In this document: piece by piece, positions 1 through 64,000 of the stretch
Position numbering within the stretch: position 1 is the stretch's first letter
Layout: each line of letters starts with the position of its first letter
Assembly (NCBI GenBank): GCA_039720395.1
Contig: CM077820.1
Location: 53,406,631 to 53,470,630, forward strand
Origin: Liquidambar formosana
Taxonomy: Eukaryota > Streptophyta > Magnoliopsida > Saxifragales > Altingiaceae
Reading direction: 5' to 3'
DNA: 64,000 bases
Translations under genes and position numbers: made by a program
The notes under the pieces: generated by a model
Told to the model about the DNA's origin: nothing
The model's input: the letters and a program-made list of their open reading frames with translations, nothing else
Database searches by the model: none

Positions 1-2197
1 GCCCAAGGGGGTAAGATAGATTCCCGTTAAATGCTTTCAAGCTCAAATTACTCGGGGAGAGATCGTCCTTTTTCAATCCTAACTGGTCGAATAGTTTTTT
101 GAACATGACATTAACCGAGGCTCCGTTGTCGACATAGACCTTCCCTACGTCGTAGTTCGCGATCATCATTCGGACTATCAAGGCGTCATTGTGGGGATGG
201 TGTGTTTCCGCGGTCGGGTAATCTCTCCCGAAGAATAGGGCGGAACTCAGATCGTCCTTCCCTCTTTCAGCCACGAGCGTTGGCTCTGATTTTACTTCGA
301 ACACCTCCCGAAGGTGGGACGCTTTCTGGTATTGCGCCCGAAGAGCGTTTATGGAGACCGAAGCCCTATCATATGCTCCGCTAATCACGTCGATGGCCCC
401 CAAGACGGTATATCCCTCGGCCTCAGTTCTTGGTTTCTCGACTTTTTTATCCTCGGGTTTTTTCCGATCATCGTTCTTGACTATGAACTCACCCAGGTGT
501 CCGGCCTTTGCCCAGGTCTCCAGGTTATGCTTCAAGGTTTTGCAGTCTTCAGTCTTATGGCCGTGATCTTTATGGTACTCGCAAAACCATTTTTTGTTCC
601 TCCTTTCGGGATCTCCGCCCATCGGCCTCGGTTTCTCGAAGAAATCTTTATTTTCGACGATTCGCAAGAGTCTGTAGATTGGCATAGTGAAAACAGTGAG
701 GACCGCCTGATTCGGATTTGCTGGTACCTTGTCTCTCGTCGGCTCTTGCTTTGCTCGGTCGTCCCTTGATCGGTCCGTTCGGGGATTCTTATCTTTCTTT
801 TTATCCGCCTGTTCGGTTTGCTTAGCCATCCGAAAGGCATCGTCGAGCCGTATGTACCTCTGTACTCGATCAAGCAGCTTTCCGATGCTGGAAGGTGGGT
901 CGAGGGTGAGCTGCTCGAACAACCGAGAGGATCGAACCAGCCCTCGTCTGAAGATGTCGAGAGCGCTTCGCTCATCTGGTTCCTCGACCTCGGTGTAGAG
1001 CTCCCAGAATCTCTGGGAATAATCTCGCAAGGGCTCCTCCGTCCCCTGCCTCATCTCGTACAGGTTTTGCATGGTCTTGGCGTACTTCTTGCTTGTTATG
1101 AATCGGTCCCGAAAGAGCTTGACCAGATCTTCCCACCTTCGGATCGATTTCTCTGGAATCTTCGCCCACCACCTGAGGGCAATCTCCCCAAGGCTCATGG
1201 GAAAGATTTTGCACATAAAGCCTTCATTGTCAATATAGAGGGACATCTTTTGGACATAGTACGTCAGATGGTAGTCGGGATCCGCTACAGGGGAGTAGGG
1301 AGTGAAGGTGACGGCACTATAATTCTTTGGGGTTGGCGTGGTTTGGATCCAGCTCGCGAAGGGAGACCTTCCTACTAGCAAATAGTTCGGTGTCGGTCGC
1401 GCCGGCTCCCTCATTATCTTGATCTCCTCTCGGATCTTCCTTGCGAATTCGTCCGAGGTTAAATCTCCAACCCTCCTTCGCCTATCCTCTCGAGAGCTTC
1501 TCCCATGTCGGCTCGGCTCTGCCGAGCCCTCGACTGCCTCGTAACGCTCCCTATCCCTCCGGTTGGCCCTCGGAGCCGACACCTCGGAGCGCCGCTCGCT
1601 TCCTCTCCGACCTTGGTTATCTTCGCGGGGGGTCCGCCTAGCTCGACTAGAACTCGCTCCAGTGACGACCTTGGAGAAAGAGTCATGCACCCGCCCCCTA
1701 TTAGTTCTTTGGCGCTCCACCTTACTCCTCAACTTCCTGTAGCTTTGATCCTCACCTCTTTCAAGCCGCCTCTCTTGGGCGAGTACCCTACGCCGTCGTG
1801 GCCGGGATTCGGCGGGGTAAGTAGTGTAGCTTCGCTTGTCGCCACCATCCTCTGCTGACATTCGGCCGTGGTGGGAGGAGGCTTGATGGCGGCTACGCTC
1901 TTTGAGGTTGAGACACTCCTGCTCTAGGGCGAGTTTCTCGCGATTCGCCTCGTCTAACCGTGCCTGGAGCATTGCGACTACAGCGGTGACCGCCTCCGGG
2001 TTGGAATGCTCCGCGACCGCTCGCTCATAGGCGGCCTGGACTTCCTGCATCGGGATTTGCTCCGCGGGCCTACTGGTCTCCCCGATGAAGGTAGCGCTCG
2101 CCGGGGGACGCCCGGCTGGTGGTGGCGGAAGCGCTACGCTTGCTCCATTCATTTCTGGCCCAGCATACGTCGCTCCGGACCTAGTTCGCCCCGCCAT
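1..2197 (-). CDS. Ty3/Gypsy (Tat-like) gag-protease polyprotein, partial at window edge
   Basis: Reading the minus strand from the ATG at 2197, the frame stays open for about 732 codons and leaves the window at position 1. The N-terminal third is charged and arginine-rich. A retrotransposon gag core follows (motif FMCKIFPMSLGEIALRWW near 1220-1170), then a zinc-knuckle-like CxxHxxxxHxxxxC motif (FCEYHKDHGHKTEDC, around 575-530). Last comes the start of an aspartic protease with the active-site-like VDNGASVN motif (about 145-120). The start lies about 80 bases inside the LTR, next to the primer-binding region. A degenerate homologue occupies 33315-35440, and its start shares the GRTRSGA motif. 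The intact frame and intact protease motif suggest a fairly recent insertion. The polymerase part is outside the window. Assignment to Gypsy is firm; the Tat lineage is inferred from similarity to the second element. Confidence 0.88.
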   Translation of the reverse strand, partial: MAGRTRSGATYAGPEMNGASVALPPPPAGRPPASATFIGETSRPAEQIPMQEVQAAYERAVAEHSNPEAVTAVVAMLQARLDEANREKLALEQECLNLKERSRHQASSHHGRMSAEDGGDKRSYTTYPAESRPRRRRVLAQERRLERGEDQSYRKLRSKVERQRTNRGRVHDSFSKVVTGASSSRARRTPREDNQGRRGSERRSEVSAPRANRRDRERYEAVEGSAEPSRHGRSSREDRRRRVGDLTSDEFARKIREEIKIMREPARPTPNYLLVGRSPFASWIQTTPTPKNYSAVTFTPYSPVADPDYHLTYYVQKMSLYIDNEGFMCKIFPMSLGEIALRWWAKIPEKSIRRWEDLVKLFRDRFITSKKYAKTMQNLYEMRQGTEEPLRDYSQRFWELYTEVEEPDERSALDIFRRGLVRSSRLFEQLTLDPPSSIGKLLDRVQRYIRLDDAFRMAKQTEQADKKKDKNPRTDRSRDDRAKQEPTRDKVPANPNQAVLTVFTMPIYRLLRIVENKDFFEKPRPMGGDPERRNKKWFCEYHKDHGHKTEDCKTLKHNLETWAKAGHLGEFIVKNDDRKKPEDKKVEKPRTEAEGYTVLGAIDVISGAYDRASVSINALRAQYQKASHLREVFEVKSEPTLVAERGKDDLSSALFFGRDYPTAETHHPHNDALIVRMMIANYDVGKVYVDNGASVNVMFKKLFDQLGLKKDDLSPSNLSLKAFNGNLSYPLG

Positions 2198-2254
2198 TTG
2201 TAAGAAAGGGAACACAAGCTCAAGCGAAGGCGAGCAGAAAGGCCTTTCGCTTCG

Positions 2255-2276
2255 TTTCCCACAGACGGCGCCAAAC
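2255..2276 (-). promoter_or_regulatory. Primer-binding region of the left Gypsy element
   Basis: Directly inside the LTR end, the minus strand reads TTTGGCGCCGTCTGTGGGAA, with TGGCGCC matching the type of tRNA 3' end used by many plant Gypsy elements. The second element has nearly the same sequence at 33282-33302. The exact tRNA was not determined. Confidence 0.7.
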
Positions 2277-2539
2277 TGTACGGGGAAAAGTCCGGACAGT
2301 CGGCGGAGCGCCTTGAAAGAGTGATCCGGAGGTTTGGAGCATCGCGCCGCTGTGACCCGAGCGGGTTGTATGGACTTAGATGGCTCGTGGTCGTGTGAGG
2401 ATGCAGAACCTTCTCGATGAGCAGGAGAACAAAGCGTCGCCTAGAGCGGGGACCTGAAACCAAAAAGGATCGTCAGGGGAGACCGGGGGTTTCCCGGTCT
2501 AAAACCCTCCGACGGTCAAGTCAATATCTGAGAGAGAGA

Positions 2540-2576
<37 letters not shown>

Positions 2577-3102
2577 TAGGGTTTTGTGCTAGAGGAACCT
2601 CCCCTTTTTCATCATGAATAGTGTTCTTCTTATAGGCAGGCGTTAGGTTTCGGATTGGTCCAATGCCATGACCTGACCGTAGTCAGATTTGGGTTCCGAG
2701 CTAACCATGGTTGGATAGGGGTTTTCAGACCAGATCGCGGATCTTTCGGAGTTGCAGACCTGGCCGCTGACAGCCGTTCCCCTGATCGGTTTCCAGGAGC
2801 GTGCTCTGCTCCCGGTCTGATTTCCTCTGTCGGATCTGGGGAGTAAGACAAATTCGAAGCACGTGAGGGGCGCGTGCTCATGCGGCCCGAAAGGGGTTTA
2901 TTGGACCGAGAGGGAACCCGCCCGAGGTTGACACAAAACGAGGGCATTAAGGCCCGAGGGTCCATTGACCCGAGAGCAGTCAAGACCGAGGTATCGGATG
3001 GTCCGAGGACATGCTGGCCCGATGGAACAGGGTAGACCGAGCTTATTACCGAGACCATACACGTGTCGCCGTTTCATTTGCTCTTCGTAAATATCCCACA
3101 CA
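2277..3102 (-). repeat. 5' LTR of the left Gypsy element
   Basis: On the minus strand this LTR starts TGTGTGG and ends CCCCGTACA, the same termini as the 701-bp LTRs of the element at 32580-51246. It is 826 bases long and is followed by the primer-binding region and gag. It contains a TATA-like box at 2629-2635 and a GA-rich microsatellite at about 2529-2572 in the presumed transcribed leader. The partner LTR lies outside the window, so the outer border at 3102 rests on terminal similarity only. Confidence 0.75.
2629..2635 (-). promoter_or_regulatory. TATA-like box in left LTR
   Basis: The minus strand reads CTATAAG about 430 bases upstream of the gag start, in the position expected for the U3/R border. 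No other core promoter element was recognised. Confidence 0.4.
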
Positions 3103-3300
3103 TGTATCATCACCTACCACTCTTGGCTCAGCGATGACCTACAATCGGAGAGGATTGCACCATATTGGTGAAGATCAAAATCATCAAAGGAGAGGGGAGA
3201 TAAAACATCTTTAGTATCCACCTCCACTTGCAATTTCAATATACCATATGAAGGCGTCTATTGCAATCCCTCAATTTTATTAGTGAACCCCTTTTTTTTT

Positions 3301-3642
3301 TAATCTTTTTAAAGTTTTATAAAAAAATATAAAAAGATTTTATAAAAATTGACCACACTTGTCTACTAGAAAACATTATTTTGAACAACTTAATTTGTAA
3401 ATTTTTTTTTTTTCCAAAATCTATTATTTAAGAGGACGTACTTTTTTGGCTATTTATAATCTCGATTTCATTTTTACAGAAATGAAAATTATAAATAACC
3501 AAAAAATTAAATCCATTCAAATGACATATTTTGGAAAAAATTTCTTCTATAAAGTTGTTCGAAATGATGTTTTCTAATAAAAAATGTGACTAGTTTTCAT
3601 AAAAACTTTATATATGTTTCATAAAACCTTAAGAAGCTTAAA
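3301..3642. mobile_element. Near-palindromic fold-back element (MITE-like)
   Basis: The left arm (about 3301-3480) and the reverse complement of the right arm (about 3481-3642) align along almost their whole length. They share blocks such as AGAAAACAT, GAACAACTT and TTTATAAT, with the centre near 3480. The element is AT-rich and has no coding capacity. It lies between the Gypsy LTR and a LINE remnant. No convincing target-site duplication was found, so the superfamily is not assigned. Confidence 0.6.
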
Positions 3643-3651
3643 ATAAATGGG

Positions 3652-4416
3652 GTGAGCTCTCAAGTTTTTAATATTTGGCTTGCATCTGTGATGTTAGTGG
3701 TTGATTCAATTTGGTACACACGAAATCTGGTTAGGTTTGAGAGTAAGAAGCCTAATTTTAAAAGGTCTTGTCTCCATATCATCTCTATGCTTCATGTGAT
3801 TGGCAAAGTCAGTGGGGGTATTATGAATAATGCTTTGGCTGATCTTCTTGTTTTGCATTCTTTTAGAGTTGTGGGGATTTGTAGAAAGGCTCCTTCCATT
3901 ATCCCCGTTAAGTGGTATCCTCCTTCACCTTTATGGCTTAAATTGAATACTGATGGCCTAGCTAAAGGGAATCCGGGTCCTGCAGCTGCTAGTGGTGTAT
4001 TTAGGAATTGTCGAGGTTTTGTGAAAGGGGTTTACTGCTCTACTTTTGGCATTCAGTCTGCATTTGTTGCTAAGTTGATGGCTGTTATTTGTGGTATTGA
4101 GCAAGCTTGGAATAATGGGCGGCATAATCTTTGGTTAGAGTGTGATTCAGCTTCAGTTATCTAGTGCCTTCACAATCAGGATTATAAGCCTCCTTGGAAA
4201 TTGAAGACTCGATGGCATAGTTGTCAATATTATTTAAGTTAGATGAACTTTCAATTTAACCATATTTTTCGTGAAGGTAATGCTGTAGCTGACAAATGTG
4301 CTAATATGGGATTACAGTTCAATAGTTTTCAGTGGTGGTGGTCTACCCCCAAGGAAATTATGCTTCTCCTTCAGTATGACTCTTGTGGTCTGTCTTCTTA
4401 CAGATTTAGGCCTTAG
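3652..4416 (+). pseudogene. LINE-type RNase H domain remnant
   Basis: The forward frame encodes the C-terminal end of a plant LINE or reverse-transcriptase-like protein. A short connector (NIWLASVMLVVDSIWYTRN) is followed by an RNase H fold with LKLNTDGLAKGNPGPAAASG and a second acidic motif, LWLECDSASV. An in-frame stop interrupts it at about 4162, and a further stop occurs near 4240. Beyond that, the DNA still reads like the end of an RNase H domain (REGNAVADKCANMG). Only the 3' part is present, as expected for a 5'-truncated LINE. It is clearly dead. Confidence 0.7.
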
Positions 4417-4532
4417 AGGTTATTTATTTCTTTTCCTTTTGTGAGTTTTGGCATATGAGCAAAACTTTTAATTTTTTTCTGTTTTATCTTATCTTGTACT
4501 TTTCTTTCTTTTATTAATAAATTCTGGGTGAA

Positions 4533-4590
4533 TAGCACATGATTTAGAACTCCCAGGGTGCCAACCTAGTTGGGATGCTGGATTGTTCTA
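4533..4590 (+). repeat. Short dispersed repeat shared with 57918-57970
   Basis: The core GGGTGCCAACCTAGTTGGGA with flanking GCACATGATT is found here just 3' of the LINE remnant and again at 57918-57970, both followed by T-rich DNA. It could be a LINE 3' tail or a SINE piece; two copies cannot decide. Confidence 0.5.
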
Positions 4591-4619
4591 TGACGCTTGA
4601 AGCTCCTTAATTTTATTCA

Positions 4620-5088
4620 AAAAAATATATATATATTTAATCGATGTAAGATGTGAGACTTCGCTGTTCATGTGCCTATTAGCTAATTTCAAGTAATTCA
4701 AAAATTTCAAGCGAAGTAAGGAAGGATTTAGCTTACCTCCCAATTCACTTCCCATACTGTTATATGGATCATTTTTGAGGTCGAGGTTGACGACATGTCC
4801 CGTTCTATTAATTGTCACATTCTACTCCTTCTCCACTTGCAGCAATCATCACCAACCCAAGAAGAAAGACTTCCCGTAGGATCTGTGAGACCTTGTTTGA
4901 AGGTGAGAAGCGCATCTCTTTCTGCCTTCATGCACTTGGCATTCAAATCTTTACTACACAAACAGGGTTTAAATGGTGTCTAGGTATGAAGACCCAAACA
5001 ACCACAATAAAAGAAAGAGCATCATGGGATGGCGAATGGATATGAAAGTAGAATTGCTAATCATCTTGCTTTTGAGAAACCTCAACAT
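4620..5088 (-). pseudogene. RLP N-terminal fragment A
   Basis: On the minus strand from an ATG at 5088 the DNA matches the first part of RLP2: signal-peptide region, [12 protein letters not shown] segment, the DCCKW area, then GHVVNLDLKN and the first repeats (SELGGKLNPSLLRLKFLNYL). Stops and frameshifts break it, and the leucine-rich repeats end after the first one or two, near 4640. A TATA-like TATATAG lies upstream at about 5149-5155. It is a truncated gene copy with no chance of making a full receptor. Confidence 0.75.
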
Positions 5089-5826
5089 TGAAGGGCCTGT
5101 GTATCTGAATGGAATGCAAATTAAAAGCACCCTTGTAACCTAGGCTAGCTATATAAAAGTTGAGTGAGGAGCAATCTCCTCTTGACACCACTCCCATGGG
5201 TCATAAACATTTTGATTGCCAACAAGCAATCCAATTTTGACGAATTGTTGAAAACAAGAATATTTATGGATCTAGCTGTTCCCTTCTCTAAAGTCCATTG
5301 CATTGGAAATTGCTAATCCTCCCTGTCCCACTAGTCTTCCAACTTGTGGAGGAAGCCATTTTGGGTGCGTCATTGATTGATTGATATATGTCGAACCAAC
5401 TTATGGATCTAGCTGTTCCCTTATTTATGGATCTAGCTGTTCCCTTTTCTAAAGTCCATTGCATTTGGAAATTTGTAATCCTCCCTGTCCCACTAGTCTT
5501 CCAACTTGTGGAGGAAGGCATTTTGGGTACTGTCATTGATTGATTGGTATATGTCGAACCAACGCATAGTAGACCACAGAGATAATTAAATTAACCTTAT
5601 GAAATTGGCGCATATATGCTACCGGACTAATTGATCACATTTTTTGATAATTTGATCATATTTTTTAGTAATCGATTACCGCAAATGTGACAAGTTATTT
5701 CAAAATATGATCAAGTTTTTTTTTTTTTTTTTTTTTTTTTGGGTACCATAGAATTTTCCAGCTTTATTTGTTAAGAGTGATTCTACCATGGCTATTATTT
5801 ATTTCACAAAGTGATGATAGAGGATT
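4842..5826. repeat. Left copy of ~0.98-kb direct repeat flanking a LINE
   Basis: This block begins GCAATCATCACCAACCC and ends GATGATAGAGGATT. It recurs at 6925-7896 with only scattered substitutions and a shorter T tract. The two copies abut the 5' and 3' ends of the LINE fragment at 5827-6924. It contains the RLP N-terminal fragment plus its upstream region. Confidence 0.85.
5264..5562. repeat. Internal tandem duplication of ~140 bases
   Basis: Two neighbouring copies (about 5264-5403 and 5425-5562) share TATGGATCTAGCTGTTCCCT, CCCACTAGTCTTCCAACTTG and CATTGATTGATTG. The same internal duplication is present in the right repeat copy (about 7347-7646), so it predates the larger duplication. 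Confidence 0.75.
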
Positions 5827-6924
5827 TTTTTCCCTCTTGTGTGGATATCTCCTGCCCCTTTTGCGGAGAGGTTGAGGAAGATGTCGATCATCTTTTCATT
5901 CTATGCAGTTGGTACTAGAGAATTTGGGCTGAATGTTTGCGGTGGTGGGGGTGGGTGTGGTGCGCCCCTAATTCTTTACGGAATCTCTTTGCTAGCTGGG
6001 TGATTCCCAATAGAGGGGGAGTCTTCAAGCTTATCTGGGATTCTTTTTTTTACTCTCTGGTGTGGTCTATCTGGTTAGCAAGGAATGAATTGGTTTTTAA
6101 TGAGAAAAGATTATCCATCTCTGAGATTGCCCATCTGGCTATTGCCAGAACAACAATTTGGATTAAAGCTTTGAGATTTGAGTTAGGTTACTCCATTGAT
6201 GACTTCCTTCGATCCATTGACGGTGTCAGATCATTCCAGATAAAGAAAAAGAAAGGTAGGCAACCTTTGCTCTGGCTGGTTCCTCCAAAGGTTTTTTGAA
6301 GTTCAATGTGGATGACTCCGCAAAAGGCAATCCAGGTCCCGGAGGCATTGGTGGAGCTCAGAAATGATCAAGGCACTATTCTTTGTCTCTTTTCCTCTCC
6401 AGTAGGTATCGTTGATTCCAATTTAGCGGAATTGCTTGCTATCAGAGAAGCCTTAAAGATTTTTTCTCTATCTGCATAGCCTCTTCTTGCAACTTAAATC
6501 ATTGAATCAGATTCATCCGTGGCTGTATCTTGGGTTAAAAATTCCGTTAGAATTTGGAAATACAGATTTATTCTTATCGAGATCTCATCCTTGCTTAACC
6601 ATTGCAAGTCTGTTAAGATTCATCATCAGCCTGGGGAGGTAAATTGCATTGCTGACTGGATGGCAAAAGGGGGTGTTAGCAGGATCGTTCCTTTTCTAGC
6701 TTGGCTGTGAGGGGTTTGGTGATGGCTATCCCCTGTTTTACTGTTTCTTTTCTTTTTTTTCTCTTTAATCTATGTTCAGGGTTTGGGCGTGGGTGCTTTG
6801 ATTTGTTTTTAGGCATGGGTGCTCATTCCTCTGTTTTATTCTTTTGCTGCTATGTCTTTGTTGGGTGTATCTTGCCTCCTTTTTTCTAAATATATATAAT
6901 TTTTCGTTGATCAAAAAACAAAAA
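5827..6924 (+). mobile_element. 5'-truncated LINE (zf-RVT plus RNase H)
   Basis: The forward strand encodes the zinc-binding reverse-transcriptase tail (CPFCGEVEEDVDHLFILC at about 5850-5905). A connector with VWSIWLARNELVFNEK follows, then an RNase H domain with FNVDDSAKGNPGPGG at about 6303 and IIESDSSVAVSWV at about 6500. An in-frame stop after the cysteine motif, a frameshift at about 6298 and further stops show it is dead. The 3' end is A-rich (ATCAAAAAACAAAAA). Reverse transcriptase and endonuclease are missing through 5' truncation, which is common for LINEs. Confidence 0.8.
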
Positions 6925-7171
6925 GCAATCGTCACCAACCCAAGAAGAAAGACTTCCCGAAGGATCCGTGAGACCTTGTTTGAAGGTGAGAAGCGCATCT
7001 CTTTCTGCCTTCATGCACTTGGCATTCAAATCTTTACTACACAAACAGGGTTTAAATGGTGTCTAGGTATGAAGACCCAAACAACCACAATAAAAGAAAG
7101 AGCATCATGGGATGGCGAATGGATATGAAAGTAGAATTGCTAATCATCTTGCTTTTGAGAAACCTCAACAT
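6925..7171 (-). pseudogene. RLP N-terminal fragment A' (duplicate of fragment A)
   Basis: This is the copy of fragment A carried in the right-hand direct repeat. It keeps the region from the ATG at 7171 to the ERD/LTF segment and stops abruptly at the LINE tail at 6924, so it has no leucine-rich repeats. Confidence 0.75.
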
Positions 7172-7896
7172 TGAAGGGCCTGTGTATCTGAATGGAATGC
7201 AAATTAAAAGCACCCTTGTAACCTAGGCTAGCTATATAGAAGTTGAGTGAGGAGCAATCTCCTCTTGACCCCACTCACATGGGTCATATACATTTTGATT
7301 GGCAACAAACAATCCAATTTTGACGAATTGTTGAAAACAAGAATATTTATGGATCTAGCTGTTCCCTTCTCTAAAGTCCATTGCACTGGAAATTGTTAAT
7401 CCTCCCTGTCCCACTAGTCTTCCAACTTGTGGAGGAAGGCATTTTGGGTGCGTCATTGATTGATTGATATATGTCGAACCAACTTATGGATCTAGCTGTT
7501 CCCTTATTTATGGATCTAGCTGTTCCCTTCTCTAAAGTTCATTGCATTTGGAAATTTTTAATCCTTCCTATCCCACTAGTCTTCCAACTTGTGGAGGAAG
7601 GCATTTTGGGTACTGTCATTGATTGATTGATATATGTCGAACCAACGCATAGTAGACCACAAAGATAATTAAATTAACCTTATGAAATTGGTGCATATAT
7701 GCTACCGGACTAATTGATCACATTTTTTGATAATTTGATCATATTTTTTAGTAATCGATTACCGCAAATGTGACTAGTTATTTCAAAATATGATCAATTT
7801 TTTTTTTTTTTGGGTACCATAGAATTTTCCAGCTTTATTTGTTAAGAATGATTCTACCATGGCTATTATTTATTTCACAAGCGATGATAGAGGATT
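6925..7896. repeat. Right copy of ~0.98-kb direct repeat flanking a LINE
   Basis: Matches 4842-5826 from GCAATC to GAGGATT. After 7896 the sequence becomes unique, as expected for the original upstream flank of the RLP fragment. Confidence 0.85.
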
Positions 7897-9029
7897 GTTT
7901 CGTCCGTCGAAGACTTGGGTCTGTTCCACGCTTTGGTCAAGGTCTTTTGTCACCTATCTCTCTAACGCACATGCCTCACCAGAAACCATCTTTTTTCATA
8001 AAGAAGGACGGTTTTGTGAGTGGAAGTCTGGAAGACATTGACTCGCATTTGTTTCACACTTGGGTCAAGGTCTCTGGTCTCCTTTCTTTACCTCTTAAAC
8101 AATTTGGTCTAGAACTGGGAGGTGAGAGATCGAATTGAGGCCCTCAACTGTGATTCTAGTAGTTCTGTTAATTAGTACAAGTTTTTTACTGAGAGGATAT
8201 CATGTTCAAAAATTTTCTTTTTATTTGATAATTGTAGTATCAAAGTCGTGGATGCGACGTAACTTTAAATGCTTACTTTTATGAAATGATAGAAATGTTT
8301 GGCGCATGTATTTTTACTACTTTATTATTAATTCATGATACCATGTAAGCATGGTAATGTGATATTACGATAGTATACAAGTTTTTCTAACAGGGGAATA
8401 CCATGTTCCAAAGAGTGTTTTCTTCTTTGATAAATGAGTGTGGTCCTACCATATCGAAGTGGTGGGAATGGTGTAAATTCCAAACGCTTACCAAATTATG
8501 AATTGGTAGAAATATTTTTGCATCATGACTCAGCTATATTGACTTGGGTTCAATCACCCATATGATGCTCCAGGCATTATCATTCAAGAAAATTAAAGCT
8601 AAATATCAAAGAAAATGATGGTCTCATTAGTCATTTTATCTTTGGATGGCAAAAGTCAGAAATTCATGAGACACACGTCCCTCATTAATCAAATAATCTA
8701 GAGTGGGTGGTAATCTTATGGTGTTTCTGATTCAAATTGAATTAGTCAAGCCAAAACTTTAGATACTTTATTATAAAGAAGAAAAAGCAAGTGAGGTGCA
8801 TTTTTTTTTTTTTTGTTTCCCAGGGAGGAGGGGGCCCCTAGAAATGCACTGGACCCGCTATAATGCCACTATCACAGGCTTACACTATTTTAAATGGGTC
8901 GAACTTGTCATGTAAGAGGCTACCGCCCGAGTATCTTGATCCCAATTCTCAAGTGATACCTCTATCTAATAGATTTTTTTTGCCAAGAATGAAACAGAGA
9001 TTATAAATGGTCAAAAATATATATTCAAA
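7897..9029. other. Unassigned AT-rich intergenic DNA
   Basis: There is an open stretch at 7897-8138 without recognisable domains. Two weakly similar blocks (about 8170-8290 and 8375-8510) both contain CATGTTC and a TGATAGAAAT/TGGTAGAAAT segment. I see no gene here. Confidence 0.4.
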
Positions 9030-9430
9030 TTACTTACATCCCATGATATCATAAATTAATCATCATACATCCAAAATGCATCCATTACATAATTCACAAA
9101 TATATCTAAGTTTACATCCCAAATAAATACATCCAAATTACTAACAACATTACTATTTCCATTAAAAGAAAAAAAAAAAAAAAAAAAAAAAAAAACACAA
9201 GCAAAAAACACGTCTTCCCAAATATCCTGCTCCATCACTATGGCGCCACTCCCTTAGTCCCTTGGATGGATCTGAAAAATTAGAAGGGTGAGCTAAACAA
9301 CCTAGTAGAAAACCATTCCCAAACATTGAACGAGGTTTAAAACATATTAAAATTATCCAATTTATTGTAAAACAAATTTGACACAAAAAATGAGAGTTTA
9401 ACATGAGTATAAAAATTGTAATGGCCAAAA
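9030..9430. repeat. RLP downstream block, copy 1
   Basis: The block with CATCCAAAATGCATCCAT, a long A tract, CCTGCTCCATCACTATGGCG and GAGAGTTTAACATGAGTATA matches 19250-19637 downstream of RLP2. It shows that both genes were duplicated together with their 3' flanks. This copy keeps the uninterrupted site in which the S15 retrocopy landed in copy 2. Confidence 0.8.
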
Positions 9431-9605
9431 AAAAAATAAAAATAAATGGCAAGATAAAGAAATGCTTACAAGATAAAACAAGTTTAAAAAAAGGGAAAAA
9501 AAATGGAAGGCAAAAGGCATTATGTAATATTCGATTACCTGAACTGCGTAGTTTAATTTCCCATCAACAAGAACGGTCTTAATTTTGTTCCAACCCGATT
9601 TTGCG

Positions 9606-12582
9606 TCAGAAAGCAGCCACCTTCAATGCAATCATTAGAGCTATCCAATCTTTGATGTCATCCACAAACTGAAAATAGGCATGCCTCCAAGTCTTCTTCA
9701 CCAATAAAGTTCCACAAACACGCCAGAACCCAACGACAAATCCTGGCCCAATGCTAACATAGAACCATAGCATTTCGGAATCCTTTTTATCGTGGCCATC
9801 CTCTTCTGTATCAGCAGAATCAGTAGGTGTTTGTCCATCAGAAGTATCATCTCCAGGGCACTTAGTTGGAAGAGGAACCCCACAAAGTAAAGGATTAGCC
9901 TCATAAATAGAGGAATCATTGAGTGTTTGTAGCTGATTTCCTGATGGAATTCTTCCTACCAAGTTGTTATGGGACAAATTAAAGTGAGCCAAGGAGCTTA
10001 GAGAAGAGATGCTTAGAGGAATGGGTCCAGAAAGAGAGTTGTTGGAGAGATCAAGTGTCTCCAGCCACCTCAAGTTTCCAATCTTGTCAGGAATGCTCCC
10101 TGTTAGATGATTCATTGACAAATTCAAGATGCTCAATGCAAAGAGGCTTGTTATTTGGCGAGGGATTCCTCCCAGTAGGTAGTTTTGTGAAAGGTCAATG
10201 CAAATAACATAGTCGAGGGTGCTACCATATTCGAGTTTCGTTCCTTTTGAAACTATCATCATTTCTTCAGGGTAGTCGATCTACGAACCTATTAATTGAA
10301 TTTCCATAGACCAAAGAGGTTAAATTGCCCAAACACGTAGGAATAAACCCTGTCAAATTGTTCTGCGCAAGGTCTAGGATGTGAAGAAGAGAAAGATGAC
10401 ACAGCTTTGAAGGGACCTCTCCACTGAATTTGTTGGACCGCAAGCGTAATATCATCAATGAAGATAGCTTCTCACCAATCCACGGGGGTATGTACCCTGA
10501 TAAATTATTTCCTCCAAGATCAAGTCTTATCAATCCCTTGCAATTTTGCAAGGAGGAAGGAAGATCCCCTTCAAGATGGTTGTCACTCAATATTAAGAAT
10601 GACAAGTCGTGCAGGTTACCGATTGATTTTGGAATAGTGCCATAAAGACTGTTATTTGCAAGATCCAAAACACTCAGAGCTTGAGAACCATTCCAAATAT
10701 TAGGGAGTGTTCCAGATAACTGATTATCTCTTATTGAAAGAATTCTCAAATACTTTAATTTAATAATGGACAGGGGGATGTTGCCGTTGAGAAAATTCTC
10801 AGAAAGAAATAAGATTTCCAAATTTGGCATAATTTCACCAAGATTTGGGGGGATAGGTCCGGAAAAAGAATTGTAGTCCAGGAAAAGATCACCCATACTG
10901 CCAAACCAAAGTGGAAATGGACCCTCTAATAAATTAGAACTCAATTCAATGTATGTTGCCTTTGGAAACCTTAAAGATCGTGGTAGCTTTCCCCTGATTT
11001 GGTTATCTGTCAAATCCAAGCCAATGATTTGAGAAGATAATGTGGAAATCCAATTACCAGGTACAATGTCTGAAATCCCTGCACTTTCAAGGATTACATA
11101 TTGAAGGTCGCTTTGAGATTGAATCCATACAGGAAATTTGGGGCCCACTTTGCAGTTTTGAAGCTGGATCGATTTGAGATGGAAAGGAGGAATCCATCCA
11201 GAGCTCACATTGAAAGTTAAGGACTTCTTCGAGGTGGTATCTATCCATAACATTTCTAAGCTGGTGAGGTTTAGGAAATGAGCTTCTGTTAGAACCCCTT
11301 CCCATGAATTTGAGTCGAGCAACATGGTATCCAGCTTTGAGAGTTGTCCGATGCTTTGAGGAATGGTCCCATTCATCTCATTATGAGAGAGGCCCAATTC
11401 GTGCAAGGACGACAAGTTTCCAATGGATGATGGAATCAAACCCCAAAAGTAGTTGAATTGGAGATAAAGATACCTCAAGTTTTCGAGTCCCCCTAATGAA
11501 TCAGGCAAGTTCCCTACCAGTTGGTTACTAAATAAATCTAGTGAAACCAAGCCGTTGTTGGGGCAACTTGAAAAACTGTCCAGAAATTCATTAATCTCTC
11601 CGCTCAAATTATTTCCGGAAATATCTAAAACCTCTAACTTGCAAAGCTTCCCCAAGAATCTTGGTATTCGACCTTCAATGTTTCCATTAAAAGACAAATC
11701 AAGGTCTTGGAGAAATATCAGGTTCACAATTTCACCAGGAATGGCACCATGAAAAGAATTCAAGCTGAGATCAAGTTTTGTGAGGCCAGTGAGATTAAAC
11801 AACCAATGGGGCAATGGGGAGTCAAATGAACTCGAGGACATATCAAGGACCCAAAGTGAGGTGAAATTAAGGAGTGGGAGTGACAATGGAATGCTTTCAA
11901 GTTCACATCCAGGTAAGTGTAACTCCACCAGGGATGGAAGCACATTAACTGCATGTAGCCAATCTGCTCCTACCCTATTAAGGTTCACACCTCCCAAGTT
12001 AAGGTGTTTTAAAGAAGACAGGCCTGAGAGCCACCGGAGGTTTGCTGCATGTAATTCCCTTCCATTGAGGTCAAGATAACGCAGGGTGACAAGTTTTTGA
12101 GTTGAGGCGGAAGCTCTCCAGAAAATGAAGCAGATGAGAGATTGAGATATCTCAAATTATGAAGCGAACCCAAAAACTTAGGAATATGGGTTCCTCCAAA
12201 ATCATTCAGGCTTAGGTCCAAGTAATTCAGATATTTCAAGCTGAGTAAGGAAGGATTTATCTTAGCTCCTAACTCACTGGCCATTTCATCAGGAGGATTT
12301 GTGAGGTTGAGCTTGAAGACATGTCCTGTTTTATCGTCACATCCTACCCCTCTCCACTTGCAGCAATCTTCACCAAGCCAAGAAGAAACCCGAAGGATCT
12401 GTGAGACCTTGTTTGAAGGTGAGAAGCGCTTCTCTTTCTGTCTTGATGCATTTGATATTTGAAAGTACTTCACCACATGTACAGAGTTTAATGATCTCCA
12501 AGTAAGAAGATCCCAACAACCAGAATAAAAGAAAGAGCATCGTGGGATGGCAAATGGATATGAAAGTGGAATTGCTATGCAT
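9606..12582 (-). pseudogene. RLP1: Cf/EIX-type LRR receptor-like protein, frameshifted
   Basis: The family consists of membrane-anchored surface receptors for microbial or developmental signals that lack a kinase domain. On the minus strand: signal peptide ([14 protein letters not shown]), N-terminal cap with [12 protein letters not shown], a long run of extracellular leucine-rich repeats with the GxIP motif, an island region, final repeats, an acidic juxtamembrane stretch, one membrane helix (FYVSIGPGFVVGFWRVCGTL) and a short basic tail. Comparison with RLP2 shows three breaks. A small deletion lies near 12385 after TDPSG, a one-base loss near 12090 after KNLS, and an extra four bases near 10272 in the island region. 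A CGA-to-TGA stop also removes the last seven tail residues. The first seven codons of RLP2 are absent, so the start is the internal Met at 12582. Closest named relatives would be EIX2-like receptors; the match is by motif and organisation. Confidence 0.85.
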
Positions 12583-12644
12583 GTTGCTTTAAAGGGTATG
12601 TGTTATATTTGCGTGGGATGCCAAGGCACCTTTGTACCCCAACT

Positions 12645-12653
12645 TATATATAG
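12645..12653 (-). promoter_or_regulatory. TATA-like box of RLP1
   Basis: The minus strand reads CTATATATAAG about 60-70 bases upstream of the RLP1 ATG, the same place as the box upstream of RLP2. Confidence 0.5.
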
Positions 12654-12659
12654 AGGTTG

Positions 12660-14291
12660 AGAGATCATTACCAAAGGATAGGAGAATGGAATCAAAAAAC
12701 AGCCGCTTTGACTTTCAACTTTGTTTTCCTAACAGGGTGTTTCTGTGCTTTTAATTTGGATGACGTAGCAATCCACCTCAAACGGCTAGGTTACCTAGGT
12801 ACATAGGTTCCAAATAACTATGACATTAGGTGGAATGAGTGAATCTGGATCTTTATTTACTTATGTGTATATTAAGTTTATAATATTTCTAAATCTGATC
12901 GTTCTTAAAATATATTTTGACCTCATGAGGTCTTATTTGACCCAACTTCATTTTAATTTTGACAATTCCATTAATTGATATCTTCAATATTTACCTTACT
13001 CAACATTAAAAATTTAAAACCCTTTAGTTTTCATTTTTTTGGCTCTAATTTTCGCTCATAACTTTGACCTGCAATTTTTATATTGCAGCTGATAGCTTGG
13101 TTCTGAATTCATGATATTCATAAATTGGTCAAGTAAAATAGGATATAGAAAAATAAAAGTATTGAATAGTCTTTTTCAGGATGTGGGGGAAGTGTTTAAA
13201 TATCAATCAATTTTTTAGTGTGTATATATTTATCTTTCGTTCAATAAGGAGTTTTTTTTTTTCCTTTTGTTATTGTCAAGTAGAGGAAAAAAAACAATTC
13301 TTATATATACTTATCATTAGTATTGATTCTTGACTCTCTAAAACTAAAATCCCAACTTCGCTATTAAAGGTGTCCTAAAAACTTTTGAGTACGTGTATTA
13401 ACACTTTTTTGTTTGTGATACAAACAAAGAAAAGACCTCTGCAATACAAGTGGCACACCACACACGTGCTGGTGGATCAATGCGCTAGTTTGATTGATTA
13501 ACTCGGATAATGGTAGTCTATCTTGTAATGGTTAATATTTTATTTATTTATTTTTGTGAAAATGAAGGTAATGAACTTATTGCTGAAATTGCCTACATAC
13601 TATTTTTTAATGCTTTAATAAAATTTTCTTTCACGGAAAAAAAGAAAAAATCTCCTTGAAACATTGTGAGTGTAGAGGAAACAATGGGATTGGTGTTTTG
13701 GGTATCAATCGTTTTGTTTGATTGATGAAAAGTGTTAAATTGTTCAAATTTTTTTGTTAGTTCAAATTTGTTTGCTCAACTGATGTCATGATTTTTTTGG
13801 GTAGGATAATGTGGGCAAAATATTTTGACAATATAGCATTACTCTTGATTGATATGTGATGGGATCTGTTGATTGAGATTGAACAATGCTAAAAGACCTA
13901 AAAATATTGACATGACATCACATGTCATAAAAACTACAATAAGTGAATATGTGAGGATTGACAGATCAATTGGTTTTGTTGCCAAAACCAACTTATATAA
14001 GAGGAGTTAACAGATAAAAGACAACCACATAAGGTTTCATGATTCTTATGAGTTTTGGACTTACTTAGTTCATTTGAGTTATGAGATCTTATATGGATCT
14101 AAGGTTTTATTCGAAGAATTAATTTCCTCATCATAAATTAAAAAAAAAAAAAAATCAATTTACAAAGACCACGCCAACATCAAAGAATCTATCTTCAATG
14201 ACCAGCGGAACCCACAAACATGATCCAAATGACATCAACCTTTCCACCAACCCATCAGGAAGAAAGTGCTTAACTGCTTTCATATTGATTG
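12660..14291. other. Unassigned AT-rich intergenic DNA
   Basis: Scattered T and A tracts; no coding frame, RNA gene or clear transposon terminus was recognised. Confidence 0.4.
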
Positions 14292-15410
14292 ACCCAGATT
14301 CCTAATGACCGACGACAAAAAATTAAGCAAGAAGAGAAGACCAGCCAAAAAGCAATACCCCCAAGAATAAAATGATTCAGCAGGTCTGAAATTGGAGTGG
14401 GCAAGTTGTGCTTTTGGACTTTGGTCATGGGTACGTCTAAAGATGAAGTGATTAACAGGTCTAATTTTCTTTGATTCATGTGAGTGATTGACCCCAAGTC
14501 AAGATAGATGATTCATGAGTCAATGATGCAAAATTTTTTCTTTCAATTCATAACTACGACTTTTCTCATTCTCATATACTGTTTCCGTTCCACATTCATT
14601 GTCTTGTTTGAAAAAACATATTTTTTTAAGAATCTTTATTAGATACTTTCACACCTATATTTATACTTTAATATTCTAATTTTACCCTCAAGGGTAGTAT
14701 AATCAGTAATTGAGTTTGTTTTGTCCATATTATGTAATTATTACTATAGATATGGGTTTTTATTAGAAATTTATTAAAATGAAGTCATTGACTTTTTTAT
14801 TAGGATAAGAATTTTGAAACGGCTCAAAATAAAAAGGAAGAAAAAAAATATGAAATGTGGGGAGTATAAAGATTTTCAATCCAACTAATCCTTTGAATGT
14901 TGATTAGATCACTGTACACTCCATATCAGTTAACAATTAGGATAAATTCGGTGAGGTGAGTACCCAAAAGGAGTGAAAAGTCCAACACAATACTTTTTGC
15001 TTCTTGAGACGTAAGTTCTAAGAAATATCTATCGGTCCACATCATAGAATTTTTGGTTTGGAGAAAGGACTCGTTTTGAGGAACCCAGTGCTTTAGTCTT
15101 CTTTAGAAAGCAGAGACGCTATTTTCTGCATTCAAGCCCCCACCATCCGGAATGGATCTTTAAAGGAGGCTTTGAAAATTTGTACCATTGAATTGAACTG
15201 TTGCAGTGAGGTGGGAATGCAACTTTTTAAAAGGTAATGCACCCAATATCATTCACTTGGATTCGGCAAAGTTGCGGGAATGAGGTGGGCAAGTTGTGAT
15301 TTTGGTCATGCGTCATTACCTAAAACGTACATTACAAGGTTTGAATTAAGAAGTGTTCGGTTAATTAGCAAGACAATTCCTTACTGCTAAATTAATAATC
15401 AGACACGTCT
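14292..15410. repeat. 1.1-kb direct repeat, left copy
   Basis: Starts ACCCAGATTCCTAATGACC and ends AATAATCAGACACG. The right copy is 16462-17630 in the same orientation with scattered differences. It includes a block (about 15130-15320) that also occurs upstream of other RLP copies (GCCCCCACCATCCGGAATGG). Confidence 0.85.
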
Positions 15411-15447
15411 TTGAAGGTGAGAATCACATCTCTTTCTGCCTTCATGC
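15411..15447 (-). pseudogene. Tiny RLP N-terminal fragment
   Basis: About 40 bases match the [10 protein letters not shown] region of RLP2 (23440-23490) and end abruptly at GGGGCTGAGG, the start of unrelated DNA. It marks a rearrangement junction. Confidence 0.6.
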
Positions 15448-16461
15448 AGGGGCTGAGGGGTGGGGTGCCAGAAGTGGCACTTGACCTCCCTCACGCATTC
15501 AATTTTTTTTTTTTTTTTTTTAAACATATATCTTCATATTCCTAAACTTGACCTTTCTAAATTTTTTTTGACCCCCCTGAATTTATAATTGCAACCCTAC
15601 TCCTCTCTCTTTCCTTTTTTTCCCCTTTATATAAATTGCTCTGACCCATATGTGACATGTGTTACTCAAGTTTCAAAACCGTCGTCGATTCCCTATTGTA
15701 AATTGGTGTTCTACACAACAAGAGTATAGGAAATGGTTCAAATTAAGAAAAACATAATATATCCATTAGTGTACTTGCTTGTGACATTGACATTGATCTT
15801 ACTCGTTGGGACTGTTATAGTGGAGAAGGTGTTTTTTTCCAATGAAGATTGTGAAAAGTTGATTGTGTAACCGAATGGGAGATTAATGGATGAATAATAG
15901 TTTGGTTGTATATATTGAAAAATATATTTTTGATAGGATTGATAATGAGATTATCATTTAACGGTTTTAAAACATGAAGGCTCGTCGGGGACAATTGTAA
16001 AGTAGGAACGTAAGAACTTTTGATGGGATGAAAACTTCAATTTTGGTTTCAAGTTGTTTTTTGTAAAAACTCTTTTTTTGTGGTTTTGTTGTCACGTACA
16101 CTAATATTAGTAGGTTTTCTTTTATTTTTTTTGTGGAGTCCCTAAAGTTTTAGTTAGGGCTCTTGGTTAATTAGTGCTTGTACATGTCTCATATCCTTAG
16201 GCTATGCCCCTTTTTGGTTTAATACATACATTACTTAATTTTTTTTTTTTAAAAAAAGAAATATTATCAATGAATATTTAAGTTTTTGTATTAATTATTA
16301 AGTTCAAAAAATTTTATTTGTTCTTGTTAATTTTTATTGTATATAGAAAGCTACTTCAAATGATTATTTAATTTATAGAGTTAGTAAAAAAAAAAAAAAA
16401 AAACAACAGTAACACCCAAATAAAGTCGCCCCTGCTAACATAAATTCCTGAATTCGCCACT
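15448..16461. other. Insert between the 1.1-kb repeats, possible hAT-related remnant
   Basis: The left end (CAGGGGCTGAGGGGTGGGG) and the right end (CCTGAATTCGCCACTAC) resemble termini of non-autonomous plant hAT-like elements. The terminal repeats do not pair well and I found no 8-bp target duplication. No coding frame is present. Confidence 0.3.
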
Positions 16462-17630
16462 ACCCACATCCTTAATGACCAACGACAAAAAATTAAGCAA
16501 GAGAAGACCAGCCAAAAAGCAATACCCCCAAGGATAAATTGATTCAGCAGGTCGTGAAATTGGAGTGGGCAAGTTGTGCTTTTGGACTTTAATCATGGGT
16601 ACGTCTAAAGATAAAGTGATTAACGGGTCTAATTTTTCTTTGATATTTAGTTTGAGGAGTCATGTGAGTGATTGACAGTCAAGATAGATGATTCATGAGT
16701 CAATGATGCAAAATTTTTTCTTTCAATTCATAACTATGGTAAGCATTTGGAAGATGCACCCATGACTTTTCTCATTCTCATTCTCATATACTCTTTCCAT
16801 TTCACATTCATTGTCCTGTTTGAAAAAACATATTTTTTTAAGAATCTTTATTAGATACTTTCACATCTATATTCATACTTTAATATTCTAATTTTGCCCT
16901 CAAACGGTAGTATAATCAGTAATCGAGTTTGTTTTGTTCATATTATGTAATTATTACTATAGATATGGGTTTTTATTGGAAATTTACTAAAATGAAGTTA
17001 TTGACTTTTTTTATTAGGACAAGAATTTTGAAATGACCCAAAATAGAAAGGAAGACAATAAATATGAAACCGAGGGAGTATATAGATTTTCAGTCCAACT
17101 AATCCTTTAATTTGGATATTGATCAGATCCGTACACTCCATATCAGTTAATAGTTAGGATAAATTTGGTTAGAGGTGAGCACCTAGGAGTGAAAAGTCAA
17201 ACACAGTACTTTCTGATTCTTGAGACGTAAGTTCTAAGAAATATCGGTCTACCTCATAGAATTTTTGGTTTGGAGAAAGGACTCATTTTGAGGAACCCAG
17301 TGCTTTAGTCTTCTTTAGAAAGCAGAGACGCTCATTTTCTGCATTCAAGCCCCCACCATCCGGAATGGATCTTTGAAGGAGGTTTGGAAAATTTGTGCCA
17401 TTGCATTGAACTGTTGCAGTGAGGTGGGAATGCAACTTTTTAAAAGGTAATGCACCCAAATATCATTCACTTTGAATTCGGTAAAGTTGTGGGAATGAGG
17501 TGGGCAAGTTGTGATTTTGGTCATGGGCACGTCATTACCTAAAACGTACATTACAAGGTTTGAATTAAGAAGTGTTCGGTTAATTAGCAAGACAATTCCT
17601 TATTGCTAAATTAATAATCGGACACATGTC
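16462..17630. repeat. 1.1-kb direct repeat, right copy
   Basis: Right partner of 14292-15410. It diverges after AATAATCGGACACATGTC. Confidence 0.85.
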
Positions 17631-17805
17631 TTGTCCCGACATGTGGCCCCATGTTTGTTTAAGGACAAAGGTCCATATGGCATTCATTTATAAAAAATAA
17701 AAAATAAAAAATAAATAATAAATAATTAGGGTATTCTATGTCTTACTCTCGTCGAGATTTCTGTTAAGACTATGTCTCTAATTGTCCATGTGAGATGCCT
17801 CATAC

Positions 17806-18035
17806 CCAAGAAGAAAGCCTATCTGAAGGACTATGAGACCTTCTCTGAAGGTGGGAAGCGCTTCTCTTTCCATCTTCATGCATTTGACTTTCAAATCTTT
17901 ACTGCAAGCACTGGGCTTAATGATCTCTAGCTGTGAAGACCCAAACAACCACAATAGAAGAAAGAGCATCATGGGATGGCGAATGGATATGAAAGTGGAA
18001 TTGCTATGCGTGTTGTTTTTGAGGAACCTCAACAT
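17806..18035 (-). pseudogene. RLP N-terminal fragment B
   Basis: From an ATG at 18035 on the minus strand the DNA encodes MLRFLKNN, a signal-peptide region (MLFLLLWLFGSSQLEIIK), then KCMKMEREALPTF and a frameshifted start of the cap domain. It ends near 17806 before any leucine-rich repeat. It is a solitary 5' end of a lost RLP gene. Confidence 0.75.
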
Positions 18036-18130
18036 TGAAAAGTTAGTACATTCGAATGGAATGCAGAGGCAAGTTTGTAGCCCAAGCCAGAGTTTGGAAA
18101 ACAACTCGTTTCAAGGAACCCAAAACTTTA

Positions 18131-18557
18131 GACTCTATTTGCTTTGTGGATTTTATCAAGGGAAAATATATATATATATATATACAGAGGTGATCCCATC
18201 AGCACGTGCTGATGTAAGTTACATCAGTACTATGCATTGGGGGTTGTACCCCTTGCATTGATTCAATGCACCTCACATCTCACTAATACACAAGGTACAA
18301 CTTCCAATGCAGGTTTTGATTTAAGTTATATCAGCACGTGCTTACCTGATCATCATCCTATATATATATATATATATATATATATGGAATTGTATTTTTC
18401 TTAATTTGGTTGTAATGAAAAATTGGAAGAAGAAGAAGAATAATAATTAGAATAATTTTGCCTTGATATGATTTTATTTTTTCCTTTCATTTTCTTTCCT
18501 CATTTTTTTCCCTTCCTTGTTTTTTTCCTTGTTAGAGTCCACAAACCAAATAGAGGG
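18131..18557. mobile_element. Tourist-like MITE carrying a second MITE
   Basis: Inverted ends CTCTATTTGCTTTGTGG and CCACAAACCAAATAGAG are flanked by TTA on both sides (18128-18130 and 18558-18560), the target-site size of PIF/Harbinger-derived elements. Removing the nested (TA)n-MITE-(TA)n insert leaves about 210 bases, close to the complete 219-base relative at 61159-61377. Confidence 0.65.
18185..18359. mobile_element. 175-bp MITE inserted in a TA array, copy 1
   Basis: This is the reverse complement of 51657-51831. Both copies are 175 bases and sit inside (TA)n. The ends carry CAGCACGTGCTGAT and, inverted, CAGCACGTGCTTACC. It has no coding capacity. Confidence 0.75.
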
Positions 18558-18777
18558 TTAGTCTTCTTAAAAAGTAGAGGTGCCATTTTATGCGTTCAAG
18601 CCCCCAATATTTTTCTTTATTTGGTTGTAATGGAAAATTGGAAGAAGAAGAAGAAGAATAATAATTAGAATAATTTTGCCTTGATATGATTTTATTTTTT
18701 CCTTTCATTTTCTTTCCTCATTTTTTTTCCCTTCCTTTTTTTTTCCTTGTTAGAATCCACAAACCAAATAGAGGGTT
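18405..18777. repeat. ~218-bp tandem duplication of MITE 3' half
   Basis: The segment TTGGTTGTAATG...AGGTGC(TC)ATTTTATGCGTTCAAGCCC occurs twice (about 18410-18602 and 18625-18823). The second copy begins where the first ends. It is rich in GAA and T tracts, and small open frames in it are by-products. Confidence 0.75.
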
Positions 18778-18824
18778 AGTCTTCTTAAAAAGTAGAGGTG
18801 CTCATTTTATGCGTTCAAGCCCCC

Positions 18825-19000
18825 ACCATTCAGAAGGTGTCTTTAAAGGAAGTTTGGAAAATTTGTGCCTTTGCATTGAAATGTCGCTGTGAAGGAGGAA
18901 TGCAACTTGTTGAAAGATAAATGCACCCAATATTGTTCACTTTGAATTCCACGAGTTGTGGGAATGGGGTGGGCAAGTTGGGGTTTTGGTCATCCACATA
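18825..19000. repeat. RLP upstream-type block, further copy
   Basis: Matches 15130-15320 and 17345-17535 and, partly, 24075-24170: CAAGCCCCCACCATTC, GGTTTGGAAAATTTGTGCC, GGAATGCAACTT, GGTGGGCAAGTTG. These look like shared non-coding flanks of the RLP duplicates. Confidence 0.65.
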
Positions 19001-19027
19001 TGAATTTTATACAATGTTTTCGAGAAA

Positions 19028-19190
19028 CAGAGTATCCGGCTTTGAGAGTTGTCTGATCCTTTATGGAATGGTCCCCTCATCACTTTATCAGAGAGCCACA
19101 ATTCTCGCAAGGTTGACAAGTTTCCAATGGACGATGGAATACCCCAAAAAAGAGTTGCATTCGATGGAAAGATATCTCAAAATAGAGAAT
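19028..19190 (-). pseudogene. RLP internal LRR fragment C
   Basis: The minus strand corresponds to about two repeats of RLP2 (the region LRYLYLESNSFWGSIPSSIG to GTIPQSIGQLSKL, about 22340-22510) but is broken by frameshifts and substitutions. No other exon parts adjoin it. Confidence 0.65.
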
Positions 19191-19249
19191 TTTTCATTAG
19201 TAACTCAATGAAATTACTAGCTCGCTAACAGCAGGATTTTGAAAATAAA

Positions 19250-19637
19250 TTCACGCAAACAATTACATCCCACAATATCAGAAATTAAGCATCATACATC
19301 CAAAATGCATCCATTGCATAATTCACAAATATCCAAGTTTACATCCCAAATAAATACATCCAAATTACTAACAACATTGCTATTTCCAAAAAAAAAAAAA
19401 AAAAAAAAGAAAAAAAAAACACAAGCCAAAAAAACGTCTACCCAAATATCCTGCTCCATCACTATGGCGCCACTTCCTCGGATGGATCTGAAAAATTAGA
19501 AGGGTGAGTTATACAGCTTAGTAGAAAACCATTCCAAAACATTGATCAAGGTTTAAAACATATTAAAATTATCCAATTTATTGTAAACAAATTTGATACA
19601 AAAATGAGAGTTTTACATGAGTATAAAAATTGCAATG
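19250..19637. repeat. RLP downstream block, copy 2
   Basis: Counterpart of 9030-9430. It is interrupted at its end by the S15 retrocopy and continues at 20208 with AATGGCCAAAC. Confidence 0.8.
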
Positions 19638-20206
19638 CAATGGCGGATATCGAGACAGATGTGGCTCCAGGGCAGCCGAAGAAGAGGACATTCAAGAAAT
19701 TCAGCTTCAGAGGCGTTGATTTGGATGCTCTTCTTGATATGTCTACAGACGAGCTTGTCAAACTCTTCCATGCCAGAGCTCGTAGACGGTTTCAACGAGG
19801 TCTAAAGCGGAAGCCAATGGCTTTAATCAAGAAACTGCGTAAAGCTAAACGGGAAGCAACACCTGGTGAGAAGCCAGATCCAGTTAGAACCCATCTTCGC
19901 AACATGATCATCGTGCCAGAAATGATTGGAAGCATCATTGAAGTTTACAATGGCAAGACCTTCAATCAGGTTGAAATCAAGCCTGAAATGATTGGCCATT
20001 ATCTGGCTGAGTTCTCCATCTCTTACAAGCCAGTCAAGCATGGAAGGCCTGGTATTGGTGCCACTCACTCATCCAGGTTTATTCCCCTCAAGTGAAATCT
20101 TTACGTGTGCCTTGAGACATGGTTTTTTAGCGCTAGATGTTGGAAGCACTCTTTGTTAAAAATTGAATTTTTGATATCTCCTCAAAAAAAAAAAAAAAAA
20201 AAAAAA
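19638..20206 (+). mobile_element. Processed retrocopy of ribosomal protein S15 mRNA
   Basis: An intronless S15 cDNA is followed by a short 3' UTR and about 23 A residues (20184-20206). It is flanked by the direct repeat ATTGCAATG (at 19629-19637 and 20207-20215, possibly longer with A bases). The RLP1 flank has the empty version of this site (AAAAATTGTAATGGCC near 9410-9425). These are the hallmarks of LINE-mediated retroposition. Confidence 0.9.
19640..20095 (+). CDS. RPS15: 40S ribosomal protein S15 (uS19), intronless retrogene copy
   Basis: The 151-residue frame matches the cytosolic uS19 family over its whole length. It has an N-terminal basic [16 protein letters not shown] segment, [13 protein letters not shown], the [17 protein letters not shown] helix, [35 protein letters not shown] and the C-terminal [19 protein letters not shown]. 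uS19 is part of the small-subunit head near the decoding centre. The start chosen is the ATG at 19640, because homology begins there. An in-frame upstream ATG at 19604 would add 12 residues encoded by flanking DNA. The copy has essentially no 5' UTR of its own, so expression would need a local promoter. No disabling change is visible. GSIIEVYNG, where an uncharged residue is usual, is a candidate substitution. Functional or recent dead-on-arrival are both possible. Confidence 0.88.
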
Positions 20207-20207
20207 A

Positions 20208-20611
20208 TTGCAATGGCCAAACAAAAAATTTGAGGGTACCCGCTCACCCTACGACCATCCATTACAGGCCAAGTTCATGCATTCTAGGATCTCTATAAAA
20301 GATTGTCCAATTTCAAAACTATAACCATGAATTCCTCCAGCTCAAAATTTCCCAACCAGCATTTTCAATCACAAGATTTATACCCAAGAGTTAGCCAAGA
20401 CATTCCGTTTCTCAAAATCATCTCTCATTATTTATTTGTGCATGTAACAAAGTGCACAACCAGTGTAGATAAATAATAGATGGCAAGATAAAGAAATGCT
20501 TACAAGATCAAACAATTTTAAAAAAAGGGAAAAAAAAGAAAGGCGATAGGCATTATATAATCAATTATTACCTGAACTGTGGAGTTTAATTTCCCATCAA
20601 CAAGAACGTTC
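20208..20611. other. RLP2 3' flank
   Basis: Parts at 20480-20611 match 9440-9605 downstream of RLP1. About 250 bases (20225-20475) have no counterpart there. A GTTCAG|GTAATA donor-like site about 40-50 bases past the RLP2 stop (near 20573) suggests an intron in the 3' UTR. Confidence 0.45.
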
Positions 20612-23600
20612 TTAATTTTGTTCCAACCCCATTTTGCGTCGGAAAGCAGCCACCTTCAATGCAATCATTAGAGCTATCCAATCTTTGGTGTCATCAACAA
20701 ACCGAAAATAGGCATGCCTCCAAGTCTTCTTCACTAATAAAGTTCCACAAACACCCCAAAACCCAACAACAAATCCTGGCCCAATGCTAACATAGAACCA
20801 CAGCATTTCAGAATTCTTTTCATTGCCGCCATCCTCTTTTGTATCAGCAGCATCAGTAGGCGTTTGTCCATTAGATGTATCATCTCCAGGGCACTTAGTT
20901 GGAAGAGGAAGCCCACAAAGTAGAGGATTACCCTCATAAATAGAGGAATCATTGAGTGTTTGTAGCTGATTTCCTGTTGGAATTCTTCCTACCAAGTTGT
21001 TATGGGACAACTTAAAGTGAGCCAAGGAGGTTAGAGCAGAGATGCTTTGAGGAATCGGTCCAGAGAGAGAGTTGTTGGAGTGATCAAGTGTCTCCAGCCA
21101 CCGCAAGTTTCCAATATTCTGAGGAATGCTCCCATTTAGATGATTCATTGACAAATTCAAGGTGCCCAATGCAAAGAGGCTTGTTATCTCGCTAGGGATT
21201 CCTCCCATTAGGTGGTTTTGTGAAAGGTCAATGCAATAAACGTAGTCTAGGGTGCTGCTATATTCGAGTTGTGTTCCTTTTGCGACTATCATCATTTCCT
21301 CAGGGTAGTTTAAGAACGTATTAGTTGAATTTCCATAGACCAAAGAGGTTAAATTGCCCAAACACTTGGGAATAAACCCAGTCAAATTATTTTGCGCAAC
21401 GCCCAGGAGGTGAAGAAGTGAAAGATGACACAACTTTGAAGGGACCACTCCACTAAATTTGTTAGACCGCAAGCGCAATATCATCAATGAAGATAGCTCA
21501 TCACCAATCCACCAGGGTATGTTCCCTGATAAATTGTTTCCTCCAAGATCAAGTCTAATCAATCCCTTGCAATTTTTCAAAGAGGATGGGAATTCGCCTT
21601 CAAGATGGTTGTCACTCAATATTAAGAACGATAATCCGAGTAGGTTACCCATAGATTTTGGAATAGTGCCATGAAGACTGTTGTTCGCTAGATCCAAGAC
21701 ACCCATAGCTTGAGAATTAGTCCAAATATCAGGGAATGTTCCGGATAACTGATTATCTCTTACTGCAAAAATTCTCAGATACTCTATTTTAAGAATTGAC
21801 TGGGGGATGCTGCCGTTGAGAAAATTCTCAGAAAGAAATAAGACTTCCAAATTTGGCATAATTTCACCAAGATTTGGGGGGATAGGTCCGGAAAACAAAT
21901 TTTTTTCAAGGAAAAGATCAACCACACCGCTAGACCAAAGTGGAAATGGACCCTCTAATAAATTTGAACTCAATTCAATGTACGTTGCCTTTGGAAACCT
22001 TAAAGACTGTGGTAGCTTCCCCCTGATTTTGTTATAGGATAAATCCAAGTCAGTGACTTGAGAAGATAACTTGGAAATCCAATCACCTGGTACAATGTCT
22101 GAAATCCCAGCATTTTTAAGGATTATGTATTCAAGCTCAGTTTGAGATTGAATCCATATAGGAAATTTGGGGCCCACTTGGCAGTTTTCGAGTTGGATCG
22201 ATTTGAGACGGAAAGGAGGAATCCATCCATAGCTTAAATTCAAACTCAAGGATTTCTTCAAGGTGGTATCCATCCAGAACGTTTCCAACCTTGTGAGATT
22301 TAGGAAATGGGCTTCTGTTAGAACACCTTCCCATGAATTTGAGTGGAGGTACAAAGTATCCAGCTTTGAGAGTTGTCCGATGCTTTGAGGAATGGTCCCA
22401 TTCATCTGATTATAAGAGAGCCACAATTCTTGCAAGGATGACAAGTTTCCAATGGATGATGGAATTGAACCCCAAAAAGAGTTGGATTCGAGGTAAAGAT
22501 ATCTCAAGTTCTCAAATCTCCCTAATGAATCAGGCAAGTTCCCTACCAGTTGGTTTTTCATATAAATTGAGTGACACCAAGCTGTGGTTGGGGCAGCTTG
22601 AAAAACCGTCCAAAAATTCATTAATCGTTCCGCTCAAATTATTTCCAGAAAGATCTAAAAACTCTAAATTGCAAAGGTTTCCCAAGAATCTTGGTATTGG
22701 ACCTTCAATGTTGGTATTAAAAGACAAATCAAGGTCTTGGAGAAATATGAGGTTCACAATTTCACCAGGAATGACACCATGAAAAGAATTAAAGCTGAGA
22801 TCAAGTTTTGTAAGGGTAGTAAGATTAAACAACCAATGGGGTATTGAAGAGTTGAATGAATTACTTGACATGTTAAGGACCAAAAGTGAGGTGAAATTAA
22901 CGAGTGGGGGTGATAGTGGAATGCTTTGAAGTTCACATTGACTCAAGTGTAACTCCACCAGGGATGGAAGCATATTAACTGCATGAAGCCAATCAGCTCC
23001 AATCCTACTGAGGTTCACACCTCCCATGTTAAGGTGTTCTAAAGAAGGGAGACCTGAGAGCCACCGCAAGTTTTCTACATGTAATTCCTCTCCTTGGAGG
23101 TCAAGATAAAGCACGTGTGACAAGTTTCCGAGATGAGGTGGAAGCTCTCCAGAAAATGATGAAGAAGAAAGATTGAGATATCTCAAATTATAAAGCGAAC
23201 CCAAGAATTTGGGAATATGGGTTCCTCCTAAATCATTCAGGCTTAAGTCCAAGTAATTAAAAAATTTCAAGCGAAGTAAAGAAGGATTTACCTCACCTCC
23301 CAATTCACTGCCCATTTCATCAACTGGATTTTTGAGGTTGAGCTTGAAGACATGTCCTGTTCTATTGTCACATCCTACCCCTCTCCACTTGCAGCAATCG
23401 TCACCAACCCATGAGGAAAGCCTATCGGAAGGATCTGTGAGAGCGTCTTTGAAGGTGAGAAGCGCATCTCTTTCTGCCTTGATGCACTTGACATTCAAAT
23501 CTTGACTACATAAACAGGGTTTAATGGTCTCTAGGTATGAAGACCCAAACAACCACAATAAAAGAAAGAGCATTGTGGGATGGCGAATGGGTATGAAACC

Positions 23601-23639
23601 AGAATTGCTATGCATGTTGGTTTTGAGAAACCTCAACAT
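20612..23639 (-). pseudogene. RLP2: Cf/EIX-type LRR receptor-like protein with one frameshift
   Basis: The minus-strand gene is intronless and about 1008 residues long when the break is ignored, a normal size for this family. Order: start MLRFLKTN, signal peptide (MLFLLLWLFGSSYL), cap domain with [12 protein letters not shown] at about residue 80-90, then about 25-30 leucine-rich repeats with LxxNxLxGxIP. Next come an island region around YPEEMMIVAKG, final repeats, the cap CPGDDTSNG, an acidic stretch, one membrane helix (FYVSIGPGFVVGFWGVCGTLL, about residue 948-968) and a short tail ending GLEQN. It lacks a kinase domain and would need a partner kinase such as SOBIR1. One extra A in GAAAAAC near 22561 shifts the frame after SLNLY; both sides are otherwise open. 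This could be a sequencing error in an A run or a recent inactivating change. Confidence 0.88.
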
Positions 23640-23689
23640 TGAAGGGTCAGTATTTGAATGGAATGCAGAGGCAACTTTAAACCCAGGCT

Positions 23690-23698
23690 GTATATATA
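23690..23698 (-). promoter_or_regulatory. TATA-like box of RLP2
   Basis: The minus strand reads CTATATATACAG about 50-60 bases upstream of the ATG at 23639. The position and context (CAACTTCTATATATA) are conserved with RLP1 and fragment A. Confidence 0.55.
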
Positions 23699-23699
23699 G

Positions 23700-24412
23700 A
23701 AGTTGAGTGCATGTGAAGTCTATGAATGGACAGTACTTTCATTATGGTAGTGAGAAACCTCGTCTTGACCCCACTCACATTTTGCTACATCTCCAAATAA
23801 CTTGAGAGAATGGGTCATATACAAGTTGATTGCAACAAGCAAACCAATTTTGACAAATTGTAGAAAGATAGATATTTATGAATCTGTACCCTTCTCTAAA
23901 GTCCATTGCATTAGATATTTCTATCCCCCCCCGCCCCATTGGTCTTCCAACTTGTGGAGGATGGCATTTTGGGTACCTATCAATCGATCAATTGATTGAT
24001 AAATGACGAACCAACACAATATGATATGACACTCAATTTTTGTGTTTAAATGAGCGGCATTTGAAATGGACCTTACAGGAGGTTTGGAAAATTTGTGCCA
24101 TTGCATAAATGATGAACTGTGTCACAATGTGGAAGGAATGCAACTTGTTGAAAGGTTAATGCACCCAAGTGGTCCCATGTCTTTTCGAGGGTATATGTTT
24201 GTGTGTCAGTCATTAATTGGGTACCAATTGTTGCCTAATACATTTCCATGAGCTATCAATGAGAAAAATTTACCACTAAATTGTTTTTTTTTTCTTTTTT
24301 TTTTTTTTTGCTTGAGAGTAGTAAGATTTTAGTGGGTGAGCATGAAGACGAGTTTTGAATACAAGGTTTTTGTATCATGCTAATAGGCTTCACCACTTAA
24401 GCTAGGGCCCCT
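23700..24412. other. RLP2 upstream region
   Basis: Contains diverged stretches of the upstream blocks seen near the other RLP copies: CTAAAGTCCATTGCATT and GTCTTCCAACTTGTGGAGGA at 23890-23970, and GGAGGTTTGGAAAATTTGTGCCATTGCAT from about 24077. No gene. Confidence 0.5.
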
Positions 24413-24729
24413 TCAAATGTCTACTAAATCTTCTTCTTCTTTTTTTCTTTTTTTTTTTTTTTTTTTATAAAAAATTTTAAATAAGGTCGCAATAGGCAAT
24501 TTTGGATACAGCCTTTTAATAGGAAAAGAAAAACAGGACAACACTCTTTCTAACCCACAAGCAATCAGTTTATAATTAATTGGGTTTGGATCATTCAAAA
24601 TCAACTCCATTATGTGTCTCACATAATGGAGAGGAGAGGGATGAGGTTGTGGTTCGAGACAGAGGCAGATGCGAAAATGATTTGGGGGTAGGGTTTTTTC
24701 AATGTATACCCTCACAGATAGCACCGTTT

Positions 24730-24957
24730 TAGGTGTAATTGAAAAACCCATTTGAAAACCAATTGGAAATCGGTTCGGTTCAGTCGGTTTAAGTATAAAA
24801 ATGTGATGAACCATGAACCGAACCGAAACTAAAATTAAATGAGAAAGAAAACCGACACCGACCGAAGTGCTTGAGAAAACCGGCCGAAACCCTCTGATTG
24901 GATCCGGTTCAGGCCGGTTTTTTGGTTTACTCGGTTTTACGCACACCCCTACCTCTC
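24730..24957. mobile_element. hAT-like element fragment with AACCG repeats
   Basis: Rich in AACCG/CGGTT in both orientations and ending ACGCACACCCCTA, similar to the TAGGGGTG terminus of the elements at 29927 and 58676. The left terminus is not clear, so it is partial or strongly diverged. Confidence 0.4.
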
Positions 24958-25062
24958 TTGGACTTCTCTCTCTCACACAAACCGTCTCTTTCTCTATCCC
25001 CTCTTTTTCTCCCTCCTAATAAATGCAAACAAAGTATCATTTGATTGCACTTCTTTTATCTC
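24950..25062. repeat. ~110-bp block also found at 28088-28195
   Basis: CTCTCTTGGACTTCTCTCTC through CTCCCTCCTAATAAATGCAAACAAAGTAT recurs at 28088-28195 with few changes. It is rich in CT and may be a duplicated leader or terminal segment. Confidence 0.65.
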
Positions 25063-25620
25063 TCACATAAAACAAAACATTACCTCCTAATAACTACATT
25101 GATTTGGAAGGTAATAATGTAAAAGCAATTTCATTGGATACTTTTCTTTTCTTTTTTCTTGTGTCCCTAAAATTCCGTTATGTTGGTGCATGTACAGAAA
25201 GTGAGCTAATTTATTTTCACTGCTCGTATATTGGAAGCAAATCATCCAATCATCATCAAATGCACTGGAAATAGTTCCATCACCTTGTTTTAATAGAACT
25301 TACTTGCAGTTAATAACTTTTCCCTCTCTCCAAGTGTAAACAAAGAATACATAATGCTTACACTTCCTACATATTTAATCAAAATATAGTCGATTAGACC
25401 CCAACACACACACATACATACCCACATACACATAAAAACACACTACTATACAAGGGTTTTTTCTCTAATTCTATCTTGAAGCACCTATAATGCCACCAAG
25501 AACTGATAAAAGAGGCATACTTATTTGAAAAGGCATGGCTAAAAAAGAGAACTTAAAATTCATGCGATGATAAAGACAGACCTTATTCACATTCACACAC
25601 AGAATAATCAATTATTGTAC
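25063..25620. other. Unassigned AT-rich intergenic DNA
   Basis: No gene or repeat was recognised apart from short CA-rich simple sequence near 25405-25440. Confidence 0.4.
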
Positions 25621-25627
25621 GTGCAAA

Positions 25628-26999
25628 TCAAGTAGCAGGGCCAACCTCTGTCATTAGGCTTCCAACAACCCTCTCAGGGCCATACTTCTCCAAAAGCCCT
25701 TTAGAAATCCATACAAAATGGAAATTAAAAGCCGATAGTAACATAAAGACAGGATATGTACATACAGTCTTCAATAAAAATGAAAAACCGTAGATTTATC
25801 TCATCAAACAAGTCTAACCTTGTATGCGCACTGGTATTCCCCCACCTGCAATTTTTTTTTTTTCTTTTTTTAAAAAGGTGGGGAAAAGAAGTATAAGAAC
25901 AAGAAGGGTTTATTAACAAAAAAAAGGAAGATACAAATTCAACCTACAATGCAATAGCAATTAGAATTATATAACAAAAACTAAAATTGGGAAAGGGGAC
26001 AGAAAAATTAAGTAATGAAGAAATTTACCTCGACTCCATGGCACAAAATTAAAGAAAACCAGAACTTCAATGGGAGCGGACCTTTTTCCTTATTCCAGCC
26101 GGCAACGGTTAGGGATTAATTATCTAAAATCTCAAAAGAGAAATAAGGATGCCTAATCTTGTAACCTTTTTCTATTTCAATCTGTCGTAGTTAATTTTTT
26201 CACAAACCTATCAGCCGATCAGAGTTTCACATGGCCACTAAAGTACCAGATCGAGAGTCAATAAATTACCAAATAATTAGAACAAAACATTTAGAGCAAT
26301 GATTCATTGAATCACACAATTTAAAAAATAGGTGGTCAACTAGCTAGGGCGGAGCCAGGATTTATCTCCAATGGGAGCACTGTGCTATGATTCTATGAAG
26401 TGAGAATTGGGAACTAAAAGTCCTAGAAAACATTTTTTTGAAAAATTTACTTTTTAGTAATCATTTTTCAATTTAATACCAAAAAAAGGATTCTTTTGTC
26501 AACTTATTACACATTGACTATAAATATGCTTTAAAATGACTACCATCTTTCTTTTTTTGGCATTATGTTGAAAAATAGTTATCAAATAGTAATATCTCTC
26601 GCAAAAAAAAAATCTCCTTGGTTGAGCCTGTGTGGACACGTGCCCCCAAACGCCCCACTGGCTCCCCGCCCATGTCAACTGGTCATCAATCGTTTCGACG
26701 AATAAGCAAGTAGCATACAACAACCATTATACAAAAGGAAAGAGAAGAAGAAAAGGTAAAAGGCAAAAAGACAAGAAAAGGGAGAAGGAAAACCACCACT
26801 ATCATTCACAAGCATACATCTGCCACAAAACAAATAACATTCGAAATAGCACCACGGAAAATTAGAAATTGCAGTCATAATTAACATTTATCGCTGAACA
26901 AATAGGATTAGAGATTTCTTTCTCACCTCCCGCTGGCCCCAACTATGTGAACGCGATGAAGCCGAATCCTTTGATCTTGCTTTCAAGTTTCCCCACTCC
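25628..26999 (-). CDS. Candidate multi-exon gene, unknown product (weak)
   Basis: Several minus-strand pieces look like exons with consensus borders. A terminal piece at 25628-25698 encodes LLEKYGPERVVGSLMTEVGPAT then stop. A 27-base micro-exon at 25819-25845 sits between AG and GT and would read GGIPVRIQ in the matching phase. A piece ends at a GAG|GTAAAT donor at 26029, and another piece at 26927-26999 has AG and GT borders. The joined C-terminal peptide looks protein-like, but I do not recognise the family and the start is unknown. The upstream frame meets a stop near 26085 unless another splice exists. It may be an untranslated or pseudogenic transcript. Confidence 0.28.
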
Positions 27000-27544
27000 C
27001 TGCAATTAGAATTGAAGCCTAAAACAATGGATCCTAACATGATGCAATTCTTAGTTCACCTCATTTTTTCTCACCAAACAAGCACAACATGAAGAGTATT
27101 TTGTCAGATTTTGTGTAACCAAACAGAAGACCCAACCCTTTTAGTTTCCCTCCATTTTCTCACCAAACAAACACTACATACAGAGGATTTTGTCAGCAAG
27201 TCAAACAAAAAATCAAAGAGAAAATTAAGGAGAGAATGAGAGAACCAACCCGTAGAGACGAAATCAAAGCCTCTAAAACCTCAGATCGCCCAAAACCTCT
27301 GATCACAAATCTTTTTCTCCAAATATCCAAACCCAACGAACGGGTGGTCAGAGTCTATAGTTGTTCAAGAAGATTATTAGAACTTTAAAAACCACATATA
27401 AAATATTTCTTCAAAATATGAGACGGGACTGTGTATTCTTTCCCATCATTTTCAAGGATGCCTAATGACGCCTAAAGGCTTCCTTTGGAGCCTCAGAAAT
27501 AGACGAACATACCTTCAAGACAAGAATATATGCCCAACGGATGA

Positions 27545-27765
27545 AAGGAAAATCATCAAAATAAGGAGAGAGAACCAACCTGCACCGACGAAACCGAGAA
27601 ATGGCTAAGGTCCCCAAGCAAGACAGACGGATCAGAGGAAAATCATGTATATATGAGAGGAAAATCATCAAAATAAAGAGAGAGATCCAACCAGCTGCAC
27701 CGACGAAACCGAGAAATGTCTACGGCCTCCAAGCAAGACAAAGTTGGAAGCTCGCACTTTTTCTG
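27545..27765. repeat. Tandem duplication of ~105 bases
   Basis: AGGAAAATCATCAAAATAA...GCACCGACGAAACCGAGAAATG...CCCCAAGCAAGACA occurs at about 27545-27640 and again at 27657-27745, with small changes. It lies upstream of the candidate gene and may be leader sequence. Confidence 0.6.
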
Positions 27766-28540
27766 AAATTCAATCTGAAAATGAGAAAGAAGGAAGGTTC
27801 GAGTGGGAGTCGGTGGATTGAGATGAACCATGCCCACGCATTCTGATGTTGGGTGTGCTCGTGGAGGCGGAGAGGACCTCAGAACCGACAGGCGACAACT
27901 GAAGCAGGCAAACACATGGATCTAAGAAGGCACAAACGGCGTCGTTTAACTGCGCTACATTTGGGCTGATAGGAGCTGTCGTTTTGCTTTGGAAGATCAG
28001 CCCTTGAGATGCCGTTTTGGACGAAACCTTCGGGGAAAACGTTCCCTTTTATAGGAGCTCATTTATTGGAGCCCATATAAAACAAAGCATTCTCTCTCTT
28101 GGACTTCTCTCTCACACACACAAACTGTCTCTTTCTCTATCCTGTCTTTTTCTCCCTCCTAATAAATACAAACAAAGTATTCTTTAAGTGCACTTCTTAA
28201 CCTCTCTCTTAACCTCTCCCATACTCTTCTCGTTTCAAATTAATCGTCTCTTTTAAGAAAATACGTTTTTTTAAGGAAATCTTATTAAATGTTTTTATAT
28301 CAATGCATATGTTTTGAGATTCCAATTTTGTTATCTAAGCATATGAAACATTAGAAAAAGAGATAATACATTTTTAACGGTATTTTAGAAAATAAATCAA
28401 AATGAACCAATGACTTTTGAAATGTGACAATAATTTTGAAACATCCCCCCAAAAAAAAAAAGTAGGCCATTTGTTTAGGAACGGATGGAGTAAAACAAAA
28501 TATTACTTCTCTTTTACAGTAAATTTTTAAAAGGATTTTT
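27766..28540. other. Possible upstream region of the candidate gene
   Basis: Holds GC-richer DNA up to about 28080, the second copy of the CT-rich ~110-bp block (28088-28195), and AT-rich DNA after it. No coding domain seen. Confidence 0.35.
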
Positions 28541-28719
28541 TTAACGTGTGCCCTAAGGGCACATGTTAAGCTACAATTAATGATTCAATTATTGCATTAG
28601 AAATTATGAAAATACATTGTAAATGGTGAAAGTTGCTTGAAAAACTGTGAAAACACATTTTTCCATACACTGATTGGCTATTAATTGTAACTTAACATGT
28701 GACTTAGGGCATACGTTAA
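28541..28719. mobile_element. 179-bp MITE with ~40-bp terminal inverted repeats
   Basis: The left end TTAACGTGTGCCCTAAGGGC and the inverted right end TTAACGTATGCCCTAAGTCA continue into matching ACATGTTAAG(C/T)TACAATTAA. There is no coding capacity, and the target duplication is unclear because the flanks are T- and A-rich. Confidence 0.75.
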
Positions 28720-29064
28720 GAAAACCCTTTTTAAAAACAAGTTTTGAAAGAAAACTCCAGATCTTCCAAACACTCTCCTCTCTCTCAACCCATTTAGCCA
28801 ATTTTCTATTGAAATGACCCATCTCTCTCTCTTTCTCTCTAACATTCCCTGCAAGCCAAAAACCCCATCAACACAGACCCTTGAACTCACCTCTAGGAAC
28901 CCACCCTAATAGTATCCCCTTTGCAACCTTCGACCCTCAAGCGGCACCAAACCCATGGGATTTTTGGACCTCAACTCTGCAATGTGGATTTTGGACCCTT
29001 AGGCGGTACAAAGATTTTAGATCTTCATGGTCGATGTGCTTCATGCTGGCTAAAACCCTCACAC

Positions 29065-29365
29065 CGTACATAGGGATGGAGCTATGTATAGACCAAAGGG
29101 GCCATGCCCCCCTCCCCCTCGGGGCCCGCCCCCACTCCAAATTTTTTCTTTTTTTTCGAAAAATATATATTTACACATAACTATTTAAGTATAAAATTTG
29201 GCTTAAAAATTGCCTCTTCCCAAAACCAAATCCTTTACTAGTTTTATTTTTCATATTAATTTTATGTTGAAACTTATTATATTTTTCATTTTTGAATGAT
29301 TTAAATTTTTTTTGTTCATATTTTGGCCTAAAGATGAAATCCTAGTTCTGTTCGTGACCATACAC
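29065..29365. mobile_element. Possible hAT-like remnant
   Basis: The left end CATAGGGATGGAGCTATG with a C-rich stretch, and the right end GATGAAATCCTAGTTCTGTTCG, resemble termini of non-autonomous hAT elements (compare TAGGGCGGAGCCAGGATTT at 26345). No target duplication was found. Confidence 0.3.
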
Positions 29366-29906
29366 CTCTCATGTCGTACCTGATGGCTTCTTGTTTCTGT
29401 GTAGTGGAATCACCATAGCAAAAGGTGAAAAAAATTTGATTTGATTTTTAATTTTTTCTTGTATTGAGCTATGAATCTAAGGGGGAAAAAAATTCTACGC
29501 TTAGGTTGGATCTGCTTTTGCATTTTTGTTTAAATTTTTTAATCTTTTTTTTCCCTGAGTTGGTATGCTTCCATGGAAACGTGGGAACTCTTCCATGGCT
29601 GAAGTGAGTGAACAAATGCGCCAAAAAAAAAAAAAAAGGGAGAAAGAAAAGAAGAAAAGAAGTGAGTGAATGGAGGGAGAGGAAAAGAGGCAAAGAATCT
29701 GTGATCACGATTATGTGGGAGAAAGTAGAAGCCATGGGTAGGTACTGCCATTATTAGGAGGGAAGACAGAGAGAGGGGGGTGGAGTGGAAGTAGAATTGT
29801 GGAACCAATAGCTCCCTAACAAAAGAAAAAAAAAGAAGAAAAAACACAGAATTTGCACATGGCATTAAAACAGGCAACTATCCTCCATTATATATATATT
29901 ATATTA

Positions 29907-30787
29907 TGGATAATGCTACTTTGCCATAAGGGTGTTAGTGGTTTAAGTTAAAACCGATACCAAATTGAGCCGAACCAAACCAAACCGCGGTTTGGTTTGG
30001 TTTTTTTGTCATTAGGTTTGGTTTTGGTTCTAATTTTAGAAAACCGAATTAAATTGGTTTGGTTTTGGTTTTCACATTTAAAAAACCAAACCAAACCAAA
30101 AAACCAAAAAAATTGAAAAATATAGAATATATATATAATTTTATATCTTATATATCAAACTTTAGTTGTAAATTTCCTATTCTAATAAGGGCAGAATAGG
30201 TAATAGATTCAAAATAATAGTATTGAATTTACTGGAGTACAAAACTACTGAATAGTGAGCACTGACTAAGTGACTAGTGATATTGGCATGTATTAGATTG
30301 GAGATTTGAACTTGGATTGACATATGTCAATTTGTTTCCATTTTGATACAATGTTTAATGTTTTTTTTAGTTGCTAATGTAATGCTTTTATTAAAAATGT
30401 TTTTATTTGAAGTTTGGCATGCCATTTTTTTCATTTTCAATTATTTGTTGCTACTTGATAGGTTAAAATCAAAATGAAGCCAAACCAAACCGAAATTTTT
30501 TGGTTTGGTTTTTTTATAGCATGGTTTGGTTTTGGTTTGGTAAGAACAAAACTGAAGTATAATGATTTGGTTTGAAATCTATCCTAAAACCGAACCAAAC
30601 CGAATCACTAACACCCTTACTTTGCCCCACACTTTGCTCTACACTATATTTTACTATGTGCATTTTGGAAGGTAAAGTTGTGGGATCCACTGATATGATT
30701 AAACCTTAAAAATTGAAACCCTTCTAATAACACATATATAGTAGGGCAAAGTGTAGAGTAAAGTGCAAGACAAGATAGCATTATCCA
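29907..30787. mobile_element. MITE interrupted by an hAT-like element
   Basis: The left end TGGATAATGCTACTTTGCC and the right end inverted (TGGATAATGCTATCTTG) pair, with TA at both outer edges. The interior restarts at 30620 with CTTTGCCCCACACTTTGC after the inserted element. The MITE proper is about 180 bases. The TA target suggests a Stowaway/Mariner-type element. Confidence 0.65.
29927..30619. mobile_element. Non-autonomous hAT-like element, copy A (693 bp)
   Basis: Termini TAAGGGTGTTAG and CTAACACCCTTA are inverted and flanked by CTTTGCCA and CTTTGCCC, an 8-base target duplication with one mismatch. The interior is built of AACCAAACC/GGTTTGGTT repeats and has no transposase. It is closely related to 58676-59358. 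Confidence 0.75.
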
Positions 30788-31011
30788 TATATTACTTAGA
30801 TATATAGATATAGATACGGTTCAAAGGAGTGAGATAACATTGGTTTAGTGGTACCATTTGAAACGGAAGGTATACATCATTAGAGGCGCAAAATGTTAGC
30901 TAACGTTGTGGTCTTACGGGGGAGACTCATAAAAATAAAGGCATATCTTTTTATTTAATATAAAATTGTTCAGCATTTGTAACATAACTAAGTACAGATA
31001 AACAAGCGAAG

Positions 31012-31037
31012 AAAGAAAGAAAGAAAGAAAGAAAGAA
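31012..31037. repeat. GAAA microsatellite
   Basis: About six GAAA units, downstream of the ankyrin gene 3' end. Confidence 0.8.
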
Positions 31038-31289
31038 GCTTTGGCAACCGCAACCACACCCTACGTACGCAGTCTCGCTTGTAGGCTAATGCAACCCCAA
31101 TCCCAAGTTCCAATATACTGTCCAAGCCCGGCCTGACCGTTGGGGAGCTTAAAGTGCACCGCGGATGGAGCTAGCACATACCCTATATATCCGGGATACA
31201 AAAACCTGAGCGGGCTGATCATAGAGATTCGGTATTACTGAATTGCCATCTCAAATGAGGCATTTTTTTTTAGAGGGATTAGCATTCCT

Positions 31290-32150
31290 TCACCACCACG
31301 TCTTTATTTTCTTAATTAGCACTTGGAATAGATAACAAAAGCTAACCTTGGCAAACACAAGCGCAAAAAGCAAGACGAGGAAAGGGGTTATGGCAACCAC
31401 AACTAGGATTCTGATGGGGACGAAGGCACAATTAAGTACGTCGATCACAAAGCGCATGGGCATAGAGAAAAGCAGGACCTGGAAATCGTCAATGGCTTTC
31501 TCAAGTAGGTTGTTGAAAGTGTTAAGGGCTTTATCAAGTAAGTCGAGGAAAGACGTCTCCCTACCAAGTAGCGCAACATATGACCTTAGAAATAGCTCGT
31601 AGTAGAAGAAAAAGAATGAGCTACCAATGACACAGGTGGCAATGGCAAGCCCTGACGAATGTTGTAACACTGCGTACTGGCCCATCATGAACGCAACCAT
31701 CATTGCTCCCGCCGCAAATATATTGAGGTAGGCGGCTAGTTTGAAGTAAGAAGGGAAATTGGATTTGTCAGATGGAAGAGGCATAGCCAGGAAAATGTAA
31801 ATAAACACAGCAGAACTTGAGAGCATCATGGCTATGCTATTTGAAATAACAAATGCTCTGAAAGCTGCTCTGCTCGTTAAAACTGGAGTGCCCTTGTCGC
31901 TAATGTAACCACCGGGCATGGTGAAACTTGCGGCAAAGGCTACAGTTGCTATGAGTGCGGCCACTACTATATGGGTTTCTGTTGCTTTCTTGATTTCACT
32001 CAAGTTAGTACCTTTGTCTTCGTCATCCTTTCCTCCCTTACCAACATCTTCCTTTCCTGCCTTACCAAGACCTTCGTAGGTTACATTTCGCTGACATTTT
32101 CTGACACCGGCCTTCTGCAACTCTTTCCGCCACTCTTCCTCAATATGTCT
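31290..32150 (-). CDS. Ankyrin/PGG gene exon 4 (PGG and membrane helices)
   Basis: Acceptor TATTGCAG|AGACAT at 32151; begins in phase 0 with RHIEEEWRKELQKAGVRK, the linker before the PGG domain; stops after KIKTWW. A lysine/glycine/aspartate-rich insert (GKAGKEDVGKGGKDDEDKG) precedes the first helix. Confidence 0.92.
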   Translation of the reverse strand, partial: RHIEEEWRKELQKAGVRKCQRNVTYEGLGKAGKEDVGKGGKDDEDKGTNLSEIKKATETHIVVAALIATVAFAASFTMPGGYISDKGTPVLTSRAAFRAFVISNSIAMMLSSSAVFIYIFLAMPLPSDKSNFPSYFKLAAYLNIFAAGAMMVAFMMGQYAVLQHSSGLAIATCVIGSSFFFFYYELFLRSYVALLGRETSFLDLLDKALNTFNNLLEKAIDDFQVLLFSMPMRFVIDVLNCAFVPIRILVVVAITPFLVLLFALVFAKVSFCYLFQVLIKKIKTWW

Positions 32151-35100
32151 CTGCAATACATTGTCAAAATCGAATGTAATTAAGTTAGAAGACAAGTATC
32201 CTACAAATTTCCATCGAAACGTAATTCATCCCCAGAATGAATACCATTAATAGAAGGGAAATGCTTGCTTCATATTCTCATCCCCGAAGAATCCCGTGTA
32301 GACACATGGTTAGGGTCCATGTAGGTCATATGGATTCCTTAGGGAGTGGAGGATACAGAATGCGTGGCACCGCCATTATAGGAGAGCTCACGCATTAGCT
32401 TTTTCCATCGTATTGTACAAAACAGTAAGATACCGTATCCTAAGTGGTCACATATATTTTGTGATGAGATTATAAAAAATGTAACCACTTATTGGAAAAT
32501 ATGACTACATACCATTTGGGTATGATACCCTCAAAGTACCATAGAATTTCCTATAATGTCACCCTAACAAAGTGGTTGTTGTGTGGAAATATCTCTGAAC
32601 CGAGGTTACAGCTCGGGATAGAAGGTTCAGACCGGAAACGCTGACACGTGGTAAAGGCAATTCAACCAGGCCAACTACAACGCACGTGATTCATCTCCCA
32701 CGATCCAGCTCGGGCCAAGGAGTTAAACCACGATATTTGACACGTGGTTAATACTACACGGTAGGATCTGCTGCAAACCACGTGATCTCCCAGCTTGGGA
32801 CCTTACTCTCATCTCGGGACACCTGTCCTATGACTCACATTACAATCCAAATCCTACTACAGTCCAAAACTGTCACAGCAGTTGTAATTCCTGAGACAAC
32901 GGTTACTAGAAACCATGGTTCCATGACCAACCACGATTAACAAACCATGGTCAAACGGTTATGGGTAAATCATGGTCAGATCTGACCTAACCAAGGCAGT
33001 TACCTGACCTCACATGGTCAGTCCGTACAGGTGGGTATAAAAAGAATACGATACAGCCTAATTTGGTAAGCTACAGTACCCTAATTCTCTGAGATTCATC
33101 TTCTTCCTTGCCTCATTCTCCCCAATATAGTTTTCTGACTTAAGCTTTGGAGAGGGCACGGCCAAAACCCACTTTGGCCTATCCTCTGACCCATTTTCCA
33201 AGCTTGTGATTGCAGGTCCAAGCGAGAGAGTAAGCTCCATCATCAACACGTAATTCGGGGAGCAGTTTTTACCCCGTACAATTTAGCGCCGTCTGTGGGA
33301 ACCATCGCGATAAGATGGCTACACCACCTCCGCCCACCTATGGGCGAACAAGATCTGGAGCGAACTTTACTCGCGTAGACTAAGCAGTTGGAGGCGATGC
33401 GGGAAAGCGAGCAGAAACCCAGCCTTCGCAGGCAAACCCGCCATTACCTGCGGTGGGAACTAGTCAGCTTCCTTCGGTTCAGCAACATCAGATCCCCCGG
33501 AGATGTCCGCTGTTCTGCATTCTCTCGATGATCAGCCTGTTCTGAAAGCTGTATTTGATAGGGTCGTGACAAACAACCCAAACCCAGCAGCGGTGGTGGA
33601 ACTAATTGCAACTATGCAATCGGAGATTCAATCGGCGCAGCTTGCAAAGCTAACTGCAGAGCAGAACTACCACTGCTACCTCCAGCGAACTTTTGCCCCC
33701 TGCGGAGTCAATGTTGTCGCTGAGGAGGCTAGCCAAACCAGTCCACTCCGTCGCACTAGGCACCAGGAGAGCTCACCCAGGCCTGGAGTCTCGCACCACC
33801 ATCACCTCAGCAGATATGACGATGAGCCACGATTAACTGGCCCAGAACAGAGACACTCAGGAAGAGGAGATAGACAACATCATGCGTTGGTGCAGAGATC
33901 CCCTGAGCGCAGCTCAAGGCGTTCAGATCATTCACGAAGGTAGAACGAGGACCATCCTAGACCTCGTGCTCAAGTGGGTTCTGGGAACGAAACTCACAGG
34001 GACGAGAGACGACACCATAGGTCTTGATCTCCTGAAAGAAGAGGGGAGAGAAGTACTGGGGGGACGAGTAGGAAGCATTCTCGCTCACCTAGGCGTGAAA
34101 GAAATGAGGAAGAAGCCTCCAAGAGACACCGGGGTAATCAGAGTAGAGGGGGAGAGAGACCAGAGAGCACTGCTGTGGCTCGGAGCCCATTCATGAGGTG
34201 GATTCAACGGGTCCCAATCCCACGAGGGTATTCCGAGATAACCTTTACTCTTTACTCTCTTTCAATAGACCTTGATCATCATTTAAACTATTACTTGCAA
34301 TGAATGTCGTTATATACTGGAAATGAGGGTTTTCTCTGCAAGATATTTCTTATGAGTTTAGGGGAGGTGGCTCTCAAGTGGTGGGCCAAGATTCCAGATG
34401 AGTCTATTGACAGCTGGCACGAACTGAGCAAGCTGTTCAAGAAGAGGTTCATCACTAGCTGTAAATTCCTGAGGACCATGCAGAACCTATACGAGTTGAA
34501 ACAGAAAGATGGGGAAGGACTTCGGGAATATTCTCAAAGGTTCTGGGAGGTTTATAACAAGATCGACGACCCGATTGAGAAGAATGCCATGGATCTCTTT
34601 CGTCTCGGGTTGAGGAAGCCATCACCTCTATTTAAGGAGCTCACTGTTAATCCCCCCAGAAATCTAGCCAAATTACTCTCTACTGTAGCCAACTATTCGA
34701 AGTTGGATGATTTCTACACCCCGCAGTCTACCAAAGCCAATGAAAAAGATGACAAGAAGAAAGACTCAAGGCCTCATAGGGATAGTCCCCGAGGAGAGAA
34801 ATCAAGGCCGCCTACCAATCCAAATCAGGCCATCTTCACTGTATTTACTCTCCCCATCTACAAGTTGATGAAGGCACTGGAGAACAAGGATTTCTTCCAG
34901 AAACCTAGACCCATGCTCGCGGAGCCCGAGAAGAGAAACAAAAAGCTGTTTTGCAGTTACCACAAGGATCATGGCCATAAGACAGAAGACTGCAAGGTTC
35001 TAAAGTACAACCTCGAGGCCTAGGCCAAGGAAGGAAAGCTGAATGAGTTTATAACCCGAAGTGATAAAGGACAGCCATCCGAACAGAAAAAGCCCGAAAA

Positions 35101-38100
35101 CAGGGCTCCTCAATCCACACAACCAAAGATCATTGGGAGGATTGACATGATCACGGGGGGATATGAGGAAACTGCTCTGTCAACCAGCCAACTCAGGGCA
35201 CAATACAGGATGGCTTGTCAAGATGCCGAGGTCAGTGATATCGGGAACGAGCTAGTACTACTACCTCAAAGTGAGGGAGAAATTGGAGAAAAACTGCCGT
35301 TCTTTGGGGATGCGGAGACTGACGGGACAGTGCCCTGCCCCCACAATGATGCTCTGGTCGTTCGCATGCTCATAGGGAACTACGATGTGGGCAAAGTCTA
35401 TGTGGACAACAGGGCATCTGTGAATGTCATGTTCTAGAAGTTGTTCAGTCAACTCGGGTTGAAGGACTCCGACCTAAAGCCCTGTCACGTCAGCCTAAAG
35501 GCTTTCAATGGAAACATGACTTTCCTGCTGGGGCAGATAATTCTCCCAGTTCGGGCGGAGCCAGTACAATCCATGGAAACATTTGTGGTAATCTAGGAAA
35601 GGTCAGTTTACAACGTAATACTCGGGCGACCCTGGATTCATGCCATAAAGGTTGTCCCATCCTCCTACCACCAATCCATCAGGTTCCCGAGCCCAGAGGG
35701 AATCATGGAGATAAAGGGAAACTAGGCAGCAGCCAGGGAGTGTTTTCTGGCGGAGTATGTAGGCCACTCAGCACCCTAGGAGGACAAACTGAAATCTAGG
35801 ATCCCACGCCTTCCTAGTTCGGGAACTGGTAAAGCTAAAACCCCGAGGCAAGAGCCAGAGCAAAAGAAAAAAGCCAAAGTCGATGAGGTTCCCTTGTAGC
35901 AACGAAAGGGAGAGCGGCCCGGAATTGAAGAAACAGTTCTGGAACCTACAGACAGAGCAGGGGAAGAGCTAGTGAAAAAGATAATTAATCCCGATGATCC
36001 AGAGAGGTTTTTCTGGATTGGAAAGTCACTGAGTGAGATTGACGCAGCAGAGCTGTTTGAGTTTTTGAAAGATAACATTGACGTATTTGTTTGGTCGCCC
36101 CATGAAATGCTAGGAATTGATCCCAGAATTATCACTCACGAGTTGCAGGTTAATCCAAATTGCAAGCCAGTGGTTCAGAAGCAACGAAGGTTGTCTGACG
36201 ATCGGGCTGAAACAATTTCCGCCGAGGTAGATAAGCTCTTGAAAGCAGGGTTCATCAGAGAAGTAATGTACCCGAGTTGGCTAGCCAATCCCGTATGTGT
36301 AAGAAAAAAGACAGGGGACTGGCGTGTCTGCATTGACTTCACAGACCTCAATAAAGCATGCCCGAAAGACAGCTTTCCCTTACCTAAGATTGACCAACTC
36401 ATAGACTCTATCTCGGGATATGAGAGACTAAGTATCTTTGATGCTTTCTTGGGTTATCATCAAATTCCCATGGCAGAACATGATCAAGATAAAACAGGGT
36501 TTATTACTCCTAGAGGGACCTACTGCCAAGGACTTTAATATCGATATCGATGGATATATTGAAGGTCCAAAAATGTGGATATATCGGATATATCGTTGGA
36601 TATATCGACAATATCGATATCGTTTTAAAGATATGGTAGATATTCTGAGTTAAACATGGATATTTTGATTAAAATTCTGAGAAACAATAATTTAGACTCT
36701 AATAATCAATTTATTCTCAAAAGATTGTAATTTAAATGTGTATAGTATAAATATGTGTTGTGTAGGGTATAAAAAAATGTGCCGCGCTTAGTAAATAAAA
36801 AGTTTTCACACAAATTTAACATTTAAATGTCACATAAATACATATCATTTTCATAATAATAAATCAATAATGTCATGAATTAGACAGGAAAAAAAAAAAA
36901 AAAAAGAAAGAAAGAAAGAAAGAAAACATTTTTGCCTATTGGCTAGTATCACATGGAGTTTGTCACACCCCATTTTTGCACCACCTTACTAGGGCTCATC
37001 ATTTCATGCATGTTTTTGTTTTGTTTTTGAGTCTAGTCTCTTGCATTAGTTTTCTAAAGTCACAAGGACAATGGATATGAATTTTGGTTCAAATTGGAGT
37101 TGATCTTGAGGGATAATAAGAGCTTTTGTGACTTGAGGGGCATAATCGTCTTTTAAGTCCCAAACTTTTCATTTGACCTTGGAATGATCTCCAAATTATC
37201 AATTGGAGTTCATATGGATGCATAAGAGATATTTCTAGTGTCAATTTGATAAATCAATGGCTCGGGATTAAAATGGCTCAATACAGTACAAGATGGTTAA
37301 TTGACCCTTCTTTGGGTTAGCTCTAATTGACTCACAATTACCAATCAAATCTTTTCAAATTGACTTTAATTAGTCATCATTTTATCCCCAAAAGTGTTTT
37401 ATGAAGTTCAATTTTGATATGGAAAGTGTTTGGTTTGACCCTATGTGCATGCCTATGCTTAGCAAAGGTAGAGCATAGCGGTTAACCACCTTGTTCAAAC
37501 CTAACCATGCCCCCATGGTTAGTGGTTTTCACCCTAAAATGTTCAAAAACATATTCCTCATCGAAACACAGTCGTTTTGGCTTTTGTTTCATCAAAATCG
37601 GAGTTAATTTGCCCCCTGAAACACTTCTAGAAGGGAAGAGAGACAAAACAGGCAAAAAATTAGAAGTGGGCTCGGGTGACCACCCAAGCCCAGGCGGCTA
37701 GCCGCCCAAGCCCAGGTGGTCACCCAAGGCCACTTTCCTATTTGCTTTGTGTTTCCTTGCTGAAGCGGATTCCTCCCTATTTTGACGAACAAGGACTCTT
37801 TTGGACGAGTTTCCTTCTAATTTTTGGTAACTTCTGAGTTACTTAAGCCCCAAGGGGGTCTCTAATAGCCCTTGGATTAATTTTTAGGGTTTTAATCCCA
37901 GCCATTGGTTAATCCTAATTGAAGTCTATAAATACCCCCCTATGCTTCAGCACAAGGGGAGCCACTTTATGCATTAATACTTGAGTGTTTGAGAGAGAAT
38001 AAGAGAGAGAGACTTGAAGGAGAGCTGGAGTTCTTGTTGTAGCCTTGGAGAGGATTGGTTCAAGTCATCCATAAGAGCAAGGGAGAGTCTCTACAGCAGC

Positions 38101-41100
38101 AAGGAAGTTTCTTCTTAAGGTATTCCTCCCTCTTTGTTTATGCTGAATATGGGTTAGGCTTATTGCATGTTAAAGGTAGCTTTTTTATCATGTATTAACA
38201 CTCTAGCTAGTTAATATACATGGAATATCTATTGTTTATCTACTGTTTAGCATGCTTTAGGGCTGTCCTATATGTTTCTAGGCATAGTCATGATTCTTGT
38301 GTTTCTTTTGTCCTTGTGCTAGGATAGTGATATTGCATGCTAGAGTTAGGGTTTCTTATCATGTTTTATTGCTTTAGTTAGTTAATATGCATGATTTAGG
38401 TTCTGCTTAGGTTTATTTTAGCATGATTGAGGTTTGTTTTGTATGTTTTTAAGCATATTTGTGAGTTTAGGGCTGTTAGTGTCCTTACTTTATGTTGGTT
38501 TTCATACAGCATGTTAGTTTAGGCTCTTTATTGTTTTTTCTTCATAGTTGCTGTATGTGTTTTGCATATGGAGTAAATATGATATTTTTGCATGCATATT
38601 AGTTCATTCTAGGGTTTTTATGCATGATATGGTTTTAGGATTGTGTTAGGGCTTATGAAAGTTTGCTGTTTTTGCTGTTGGCATGTCTAGTGAATGATTT
38701 TAGGCCATAATACTATTCTGTCCAGATTTGCATGTTAGTGTTTTTGCATGGTTTTGAGCACTTGTAAGGGTGCAAATAGGTGTGGTATTTGTTCTATGGC
38801 AAATAGGGCTGCCAATGTCTGAAATGGCTAATGCTTGGAGCTAATTGCGCTCAGGTAAGTGGGTGTGAAGGTGCCCCAATTCACCTTTCTTCTTAACTCT
38901 TTCTCTTCTCCCTCCTAGGGTTAGTTTTTAATACAAGCCTATGGTTTAATCAAGGGTTTCCTTCACACATAAAATTCTGGTTTTTATTGAAGTTTCCATT
39001 TTGTGGAGTTCTTTCTAAAATCAAACTTTCTATCAATTCTCTTTTGATCAAATAAGGAAACCTAGGGTTTTAACCATAGGATTATATTAAGTCTTAACCC
39101 TACTTCTATTCGAACTACGTGGACTTTGATCCATGTATTTCGTTGCATGGTACGTAGGCGCTCTTCGTGAGGCTCAAGTCCGTTCTAGGATCCAAGTATC
39201 CTAGGTTTTCTTTTTGTTTTGTTTTGTTTTGTTTTTCTTTATTTTCTGTTTTTATGTGTTTATTATGCATGGATGGATGAATGAAATATATGATATGCAT
39301 GCAATCCTTGTGATGATATACTTGCTGATTTTTGTATGAAAAGATCTTGATTTAGCCCAAATGAACTGAGAGACCGAAAGGGTGACATGGGTGCCTATAG
39401 GCTTTGCCTAGAACCTTCCCATGTCATAACTTAGCCTCCGAATCCCTGATTTCTTCCCATGTCATAACTTAGCCTCCGAATCCCTGATTTCTTTGGTTTC
39501 CAAAAGATTGGTTTTTGCCTTTCCTTTTTTATGGAGTCATTCAAATTGTTTTCCTAAAACAAACTATTTTTAGGGTTTTCCTTGTTTCCTTTAAAAAATA
39601 AGGTGGCGACTCCTTTTTCTTTTTCAAACCTACCTATTTTCTTTTCAATCCTTGTGGGCCCAATTTCCGGGGTTCACAGAGTTCTTGGTTGGATAGTTCA
39701 AATCTATCATCTTTATCTATGTATTATATAAGGATGATGGCCAGGTAGGGACATGTTGATACAAGTTATATCAAAATCGACATTGGGTGTTTTTGTGTGT
39801 TAGTTGGTTACAAGGTAAAACATTATATGGTTGTTTTTGCAAAGAAATATTAAAAGTGAGTCTTTTGTTAGAAAAAACAAGGTTATTATATTCTATTAAA
39901 AAATGTTATAATAATATAAAGTGAAAGTTAAAGCATATGCTGCTTTACCAAAAAAAAAAAGAAAAAGAAAAACAAACAAAAAGGGAGGCATTTGAGCCTC
40001 ACGACTCAAGAGGGCTTGAGAGTCAGACCAGCAAAAGAGGAGGCTTAGGCTTCTTTCGTACTGCCATGGAAGCTCGACAATAAGGATGACGGCAAAGATG
40101 ACAATGGTGACGACGAGAACAGTGAGGCTGGCAGCAACACCACGTACCAGGTTTGAAAGTGTTTTCTTCTTCTTCTCCTTCTTCTTTCATAGCGACAAGG
40201 ATATCGGTGAGGGACTGACGGCATGAACAATCTCCTTTTCTTCTTCTTCTTCTTCTGTTGCTGCTGAAAGATTTCTCAAAATTTGCACCGACAGAAGAGG
40301 ATATATCGACGATATCGTCGATATATCTCCCACATATCGCCTGATATCGTCGATATATCTCCCATATATCGCCGAAATCTTCTATTTTTCAGAGATAAAT
40401 CACGATTTATCAAATATCTTTCGATATCGACGATATATCGCGATATATCGTCGATATGTTGCATTTTCTGAATTTTTCAAATACCGCAAGGAGATATCGT
40501 ATCGTTACCCTCCGATATAGCGATATATCGCGATATATCGTCGATATATTGCGATTTTTAAGTCCTTGCCTACTGCTACAAGGTAATACCATTCGGATTG
40601 AAGAATGCTGGGGCAACCTATCAACGTCTTGTTAGCAGGATGTTTGAAGGATTAACCGGCAAAAACCTAGAGGCATACGTTGATGACACTATTGTTAAGA
40701 GTAGTGCAGAGAAAAACCATTTGACAGACCTAACCGAGGCTTTCGCCCGACTCAGGGAGTACGGGATGAAGTTAAACGCAAAGAAAAGCTCATTTGGAAT
40801 AGGCTCGGGAAAGTTCCTGGGTCACTTAGTCTCTAGAAGGGGGATCGAGGCAAATCCAAGTAAGATTAAGGCAATAAGAACCCTACGTACACCAACAACA
40901 GTCAGGGATGTTCAACAGTTGAATGGGATGGTGGTGTGAGCGCCACGCCAGGTACCACATAGCTCGAGAATACGCATTAGCCTCAAAGGACTAACACGGA
41001 GAGGAGTCGCCACCCAATAATGGGAACGAGTGAACCCTAGCAGGGTCTAGCTCGTCATAACCAGAGATTCGGGTTCGGAGCTAGGGTACGCAGCTGGGAA

Positions 41101-44100
41101 GGTGTTAGGCACCCAGCCACGCCCGGTCGAAACCGGCCCCCACACATGATTGATGGCTTTAATTAATCTAAATATTTAACTAAAATCAACCCTACTCATT
41201 CAACCACAGTAGCACGCAAATCATGATGATATGATAGAAACAAGAGATATAAAACAGACATAAAGAAATGATCATGCAAATTAATTAACTATCATAATCA
41301 ATACAGTAAAGAGAGAAACTGTCTGCCGAGGTAAGGTGCGTACGCATCAGCTCTTAGTGCGTACGCACAACTGATATATGCGTACGCACCTAATAGGCAT
41401 TTCACGCAGAATCACAGAACTCACATAACAGTCCACATCATGCATCCTTAATAAAATATGCAGAAAATAAATATAAATATAAACTAAACCTAAATCATGC
41501 TAATTATGCTTTAGAAAGAAAAGTAAAATAAAATAAAATAAAAGAAGAACTGTCTGCCAATACTTTACGTGCGTACGCAATATTAGTTACTGCGTACGTA
41601 TATAATATACTGCGTACGCAATATAATAATTGCGTACGCACCCATTGGCGATTTGTGTCATCTCTCGAAACTCACTGTATACGGTCAGGAATCATATATG
41701 TGCGCTTTTGCAGATTAAAGTCTGAAACCACTTCTATGGTAACACAGGAGATTTTCATACCAGCAAATCATCATGTAATTAAGCCCTAGTCTATTGCATG
41801 ATGCTTATACAGAAATATGCATAAAGTCCTAGGTTCTCTTATGGAAAGAGTCCACTATGTGATGACATGCAATCAATATCATGCAGTTATCATGGCATTC
41901 ATGGCAGCACATTACTTTATTGAATATGAATTTTCATGCATAATAGGTAAATTATACATACAGAATACAGATCTTACCCTCAGGGTTCTCCACTCTGATT
42001 CCTTTAGGGACTACTCCTTCTTGAACCTCCAGAATTGCAGCCTCCTACACTCTCTCTCTGTTCCTCTCTTTCCTTCTCTCTCTTTTTGTTCTATAGCTTT
42101 CCTTCTCTCTTTCTGATTTCCAGTCCCCCTCCTTTAGGTGTCTAGTGGGTTATATATAGGCATAGGAAGTAGGATTAGGGGTCTCTGCTGTTTTTCCCCG
42201 AAATCTAGGTCTCCTAAGCATGTTACAACACGTTCCTTGAAAGAGTTCTGATCTGGAGGGCAAGTGGCCCGAAAAGAAAGGTTCTGGAAGCATAAGATGC
42301 GTACGCACCACAAATCCATGCGTACGCACCACATTAATGCGCACGCAATGAACTTCGTGAATTCACTATATTTCTTAGCTGCAATTCTTTTGGCTCATGT
42401 AGGCGAATTCCAAAGTTTATCAAAGTATATGAACTAACCTCATCATAGGGCGTTTCCAATCCAACTCATCGGGTGCAAAATGGGGTGTCTACAGGTGGCA
42501 GCACTCAGCAAGTTTATCTCGAGATCATCAGATAAATGCCACCCTTTCTTCCACATACTGAAGAAGAGCACTAACTCGGGATGGAATACGGAGTGCCAGG
42601 AAGTTTATCAGAAGTTAGTCGCTTATTTAGAAACACTCCCCACCCTGACCCACCCTCACCACAGGGAAACTCTTTACCTTTATCTTGCTGTCTCAGCTCA
42701 TTCACTTAGTGGCATTCTCCTGGCCTAGCACAAATTTACTCAAACGCCAATCTATTATATTAGTAAGACGCTGTTAGATGCTGAAACTCGCTATCTACCC
42801 CTTGAAAAACTAATCCTCGCCCTTGTCACAGCCTCCCGAAAACTCCAACACTACTTTCAGTCTCATCCTATCACCGTGCTCACCAACTATCCACTCAAAG
42901 ATGTCCTCCGCAGAGCTGACTTGTCAGGACGAGTCTCGAAGTGGGGGGTAGAACTCAACGCTTACGACATTCACTTCAAGCCCCGACCTGCAATTAAGGG
43001 GCAAATATTGGCCGATTTTATTGTCGAATTCGCAGATCCTACTTCCAGTTCGAAACAGACAGAATTAAAATCCTCTCTGCCCAAACTGGGGGGGAAGACA
43101 ATATAAACAGTGAAAAGAGGAAGAAATGGGAGCTCAAAGTGGATGGGGCATCAAACGTGAAAGGGGCAGGTCTGGGAATTGTGCTGACAGATCCCAAGGG
43201 AGAAATCATCGAGCAAGCAGTTAGGCTTATGTTCCCAGCCTTAAACAATGAAGCAGAATATGAGGCAGTTGTGGCAGGACTTGGGATGGCCCGAGCAATG
43301 GGAGTAAAAGAATTGACAGTATACAGTGACTCCAGACTCGTGGTTAACCAGCTAAACAAAGAATATGAAGCCAAAGATGAAAGAATGGCTTCGTATATGC
43401 ACAAGGTATGGGAATTAGCTGCCGGATTCACCAGTGTTGAGTTCAAGCGCTTCGTGAGGGATCAGAATAGACATGTAGATGGGTTGGCTGCCATGGCTGC
43501 AGCATTAGAAACGGATACCCCTTGAACCATAAATGTCAAAGTCCTACAAGAGCCCAGCATCGGGACAGAAGAGTGTTAACACCCCATTTTGTACCACTTG
43601 ACACCTCAAGCCACTTTCTGAGACCCAATGATGAAGGGCAGTAGCCAACGGACCATCGCAAGCACGCCCGAAGGACTCACGAGGACACAGCAGGCCTGGG
43701 ATGACAATTTGATACCCCATGCACGTACGTGCATGGGATATGCACGTACGTGCATATACCATGCACGTACGATCATGACCCCTTTTTTTTGAATTTCATC
43801 GCTTCCCTCCGAAATTGTTTCTTACCTTATGCAGCCCCCACGCTGACAGCTGCTCAGTGGCGGCTGGGAAACCCTAGAAACCCCTGAACCAAACCCTAAT
43901 CCCCGCCTATAAATACCCCGCTTTCATTCAAGAGAAGGGATCCGAATTTTGGCTACCAAACCACCATTCTAGAAACCCTGAGACTGACGGCTGTGTCTAC
44001 GAGAGGTCCGGAAAGCATGCTTGTGAAGGAATTGCTGCTGCCCGAGCCTGAGGGTAACGGTTCTTAATCCTCAATTTCATTTTCCTTCAATAGTTTGATA

Positions 44101-47100
44101 TGACTATTTATGATATCGCATGAAATGTTTTCGGTTTTGTGCATCTCCTCATTCAATGCCTGAATAAATGCCGCATTTAGATTTAACCTGACCATTAATT
44201 CATTTCTGTACTCGTAGATCTGAAATAGGTTCCCAGCATTTTTTCCACGCATGATATATCTCTCTGTTAATTCTTAGCATTTAATCCGTATGGTTTAGGC
44301 CCACAAGTATCTGTTGCATCTTTATTAGCATCTACTGTCATTTCGCCATCTAGGTTTAGGTCATTTTGTCATCTCTAAATCGCATTATAGCCATTTTTCT
44401 GCATACATTTGAGTCAAAGATCTGTTCGGGCATAGCATGGTAAGCATCGGATGAAATTTGATAAGCATGCACGTACGTACATATGGTATGCACGTACGTG
44501 CATCTCATATGCACGTACGTGCATGAGCCATGCTTTTACAACTTAATTCCTTCTTTTCTTTTGCAGGCAGTATAGGTATCCCTTGCAACCTTTTGAATAT
44601 TCTGTATCGTATATATCTGTTTATATATCTGGTTTTCCCTCCCTTTTTCTCATCTGTGCGTGCCATTATTTGAATTCAATTGCATAAGCGCTTGATTGAC
44701 GGTTAAATTCAATTAAGTTCCTTTTTAATTAAAGCCAATAAGTGTATGTGAGGCCGGGTTTTAGCCGGGCGCAGACGGGTACCTAACACCTTCCCGTCCG
44801 CGTACCTTAGCTCTGAACCTTGATTCTTTGGGTAATGACGAGTTGGGCCCTTGCTAGGGGTCAATCGGTTCCCGATGCCAAAATCGGGTGGCGACTCCCT
44901 CTCCGCCCTAACCGTCCGCGGTTAGTGGCGTACTCTCGAGCCGGCGTGGTGAAAGGACACGGCGCTCACAAAGAGCTCATCTCGGACATTCAGTCCTCGA
45001 CACCGAGCTGGATGGACGAGATAGTTGCCTATCTACAAAGGGATGAACTACCCAAGGATCGCAATCAGGGTCACCGAATTCGCGCTAAGTCAGCTCGTTT
45101 TTGGTTATCCCCTTCGGGCTTTTTCTACAAAAGATCTTATACAGGGCCATATTTGAAGTGTGTACACCCAGACCAAGTGCTAGACCTGCTAACTGAGTTT
45201 CACGAGGGGTCATGTGGGGGTCACACAGGAGGAAGATCACTAGCCCATAGGGCAAACACTTAGGGCTACTGGTGGCCATACATGCAGAAGAATGCTATCA
45301 GGTATGTGAGGAAATGTCCGAAGTGTCAGATGTTTGCCGACAAGATATACCAGCCAGCTCAAGAGCTGCATCCCATATCCAGCCCGTGGCCTTTCGCACA
45401 GTGGGGGTTAGATCTCGTGGGTTCATTACCCACAGCCTCGGGAAATAGGAAGTACTTGTTTATCGCAACTGACTACTTTACTAAATGGGTAGAAGCCATG
45501 GCGCTTGCATCAATTAAGGATTCCGATATTATCAAGTTCCTTTGAGAAAACATTATCACACGCTTTGGTATCCCGAGAACCTTTGTATCGGATAACGGAA
45601 CTCAGTTCGACAGCAAAAGAATTCGAGAATTCAGTGCAGAACAAAGGATTCAGTGGTGGTATTCTAACCCAAGTTACCCACAGTGTAATGGCCAGGCCGA
45701 GGCAACAAACAAGATTATAGTCGCAGGGATAAAAAGGAGGCTAGATAATGTGAAAGGGCCTTGGCCTGATGAGCTGCATTCCGTACTATGGGCATACTGA
45801 ACTACTCCAAGGAGGTCCACTGGAGAAACTCCATTTTCAATGACCTATGGAATGGAAGCAGTTATACCAACAGAACTGGGTTTACCGGGTCTCAGAACTA
45901 AGTTGTACGACGTGACAACAAATGATCAAGTTTTGTCTCAAGATCTGGATTTGGCAGAAGAAAGAAGGGAAAGGGCTCGAATTAAAATGGCATCTTACCA
46001 ACAAGAGCTGAAAAAATACTACAACCAAATAATAAAGTCAAAGGAGTTCAATGTTGGAGAATTAGTGCTCAGACAAGTCAACTCCGGAACCAGAAATCCT
46101 ACGGATGGGAAGCTCGGGGCAACATGGGAAGGTCCTTACGAGGTCACCCACGTCGGGAGAACAGGTTCGTACAAACTAAAGAGCTTAGAGACTGGACAAG
46201 AACCCCAAGATCAGTTAATATAGCTAATCTAAGATTGTTTTACCGATACCGAAAGTTGTAATTACATTCAATGATTATTCAATACAAGTTCAGAGGTTAT
46301 TCAGAGATATTATCGCTTATTTATCATTCGAGTTAAAGGCACTTGCCCAATAATGGGTCGAAGTCAAAAACTACCTAAGAATGGGCACAAGTCTTGCCCA
46401 AGAATGGGTCCAAGCAAAAATTGCCTAAGAATGGGCACAAGTCTTGCCCAAGAACGGGTCTAAGCAAAAACTGCCTAAGAATGGGCACAAGTCTTGCCCA
46501 AGAACGGGTCCAATCAAAATTAGCCTAAGAACGGGCTCGACTCTAAGACTTGCCCAAGAATGGGTCTAAGCAAAAACTGCCTAAGAATAGGCTCAACCAA
46601 ACAGCATGCTCGGGGATGGGTCCAAGCACACAATGGTTAAAAGATGCTCAAGTCTATCACTGTCCTAATTGGAGTCCGTGGTCAGATTGGGTTTAATTAA
46701 GCACGTCAATGAACAATGCACATACAGCAGCAGGGGATTTCATCCCGAGAACACATTCAAACACACAGCCAATACAAGAATAAAGAACAGATGCACACGG
46801 TGAAGAAAAATTGTGTATTTCATTCTTAGAAAAAGATATTACAAGAATTTGTATAAATTAGGGCACTCAGCAAGAAACAAGAAAAAACAAAAAAACAAAA
46901 GAAAAAACCTAAGTGGTTACTTCTCCCCCGAGTCCCCAGCAGCTGGATCAGCGACCTCGGGCACCTGGACAGGGTCAGTGGAGGCAGGAGGGGCCACGGG
47001 AGCCAGAGATAGATCAGGGGTTGCCTCTGTGGTGCTTTTTGTTGCAGTTGCAGGTTGATCCCCATTGGCAGTGGCCGAAGTGTCATTGGTAGCGCCAACG

Positions 47101-50100
47101 ACCCTCTCGGCTTCAATGGTGGCATTAGGCTGGGACATGACCTCGGGATCATTCTCCCCGACCTCGTCCTCACCTGCAACCTCCACTTCAGCCTCCCTGA
47201 CATCACCTCCCTCGGGGTCGTAATCCGGGGGAACTTCCCTCCTTTCGAAGGGAATATCAGCAATGCCAGGGAATTGGGCAGAGGCTAACTCGACCAAGGT
47301 CTCCCACGCGAATTTGTAGGTGGCCTCGAGCTCATTGGTCAACTGCCCAACAAGGGAATCCTTCACGCTCTTCCTCTCGTCAGCCACCGCCTTCTCCACA
47401 GAGGCCTTCTCCTTCTCTACCTCAGCCTCGAGGGCCCGGACCTTTCTCGTCAGTTCGCGCTTCTCCCGGGCTAATTCGTCATGGGCGTCCTTCATCTTCC
47501 TCAGCTCAGCCTCCAAATCCGCGTAGTCCTTCCTCGTGAGTTCTAATTTGCTGACGGCACTCTCGGCAGTGGATTTGAAAGTCTCGCACTCAAACTTCAC
47601 TTTCTGAAGCTGAGACATAGCCGCAGAGCAGTTTGCCTCAACCTCTTCCAATTTCTTGTCATACTCACTCCGGACTTTAACGACCTCGATTTGCAGTTTA
47701 TTATCCTCTGCCTAGAGGAGGTCGCCCACCAGCAGGATTTGTTGGCAGCCCTATACAAACATTAACAAGTCAGAGATCGTGTTGAATAGTAAGTAACAGA
47801 AACCACAAAGGAACAAAGCTTACTCGGTAAAGACTTGTAAACCCGAAGCGAAGAAGGTCGGGGGCGGACTTCCTCCCGAAGTGCTCCATGTCCGCAGGGA
47901 GTCTCATAGGGTTCCCCAGCTGTTTGAAGTTGTACTCCGCAAAGAAGGAGCTGGTGACAACCTTGTCTGTGGGTACGGGGAACTGCACGCACATGTTAAG
48001 ACATGAAGTCAGCCAGAATCCATGATGGATTTTCGAGTATGGGGCAAATATGAAACTGAAAAAAGCAAAGGTATACCTCGGGAAACTTTGCTATTATCTC
48101 ACTGCGAGAAGGAGCGCTCCCACTTCCGGCCGCCGGGGCATTGGATCCCCCTTGCCGAGGCCCTTGCACGGCGGGCTGCTGCTCGGGGCCCGTAGAGGGT
48201 CTCCTATGTTTCGGAGGAGCAACCATGGGAGCCTTCCCCTTCCCAGTAACCTCGGGCACCTGGGGCCTGCCCATGTCCTGCCCCCTCATTGCGCTGGACA
48301 TGAGTTTGCCACTGTTGGGGTCAGTGGACTTTTTGCCAGCGTCTTGGCCTGCACCTCGAGCAGCAACAGCAACAGCAACAGCCTGGCTGGTCTTCTGTTG
48401 CTGCTAATTCTGCCTCTATTGCTGCTGCTGCTGATTCTGCTGCTGTTGCTTCTGCACAGCAACCTTCTTTTCCTGGGCCTCCTTCTCTGCCGCCCTTCTC
48501 TCAGCAACCAGAGCCCTCAAATTCATCCCAGAGTCCTTCTTGGCCCTCTGGCTGCCGGAGTCTGTTCTTTGTCTCTTGGCGGGGGGGGGGGGGATTGGAG
48601 CCTCTCCTCTCCATGGCTTGGGGGACAGTCTCCTCTAAGCTGGAGCTCTCAATAACGAAGGGGGCGCGGCGACCCGTCTTGTCCAGGGCTCTGATTTCCT
48701 CAGCACCCTCCCTTTCAGGTCGGAGCCGGATCCCCTCTTCTTCCTCTCCCTCTTGCTCTCCTCTCTCCACCTCTTCCTCCGCCACGCGGGTCAGCTCGTC
48801 GTCAGGCTGCTCCCAGTAAGGGTAACTTGCCTTCCCGTAAATGTGGTACCTCGCGTGGTAGTTGAGCAAGGTATCGGCCGAACGGCAGCACTGGCTGACT
48901 TGATATCCCAGTAACGTCTGGATGTCTTTCTTCTTCAGCTTGTCAGCAGGCTCGTTGGCGTGAGGAGCTGCTAGAAGGAAACATGACATAAGTGTCAGTA
49001 TGAAATCTGATATCCATCTCGGGGCCATATAAAAACACCAAAAAGAAAAATGATCTCGCTGAGTGCTTACAGCTAGAGCCTTTCTCTCGAGGGATGATGG
49101 GAGCGTCTGGGGGTAGAGTCTCATCCACAGGCCCGTATACGAAGATAACCAGGTCGTGAGCTCCAGGGTTGGAATCTGGGATGTGTGTGACAAAGGGTTT
49201 CATCCTGGGCTTGAGAGAGAGATAAATGTCGGGTTTGTTTTTTAGGGCGCAGATTTTGTAGTGATGGAGTATTTCTCGCACTCCAACTGAAGTCCCTAAT
49301 ATTTGGTTAAGGAGATGAACCCCCAGGACGATCCTAAAGGAATTCAGCCCTAACTGAGTCGGGACTATGCCGCAGTAGAGGAGGAAGTCATTGAGGAGGT
49401 CAGGAAATGGGACACGAACTCCACCCTCCATGAACGCAGCAATAGGGACAGGGAGGCCATCCTGGGCATCTGACCTATAGATGTCCTCCCCGGGCTCAGC
49501 AAAGCGGAAGCTAAACTTCCGATCTTCAAAGCCGTACAAGGCTCTAAACTCTGCTATCCTTGCAGAGTTCTCCCTAATGTCATAAAAGGAAGACATCTGC
49601 CAAGTTGAAAGGGGAAGGTTAAATCCAAGAATAACTCAACCTATGCCCACATGCCCTGACCTGAAATTTCAGAGTCAAGTCCTGACAGGTATGTTATTCC
49701 TGCCTTGACAGACCCTAAAATTTTTCTAAGTGTCAGCTCGGGGAATACTAAACTCGGTGTTGGGAAAAGACAAAAGAAGAGACCAATGGTCTCTTTCTCA
49801 AATTTACCCTGAGATGGAGTTTTCAAACCCTAAAAGGCGGGAAAATTGATATCTTGGCGATTTGCTCCAAAAACCAAAGGGAAACCCTAGAATCGCGGAA
49901 CAAACCCCAAGAATGATACCAACAACCCCAAGCGAAGAAAATAGAACCGTACAAACTGAAGAATAAGATCAAAGAAGAAGATATACCTTTGCAAGGATCA
50001 AACGGTGGTCAGAAAAACAGTTTCGTCATAAAAACTATACGGCGCGGTGCCGAAAACCTCCAAAAATTGCTTTTGGAAAAGTGGAGGGAACAGGAACAGT

Positions 50101-51629
50101 CTTCCAACGAAGAACAGCACCGGTGGAATGATTCACAAGGCAGTGAACAAGAACAGAACGGATCTCCTCCTGCAAACGAACGGCGTAAACAGTGGATTCC
50201 GGTGGAAAATACGGTATTTTCTTAGTGAAAGCAGAAGGCAAAAAGTAGAGAAAGTAGAGAGAGAAGGCAAAGAACAGAAAGTAGAGAGAGAATGCAAAGG
50301 ACAAAGTGAACAGTGATTAGCCTCCATCCAAAGACATAATGCTTCTGGAGCATTAAATGCTATAAACAGCGGATGGGACCGTCCCAAAGAACATGACGTC
50401 AGCACCTTGGAATACGGAAGGGCATAACCGCCCTCTGCCAGCTAAGCCCTAGAATACCAAACGACATAGGGGCACAGGGAAAAACACTTAGCAAAATAAA
50501 ATTATGACAAGTCCCAATTCGGGAATGTCATAATTTGGGGCAAATTGTGTGGACATATCTCTGAACCGAGGTTACAGCTCGGGATAGAAGGCTCAGACCG
50601 GAAACGCTGACACGTAGCAAAGGCAATTCAACCAGGCCAACTACAACACACGTGATTCATCTCCCACGATCCAGCTCGGGCCAAGGAGTTAAACCACGAT
50701 ATTTGACACGTGGTTAATACCATACGGTAGGATCTGCTGCAAACCACGTGATCTCTCAGCTCGGGACCTTACTCTCATCTTGGGACACCTCTCCTATGAC
50801 TCACACTACAATCCAAATCCTACTACAGTCCAAAACTGTCACAGCAGCTGTAATTCCTGACACAACAGTTACTAGAAACCATGGTTCCATGACCAACGAC
50901 GATCAATAAACCATGGTCAGACGGTTATGGGTAAACCATGGTCAGATCTGACCTAACCAAGGCAGTTACCTGACCTCACATGGTCAGTTCGTACAGGTTG
51001 GTATAAAAAGAATACGATACAGCCTAATTTGGTAAGCTACAGTACCCTAATTCTCTGAGATTCATCTTCTTCCTTGCCTCATTCTCCCTAATATAGTTTT
51101 CTGACTTAAGCTTTGGAGAGGGCACGGCCAAAACCCACCTTGGCCTACCCTCTGACCCATTTTCCAAGCTTGTGATTGCAGGTCCAAGCGAGAGAGCAAG
51201 CTCCATCATCAACACATAGTTCGGGGAGCAGTTTTTACCCCGTACAATTGTTATATCATGTTATATCACCACATCATGTTAGGACAATAATTAGAGGTGT
51301 AGCCAGAAAATTAAACTTGAACAATTAAAATATTAACTCACTTACAAGGTTTTGCCTAGGATTGTAACTCGGTTTGGGCCAGGGGAAATCTAGACCGGAC
51401 CAAACTAATTCAGTCCTTCAAAATCTAAACTAAACCCAAATCGGAAATAGCATTGGACTGGACTGGAAAAAACGGTCTGATTCTCGGTCTGGTTCTCGAT
51501 TTTTTTTTTTTTGTTTTGTTTGTAAAAGGTAAAAAATTTATTGAATAAGTACTATTATGCAATGAATAAGTATTATTATTCATTGAATAATACTTATATA
51601 TGGAGTATAATATAATTAGTATTAACATC

Positions 51630-51662
<33 letters not shown>

Positions 51663-54600
51663 ATGATCAGGTAAGCACGTGCTGATATAACTTATATCAA
51701 AACCTGCATTGGGAGTTGTACCTTGTGCATTAGTGAGATGTGAGGTGCATTGAATCAATGCAAGGGGTACAACCTCCAATGCATAGTGCTGATGTAACTT
51801 ACATCAGCACGTGCTGATGGGATCACCTCTGTATATATATATATATATATTGCAATTCGGTCCCGTTCTAAAACCCCCTAAACCATGGACCGAACTAAAT
51901 TGATAAAATCAGGACTATATATATTAGGGAGAGTGAGATTGTCAGAATTTTTTGGTCCCACAATCCCACTTTGTTTTGCTCGCATTAGCGTATGACACCA
52001 CGTGACCATGTCACAATTACATGGAAGACTCACTCGTATTATAAGATGCCACGTTAGTTATTATATCATTCTGACACTATCACATCAAACAATTGACAAA
52101 AGATTTAGTAAAAATGACATTAAAACTAGTATTTTGTTGTAGAAAATAGCCTATTTTCATAAATATATGAATTCATTTTTTTTAATAAATAATTTTGTTA
52201 AATAACATTTGATTGTAAAGTCCATGCAAAAGAAAGTCATACCTTCCATTTTAGTGTGGACGTAGGATTAGCACTTATGATGTCAAAAGCGTTCAAGTTT
52301 TTCTTGTCAAAGACCATCTTATCGACTCTAGGGTGCTTTATGAGGTCGGAAACCAATGAGTAGACTCTAGTGTCTGGCCCATGGTGATTGGCAAGCAGAT
52401 GGAGAGGTGTGTTCCCCTCGTTATCCTTCTCATTTAAAAGGTAAGTAAGAGAATACCTTTCAAAGACAACTTTAACGGCGTTTAGATTCCCGCTCTCTGC
52501 AGCAATGTGAATAAAATTCCGACCATTTCTGTCAACGAGTTCATAACAACCCGGACAGTAATCTATAAGTGTATTCACTACCTTCTCATGTCCGTTGCTA
52601 GCCGCAATGTGAAGAGCTGTCCTACCATCCCCATCTCCGATGTAAGCTGCAGATTTATCATATTGTAGTAACGGAGATACGCTCCAAGAATAACCCAAGA
52701 GTGCAGCATAGTGGAGCGGAAGCCAGCCTTGTTCGTCTGCTTCATGGGTTAGATAGGCTCCTGTCTTTGCCAAAATGCTTGTTATAATTCCTAAAATAAA
52801 GTAGAGAAATTAGTTATTTAAATCTGTGTACAAGCACATATGAAACATCTTAAGATGGTGAAAAATCTCTACTATGATTTAACCAATAGGTTGATCGAGC
52901 ACTAATGTCTACCCAACCTAAAAATTAAGTCAAATCAAATCAAAACACTCACAATAATCAATAATCAACTGATAAAAGAAAATGAGAACTACACAGATTT
53001 TAAATGGAAAAACCTTTAAACTTGGATAATACTATAGACGACTCATATGTACTATGAAGGAAACTTAATTACAAGACTCAATAGCTAGAAGACATACATA
53101 CAGACTTAAGACTACCATGTGAGCTGATGTTATCCACGATCTCCTCGTGTAAACCATCGCTACATATATCCCTCAGTGAAAGCTTGCAAATCCCATGTGC
53201 GTGGCTTTTGAAACTCCGTCGTACACTATTTCCAGCAAGAAGATGAACATAATATATGTAGAATTAAAAATTAAGTTGAGCATTAGTGTTTACCCATGAA
53301 GGGGGGGTTAATAGCTAGGTTGAACGAAATGTTTTACCCAATTTAAAAATTAAGTCAAATTAAATACAAACACTCACAAAAATGAACGTATGAAAGTGAC
53401 AAGAACAACATAAAGATTTTACATGCATGAGAACCTCAAAACTTAGGTGAAAAACCACATTCTAGATGCATTGTATATGAAGAACTTATAAGACTCGTTA
53501 GAAGACATACATACAAACTCAATACTACCCTGTCACTCAATGAGAATAGAACATTATAATTAAGAAAAGAAATGTAAGTTCTCAATATATACACGAAATT
53601 TTCTATATATATATATATATCTATACTACCTATAAAAAGATGAATATGAGAAAAACTTTTGATTGACTAATATATCCTTATTTTAATTTTTAAATACACA
53701 ACTACCCTTCTACATATATAGGAAATATAACAATATAAAACACATACCTTAATAAGAATTCTAAGAAAATTATAATTCGTATAATAATTAAATAAAACCA
53801 AACCCAAATAGGAATTCTAAGGAAACGGAAACTATAATTTGTAAAACCCTAACAATGTTAACATATAAATACAAATAGAAACACGTTATAAAAATCATAA
53901 AATCCTAACACAACTACTGCTTCCTTTTTCTCCGTCTTCTATGTGCCTTCATTAAGTCTCATTTCTTCTGGTGCTTTGTCTAGTATGTAGTTTTCAATAA
54001 ACTTGACTCATATATACAAATTATGTTTAAACATTTAAATCTCTACTTGCATAAACATTTAAATCTCTGCCTGCATTGCATGATTGGACTTTTAAATCTC
54101 TATTTGAATTGCAAAATTAATAAGAAAAAGAAGATAATCAAAGACAAATCAGTTGAATGAAAATAAAAAGGCGCATGCTTGAACAAAAATAAATGAAAAC
54201 CCAAATTAAGAGGCCAAAATAAAAAATAAAAACTTGAATTGCATAAGTAAAGTTTTGAATAGCACATATAATCTTTGATTATTTTCTAAGGATTTGCATA
54301 TCAGAAAAAACTTGAATTGCATTATTGAACTTTTAAATTGCCTCTGTTGCATAATTTTCATATTTTGTTGAGAATTCATATATAATCTCTGATTTTTTAA
54401 AATAATCAAATCAAATTACCAAGAAAAAGAAGAAAATCAAAGACGATTCAATTGAAGGAAAATTAAAAAAGAAGCAGGTTTGAACAAAAACAAAACAAAA
54501 CCCCCAAAAAAAAAAAAAAAAAAACCATTAACAAATGCACAAGAAAAAAAGAAAATAAAAAGGGAAGGTCTAATGAACTACTAAAAAAAGTCCCTATCAA

Positions 54601-55335
54601 ATCGTGAGGTTCATGAAACTTAATTTGCAATATCTACCTGTAAACCCAAAATACCAAACAAAACAAAACAAAACCAAAAAGAACAAAAAGAAAAGAAAAT
54701 AAGTTAGATCACAACCCCCCAAAAAAGATAAGGGTATTTTTGAAAATATGAAACTTAATCAATGACAAGTCAATATAATGATTACATTTTCTTAAACTCC
54801 GTATTTTGTCAAATGTAGCCTATCTTTACGGGACGGAGGGAGTATTATTTTTTAATGAAAAGTCAATGATCCTTGAGTTTATTAATCTGTCGCTTTAAGG
54901 TTTGCAGAAGTCTTTGGTTTCAGACCCTACGTAAGCTATGTGTGTTCTCCTATCGTTTCCCAAATAAAAAAATCATCAAAAACTAATTTACTCATAAATA
55001 AAAGGAGAACATCCTAATCCCATAAATACCAGATTTTTAAAAGGAAAAAAAAATCCTAAACATGTACATATTAGGAATATTATTATTTTAATCAAAGACC
55101 AACAGAAGTTCTGGATTTGCATAAGTATTGGTTTCGATCCCACGTGGAGTATCTATTTTTTCCAATGTTTTTCCAATACATATATATCAAAGACTACTTT
55201 ACTCATAAATAAAATAAGAACCTTCCAATCCCATAAATACTAGATTTTTTAAAGGTAGTAGTGTAGGTCTTATTAGGAACTTGAGTTAGTTTCTATGGCA
55301 TGAATCTACGGGATGGGTGTAGATTGTAGTACATC

Positions 55336-55389
<54 letters not shown>

Positions 55390-57548
55390 GGCATGTCCGT
55401 AGGGTTTGCAAAGCCACGCAAGTCTTGGTTTTGATTTTTGTAAGACTAATGTACTAATAATTTGCTATTAAATCTTTCAACTATGGCGTAAATATGTTTT
55501 GATTAGAGAAAGAGACAGAGTGAAAGAGAAAGCCTTTTGTTTCAGCATTGAAAGTTTCACAAAACCTTCAAAGAACCTATGTATAATGAAGTTTCAAAGA
55601 TAATTTTAAGCACTATGATTTGGGAAAAATAATGAAAAAAAAAATAGTAATCATATCAAAAGAAGTAAAGGATTGAGTGATCAAAGTGCTTTCATCTTAT
55701 GCAAAGGCATGATAAAATTATTCAATTTTAAAAATTATTATCATTATTGAAAAAAATAATTTAACTCAAAAAAATTCACGTACAACGCACGTGCGTACCA
55801 ACTAGTATATCTTAAACAAGGGAAAAATAAAATAAGGTACATTCTTAATACATGCACGATCTCTAGCTAATAAAAAATATATATATATTGAGTCACAAAA
55901 AATCATGACATGCAATACGACATTGTAATTAGGAAAATGATAAAGCCAACTATTTTATCCACCGGATGTGTCTATTGGCCGATATCACAATTGCATGGGT
56001 CAGGGTCATGGGTGTAATTAATTGAAAAAACCAAATCACTTTTTACTTTAAAAATATGAACGCCTCATATAAATCCTATGGATATAGGACCACTCTTATC
56101 GCCACTACCTGCATTGTCGTTAATTACGGCGGCATGCAAAGCAGTTCTACCACCAGGGCCACCATGAGCTGGTGATGTCAGATTTTCCAATATTTCAATC
56201 ACCAACGTACAAAAGCTTCTCTCCGCAGCCAGGTACAGTGGAGTCTCACCAGCCAAATTAGCCGAATGCGGGAAGTTAGGGTCTTCTTTAGTTAATAATT
56301 TCACTACCTCAAGGTGATTGAACCGTACCGCCTCGTGCAAGGCCGTGTCTTTGTCTTTATTGGTCATCCTTAGGATCACTTCCCCTTTCTCGGGATCTTC
56401 TTTTGCATGGTTAAGGAGGATTTCCACCATATTAGAAAACCCATACCTTGAAGGGTGAACCATAAAATTAGTCTTAGTGGATCAAGTCATTAACTCACTT
56501 AAAAAAAATGATTTTTGGTCTTATAATTCAAAGGATAAAGTGTAATTTATTCTTAAAAAAATTTGGGACTAAAAGTCACTCCATCCCAATTTGTTTGCCC
56601 ACATTATTCATTTTAAGGATGTCCCAAAATATTTGTCTATTTTTAAAAAATTATTATTTTCCTCTTCTGAAATACTCTTTATTATGTTTTCCATTAAAAA
56701 ATTAATATTTTTATCATTCTATTATGAAGGATAAAATTAAAAAGTTAAATAAATTAATTGACATGGCATTACTTTAAATATGTTACCTAAATATTTGTGC
56801 TTGGCTAAATTAGTGCAAACAAATGGCAATAGAGGAAGAAGAAAACAAAAGGGCTTTTGATTTTTTAAACTTTTGTGGGATGGCCAAATTAGAAAGAGGG
56901 TTAAATTTTTGGGAGTAAAAAAAATTTTGGGATGTTTAAATTTGAAATTATTCAAATAATTAGAAAATTAAAGGGATTTTGATTTTTGACTTTTGGGGGA
57001 GGGTCAAATTTAGAAAATGCCTAAATTTTTGGGAGCAAATTACAATTTTGGGAGGATCAAATTTGTAATTATAAAAAACAATGTACTAAAAAAATAAAAA
57101 TTAAAAAAGAATAATGAGACAATCGATTGACCCCTCTCTCCATACACCTCTCTCCACCTCCCTCCGCCCATGCGTACCTTGCTGCCAAGTGTAGAGGAAT
57201 TTCGCCATTTGCATTATCCTCCCATAAGAGTGACGGACGCATCCTAAGGATGTCTTCCACGAAGCTTGTGGACTCCTTTTCTATACATTCCTTGGCCTTT
57301 AGGCTAAAATTAGGTGTGGACTCCGTTTCTTCACATTGGGCCGTTTTTTTTTTAATTGGATCTTCACTTTGGGCGTTGATGTGGATATGGAGAAGTGTGT
57401 TCTTATTTGGGGTTCGAAGTAGAAGAAGATCTGCATCGGCCTTGAAGGCCTCAATGTCACCCTTTGCTGCGGCCTCATACCCATAAGGATCCATGCATGG
57501 AAGATGCTCTAGTTGCATCATACTCGTTGAAGTAGAACCCTCTTGCAT
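31290..57548 (-). CDS. Ankyrin-repeat/PGG-domain membrane protein (ACD6/ITN1 type), 4 exons
   Basis: The minus-strand gene joins 57548-57178, 56446-56109, 52790-52243 and 32150-31290 into 2118 bases (705 residues) with no stop. Every intron has GT-AG borders and matching phase. Residues 1-124 hold the start MQEGSTSTS and the first ankyrin units. Exons 2 and 3 carry several more units (TALHEAVRFNH, TPLYLAAERS, LPLHYAALLGYS, TALHIAASNGHEKVV, NFIHIAAESGN, TPLHLLANH). Exon 4 carries the PGG domain (ETHIVVAALIATVAFAASFTMPGG, PGG at about residue 498) and four hydrophobic helices, then a C-terminal extension with a fifth hydrophobic stretch near residues 675-700. Family members act at membranes in salicylic-acid-linked defence or stress signalling; the role here is inferred. 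Intron 3 is 20,092 bases because of an 18.7-kb retrotransposon. Confidence 0.9.
32151..32579. other. Intron 3, 3' part beyond the retrotransposon
   Basis: AT-rich intron DNA with no recognised element. It contains GTACCATAGAATTTCC, also seen near 5745 and 7813. Confidence 0.4.
32580..33280 (+). repeat. 5' LTR of the Tat-type element
   Basis: 701 bases. Differs from the 3' LTR at about 28 positions by hand alignment (about 4%), mostly transitions. Four CACGTG motifs at 32645, 32683, 32741 and 32779; TATAAAAA at 33036-33043. Confidence 0.93.
33036..33043 (+). promoter_or_regulatory. TATA box of the 5' LTR
   Basis: TATAAAAA within GGGTATAAAAAGAATACG; the same box is at 51002-51009 in the 3' LTR. 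Confidence 0.65.
33281..33303 (+). promoter_or_regulatory. Primer-binding region of the Tat-type element
   Basis: ATTTAGCGCCGTCTGTGGGA follows the LTR. Compared with the left element, TTTGGCGCC has changed to TTTAGCGCC, a G-to-A change in the site. Confidence 0.6.
33315..35140 (+). pseudogene. Tat-type gag, degenerate
   Basis: Starts ATGGCTACACCACC and shares the GRTRSGA motif with the left element before an early stop at about 33380. The frame resumes at 33503, is shifted around 33943-34300, and is open again from about 34304 with the gag core (FLCKIFLMSLGEVALKWW, FITSCKFLRTMQNLYELKQ). A zinc-knuckle-like FCSYHKDHGHKTEDC lies at about 34950-34995. A TAG at 35021 replaces a tryptophan codon present in the left element. 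Confidence 0.85.
35147..36526 (+). pseudogene. Tat-type protease and N-terminal reverse transcriptase, degenerate
   Basis: The protease active-site motif reads VDNRASVN, where the left element has VDNGASVN. A TAG follows at about 35437, with further stops at about 35596, 35722, 35778 and 35897. From 35972 the reverse transcriptase is open: RRLSDDRAETISAEVDKLL, then WLANPVCVRKKTGDWRVC, DFTDLNKACPKDSFPLPKID and HDQDKTGFITPRGTYC. It is then cut at 36526 by the hAT-like insertion and resumes at 40577. Confidence 0.88.
36536..36650. repeat. Subterminal ATATCG palindrome array, left end
   Basis: Repeated ATATCGATATCGATGG, TATATCGGATATATCG and ATATCGACAATATCG units next to the left terminus of the hAT-like element. 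They are candidate transposase-binding repeats. Confidence 0.7.
36961..39678 (+). mobile_element. Solo LTR of 2.7 kb inside the hAT-like element
   Basis: Starts TGTCACACCCCATTTTTGCACC, ends GGGGTTCACA, and is flanked by GAGTT on both sides (36956-36960 and 39679-39683). It carries GGTGGCGACTCC near its 3' end, shared with the two other solo LTRs. No internal retrotransposon sequence or second LTR is seen. The small open frames inside have no recognised domain. An exact 39-base duplication occurs near 39410-39490 (CCTTCCCATGTCATAACTTA). Confidence 0.8.
39733..39805. repeat. Diverged half copy of the 175-bp MITE
   Basis: GGATGATGGCCAGGTAGGGACATG, GTTATATCAAAA and GCATTGGG-like sequence match one end of the MITE at 51657, with a diverged remainder. 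Confidence 0.5.
40300..40560. repeat. Subterminal ATATCG palindrome array, right end
   Basis: Dense CGATATATCG, ATATCGTCGATATATC and ATATCGCGATATATCG units adjoining the right terminus of the hAT-like element. Mirrors 36536-36650, but longer. Confidence 0.75.
40577..40934 (+). pseudogene. Tat-type reverse transcriptase, C-terminal part
   Basis: Resumes after the hAT-like element: VIPFGLKNAGATYQRLV, the catalytic YVDD (EAYVDDTIVKS at about 40670), then KKSSFGIGSGKFLGHLVSRR and IKAIRTLRTPTTVRDVQQLNG. It is cut at 40934 by a solo LTR. Confidence 0.88.
40935..42493 (-). mobile_element. Solo LTR of 1.56 kb, minus orientation
   Basis: On the minus strand it starts TGTAGACACCCCATTTTGCACC and ends GTGGCGCTCACA. 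It is flanked by GGTGG on both sides (40930-40934 and 42494-42498). It carries GGAGTCGCCACC (the shared motif, inverted) and GTGTTAGGCACCC near the LTR 3' end. Ten TGCGTACGCA-type palindromes lie in three clusters near 41338-41400, 41568-41640 and 42299-42350. Confidence 0.85.
42499..43525 (+). pseudogene. Tat-type RNase H plus second (aRNH-type) RNase H
   Basis: First domain: LSKFISRSSDKCHPFF, YLAVSAHSLSGILLA, a TAG at about 42727, then YYISKTLLDAETRYLPLEKL and the connection VSKWGVELNAYDIHFKPRPAIKG. The second domain starts at about 43130: KVDGASNVKGAGLGIVL, NNEAEYEAVVAGLGMA, VYSDSRLVVNQLN and RNRHVDGLA-like RDQNRHVDGLAAMAAAL. The duplicated RNase H is characteristic of the Tat lineage. Confidence 0.88.
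43574..44970 (+). mobile_element. Solo LTR of 1.4 kb, plus orientation
   Basis: Starts TGTTAACACCCCATTTTGTACC, ends GACACGGCGCTCACA, and is flanked by AAGAG on both sides (43569-43573 and 44971-44975). It carries GGTGGCGACTCC and GGTACCTAACACCTTCCCGT near its end. Six ATGCACGTACGTGCAT-type palindromes lie in two clusters (43719-43770 and 44466-44525). Confidence 0.87.
44976..46225 (+). pseudogene. Tat-type integrase, degenerate
   Basis: Zinc-binding HHCC region (EFHEGSCGGHTGGRSLAHR then CPKCQMFA), followed by the DDE core: WGLDLVGSLPTASG, TFVSDNGTQFDSK and YPQCNGQAEATNK. The C-terminal part runs to VNSGTRNPTDGKLGATWEGPYEV. Stops at about 45261 (Q or similar to TAG), 45543 (WENI-type W to TGA) and 45797 (R to TGA), plus a shift near 45540-45840, disable it. 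Confidence 0.88.
46340..46640. repeat. ~51-bp tandem repeats between integrase and antisense ORF
   Basis: About five diverged units of TTGCCCAAGAATGGGTC(C/T)AAGC, AAAAACTGCCTAAGAATGGGC and ACAAGTC. Both halves of the unit carry (A)AGAA(T/C)GGG. Confidence 0.8.
46917..49596 (-). pseudogene. Antisense extra ORF of the Tat-type element, 4 exons
   Basis: The minus strand has a plausible spliced gene: 49596-49071, 48970-48077, 47982-47824 and 47750-46917, all with GT-AG borders. The first junction is in phase: S|APHANEPADK. The N-terminal part (VPFPDLLNDFLLYCGIVPTQL, NSFRIVLGVHLL) resembles the putative gypsy-type transposon domain (Transposase_28 type). The middle is acidic, then glutamine-rich (QQQQQNQ). 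The end is a long coiled coil (LEAELRKMKDAHDELAREK). A G run at 48584-48595 shifts the frame in exon 2, and a TAG at about 47714 interrupts exon 4. Antisense extra ORFs between pol and 3' LTR are known for plant Tat elements; their role is unknown. Confidence 0.72.
50546..51246 (+). repeat. 3' LTR of the Tat-type element
   Basis: 701 bases, same termini as the 5' LTR. Of the four CACGTG motifs, the first is changed to CACGTA and three remain. Confidence 0.93.
51247..52242. other. Intron 3, 5' part beyond the retrotransposon
   Basis: Contains the 175-bp MITE in a TA array, an AACCGGACC-like stretch at 51350-51510 and AT-rich DNA. No coding sequence. Confidence 0.5.
51657..51831. mobile_element. 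175-bp MITE inserted in a TA array, copy 2
   Basis: Reverse complement of 18185-18359, with few differences by eye. Flanked by (TA)n on both sides. Carries the palindrome CAGCACGTGCTG near one end. Confidence 0.75.
52243..52790 (-). CDS. Ankyrin/PGG gene exon 3
   Basis: Acceptor TTTTAG|GAATTA, donor TGGAAG|GTATGA. Encodes about five ankyrin units from IITSILAKTGAYL to PTSTLKWK. Starts in phase 1 and ends in phase 0. Confidence 0.92.
52791..56108. other. Intron 2 of the ankyrin/PGG gene
   Basis: AT-rich, with an A47 tract at 55339-55385. Two similar blocks occur at about 52900-53160 and 53310-53560 (AAATTAAGTCAAAT, CACTCACAA, GACATACATACA). No coding sequence. Confidence 0.55.
56109..56446 (-). 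CDS. Ankyrin/PGG gene exon 2
   Basis: Acceptor TTCAAG|GTATGG, donor AATGCAG|GTAGTG. Encodes RYGFSNMVEILLNHAK, TALHEAVRFNHLEVVKLL, TPLYLAAERS and RTALHAAVINDNA. Phase 2 in, phase 1 out. Confidence 0.92.
56447..57177. other. Intron 1 of the ankyrin/PGG gene
   Basis: AT-rich intron DNA; no element recognised. Confidence 0.55.
57178..57548 (-). CDS. Ankyrin/PGG gene exon 1
   Basis: ATG at 57548 (MQEGSTSTSMMQLEHL), then the first ankyrin unit (PYGYEAAAKGDIEAFKADA, NTLLHIHI) and GEIPLHLAA before the donor GCAAG|GTACGC. Confidence 0.9.
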
Positions 57549-57676
57549 TATTTTTTGGCTTTAAATTGCTCGAGAAACAATTTCTGAATAATTGAATAAA
57601 CACAAAATACATGAATCTATGATTTGAGGAAATTAAATCAGTCAGAATTGATGGCAAAATATGAACAGATTATAGA

Positions 57677-57684
57677 TTTATATA
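57677..57684 (-). promoter_or_regulatory. TATA-like box of the ankyrin/PGG gene
   Basis: The minus strand reads CTATATAAATC about 130 bases upstream of the ATG, a usual plant spacing. Confidence 0.5.
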
Positions 57685-57699
57685 GTGGACAGGTTAGAG

Positions 57700-58047
57700 A
57701 ATATAATTAATACAATAAAATAAAATAGTTAGGGAAAAAACATAGCCTGTAAAAATATTAGAAAATCTTAGAGATACACCATTCGCTATCCTAAAACAGT
57801 ATACACCTCTTTATATGTGGGTTTTAGTGGTCACATGCACATGACTTCGAGATACAACCTAAATTGCCATAACAAATTGGAATTGAGACATCTTCATGTA
57901 AAAACATTTGGAGTAGTAAGCACATGATTGGAATCATAGGGTGCCAACCTAGTTGGGATGCTATGATTTCAATGATGCTTTTTCTCTTTTATTTTTATTT
58001 TTATTTTTAAATGTAAAAATATATGTAGGTTTCTCACCAAAATGTTG

Positions 58048-58080
<33 letters not shown>

Positions 58081-58460
58081 CTAGGATCTACCAATTTTTC
58101 CTTTGCTCTTTTTCCCTTTTCTTTTATTTCAAGCTTGAAGTTGCGTTCAAAACATTTTCATGTTTTTCACCATAATGATAGAAACAATCTTGTATTTTGC
58201 AAAATAAATAAAAAATAAAAAATCCATTCTTAACACAATGTTCTTCCAATTCTTCCTTTTTATTCGTTTTCATTTTGCCTTTCTCTCTCTTGCCATAAAA
58301 TCAAGTAAGCACCTTTGAAGCACAAGGTTCTTCTACTTCTTTTTTACCGTTTTTATTTTTTTATCAGCAAAAGAATTTGGAATTGAATTTTAATATTTAA
58401 ATTTAAATCTTAAATATATATATGTTAATATGTAGGTCTCTCACATGCCATATTCTCTTC
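57700..58460. other. Upstream region of the ankyrin/PGG gene
   Basis: AT-rich, with the short repeat at 57918-57970 and a CT microsatellite at 58050-58077. The motif AAAACATTTTCATG...CACCATAATGAT recurs loosely at 59610-59660 and 59850-59900. Confidence 0.45.
57918..57970 (+). repeat. Short dispersed repeat shared with 4533-4590
   Basis: GCACATGATTGGAATCATA then GGGTGCCAACCTAGTTGGGA; see the first copy. Confidence 0.5.
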
Positions 58461-58462
58461 AA

Positions 58463-58613
58463 GAGATAGGGGAGTCCAAATCCACACACCAGGCCCAATA
58501 TAAGTTTGGAACTCATACCCACACAAAATGCCTGACGCTATTAGTGGTGAGCCCATTACTTATATATTAAAGCCTTTTCTTTTATCTATTCTTCTGATGT
58601 AGGACAACCCAAT
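58463..58613. repeat. ~140-bp direct repeat, left of hAT-like copy B
   Basis: GAGTCCAAATCCACACACCA, AAGCCCAATATA-like and AGCCCA(T/C)TACTT segments recur at 59366-59505 on the other side of the hAT-like element. Confidence 0.65.
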
Positions 58614-58675
58614 AGTCGAAACATTGCGAGACCGCGATTCCAACCACTGCTCGGCCTTGTTAGGGAGATAGCTAG

Positions 58676-59358
58676 TAGGGGTGTTAATGGTTTTGGTTAA
58701 AACCGAGAACCAAACCGAACCAAACCGAACCGGGCGGTTTGGTTTGGTTTTTTTGTCATTAGGTTCGGTTATGGTTTTAATTTTAGAAAACCGAACTTAA
58801 TTGGTTTGGTTTTGGTTTTCAGTTTTAAAAAACCGAACCAAACCGAAAAACCGAAAAAACCGAAAAATATAATATATATATATATATATAAACTTAAAGT
58901 TTGTAAATTCCCAATTCTAATAAGGGTAAAATAGGTAATGGAGTTGTTTTTGTTGATTTTAAGTTTCTTATTGTTTTCCCTTTTTTAGATTGGCATGTAT
59001 TAAACTAGCTATTAATATTGTGTGTATTAATGTTGTGTGTGATATTAACATATTAATATATGTCAATATGTTTCTATTTTAATACAATGTTTTTTTTAGT
59101 TGCTAATGTAATGCTTTTATTAAAAATGTTTTTATTTGGAGTTTGGCACATCATTTTTTTCATATTTAATTATTTGTTGTTACTTGATAGGTTAAAATCG
59201 AAACCGAACCGAACCAAACCGAAATATAATGGTTTGGTTTGGTTTGGTTTTTTTATGATATGGTTTGGTTTTGGTTTGGGAGGAACAAAACTGAAGTATA
59301 ATGGTTTGGTTTGAAATTTCCCCTAAAACCGAACCAAACCGAACCATTAACACCCCTA
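58676..59358. mobile_element. Non-autonomous hAT-like element, copy B (683 bp)
   Basis: Perfect inverted termini TAGGGGTGTTAATGG and CCATTAACACCCCTA; flanks ATAGCTAG on both sides (58668-58675 and 59359-59366), a perfect 8-base target duplication. The interior is AACCGAACC repeats, with AT-rich DNA similar to copy A. No transposase. Confidence 0.85.
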
Positions 59359-59365
59359 ATAGCTA

Positions 59366-59505
59366 GGAGAGTCCAAAATCTACACACCAAGCCCAATATA
59401 CAAGTCTAAAACTTGTTCTTACACAAAAGCCCTAAGTCTATTGATGATAAGCCCACTACTTCTGTATTAAGACCTTTTTTTCTTTTATTTTGCCAATATG
59501 AGATA
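59366..59505. repeat. ~140-bp direct repeat, right of hAT-like copy B
   Basis: Partner of 58463-58613. Confidence 0.65.
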
Positions 59506-59899
59506 TATTCACATGTGAACCTCAACACATTCAAGCATTAGGTTTTTTTGTCCTTCTATTGAGCTAAATTTTGTTTTGCTTTTCAATCAACCAAAAGAAC
59601 CTAAAAATAAGACATTTTCATGAAAATATATATAGGCCTCTTGCCATAACGATAAAATTTTCCCTCCATATAAAATCAAGTACCTGGCTATACCAGAGTG
59701 ATTATGTTGGAGTTGAGTCGTATAGCTTCTCATTTGTTATGGCATGTCCCTTTTATGGCAGATATTGGTGATTGGCTAAAAAGTAATACCAATTTTTCTT
59801 TTGTTCATTTTCCTTTTGCTTTGCAACTGGCAAAAGAAATTAGAATTAATTAAGAAATTTTTGTGTACAATGTATATAGGTCTCTTGCCATAATGATGA

Positions 59900-59904
<5 letters not shown>

Positions 59905-59940
<36 letters not shown>
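59905..59940. repeat. TC microsatellite
   Basis: About 18 TC units, followed by an ATGCATGCACACGCAC stretch. Confidence 0.85.
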
Positions 59941-59942
<2 letters not shown>

Positions 59943-59999
59943 GCATGCACACGCACATAAACACACACTCACACAACAAAAATATATACTAAATATTTC

Positions 60000-60155
60000 G
60001 CCATAAATAATTAGTGATTCATTTAAATTTTAATCGCTAATGGTGTAAGATTTTAGTGGCAACATATGTAGTATTTTTAGCGACTCATTTAAATTATTAC
60101 CAGAAAATGGTGTAAGATTTTAGCGGCAGCATTTTTTCTCTCACTAAATGCGTAA
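60000..60155. repeat. Short tandem repeats of CACTA-like subterminal type
   Basis: AATGGTGTAAGATTTTAG(T/C)GGCA occurs twice, with TTAGTGATTCATTTAAATT and TTAGCGACTCATTTAAATT between and CTCACTAAATGCG at the end. This is reminiscent of CACTA subterminal repeats, but no complete element is visible. Confidence 0.35.
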
Positions 60156-61155
60156 GTGTTTAGTTGAATCCAGATCTACTGGACCGGGAGCCTGTCCCCG
60201 TTCTCTAGCCCACCATTCAAAAGCGAACACGCAGCCCATTACATGTTGGGATGAACAAAACACCCTCATCTGAAAAATGAAAAAGGAGCAAGAATCTCGA
60301 GCTTTGCTCTGATGGATTCTCGAGCTTTTCTCACTCTCTTTGTTTGCTCCCCTTCTAGTTCCCTCACGCCTCTCATTCTTCATTTCAATTTCAAGAATGG
60401 CTTACAGACAGGACAATACCAATTTTTTGACTTCAGATATTTGGGAACAAATTGATGTGTATTTATAATAGCCACTCGATCAGCGCAGCAAAGGCTAGAA
60501 GAATTATGGGAGAGTACGTTAGACCTTGATTGGAAATTTATCCCCATATGTCAGTACATGCAATCTTGGATTTTCAGTTTCTTGTTAGATAAGTTGTTGG
60601 TAACTACTCCCTTCCTCCCTCTTACTTGTTTGATAATAATTTCCTTTTGAGAAGTCCCATAATATTTGTTCATTGTCAAAAGTCAAGACCAATAATTATT
60701 TTCACTGTCACAAAATACCTTTTTCTATATTTAAAATTAAAGTACTCTAGACAAAATCCAAAGTAAAATAAGAATAAAAATTGAAAAGTTCAAATTAAGG
60801 AGTGACATAAAGATTCATTAAATAGATCATCTTAATATACGTATTAGTCAAAGTGGCTCAAATAAATTAGGACACAAGGGGCATATTTTTATGGAAAAGG
60901 ACAGGTCCAATGTGGCTACCCACAAGCCTTATCCAGCGATTGGCTAGAAAGCTAGTAGATTTTCAGAATCATGAATATATTTTGCAGGCCACTATTGGAC
61001 TGTTTGCACTTAGAGGACCACTACATGGATTTTCAGAGAATCATGAAATATTTACCTAAGAGTTCATACCCCTCAAACTAAGAGCAACACCATCTCAAAG
61101 AGAAGAAACAGCCCCAAAATGGGGGGAAAAAACTGAAGTAGGCCTTAACTAACCT
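60156..61155. other. Unassigned intergenic DNA
   Basis: No recognised gene. Two similar short segments (CTAGTAGATTTTCAGAATCATGAA and CATGGATTTTCAGAGAATCATGAA) lie near 60955 and 61025. Confidence 0.4.
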
Positions 61156-61158
61156 TAA

Positions 61159-61377
61159 CCCTCTATTTGGTTCATGGATTCTACCAAGGAAAAAAAATGG
61201 AAGGAAAAAAAAATGAGGAGGAAAGAAAATGAAAGGAAAAGATTGAATCATATCAAGCCAAAATTATTGTAATTCTTATTTTTTCTTTAATTTTCCATTG
61301 CAACCAAATAAAGGAAAGTACAATTCTTAATATTTTATTTTTTTTTCCTTGATAAAATCCGCAAACCAAATAAAGCC
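61159..61377. mobile_element. Complete Tourist-like MITE (219 bp)
   Basis: Inverted ends CCCTCTATTTGG and CCAAATAAAGCC, with TAA on both sides (61156-61158 and 61378-61380). The interior is GGAAA/TTTCC-rich and matches the interrupted copy at 18131-18557. Confidence 0.7.
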
Positions 61378-61380
61378 TAA

Positions 61381-63052
61381 AGCAACCCCAATACATCTGT
61401 TATACAAATGATGTGATGTATTATGATGATGCAAAGTCATTTTCCACCTTACTACAATTAGAAACGCATCTCTAATGCATGTGAGATAAGTTTTTACCTC
61501 ATTATTTTTTTCCCTTTTTCAACTACGTACCATTTCTTTCTTATCAATTACCATATCTCCACCTCCCACTACGTATAAATATTCAATTTCTAACTTACTC
61601 ACAAAAAAAAGAAAAAAAAAGTTTTAAATCTTTAATAAAACTCACAGAAGAAAAAATACGGAGTATTGAATAAAATAAAGCACAACTAAAGGAAAAGAAG
61701 AAAAAATGGAAGACTATGACACCGTCCAAAAAAATGGGAGACTATAGATGGGGAGCAAAACAAGACCCACTGCCCTTCTTCATTCGCTTCTGTCTCTCTT
61801 CTCCCCCCCATCCCCCATCCCGATTCCCGAAACCTCACCACCCCTATGAAACCCACCTCCCGAAGCTCTCTCTCAATGGAACCAAGCAAATCCACCGCAA
61901 CCCATGGTTTAAACCCAGATCTACGCTCTCGAGCACCAGGTTTACACCTAGATCTTCACTCCTCTCTCGAGCAAACCCACTTAGAACAAGAAGTCGATCG
62001 TTCGAGCCTCCGACGGCGACCGAAGATGACCTTGGGCGGAGGATCTATCCACGCCTTACCTCTCTTTCTCTCTGCAATCCACCCCAAGCTTCGACACCCA
62101 CATCGGAGAGTGTTCTGTATGTGTGTGTGTGTGTGTGCGCGCGCGTGCGTGTGTGTATTTATTGCTTTCCATATTTTCAATCATGCAATTGTTTGTGCAT
62201 TTCGGATGATTTGTCCTTGAATTTCTATTTGGTTGGCAAGAAAATATCATTCTTTTTCCCGGGAAAAAATGCATTGATTCGGTTGTGATTTTGGGGGGTA
62301 ATCTGGTGACGTCGCAGATTTGCTTCACCAAATGCATCCCCCGTTGGAGAAGGGAGTATTGCACACCCTGAGGCAAATTATAGCTTTGCCCCACGGTTTG
62401 CATGACCCGTTGGAGTTTGCTCTTAGAACTCAAAAACAATGTTTCACACAATCACAGAGCTAGAAACTCACAAAGCTGCTCTTAAGCATAAGCCTTCCAT
62501 GTGTTTAAATCTATACACCTGATTTAGCCATATTTCGATACAAAGTTGCCATTCTTCATCTATTCACCCATATCATTTAAAGCAATTACCAATCAAACAC
62601 AATATTTGAACCCCAAAAAAAAAAAAAAAATCCAAACACCATAACAGGGGGAGAAAAGTTATAAATCAAGAGAAATGGAAGATGAGAGAGGAGAGAAGCG
62701 TACCTGACTAGGCTTTGCGAGATGAGAGAGGTTACTAACACTTGGTTCTTGTGCTTGCGGAAAAATAGAGACGAGACTTAAAAAGAGGGGAAATGCTGGT
62801 AGGCATACACTTATGCGAGAATAAAGGTTGTAAAAATCTGGAATGCCAATTGCATTACTTTTCATTGATTGATGTAGAAATATATACACATGATAAGATG
62901 CAAAAGTATCAGACAAATCCCATAATTTTAAGACTAGGATCTGATAGGTAAAAGACTATTAAATAAAAGGTCAACATATGTGGGCACATCAGATCTTGTA
63001 TATCTTATACAACGTGAAGGAACAAAGTCTTCTTGACTTTGTTAGAGCTCTA
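61381..63052. other. Intergenic DNA, possible transcript start near 61700
   Basis: A forward open stretch at 61716-62288 has low-complexity proline/serine-rich content and ends in a TG/GC microsatellite (62116-62157); I see no domain. A segment with CCGTTGGAGAAGGGAG at 62342 and CCGTTGGAGTTTGCTCTTA at 62408 may be a MITE remnant. Confidence 0.35.
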
Positions 63053-63509
63053 CTAATAAAAATTACCTCTATTTTATTCATTGATTCAGGGCAAACAAAA
63101 ATAATCGTCCCTTTACCTTTTTTGGGCTATCTCAATCGTCCCTTCATCTTTTTGACTATCTCTCTCACTAAATCCACCCCTACCCTCACCTAAAAGCTGC
63201 CATCGCTGCCAGCTGGCAGAGCAAATTTTCATCGCTGGCAAACAATGCTAGCTACCAATCAACATCTGGTCCATTTACCAGTGAGACGTTGCACTCCGCT
63301 GAAAAGAAAAAGAGGAGGTAAAAAAAAAAAAAAAAAAGGAAAAAAGATTATGAGAAAGAAAGCAACAGCAGAATGAGAAATGGAGAGAGAAAAAGTGAAG
63401 ATACCATAGAAATAGCTAAAAAAAAAAAAAAAAAAATGTAGGGACGATTCACGATTGATTTTTGTTTGTTTTGAATCAATGAATAAAATATGGCAGTTAC
63501 TTTTATTAG
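63053..63509. mobile_element. 457-bp element with ~70-bp inverted repeats
   Basis: The left end CTAATAAAAATTACC with TTTTATTCATTGATTCA, CAAACAAAAAT and ATCGTCCCT pairs with the inverted right end over about 70 bases. The interior has A tracts and no coding domain. The target duplication is unclear. Confidence 0.65.
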
Positions 63510-63538
63510 TGGAACACATCATTAATTGTGTATCAAAA

Positions 63539-63870
63539 CCCATATTTTCACATAAACATGTTCTTATAAAATACTGGCTTACTCAAAAAATTTTTTTTGT
63601 TTTTACCAATTAGGTAATTAAATCTTTGACTTAACTAATTCTATCACTTACCACCCCCTCCCACCAAAAAAAGGAAAAAAAAGTTTTCATTTTTTTACTG
63701 ACCATTTAGGTATTTAAGCCTCTGGCTTCATTAATTTTACATAAACAAATTTTTATAAAGTACTCACTTACCCTAAAAAATAAAAAATTAAAAAAAAAGT
63801 ATTTTTTAATTGACCGATTAGGTATTCAAATCTTTAACCTAACTAATTTCATGAAACATATATAAGGTTA
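63539..63870. repeat. Degenerate ~115-bp tandem repeats
   Basis: About three units share ACATAAACA, TTTTTATAAAGTACT(C/G)(A/G)CTTACC, TTAGGTA(T/A)TTAA and TAACTAATT. The unit boundaries are loose. Confidence 0.55.
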
Positions 63871-64000
63871 CTGCCCCATCCATTCCACATCAAATTGATT
63901 AGTTTCTTTTCTAGGTTAATTGTTTGTACTATGGTTGGTGAAGTCATTAATTACAATAAAAAGAATGTTATCACCTTGGAGAAAAACTTCCATGTAAATG

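Follow-up and report, generated by a model that had tools for sequence, protein, structure and literature searches.

An ankyrin/PGG gene of Liquidambar formosana with an open frame predicted across a 20-kb intron filled by a nested Tat-like retrotransposon

ACD6-like ankyrin/PGG proteins form a plant family linked to immunity. The gene described here resembles those of the ACD6/ITN1-like plant membrane proteins in encoding ankyrin repeats, a PGG domain and hydrophobic segments at the C-terminus and in having many genome copies, and is unlike its three closest siblings in having an intron 3 about ten times longer. Plant introns filled with transposable elements, and the split gene models that go with them, are already well documented, and the locus fits this known pattern. 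Genes with heterochromatic, element-filled introns are reported to require IBM2 and EDM2 in Arabidopsis (PMC4417168). More than 10% of rice genes are reported to contain intronic heterochromatin, and such genes show a relaxed KA/KS (0.473 versus 0.384) and faster intron change (PMC7145194). The 2,697 EST-supported grapevine introns of 3-100 kb are described as rich in transposable elements, with enrichment of recent LTR elements (PMC3058033). Some introns made by transposable elements and longer than 5 kb are reported as spliced in Arabidopsis, including a 10.2-kb copia-element intron validated by RT-PCR (PMC5575664).

Our locus lies in a window, by which we mean the whole stretch of 64,000 nucleotides that was analysed (C1:53406631-53470630). 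As in the IBM2/EDM2-type genes, an element sits inside the intron of an open gene; unlike in the reported rice genes of that type, the dN/dS of our gene is close to 1, as is that of siblings lacking the element. The large introns described in grapevine and Arabidopsis are supported by transcripts, whereas intron 3 in the window is predicted from sequence, and its control by IBM2/EDM2-type factors and a share of the gene in the immunity or cell-death role of the ACD6-like family are putative. A search of one open-access library of papers found no report of ankyrin genes with intronic elements. We regard the locus as one more candidate of this kind; its size stands out, as does the presence, on one contig with it, of sister introns that lack the element. 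What is new is a dN/dS of about 1 and yet an unbroken frame, while the frame is broken in three of the four siblings in which it was read. The copy with the 20-kb intron and its sister copies with an empty intron of about 1.95 kb, all on one contig, form a natural experiment, and the array permits transcription, splicing and methylation to be compared directly between a copy that has the element and copies that lack it.

The four exons (Table 1) lie on the minus strand and join into an open reading frame of 2118 nt, encoding 705 residues plus a stop. The initial annotation had proposed this in-frame join, with GT-AG borders and a joined frame free of stops, and our reconstruction reproduced both: each of the three introns has GT-AG borders, and the 705 codons contain no stop. 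The joined protein has a Pfam Ank_2 match (156 bits, E 3e-46, six stretches), indicating ankyrin repeats, and a PGG domain (PF13962) at residues 471-580 (95.2 bits against a cut-off of 24.1, E 2.9e-27). Membrane segments are predicted in the C-terminal part encoded by exon 4, with hydropathy peaks at about residues 475-499, 518-545, 557-581 and 644-699. A PGG search of the 717,955,123-base L. formosana genome gave at least 150 matches (150 of 150 scored, of 336 candidates), and by its predicted protein the 705-residue gene is a member of a large ankyrin/PGG family. A chance chain of exons is ruled out by the homologous exons in siblings. A four-residue loss in the PGG domain was considered as a sign of breakage and set aside, 19 of the 146 homologues with the motif (277 loaded) being equally short.

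Table 1. Features of the ankyrin/PGG gene and of the elements inserted in it (window positions).
Feature	Position	Strand	Details
Exon 1	57178..57548	-	371 nt, ATG at 57548; homologous exon in L009, L011, L041
Intron 1	56447..57177	-	731 bp, GT-AG; aligns full length with L009, L011, L041
Exon 2	56109..56446	-	338 nt
Intron 2	52791..56108	-	3318 bp, GT-AG
Helitron-like insert in intron 2	53620..55806	+	about 2.2 kb; begins TC and ends CTAGT; not present in L009, L011, L041
Exon 3	52243..52790	-	548 nt; ends ...KWK, phase 0
Intron 3	32151..52242	-	20,092 bp, GT-AG
MITE-like insert in intron 3	51628..51851		absent at that place from L009, L011, L041
Ty3/gypsy Tat-like LTR retrotransposon	32581..51247	+	18,667 bp including nested inserts; LTRs, TTGTT duplication, domains
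5' LTR as compared	32580..33281	+	702 bp
gag remnant (PF03732)	34304..35023	+	Pfam
Reverse transcriptase, N-terminal part, interrupted by insert	35900..36538	+	Pfam
DNA-transposon-like insert	36527..40568		8-bp duplication CCTACTGC, inverted ends CAAGGACTT
Solo-LTR-like insert within DNA-transposon-like insert	36961..39678		5-bp duplication GAGTT
Reverse transcriptase, C-terminal part	40565..40936	+	Pfam
Solo-LTR-like insert	40935..42493		5-bp duplication GGTGG
Two RNase H domains (RT_RNaseH, then RVT_3)	42441..43525	+	Pfam; stop and frame change within
Solo-LTR-like insert	43574..44970		5-bp duplication AAGAG
Integrase region	45267..46220	+	H2C2 and weak rve matches, interrupted by stops
Antisense open frames of element	46917..49635	-	open reading frame list, Pfam
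3' LTR as compared	50546..51247	+	702 bp; 28 differences from 5' LTR
Exon 4	31290..32150	-	861 nt including stop; PGG domain and C-terminal hydrophobic tail

The retrotransposon in intron 3 lies antisense to the ankyrin gene, with the 5-bp target duplication TTGTT on both sides. LTRs, target duplications and domains confirm the 18.7-kb element with four later insertions that had been read there at the outset and support its Tat type, and each of these four nested inserts is flanked by a target duplication of its own. The two LTRs, for which base 32580 may be either target or first LTR base, differ at 28 of 702 bp, by 23 transitions and 5 transversions (K2P 0.0413). With assumed substitution rates between 1.3e-8 and 1.3e-9 per site and year, the insertion would be 1.6 to 16 million years old. 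Pfam domains follow the Ty3/gypsy order of gag, reverse transcriptase, RNase H and integrase, the integrase matches being weak, and no protease match was found by Pfam in the two element stretches searched. RT_RNaseH (42732-43103) and RVT_3 (in 42998-43525) both precede the integrase; we take a second RNase H (RVT_3) between reverse transcriptase and integrase to be a mark of Tat elements, and on this double domain a Tat-type assignment is supported for the predicted element. Its own gag-pol carries stops and frame changes. An extra antisense frame ahead of the 3' LTR is presumably also a Tat feature; three of the antisense frames seen here were searched and matched no known element protein, one giving weak coiled-coil matches below the cut-off. 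The DNA-transposon-like insert is, we assume, hAT-like. Depletion of poly(A) signals on the gene strand was considered and rejected, as AATAAA occurs in the element 12 times on the gene strand and 13 times on the other.

By exon 4, the closest siblings are L011 (C1:53552824), L041 (C1:52239135) and L009 (C1:53356988), followed by L017 (C1:52209195), all on the same contig as the window. The first three have the same exons as the window gene, with an intron 3 of 1942 bp (L011), 1955 bp (L041) and 1964 bp (L009). Taken together, the sequences on either side of the element in the window align to one continuous stretch in each of the three and overlap by exactly 5 bp, the target; judged from this alignment, L009, L011 and L041 carry the empty site of the Tat-like insertion, as expected. 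For L017 the alignment reaches one side of the insertion site only. Because the flanks abut with the 5-bp target in three siblings, the insertion is real and clean, and the link between exon 3 and exon 4 is no misjoin. Where genes of an array are this similar and long repeats are present, an assembler could in principle join exons 1-3 of one sibling to the exon 4 of another across a repeat, but the same 5-bp duplication stands on both sides of the element, and the matching empty site in the three closest siblings rules out misassembly to the extent that we regard such an artefact as exceedingly improbable.

Against L009, dS is 0.086 and dN 0.097, and dN/dS over all ten pairs of the five genes ranges from 0.92 to 1.35. 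The path to the window copy holds 56 amino-acid-changing and 19 silent changes, corresponding to a dN/dS of 1.0-1.05 (CI 0.61-1.87), or 0.80 with L017 added, and the values for the broken siblings are similar. This comparison shows no detectable purifying selection on the predicted protein, and a dN/dS near 1 rules out a strongly conserved gene. The idea put forward in the initial annotation, that the gene may tolerate its load, holds in so far as the frame is intact, but with dN/dS near 1 such tolerance may reflect weak constraint. Four siblings, L009, L011, L041 and L017, were read in frame; the first stays open throughout the 730 codons read, and net frame breaks interrupt the other three.

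In 2533 noncoding sites, two blocks with only two siblings being left aside, there are 12 window-specific indels not divisible by three. This corresponds to 10.0 frame breaks expected in the coding length, a rate overstated for exons because the intron indels lie partly in A/T runs, versus none observed; 2.2 stops were expected and none was observed. The time since insertion makes up 30-61% of the path to the window copy. Had constraint ended at insertion, the probability of an intact frame would be 0.0006-0.03 by intron indel rates, 0.05-0.23 when calibrated on the two broken siblings (three net breaks counted by eye, one in L011 and two in L041) and 0.09-0.31 with L009 added, a second version made because the broken siblings alone overstate the break rate. 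For the whole path, the sibling calibrations give a probability of 0.007-0.02 of no break. Over that whole path it is likely, from the aligned copies, that the frame was kept amid fast change; for the time after insertion alone the figures span 0.0006-0.31, and because this chance depends on the calibration, the intact frame does not decide whether the gene still works.

The reading that we favour, with a probability of about 0.56, is that an element-filled intron is tolerated, with a mature mRNA still producible, in a gene under weak constraint. An ACD6-like member of a fast-changing L. formosana array took a Tat-like retrotransposon into intron 3 in antisense orientation, and four further elements then nested within it; the splice sites survive, as do 1420 bp of the remaining intron 3 sequence. 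Mature mRNA would still be possible if RNA polymerase traverses about 20 kb and the distant splice sites pair; the element would be silenced, and it would persist because it lies outside the coding frame of a gene under weak or diversifying, not strong purifying, selection. This reading draws on the GT-AG borders, the ankyrin and PGG domains, the exon order of the siblings, the empty site, the open frame and the junction KWK|RHI found in a predicted protein, P0006. A less probable but serious alternative is that from the insertion onward the gene was silent or served no purpose, and that its open frame is a remnant which has so far escaped breakage in an array of often-dying copies, as a dN/dS near 1, the breakage of three of four siblings, an LTR divergence of only 0.041 and the 0.05-0.31 chance of an intact frame under sibling-exon calibration would allow; L009, open and with a short intron, could carry the function. 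Against such a history stand the absence of breaks over the whole path, by the intron rates as well as by the sibling calibrations, and the intactness of every splice border. Beyond the tolerance that we favour, intron 3 might act as a switch. The second codon beyond exon 3 is a stop, so that transcription ending in intron 3 would yield a 420-residue ankyrin protein without the PGG and membrane part; read-through would yield the membrane-bound ankyrin/PGG protein, and silencing of the element would set the ratio. COPIA-R7 in Arabidopsis RPP7 is a parallel for a transcript ratio set by silencing, and for the gene studied here we consider a switch of this kind quite unlikely.

The initial annotation had named a separate promoter for exon 4 as an alternative. 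It is conceivable, although improbable, that the gene has come apart into two transcription units, exons 1-3 and an exon 4 with a promoter of its own, perhaps derived from the element. The public protein P0121 (L1049_020030, 203 aa) presents exon 4 on its own, matching it at 162 of 163 residues, and is the only near-identical public protein listed. Its start, however, falls within the PGG domain, at exon 4 residue 108, with the first 107 residues missing, and in six siblings (L009, L011, L013, L015, L017 and L041) the homologues of exons 3 and 4 are within about 2.1 kb of each other, as in one gene. The P0121 model splices from a donor internal to exon 4, with 31347 as the last base, to an exon at about 27770-27898; L009 stays in frame beyond the place matching this donor. 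Protein searches, which covered proteins between 0.55 and 1.75 times as long as the query, gave no near-identical model for the full gene among the 120 listed of 3701 matches (7974 candidates) and none for exons 2 and 3 among the 120 listed of 986 matches (2870 candidates), where P0006 was best at 79%. The closest full-length public protein among the matches listed is P0001, at 64% identity (BLASTP). From these models, the public L. formosana annotation appears to split the ankyrin/PGG gene, as annotation is reported to split grapevine genes at large introns (PMC3058033). Such splits can hide genes in trees rich in transposable elements.

The junction KWK|RHI had been offered as support for the spliced form. 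P0006 does contain it, but P0001 has 17 extra residues at this place, its model thus using an acceptor farther upstream, and the window frame is also open upstream of exon 4 to 32225. From the open frame and these models, the acceptor at 32150 is likely but not certain, and an acceptor farther upstream is possible. With respect to L017, the public model P0001 apparently leaves out a stretch and in this way passes over a frame break, near residue 275 in the numbering of the window protein.

Heterochromatic marks had likewise been anticipated for an intron of this kind, and the substitutions around the element give a qualified hint of such marks in the past. We counted as window-specific the changes against three agreeing siblings, after removing alignment columns with a gap or sibling disagreement; some of these changes belong to the common stem of the siblings, as the window copy lies outside them. 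Changes of the C-to-T/G-to-A type make up 26 of 42 in the intron-3 flanks versus 21 of 83 across the remaining noncoding blocks (p 9e-5), or 26/332 versus 21/798 per C/G site (p 2e-4), and their share is 23/93 in exons and 19/63 in the intron 3 of the siblings. The LTR differences also lean to transitions (23/28). This excess would fit methylation reaching some hundred bases beyond the element. The pattern is weaker when polarised with L017, to which the alignment is poor: 9 of 15 intron-3 changes versus 14 of 44 in exons 2-4 are then of the C-to-T type (p 0.07). This polarisation assigns 9 intron-3 changes of that type to the window copy and 8 to the sibling stem, with 8 undecided, on an alignment that is poor in mid-intron. 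L009, which lacks the element, is partly alike, with 14/323 in intron 3 versus 6/778 elsewhere per C/G site, but its C-to-T share of all changes is not raised (14/44 in intron 3 versus 6/33 elsewhere). In L041 this share reaches 13/27 in the other noncoding blocks. Decay centred on CG was discarded as proof of methylation, the changed sites being mostly CHH, not CG, and the counts by context small.

Several smaller observations concern the array and its surroundings. Private changes in intron 1 are very few in L009 (2 of 643 sites, L009 3622-4359) and L041 (3 of 644, L041 13831-14576), which suggests gene conversion within the array, of a kind that would blur the branches. A direct repeat flanks the ankyrin gene at 29987-30619 and 58734-59358, its two copies 90-91% alike in three blocks, and may mark the unit of duplication. 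Two copies of an LRR-protein gene lie about 11 kb apart elsewhere in the window (9483-12602 and 20516-23738), with repeat blocks 88-91% alike; both are perhaps broken, each being split over overlapping frames.

Two further inserts distinguish the ankyrin gene from its closest siblings (Table 1). We call the one in intron 2 Helitron-like from end motifs that we take to be typical of this group. The MITE-like insert in intron 3 has a relative, 70-75% alike, elsewhere in the intron 3 of L009, L011 and L041. Within the window, the MITE-like copies at 51628-51851 and 18165-18388 are 97% complementary to each other.
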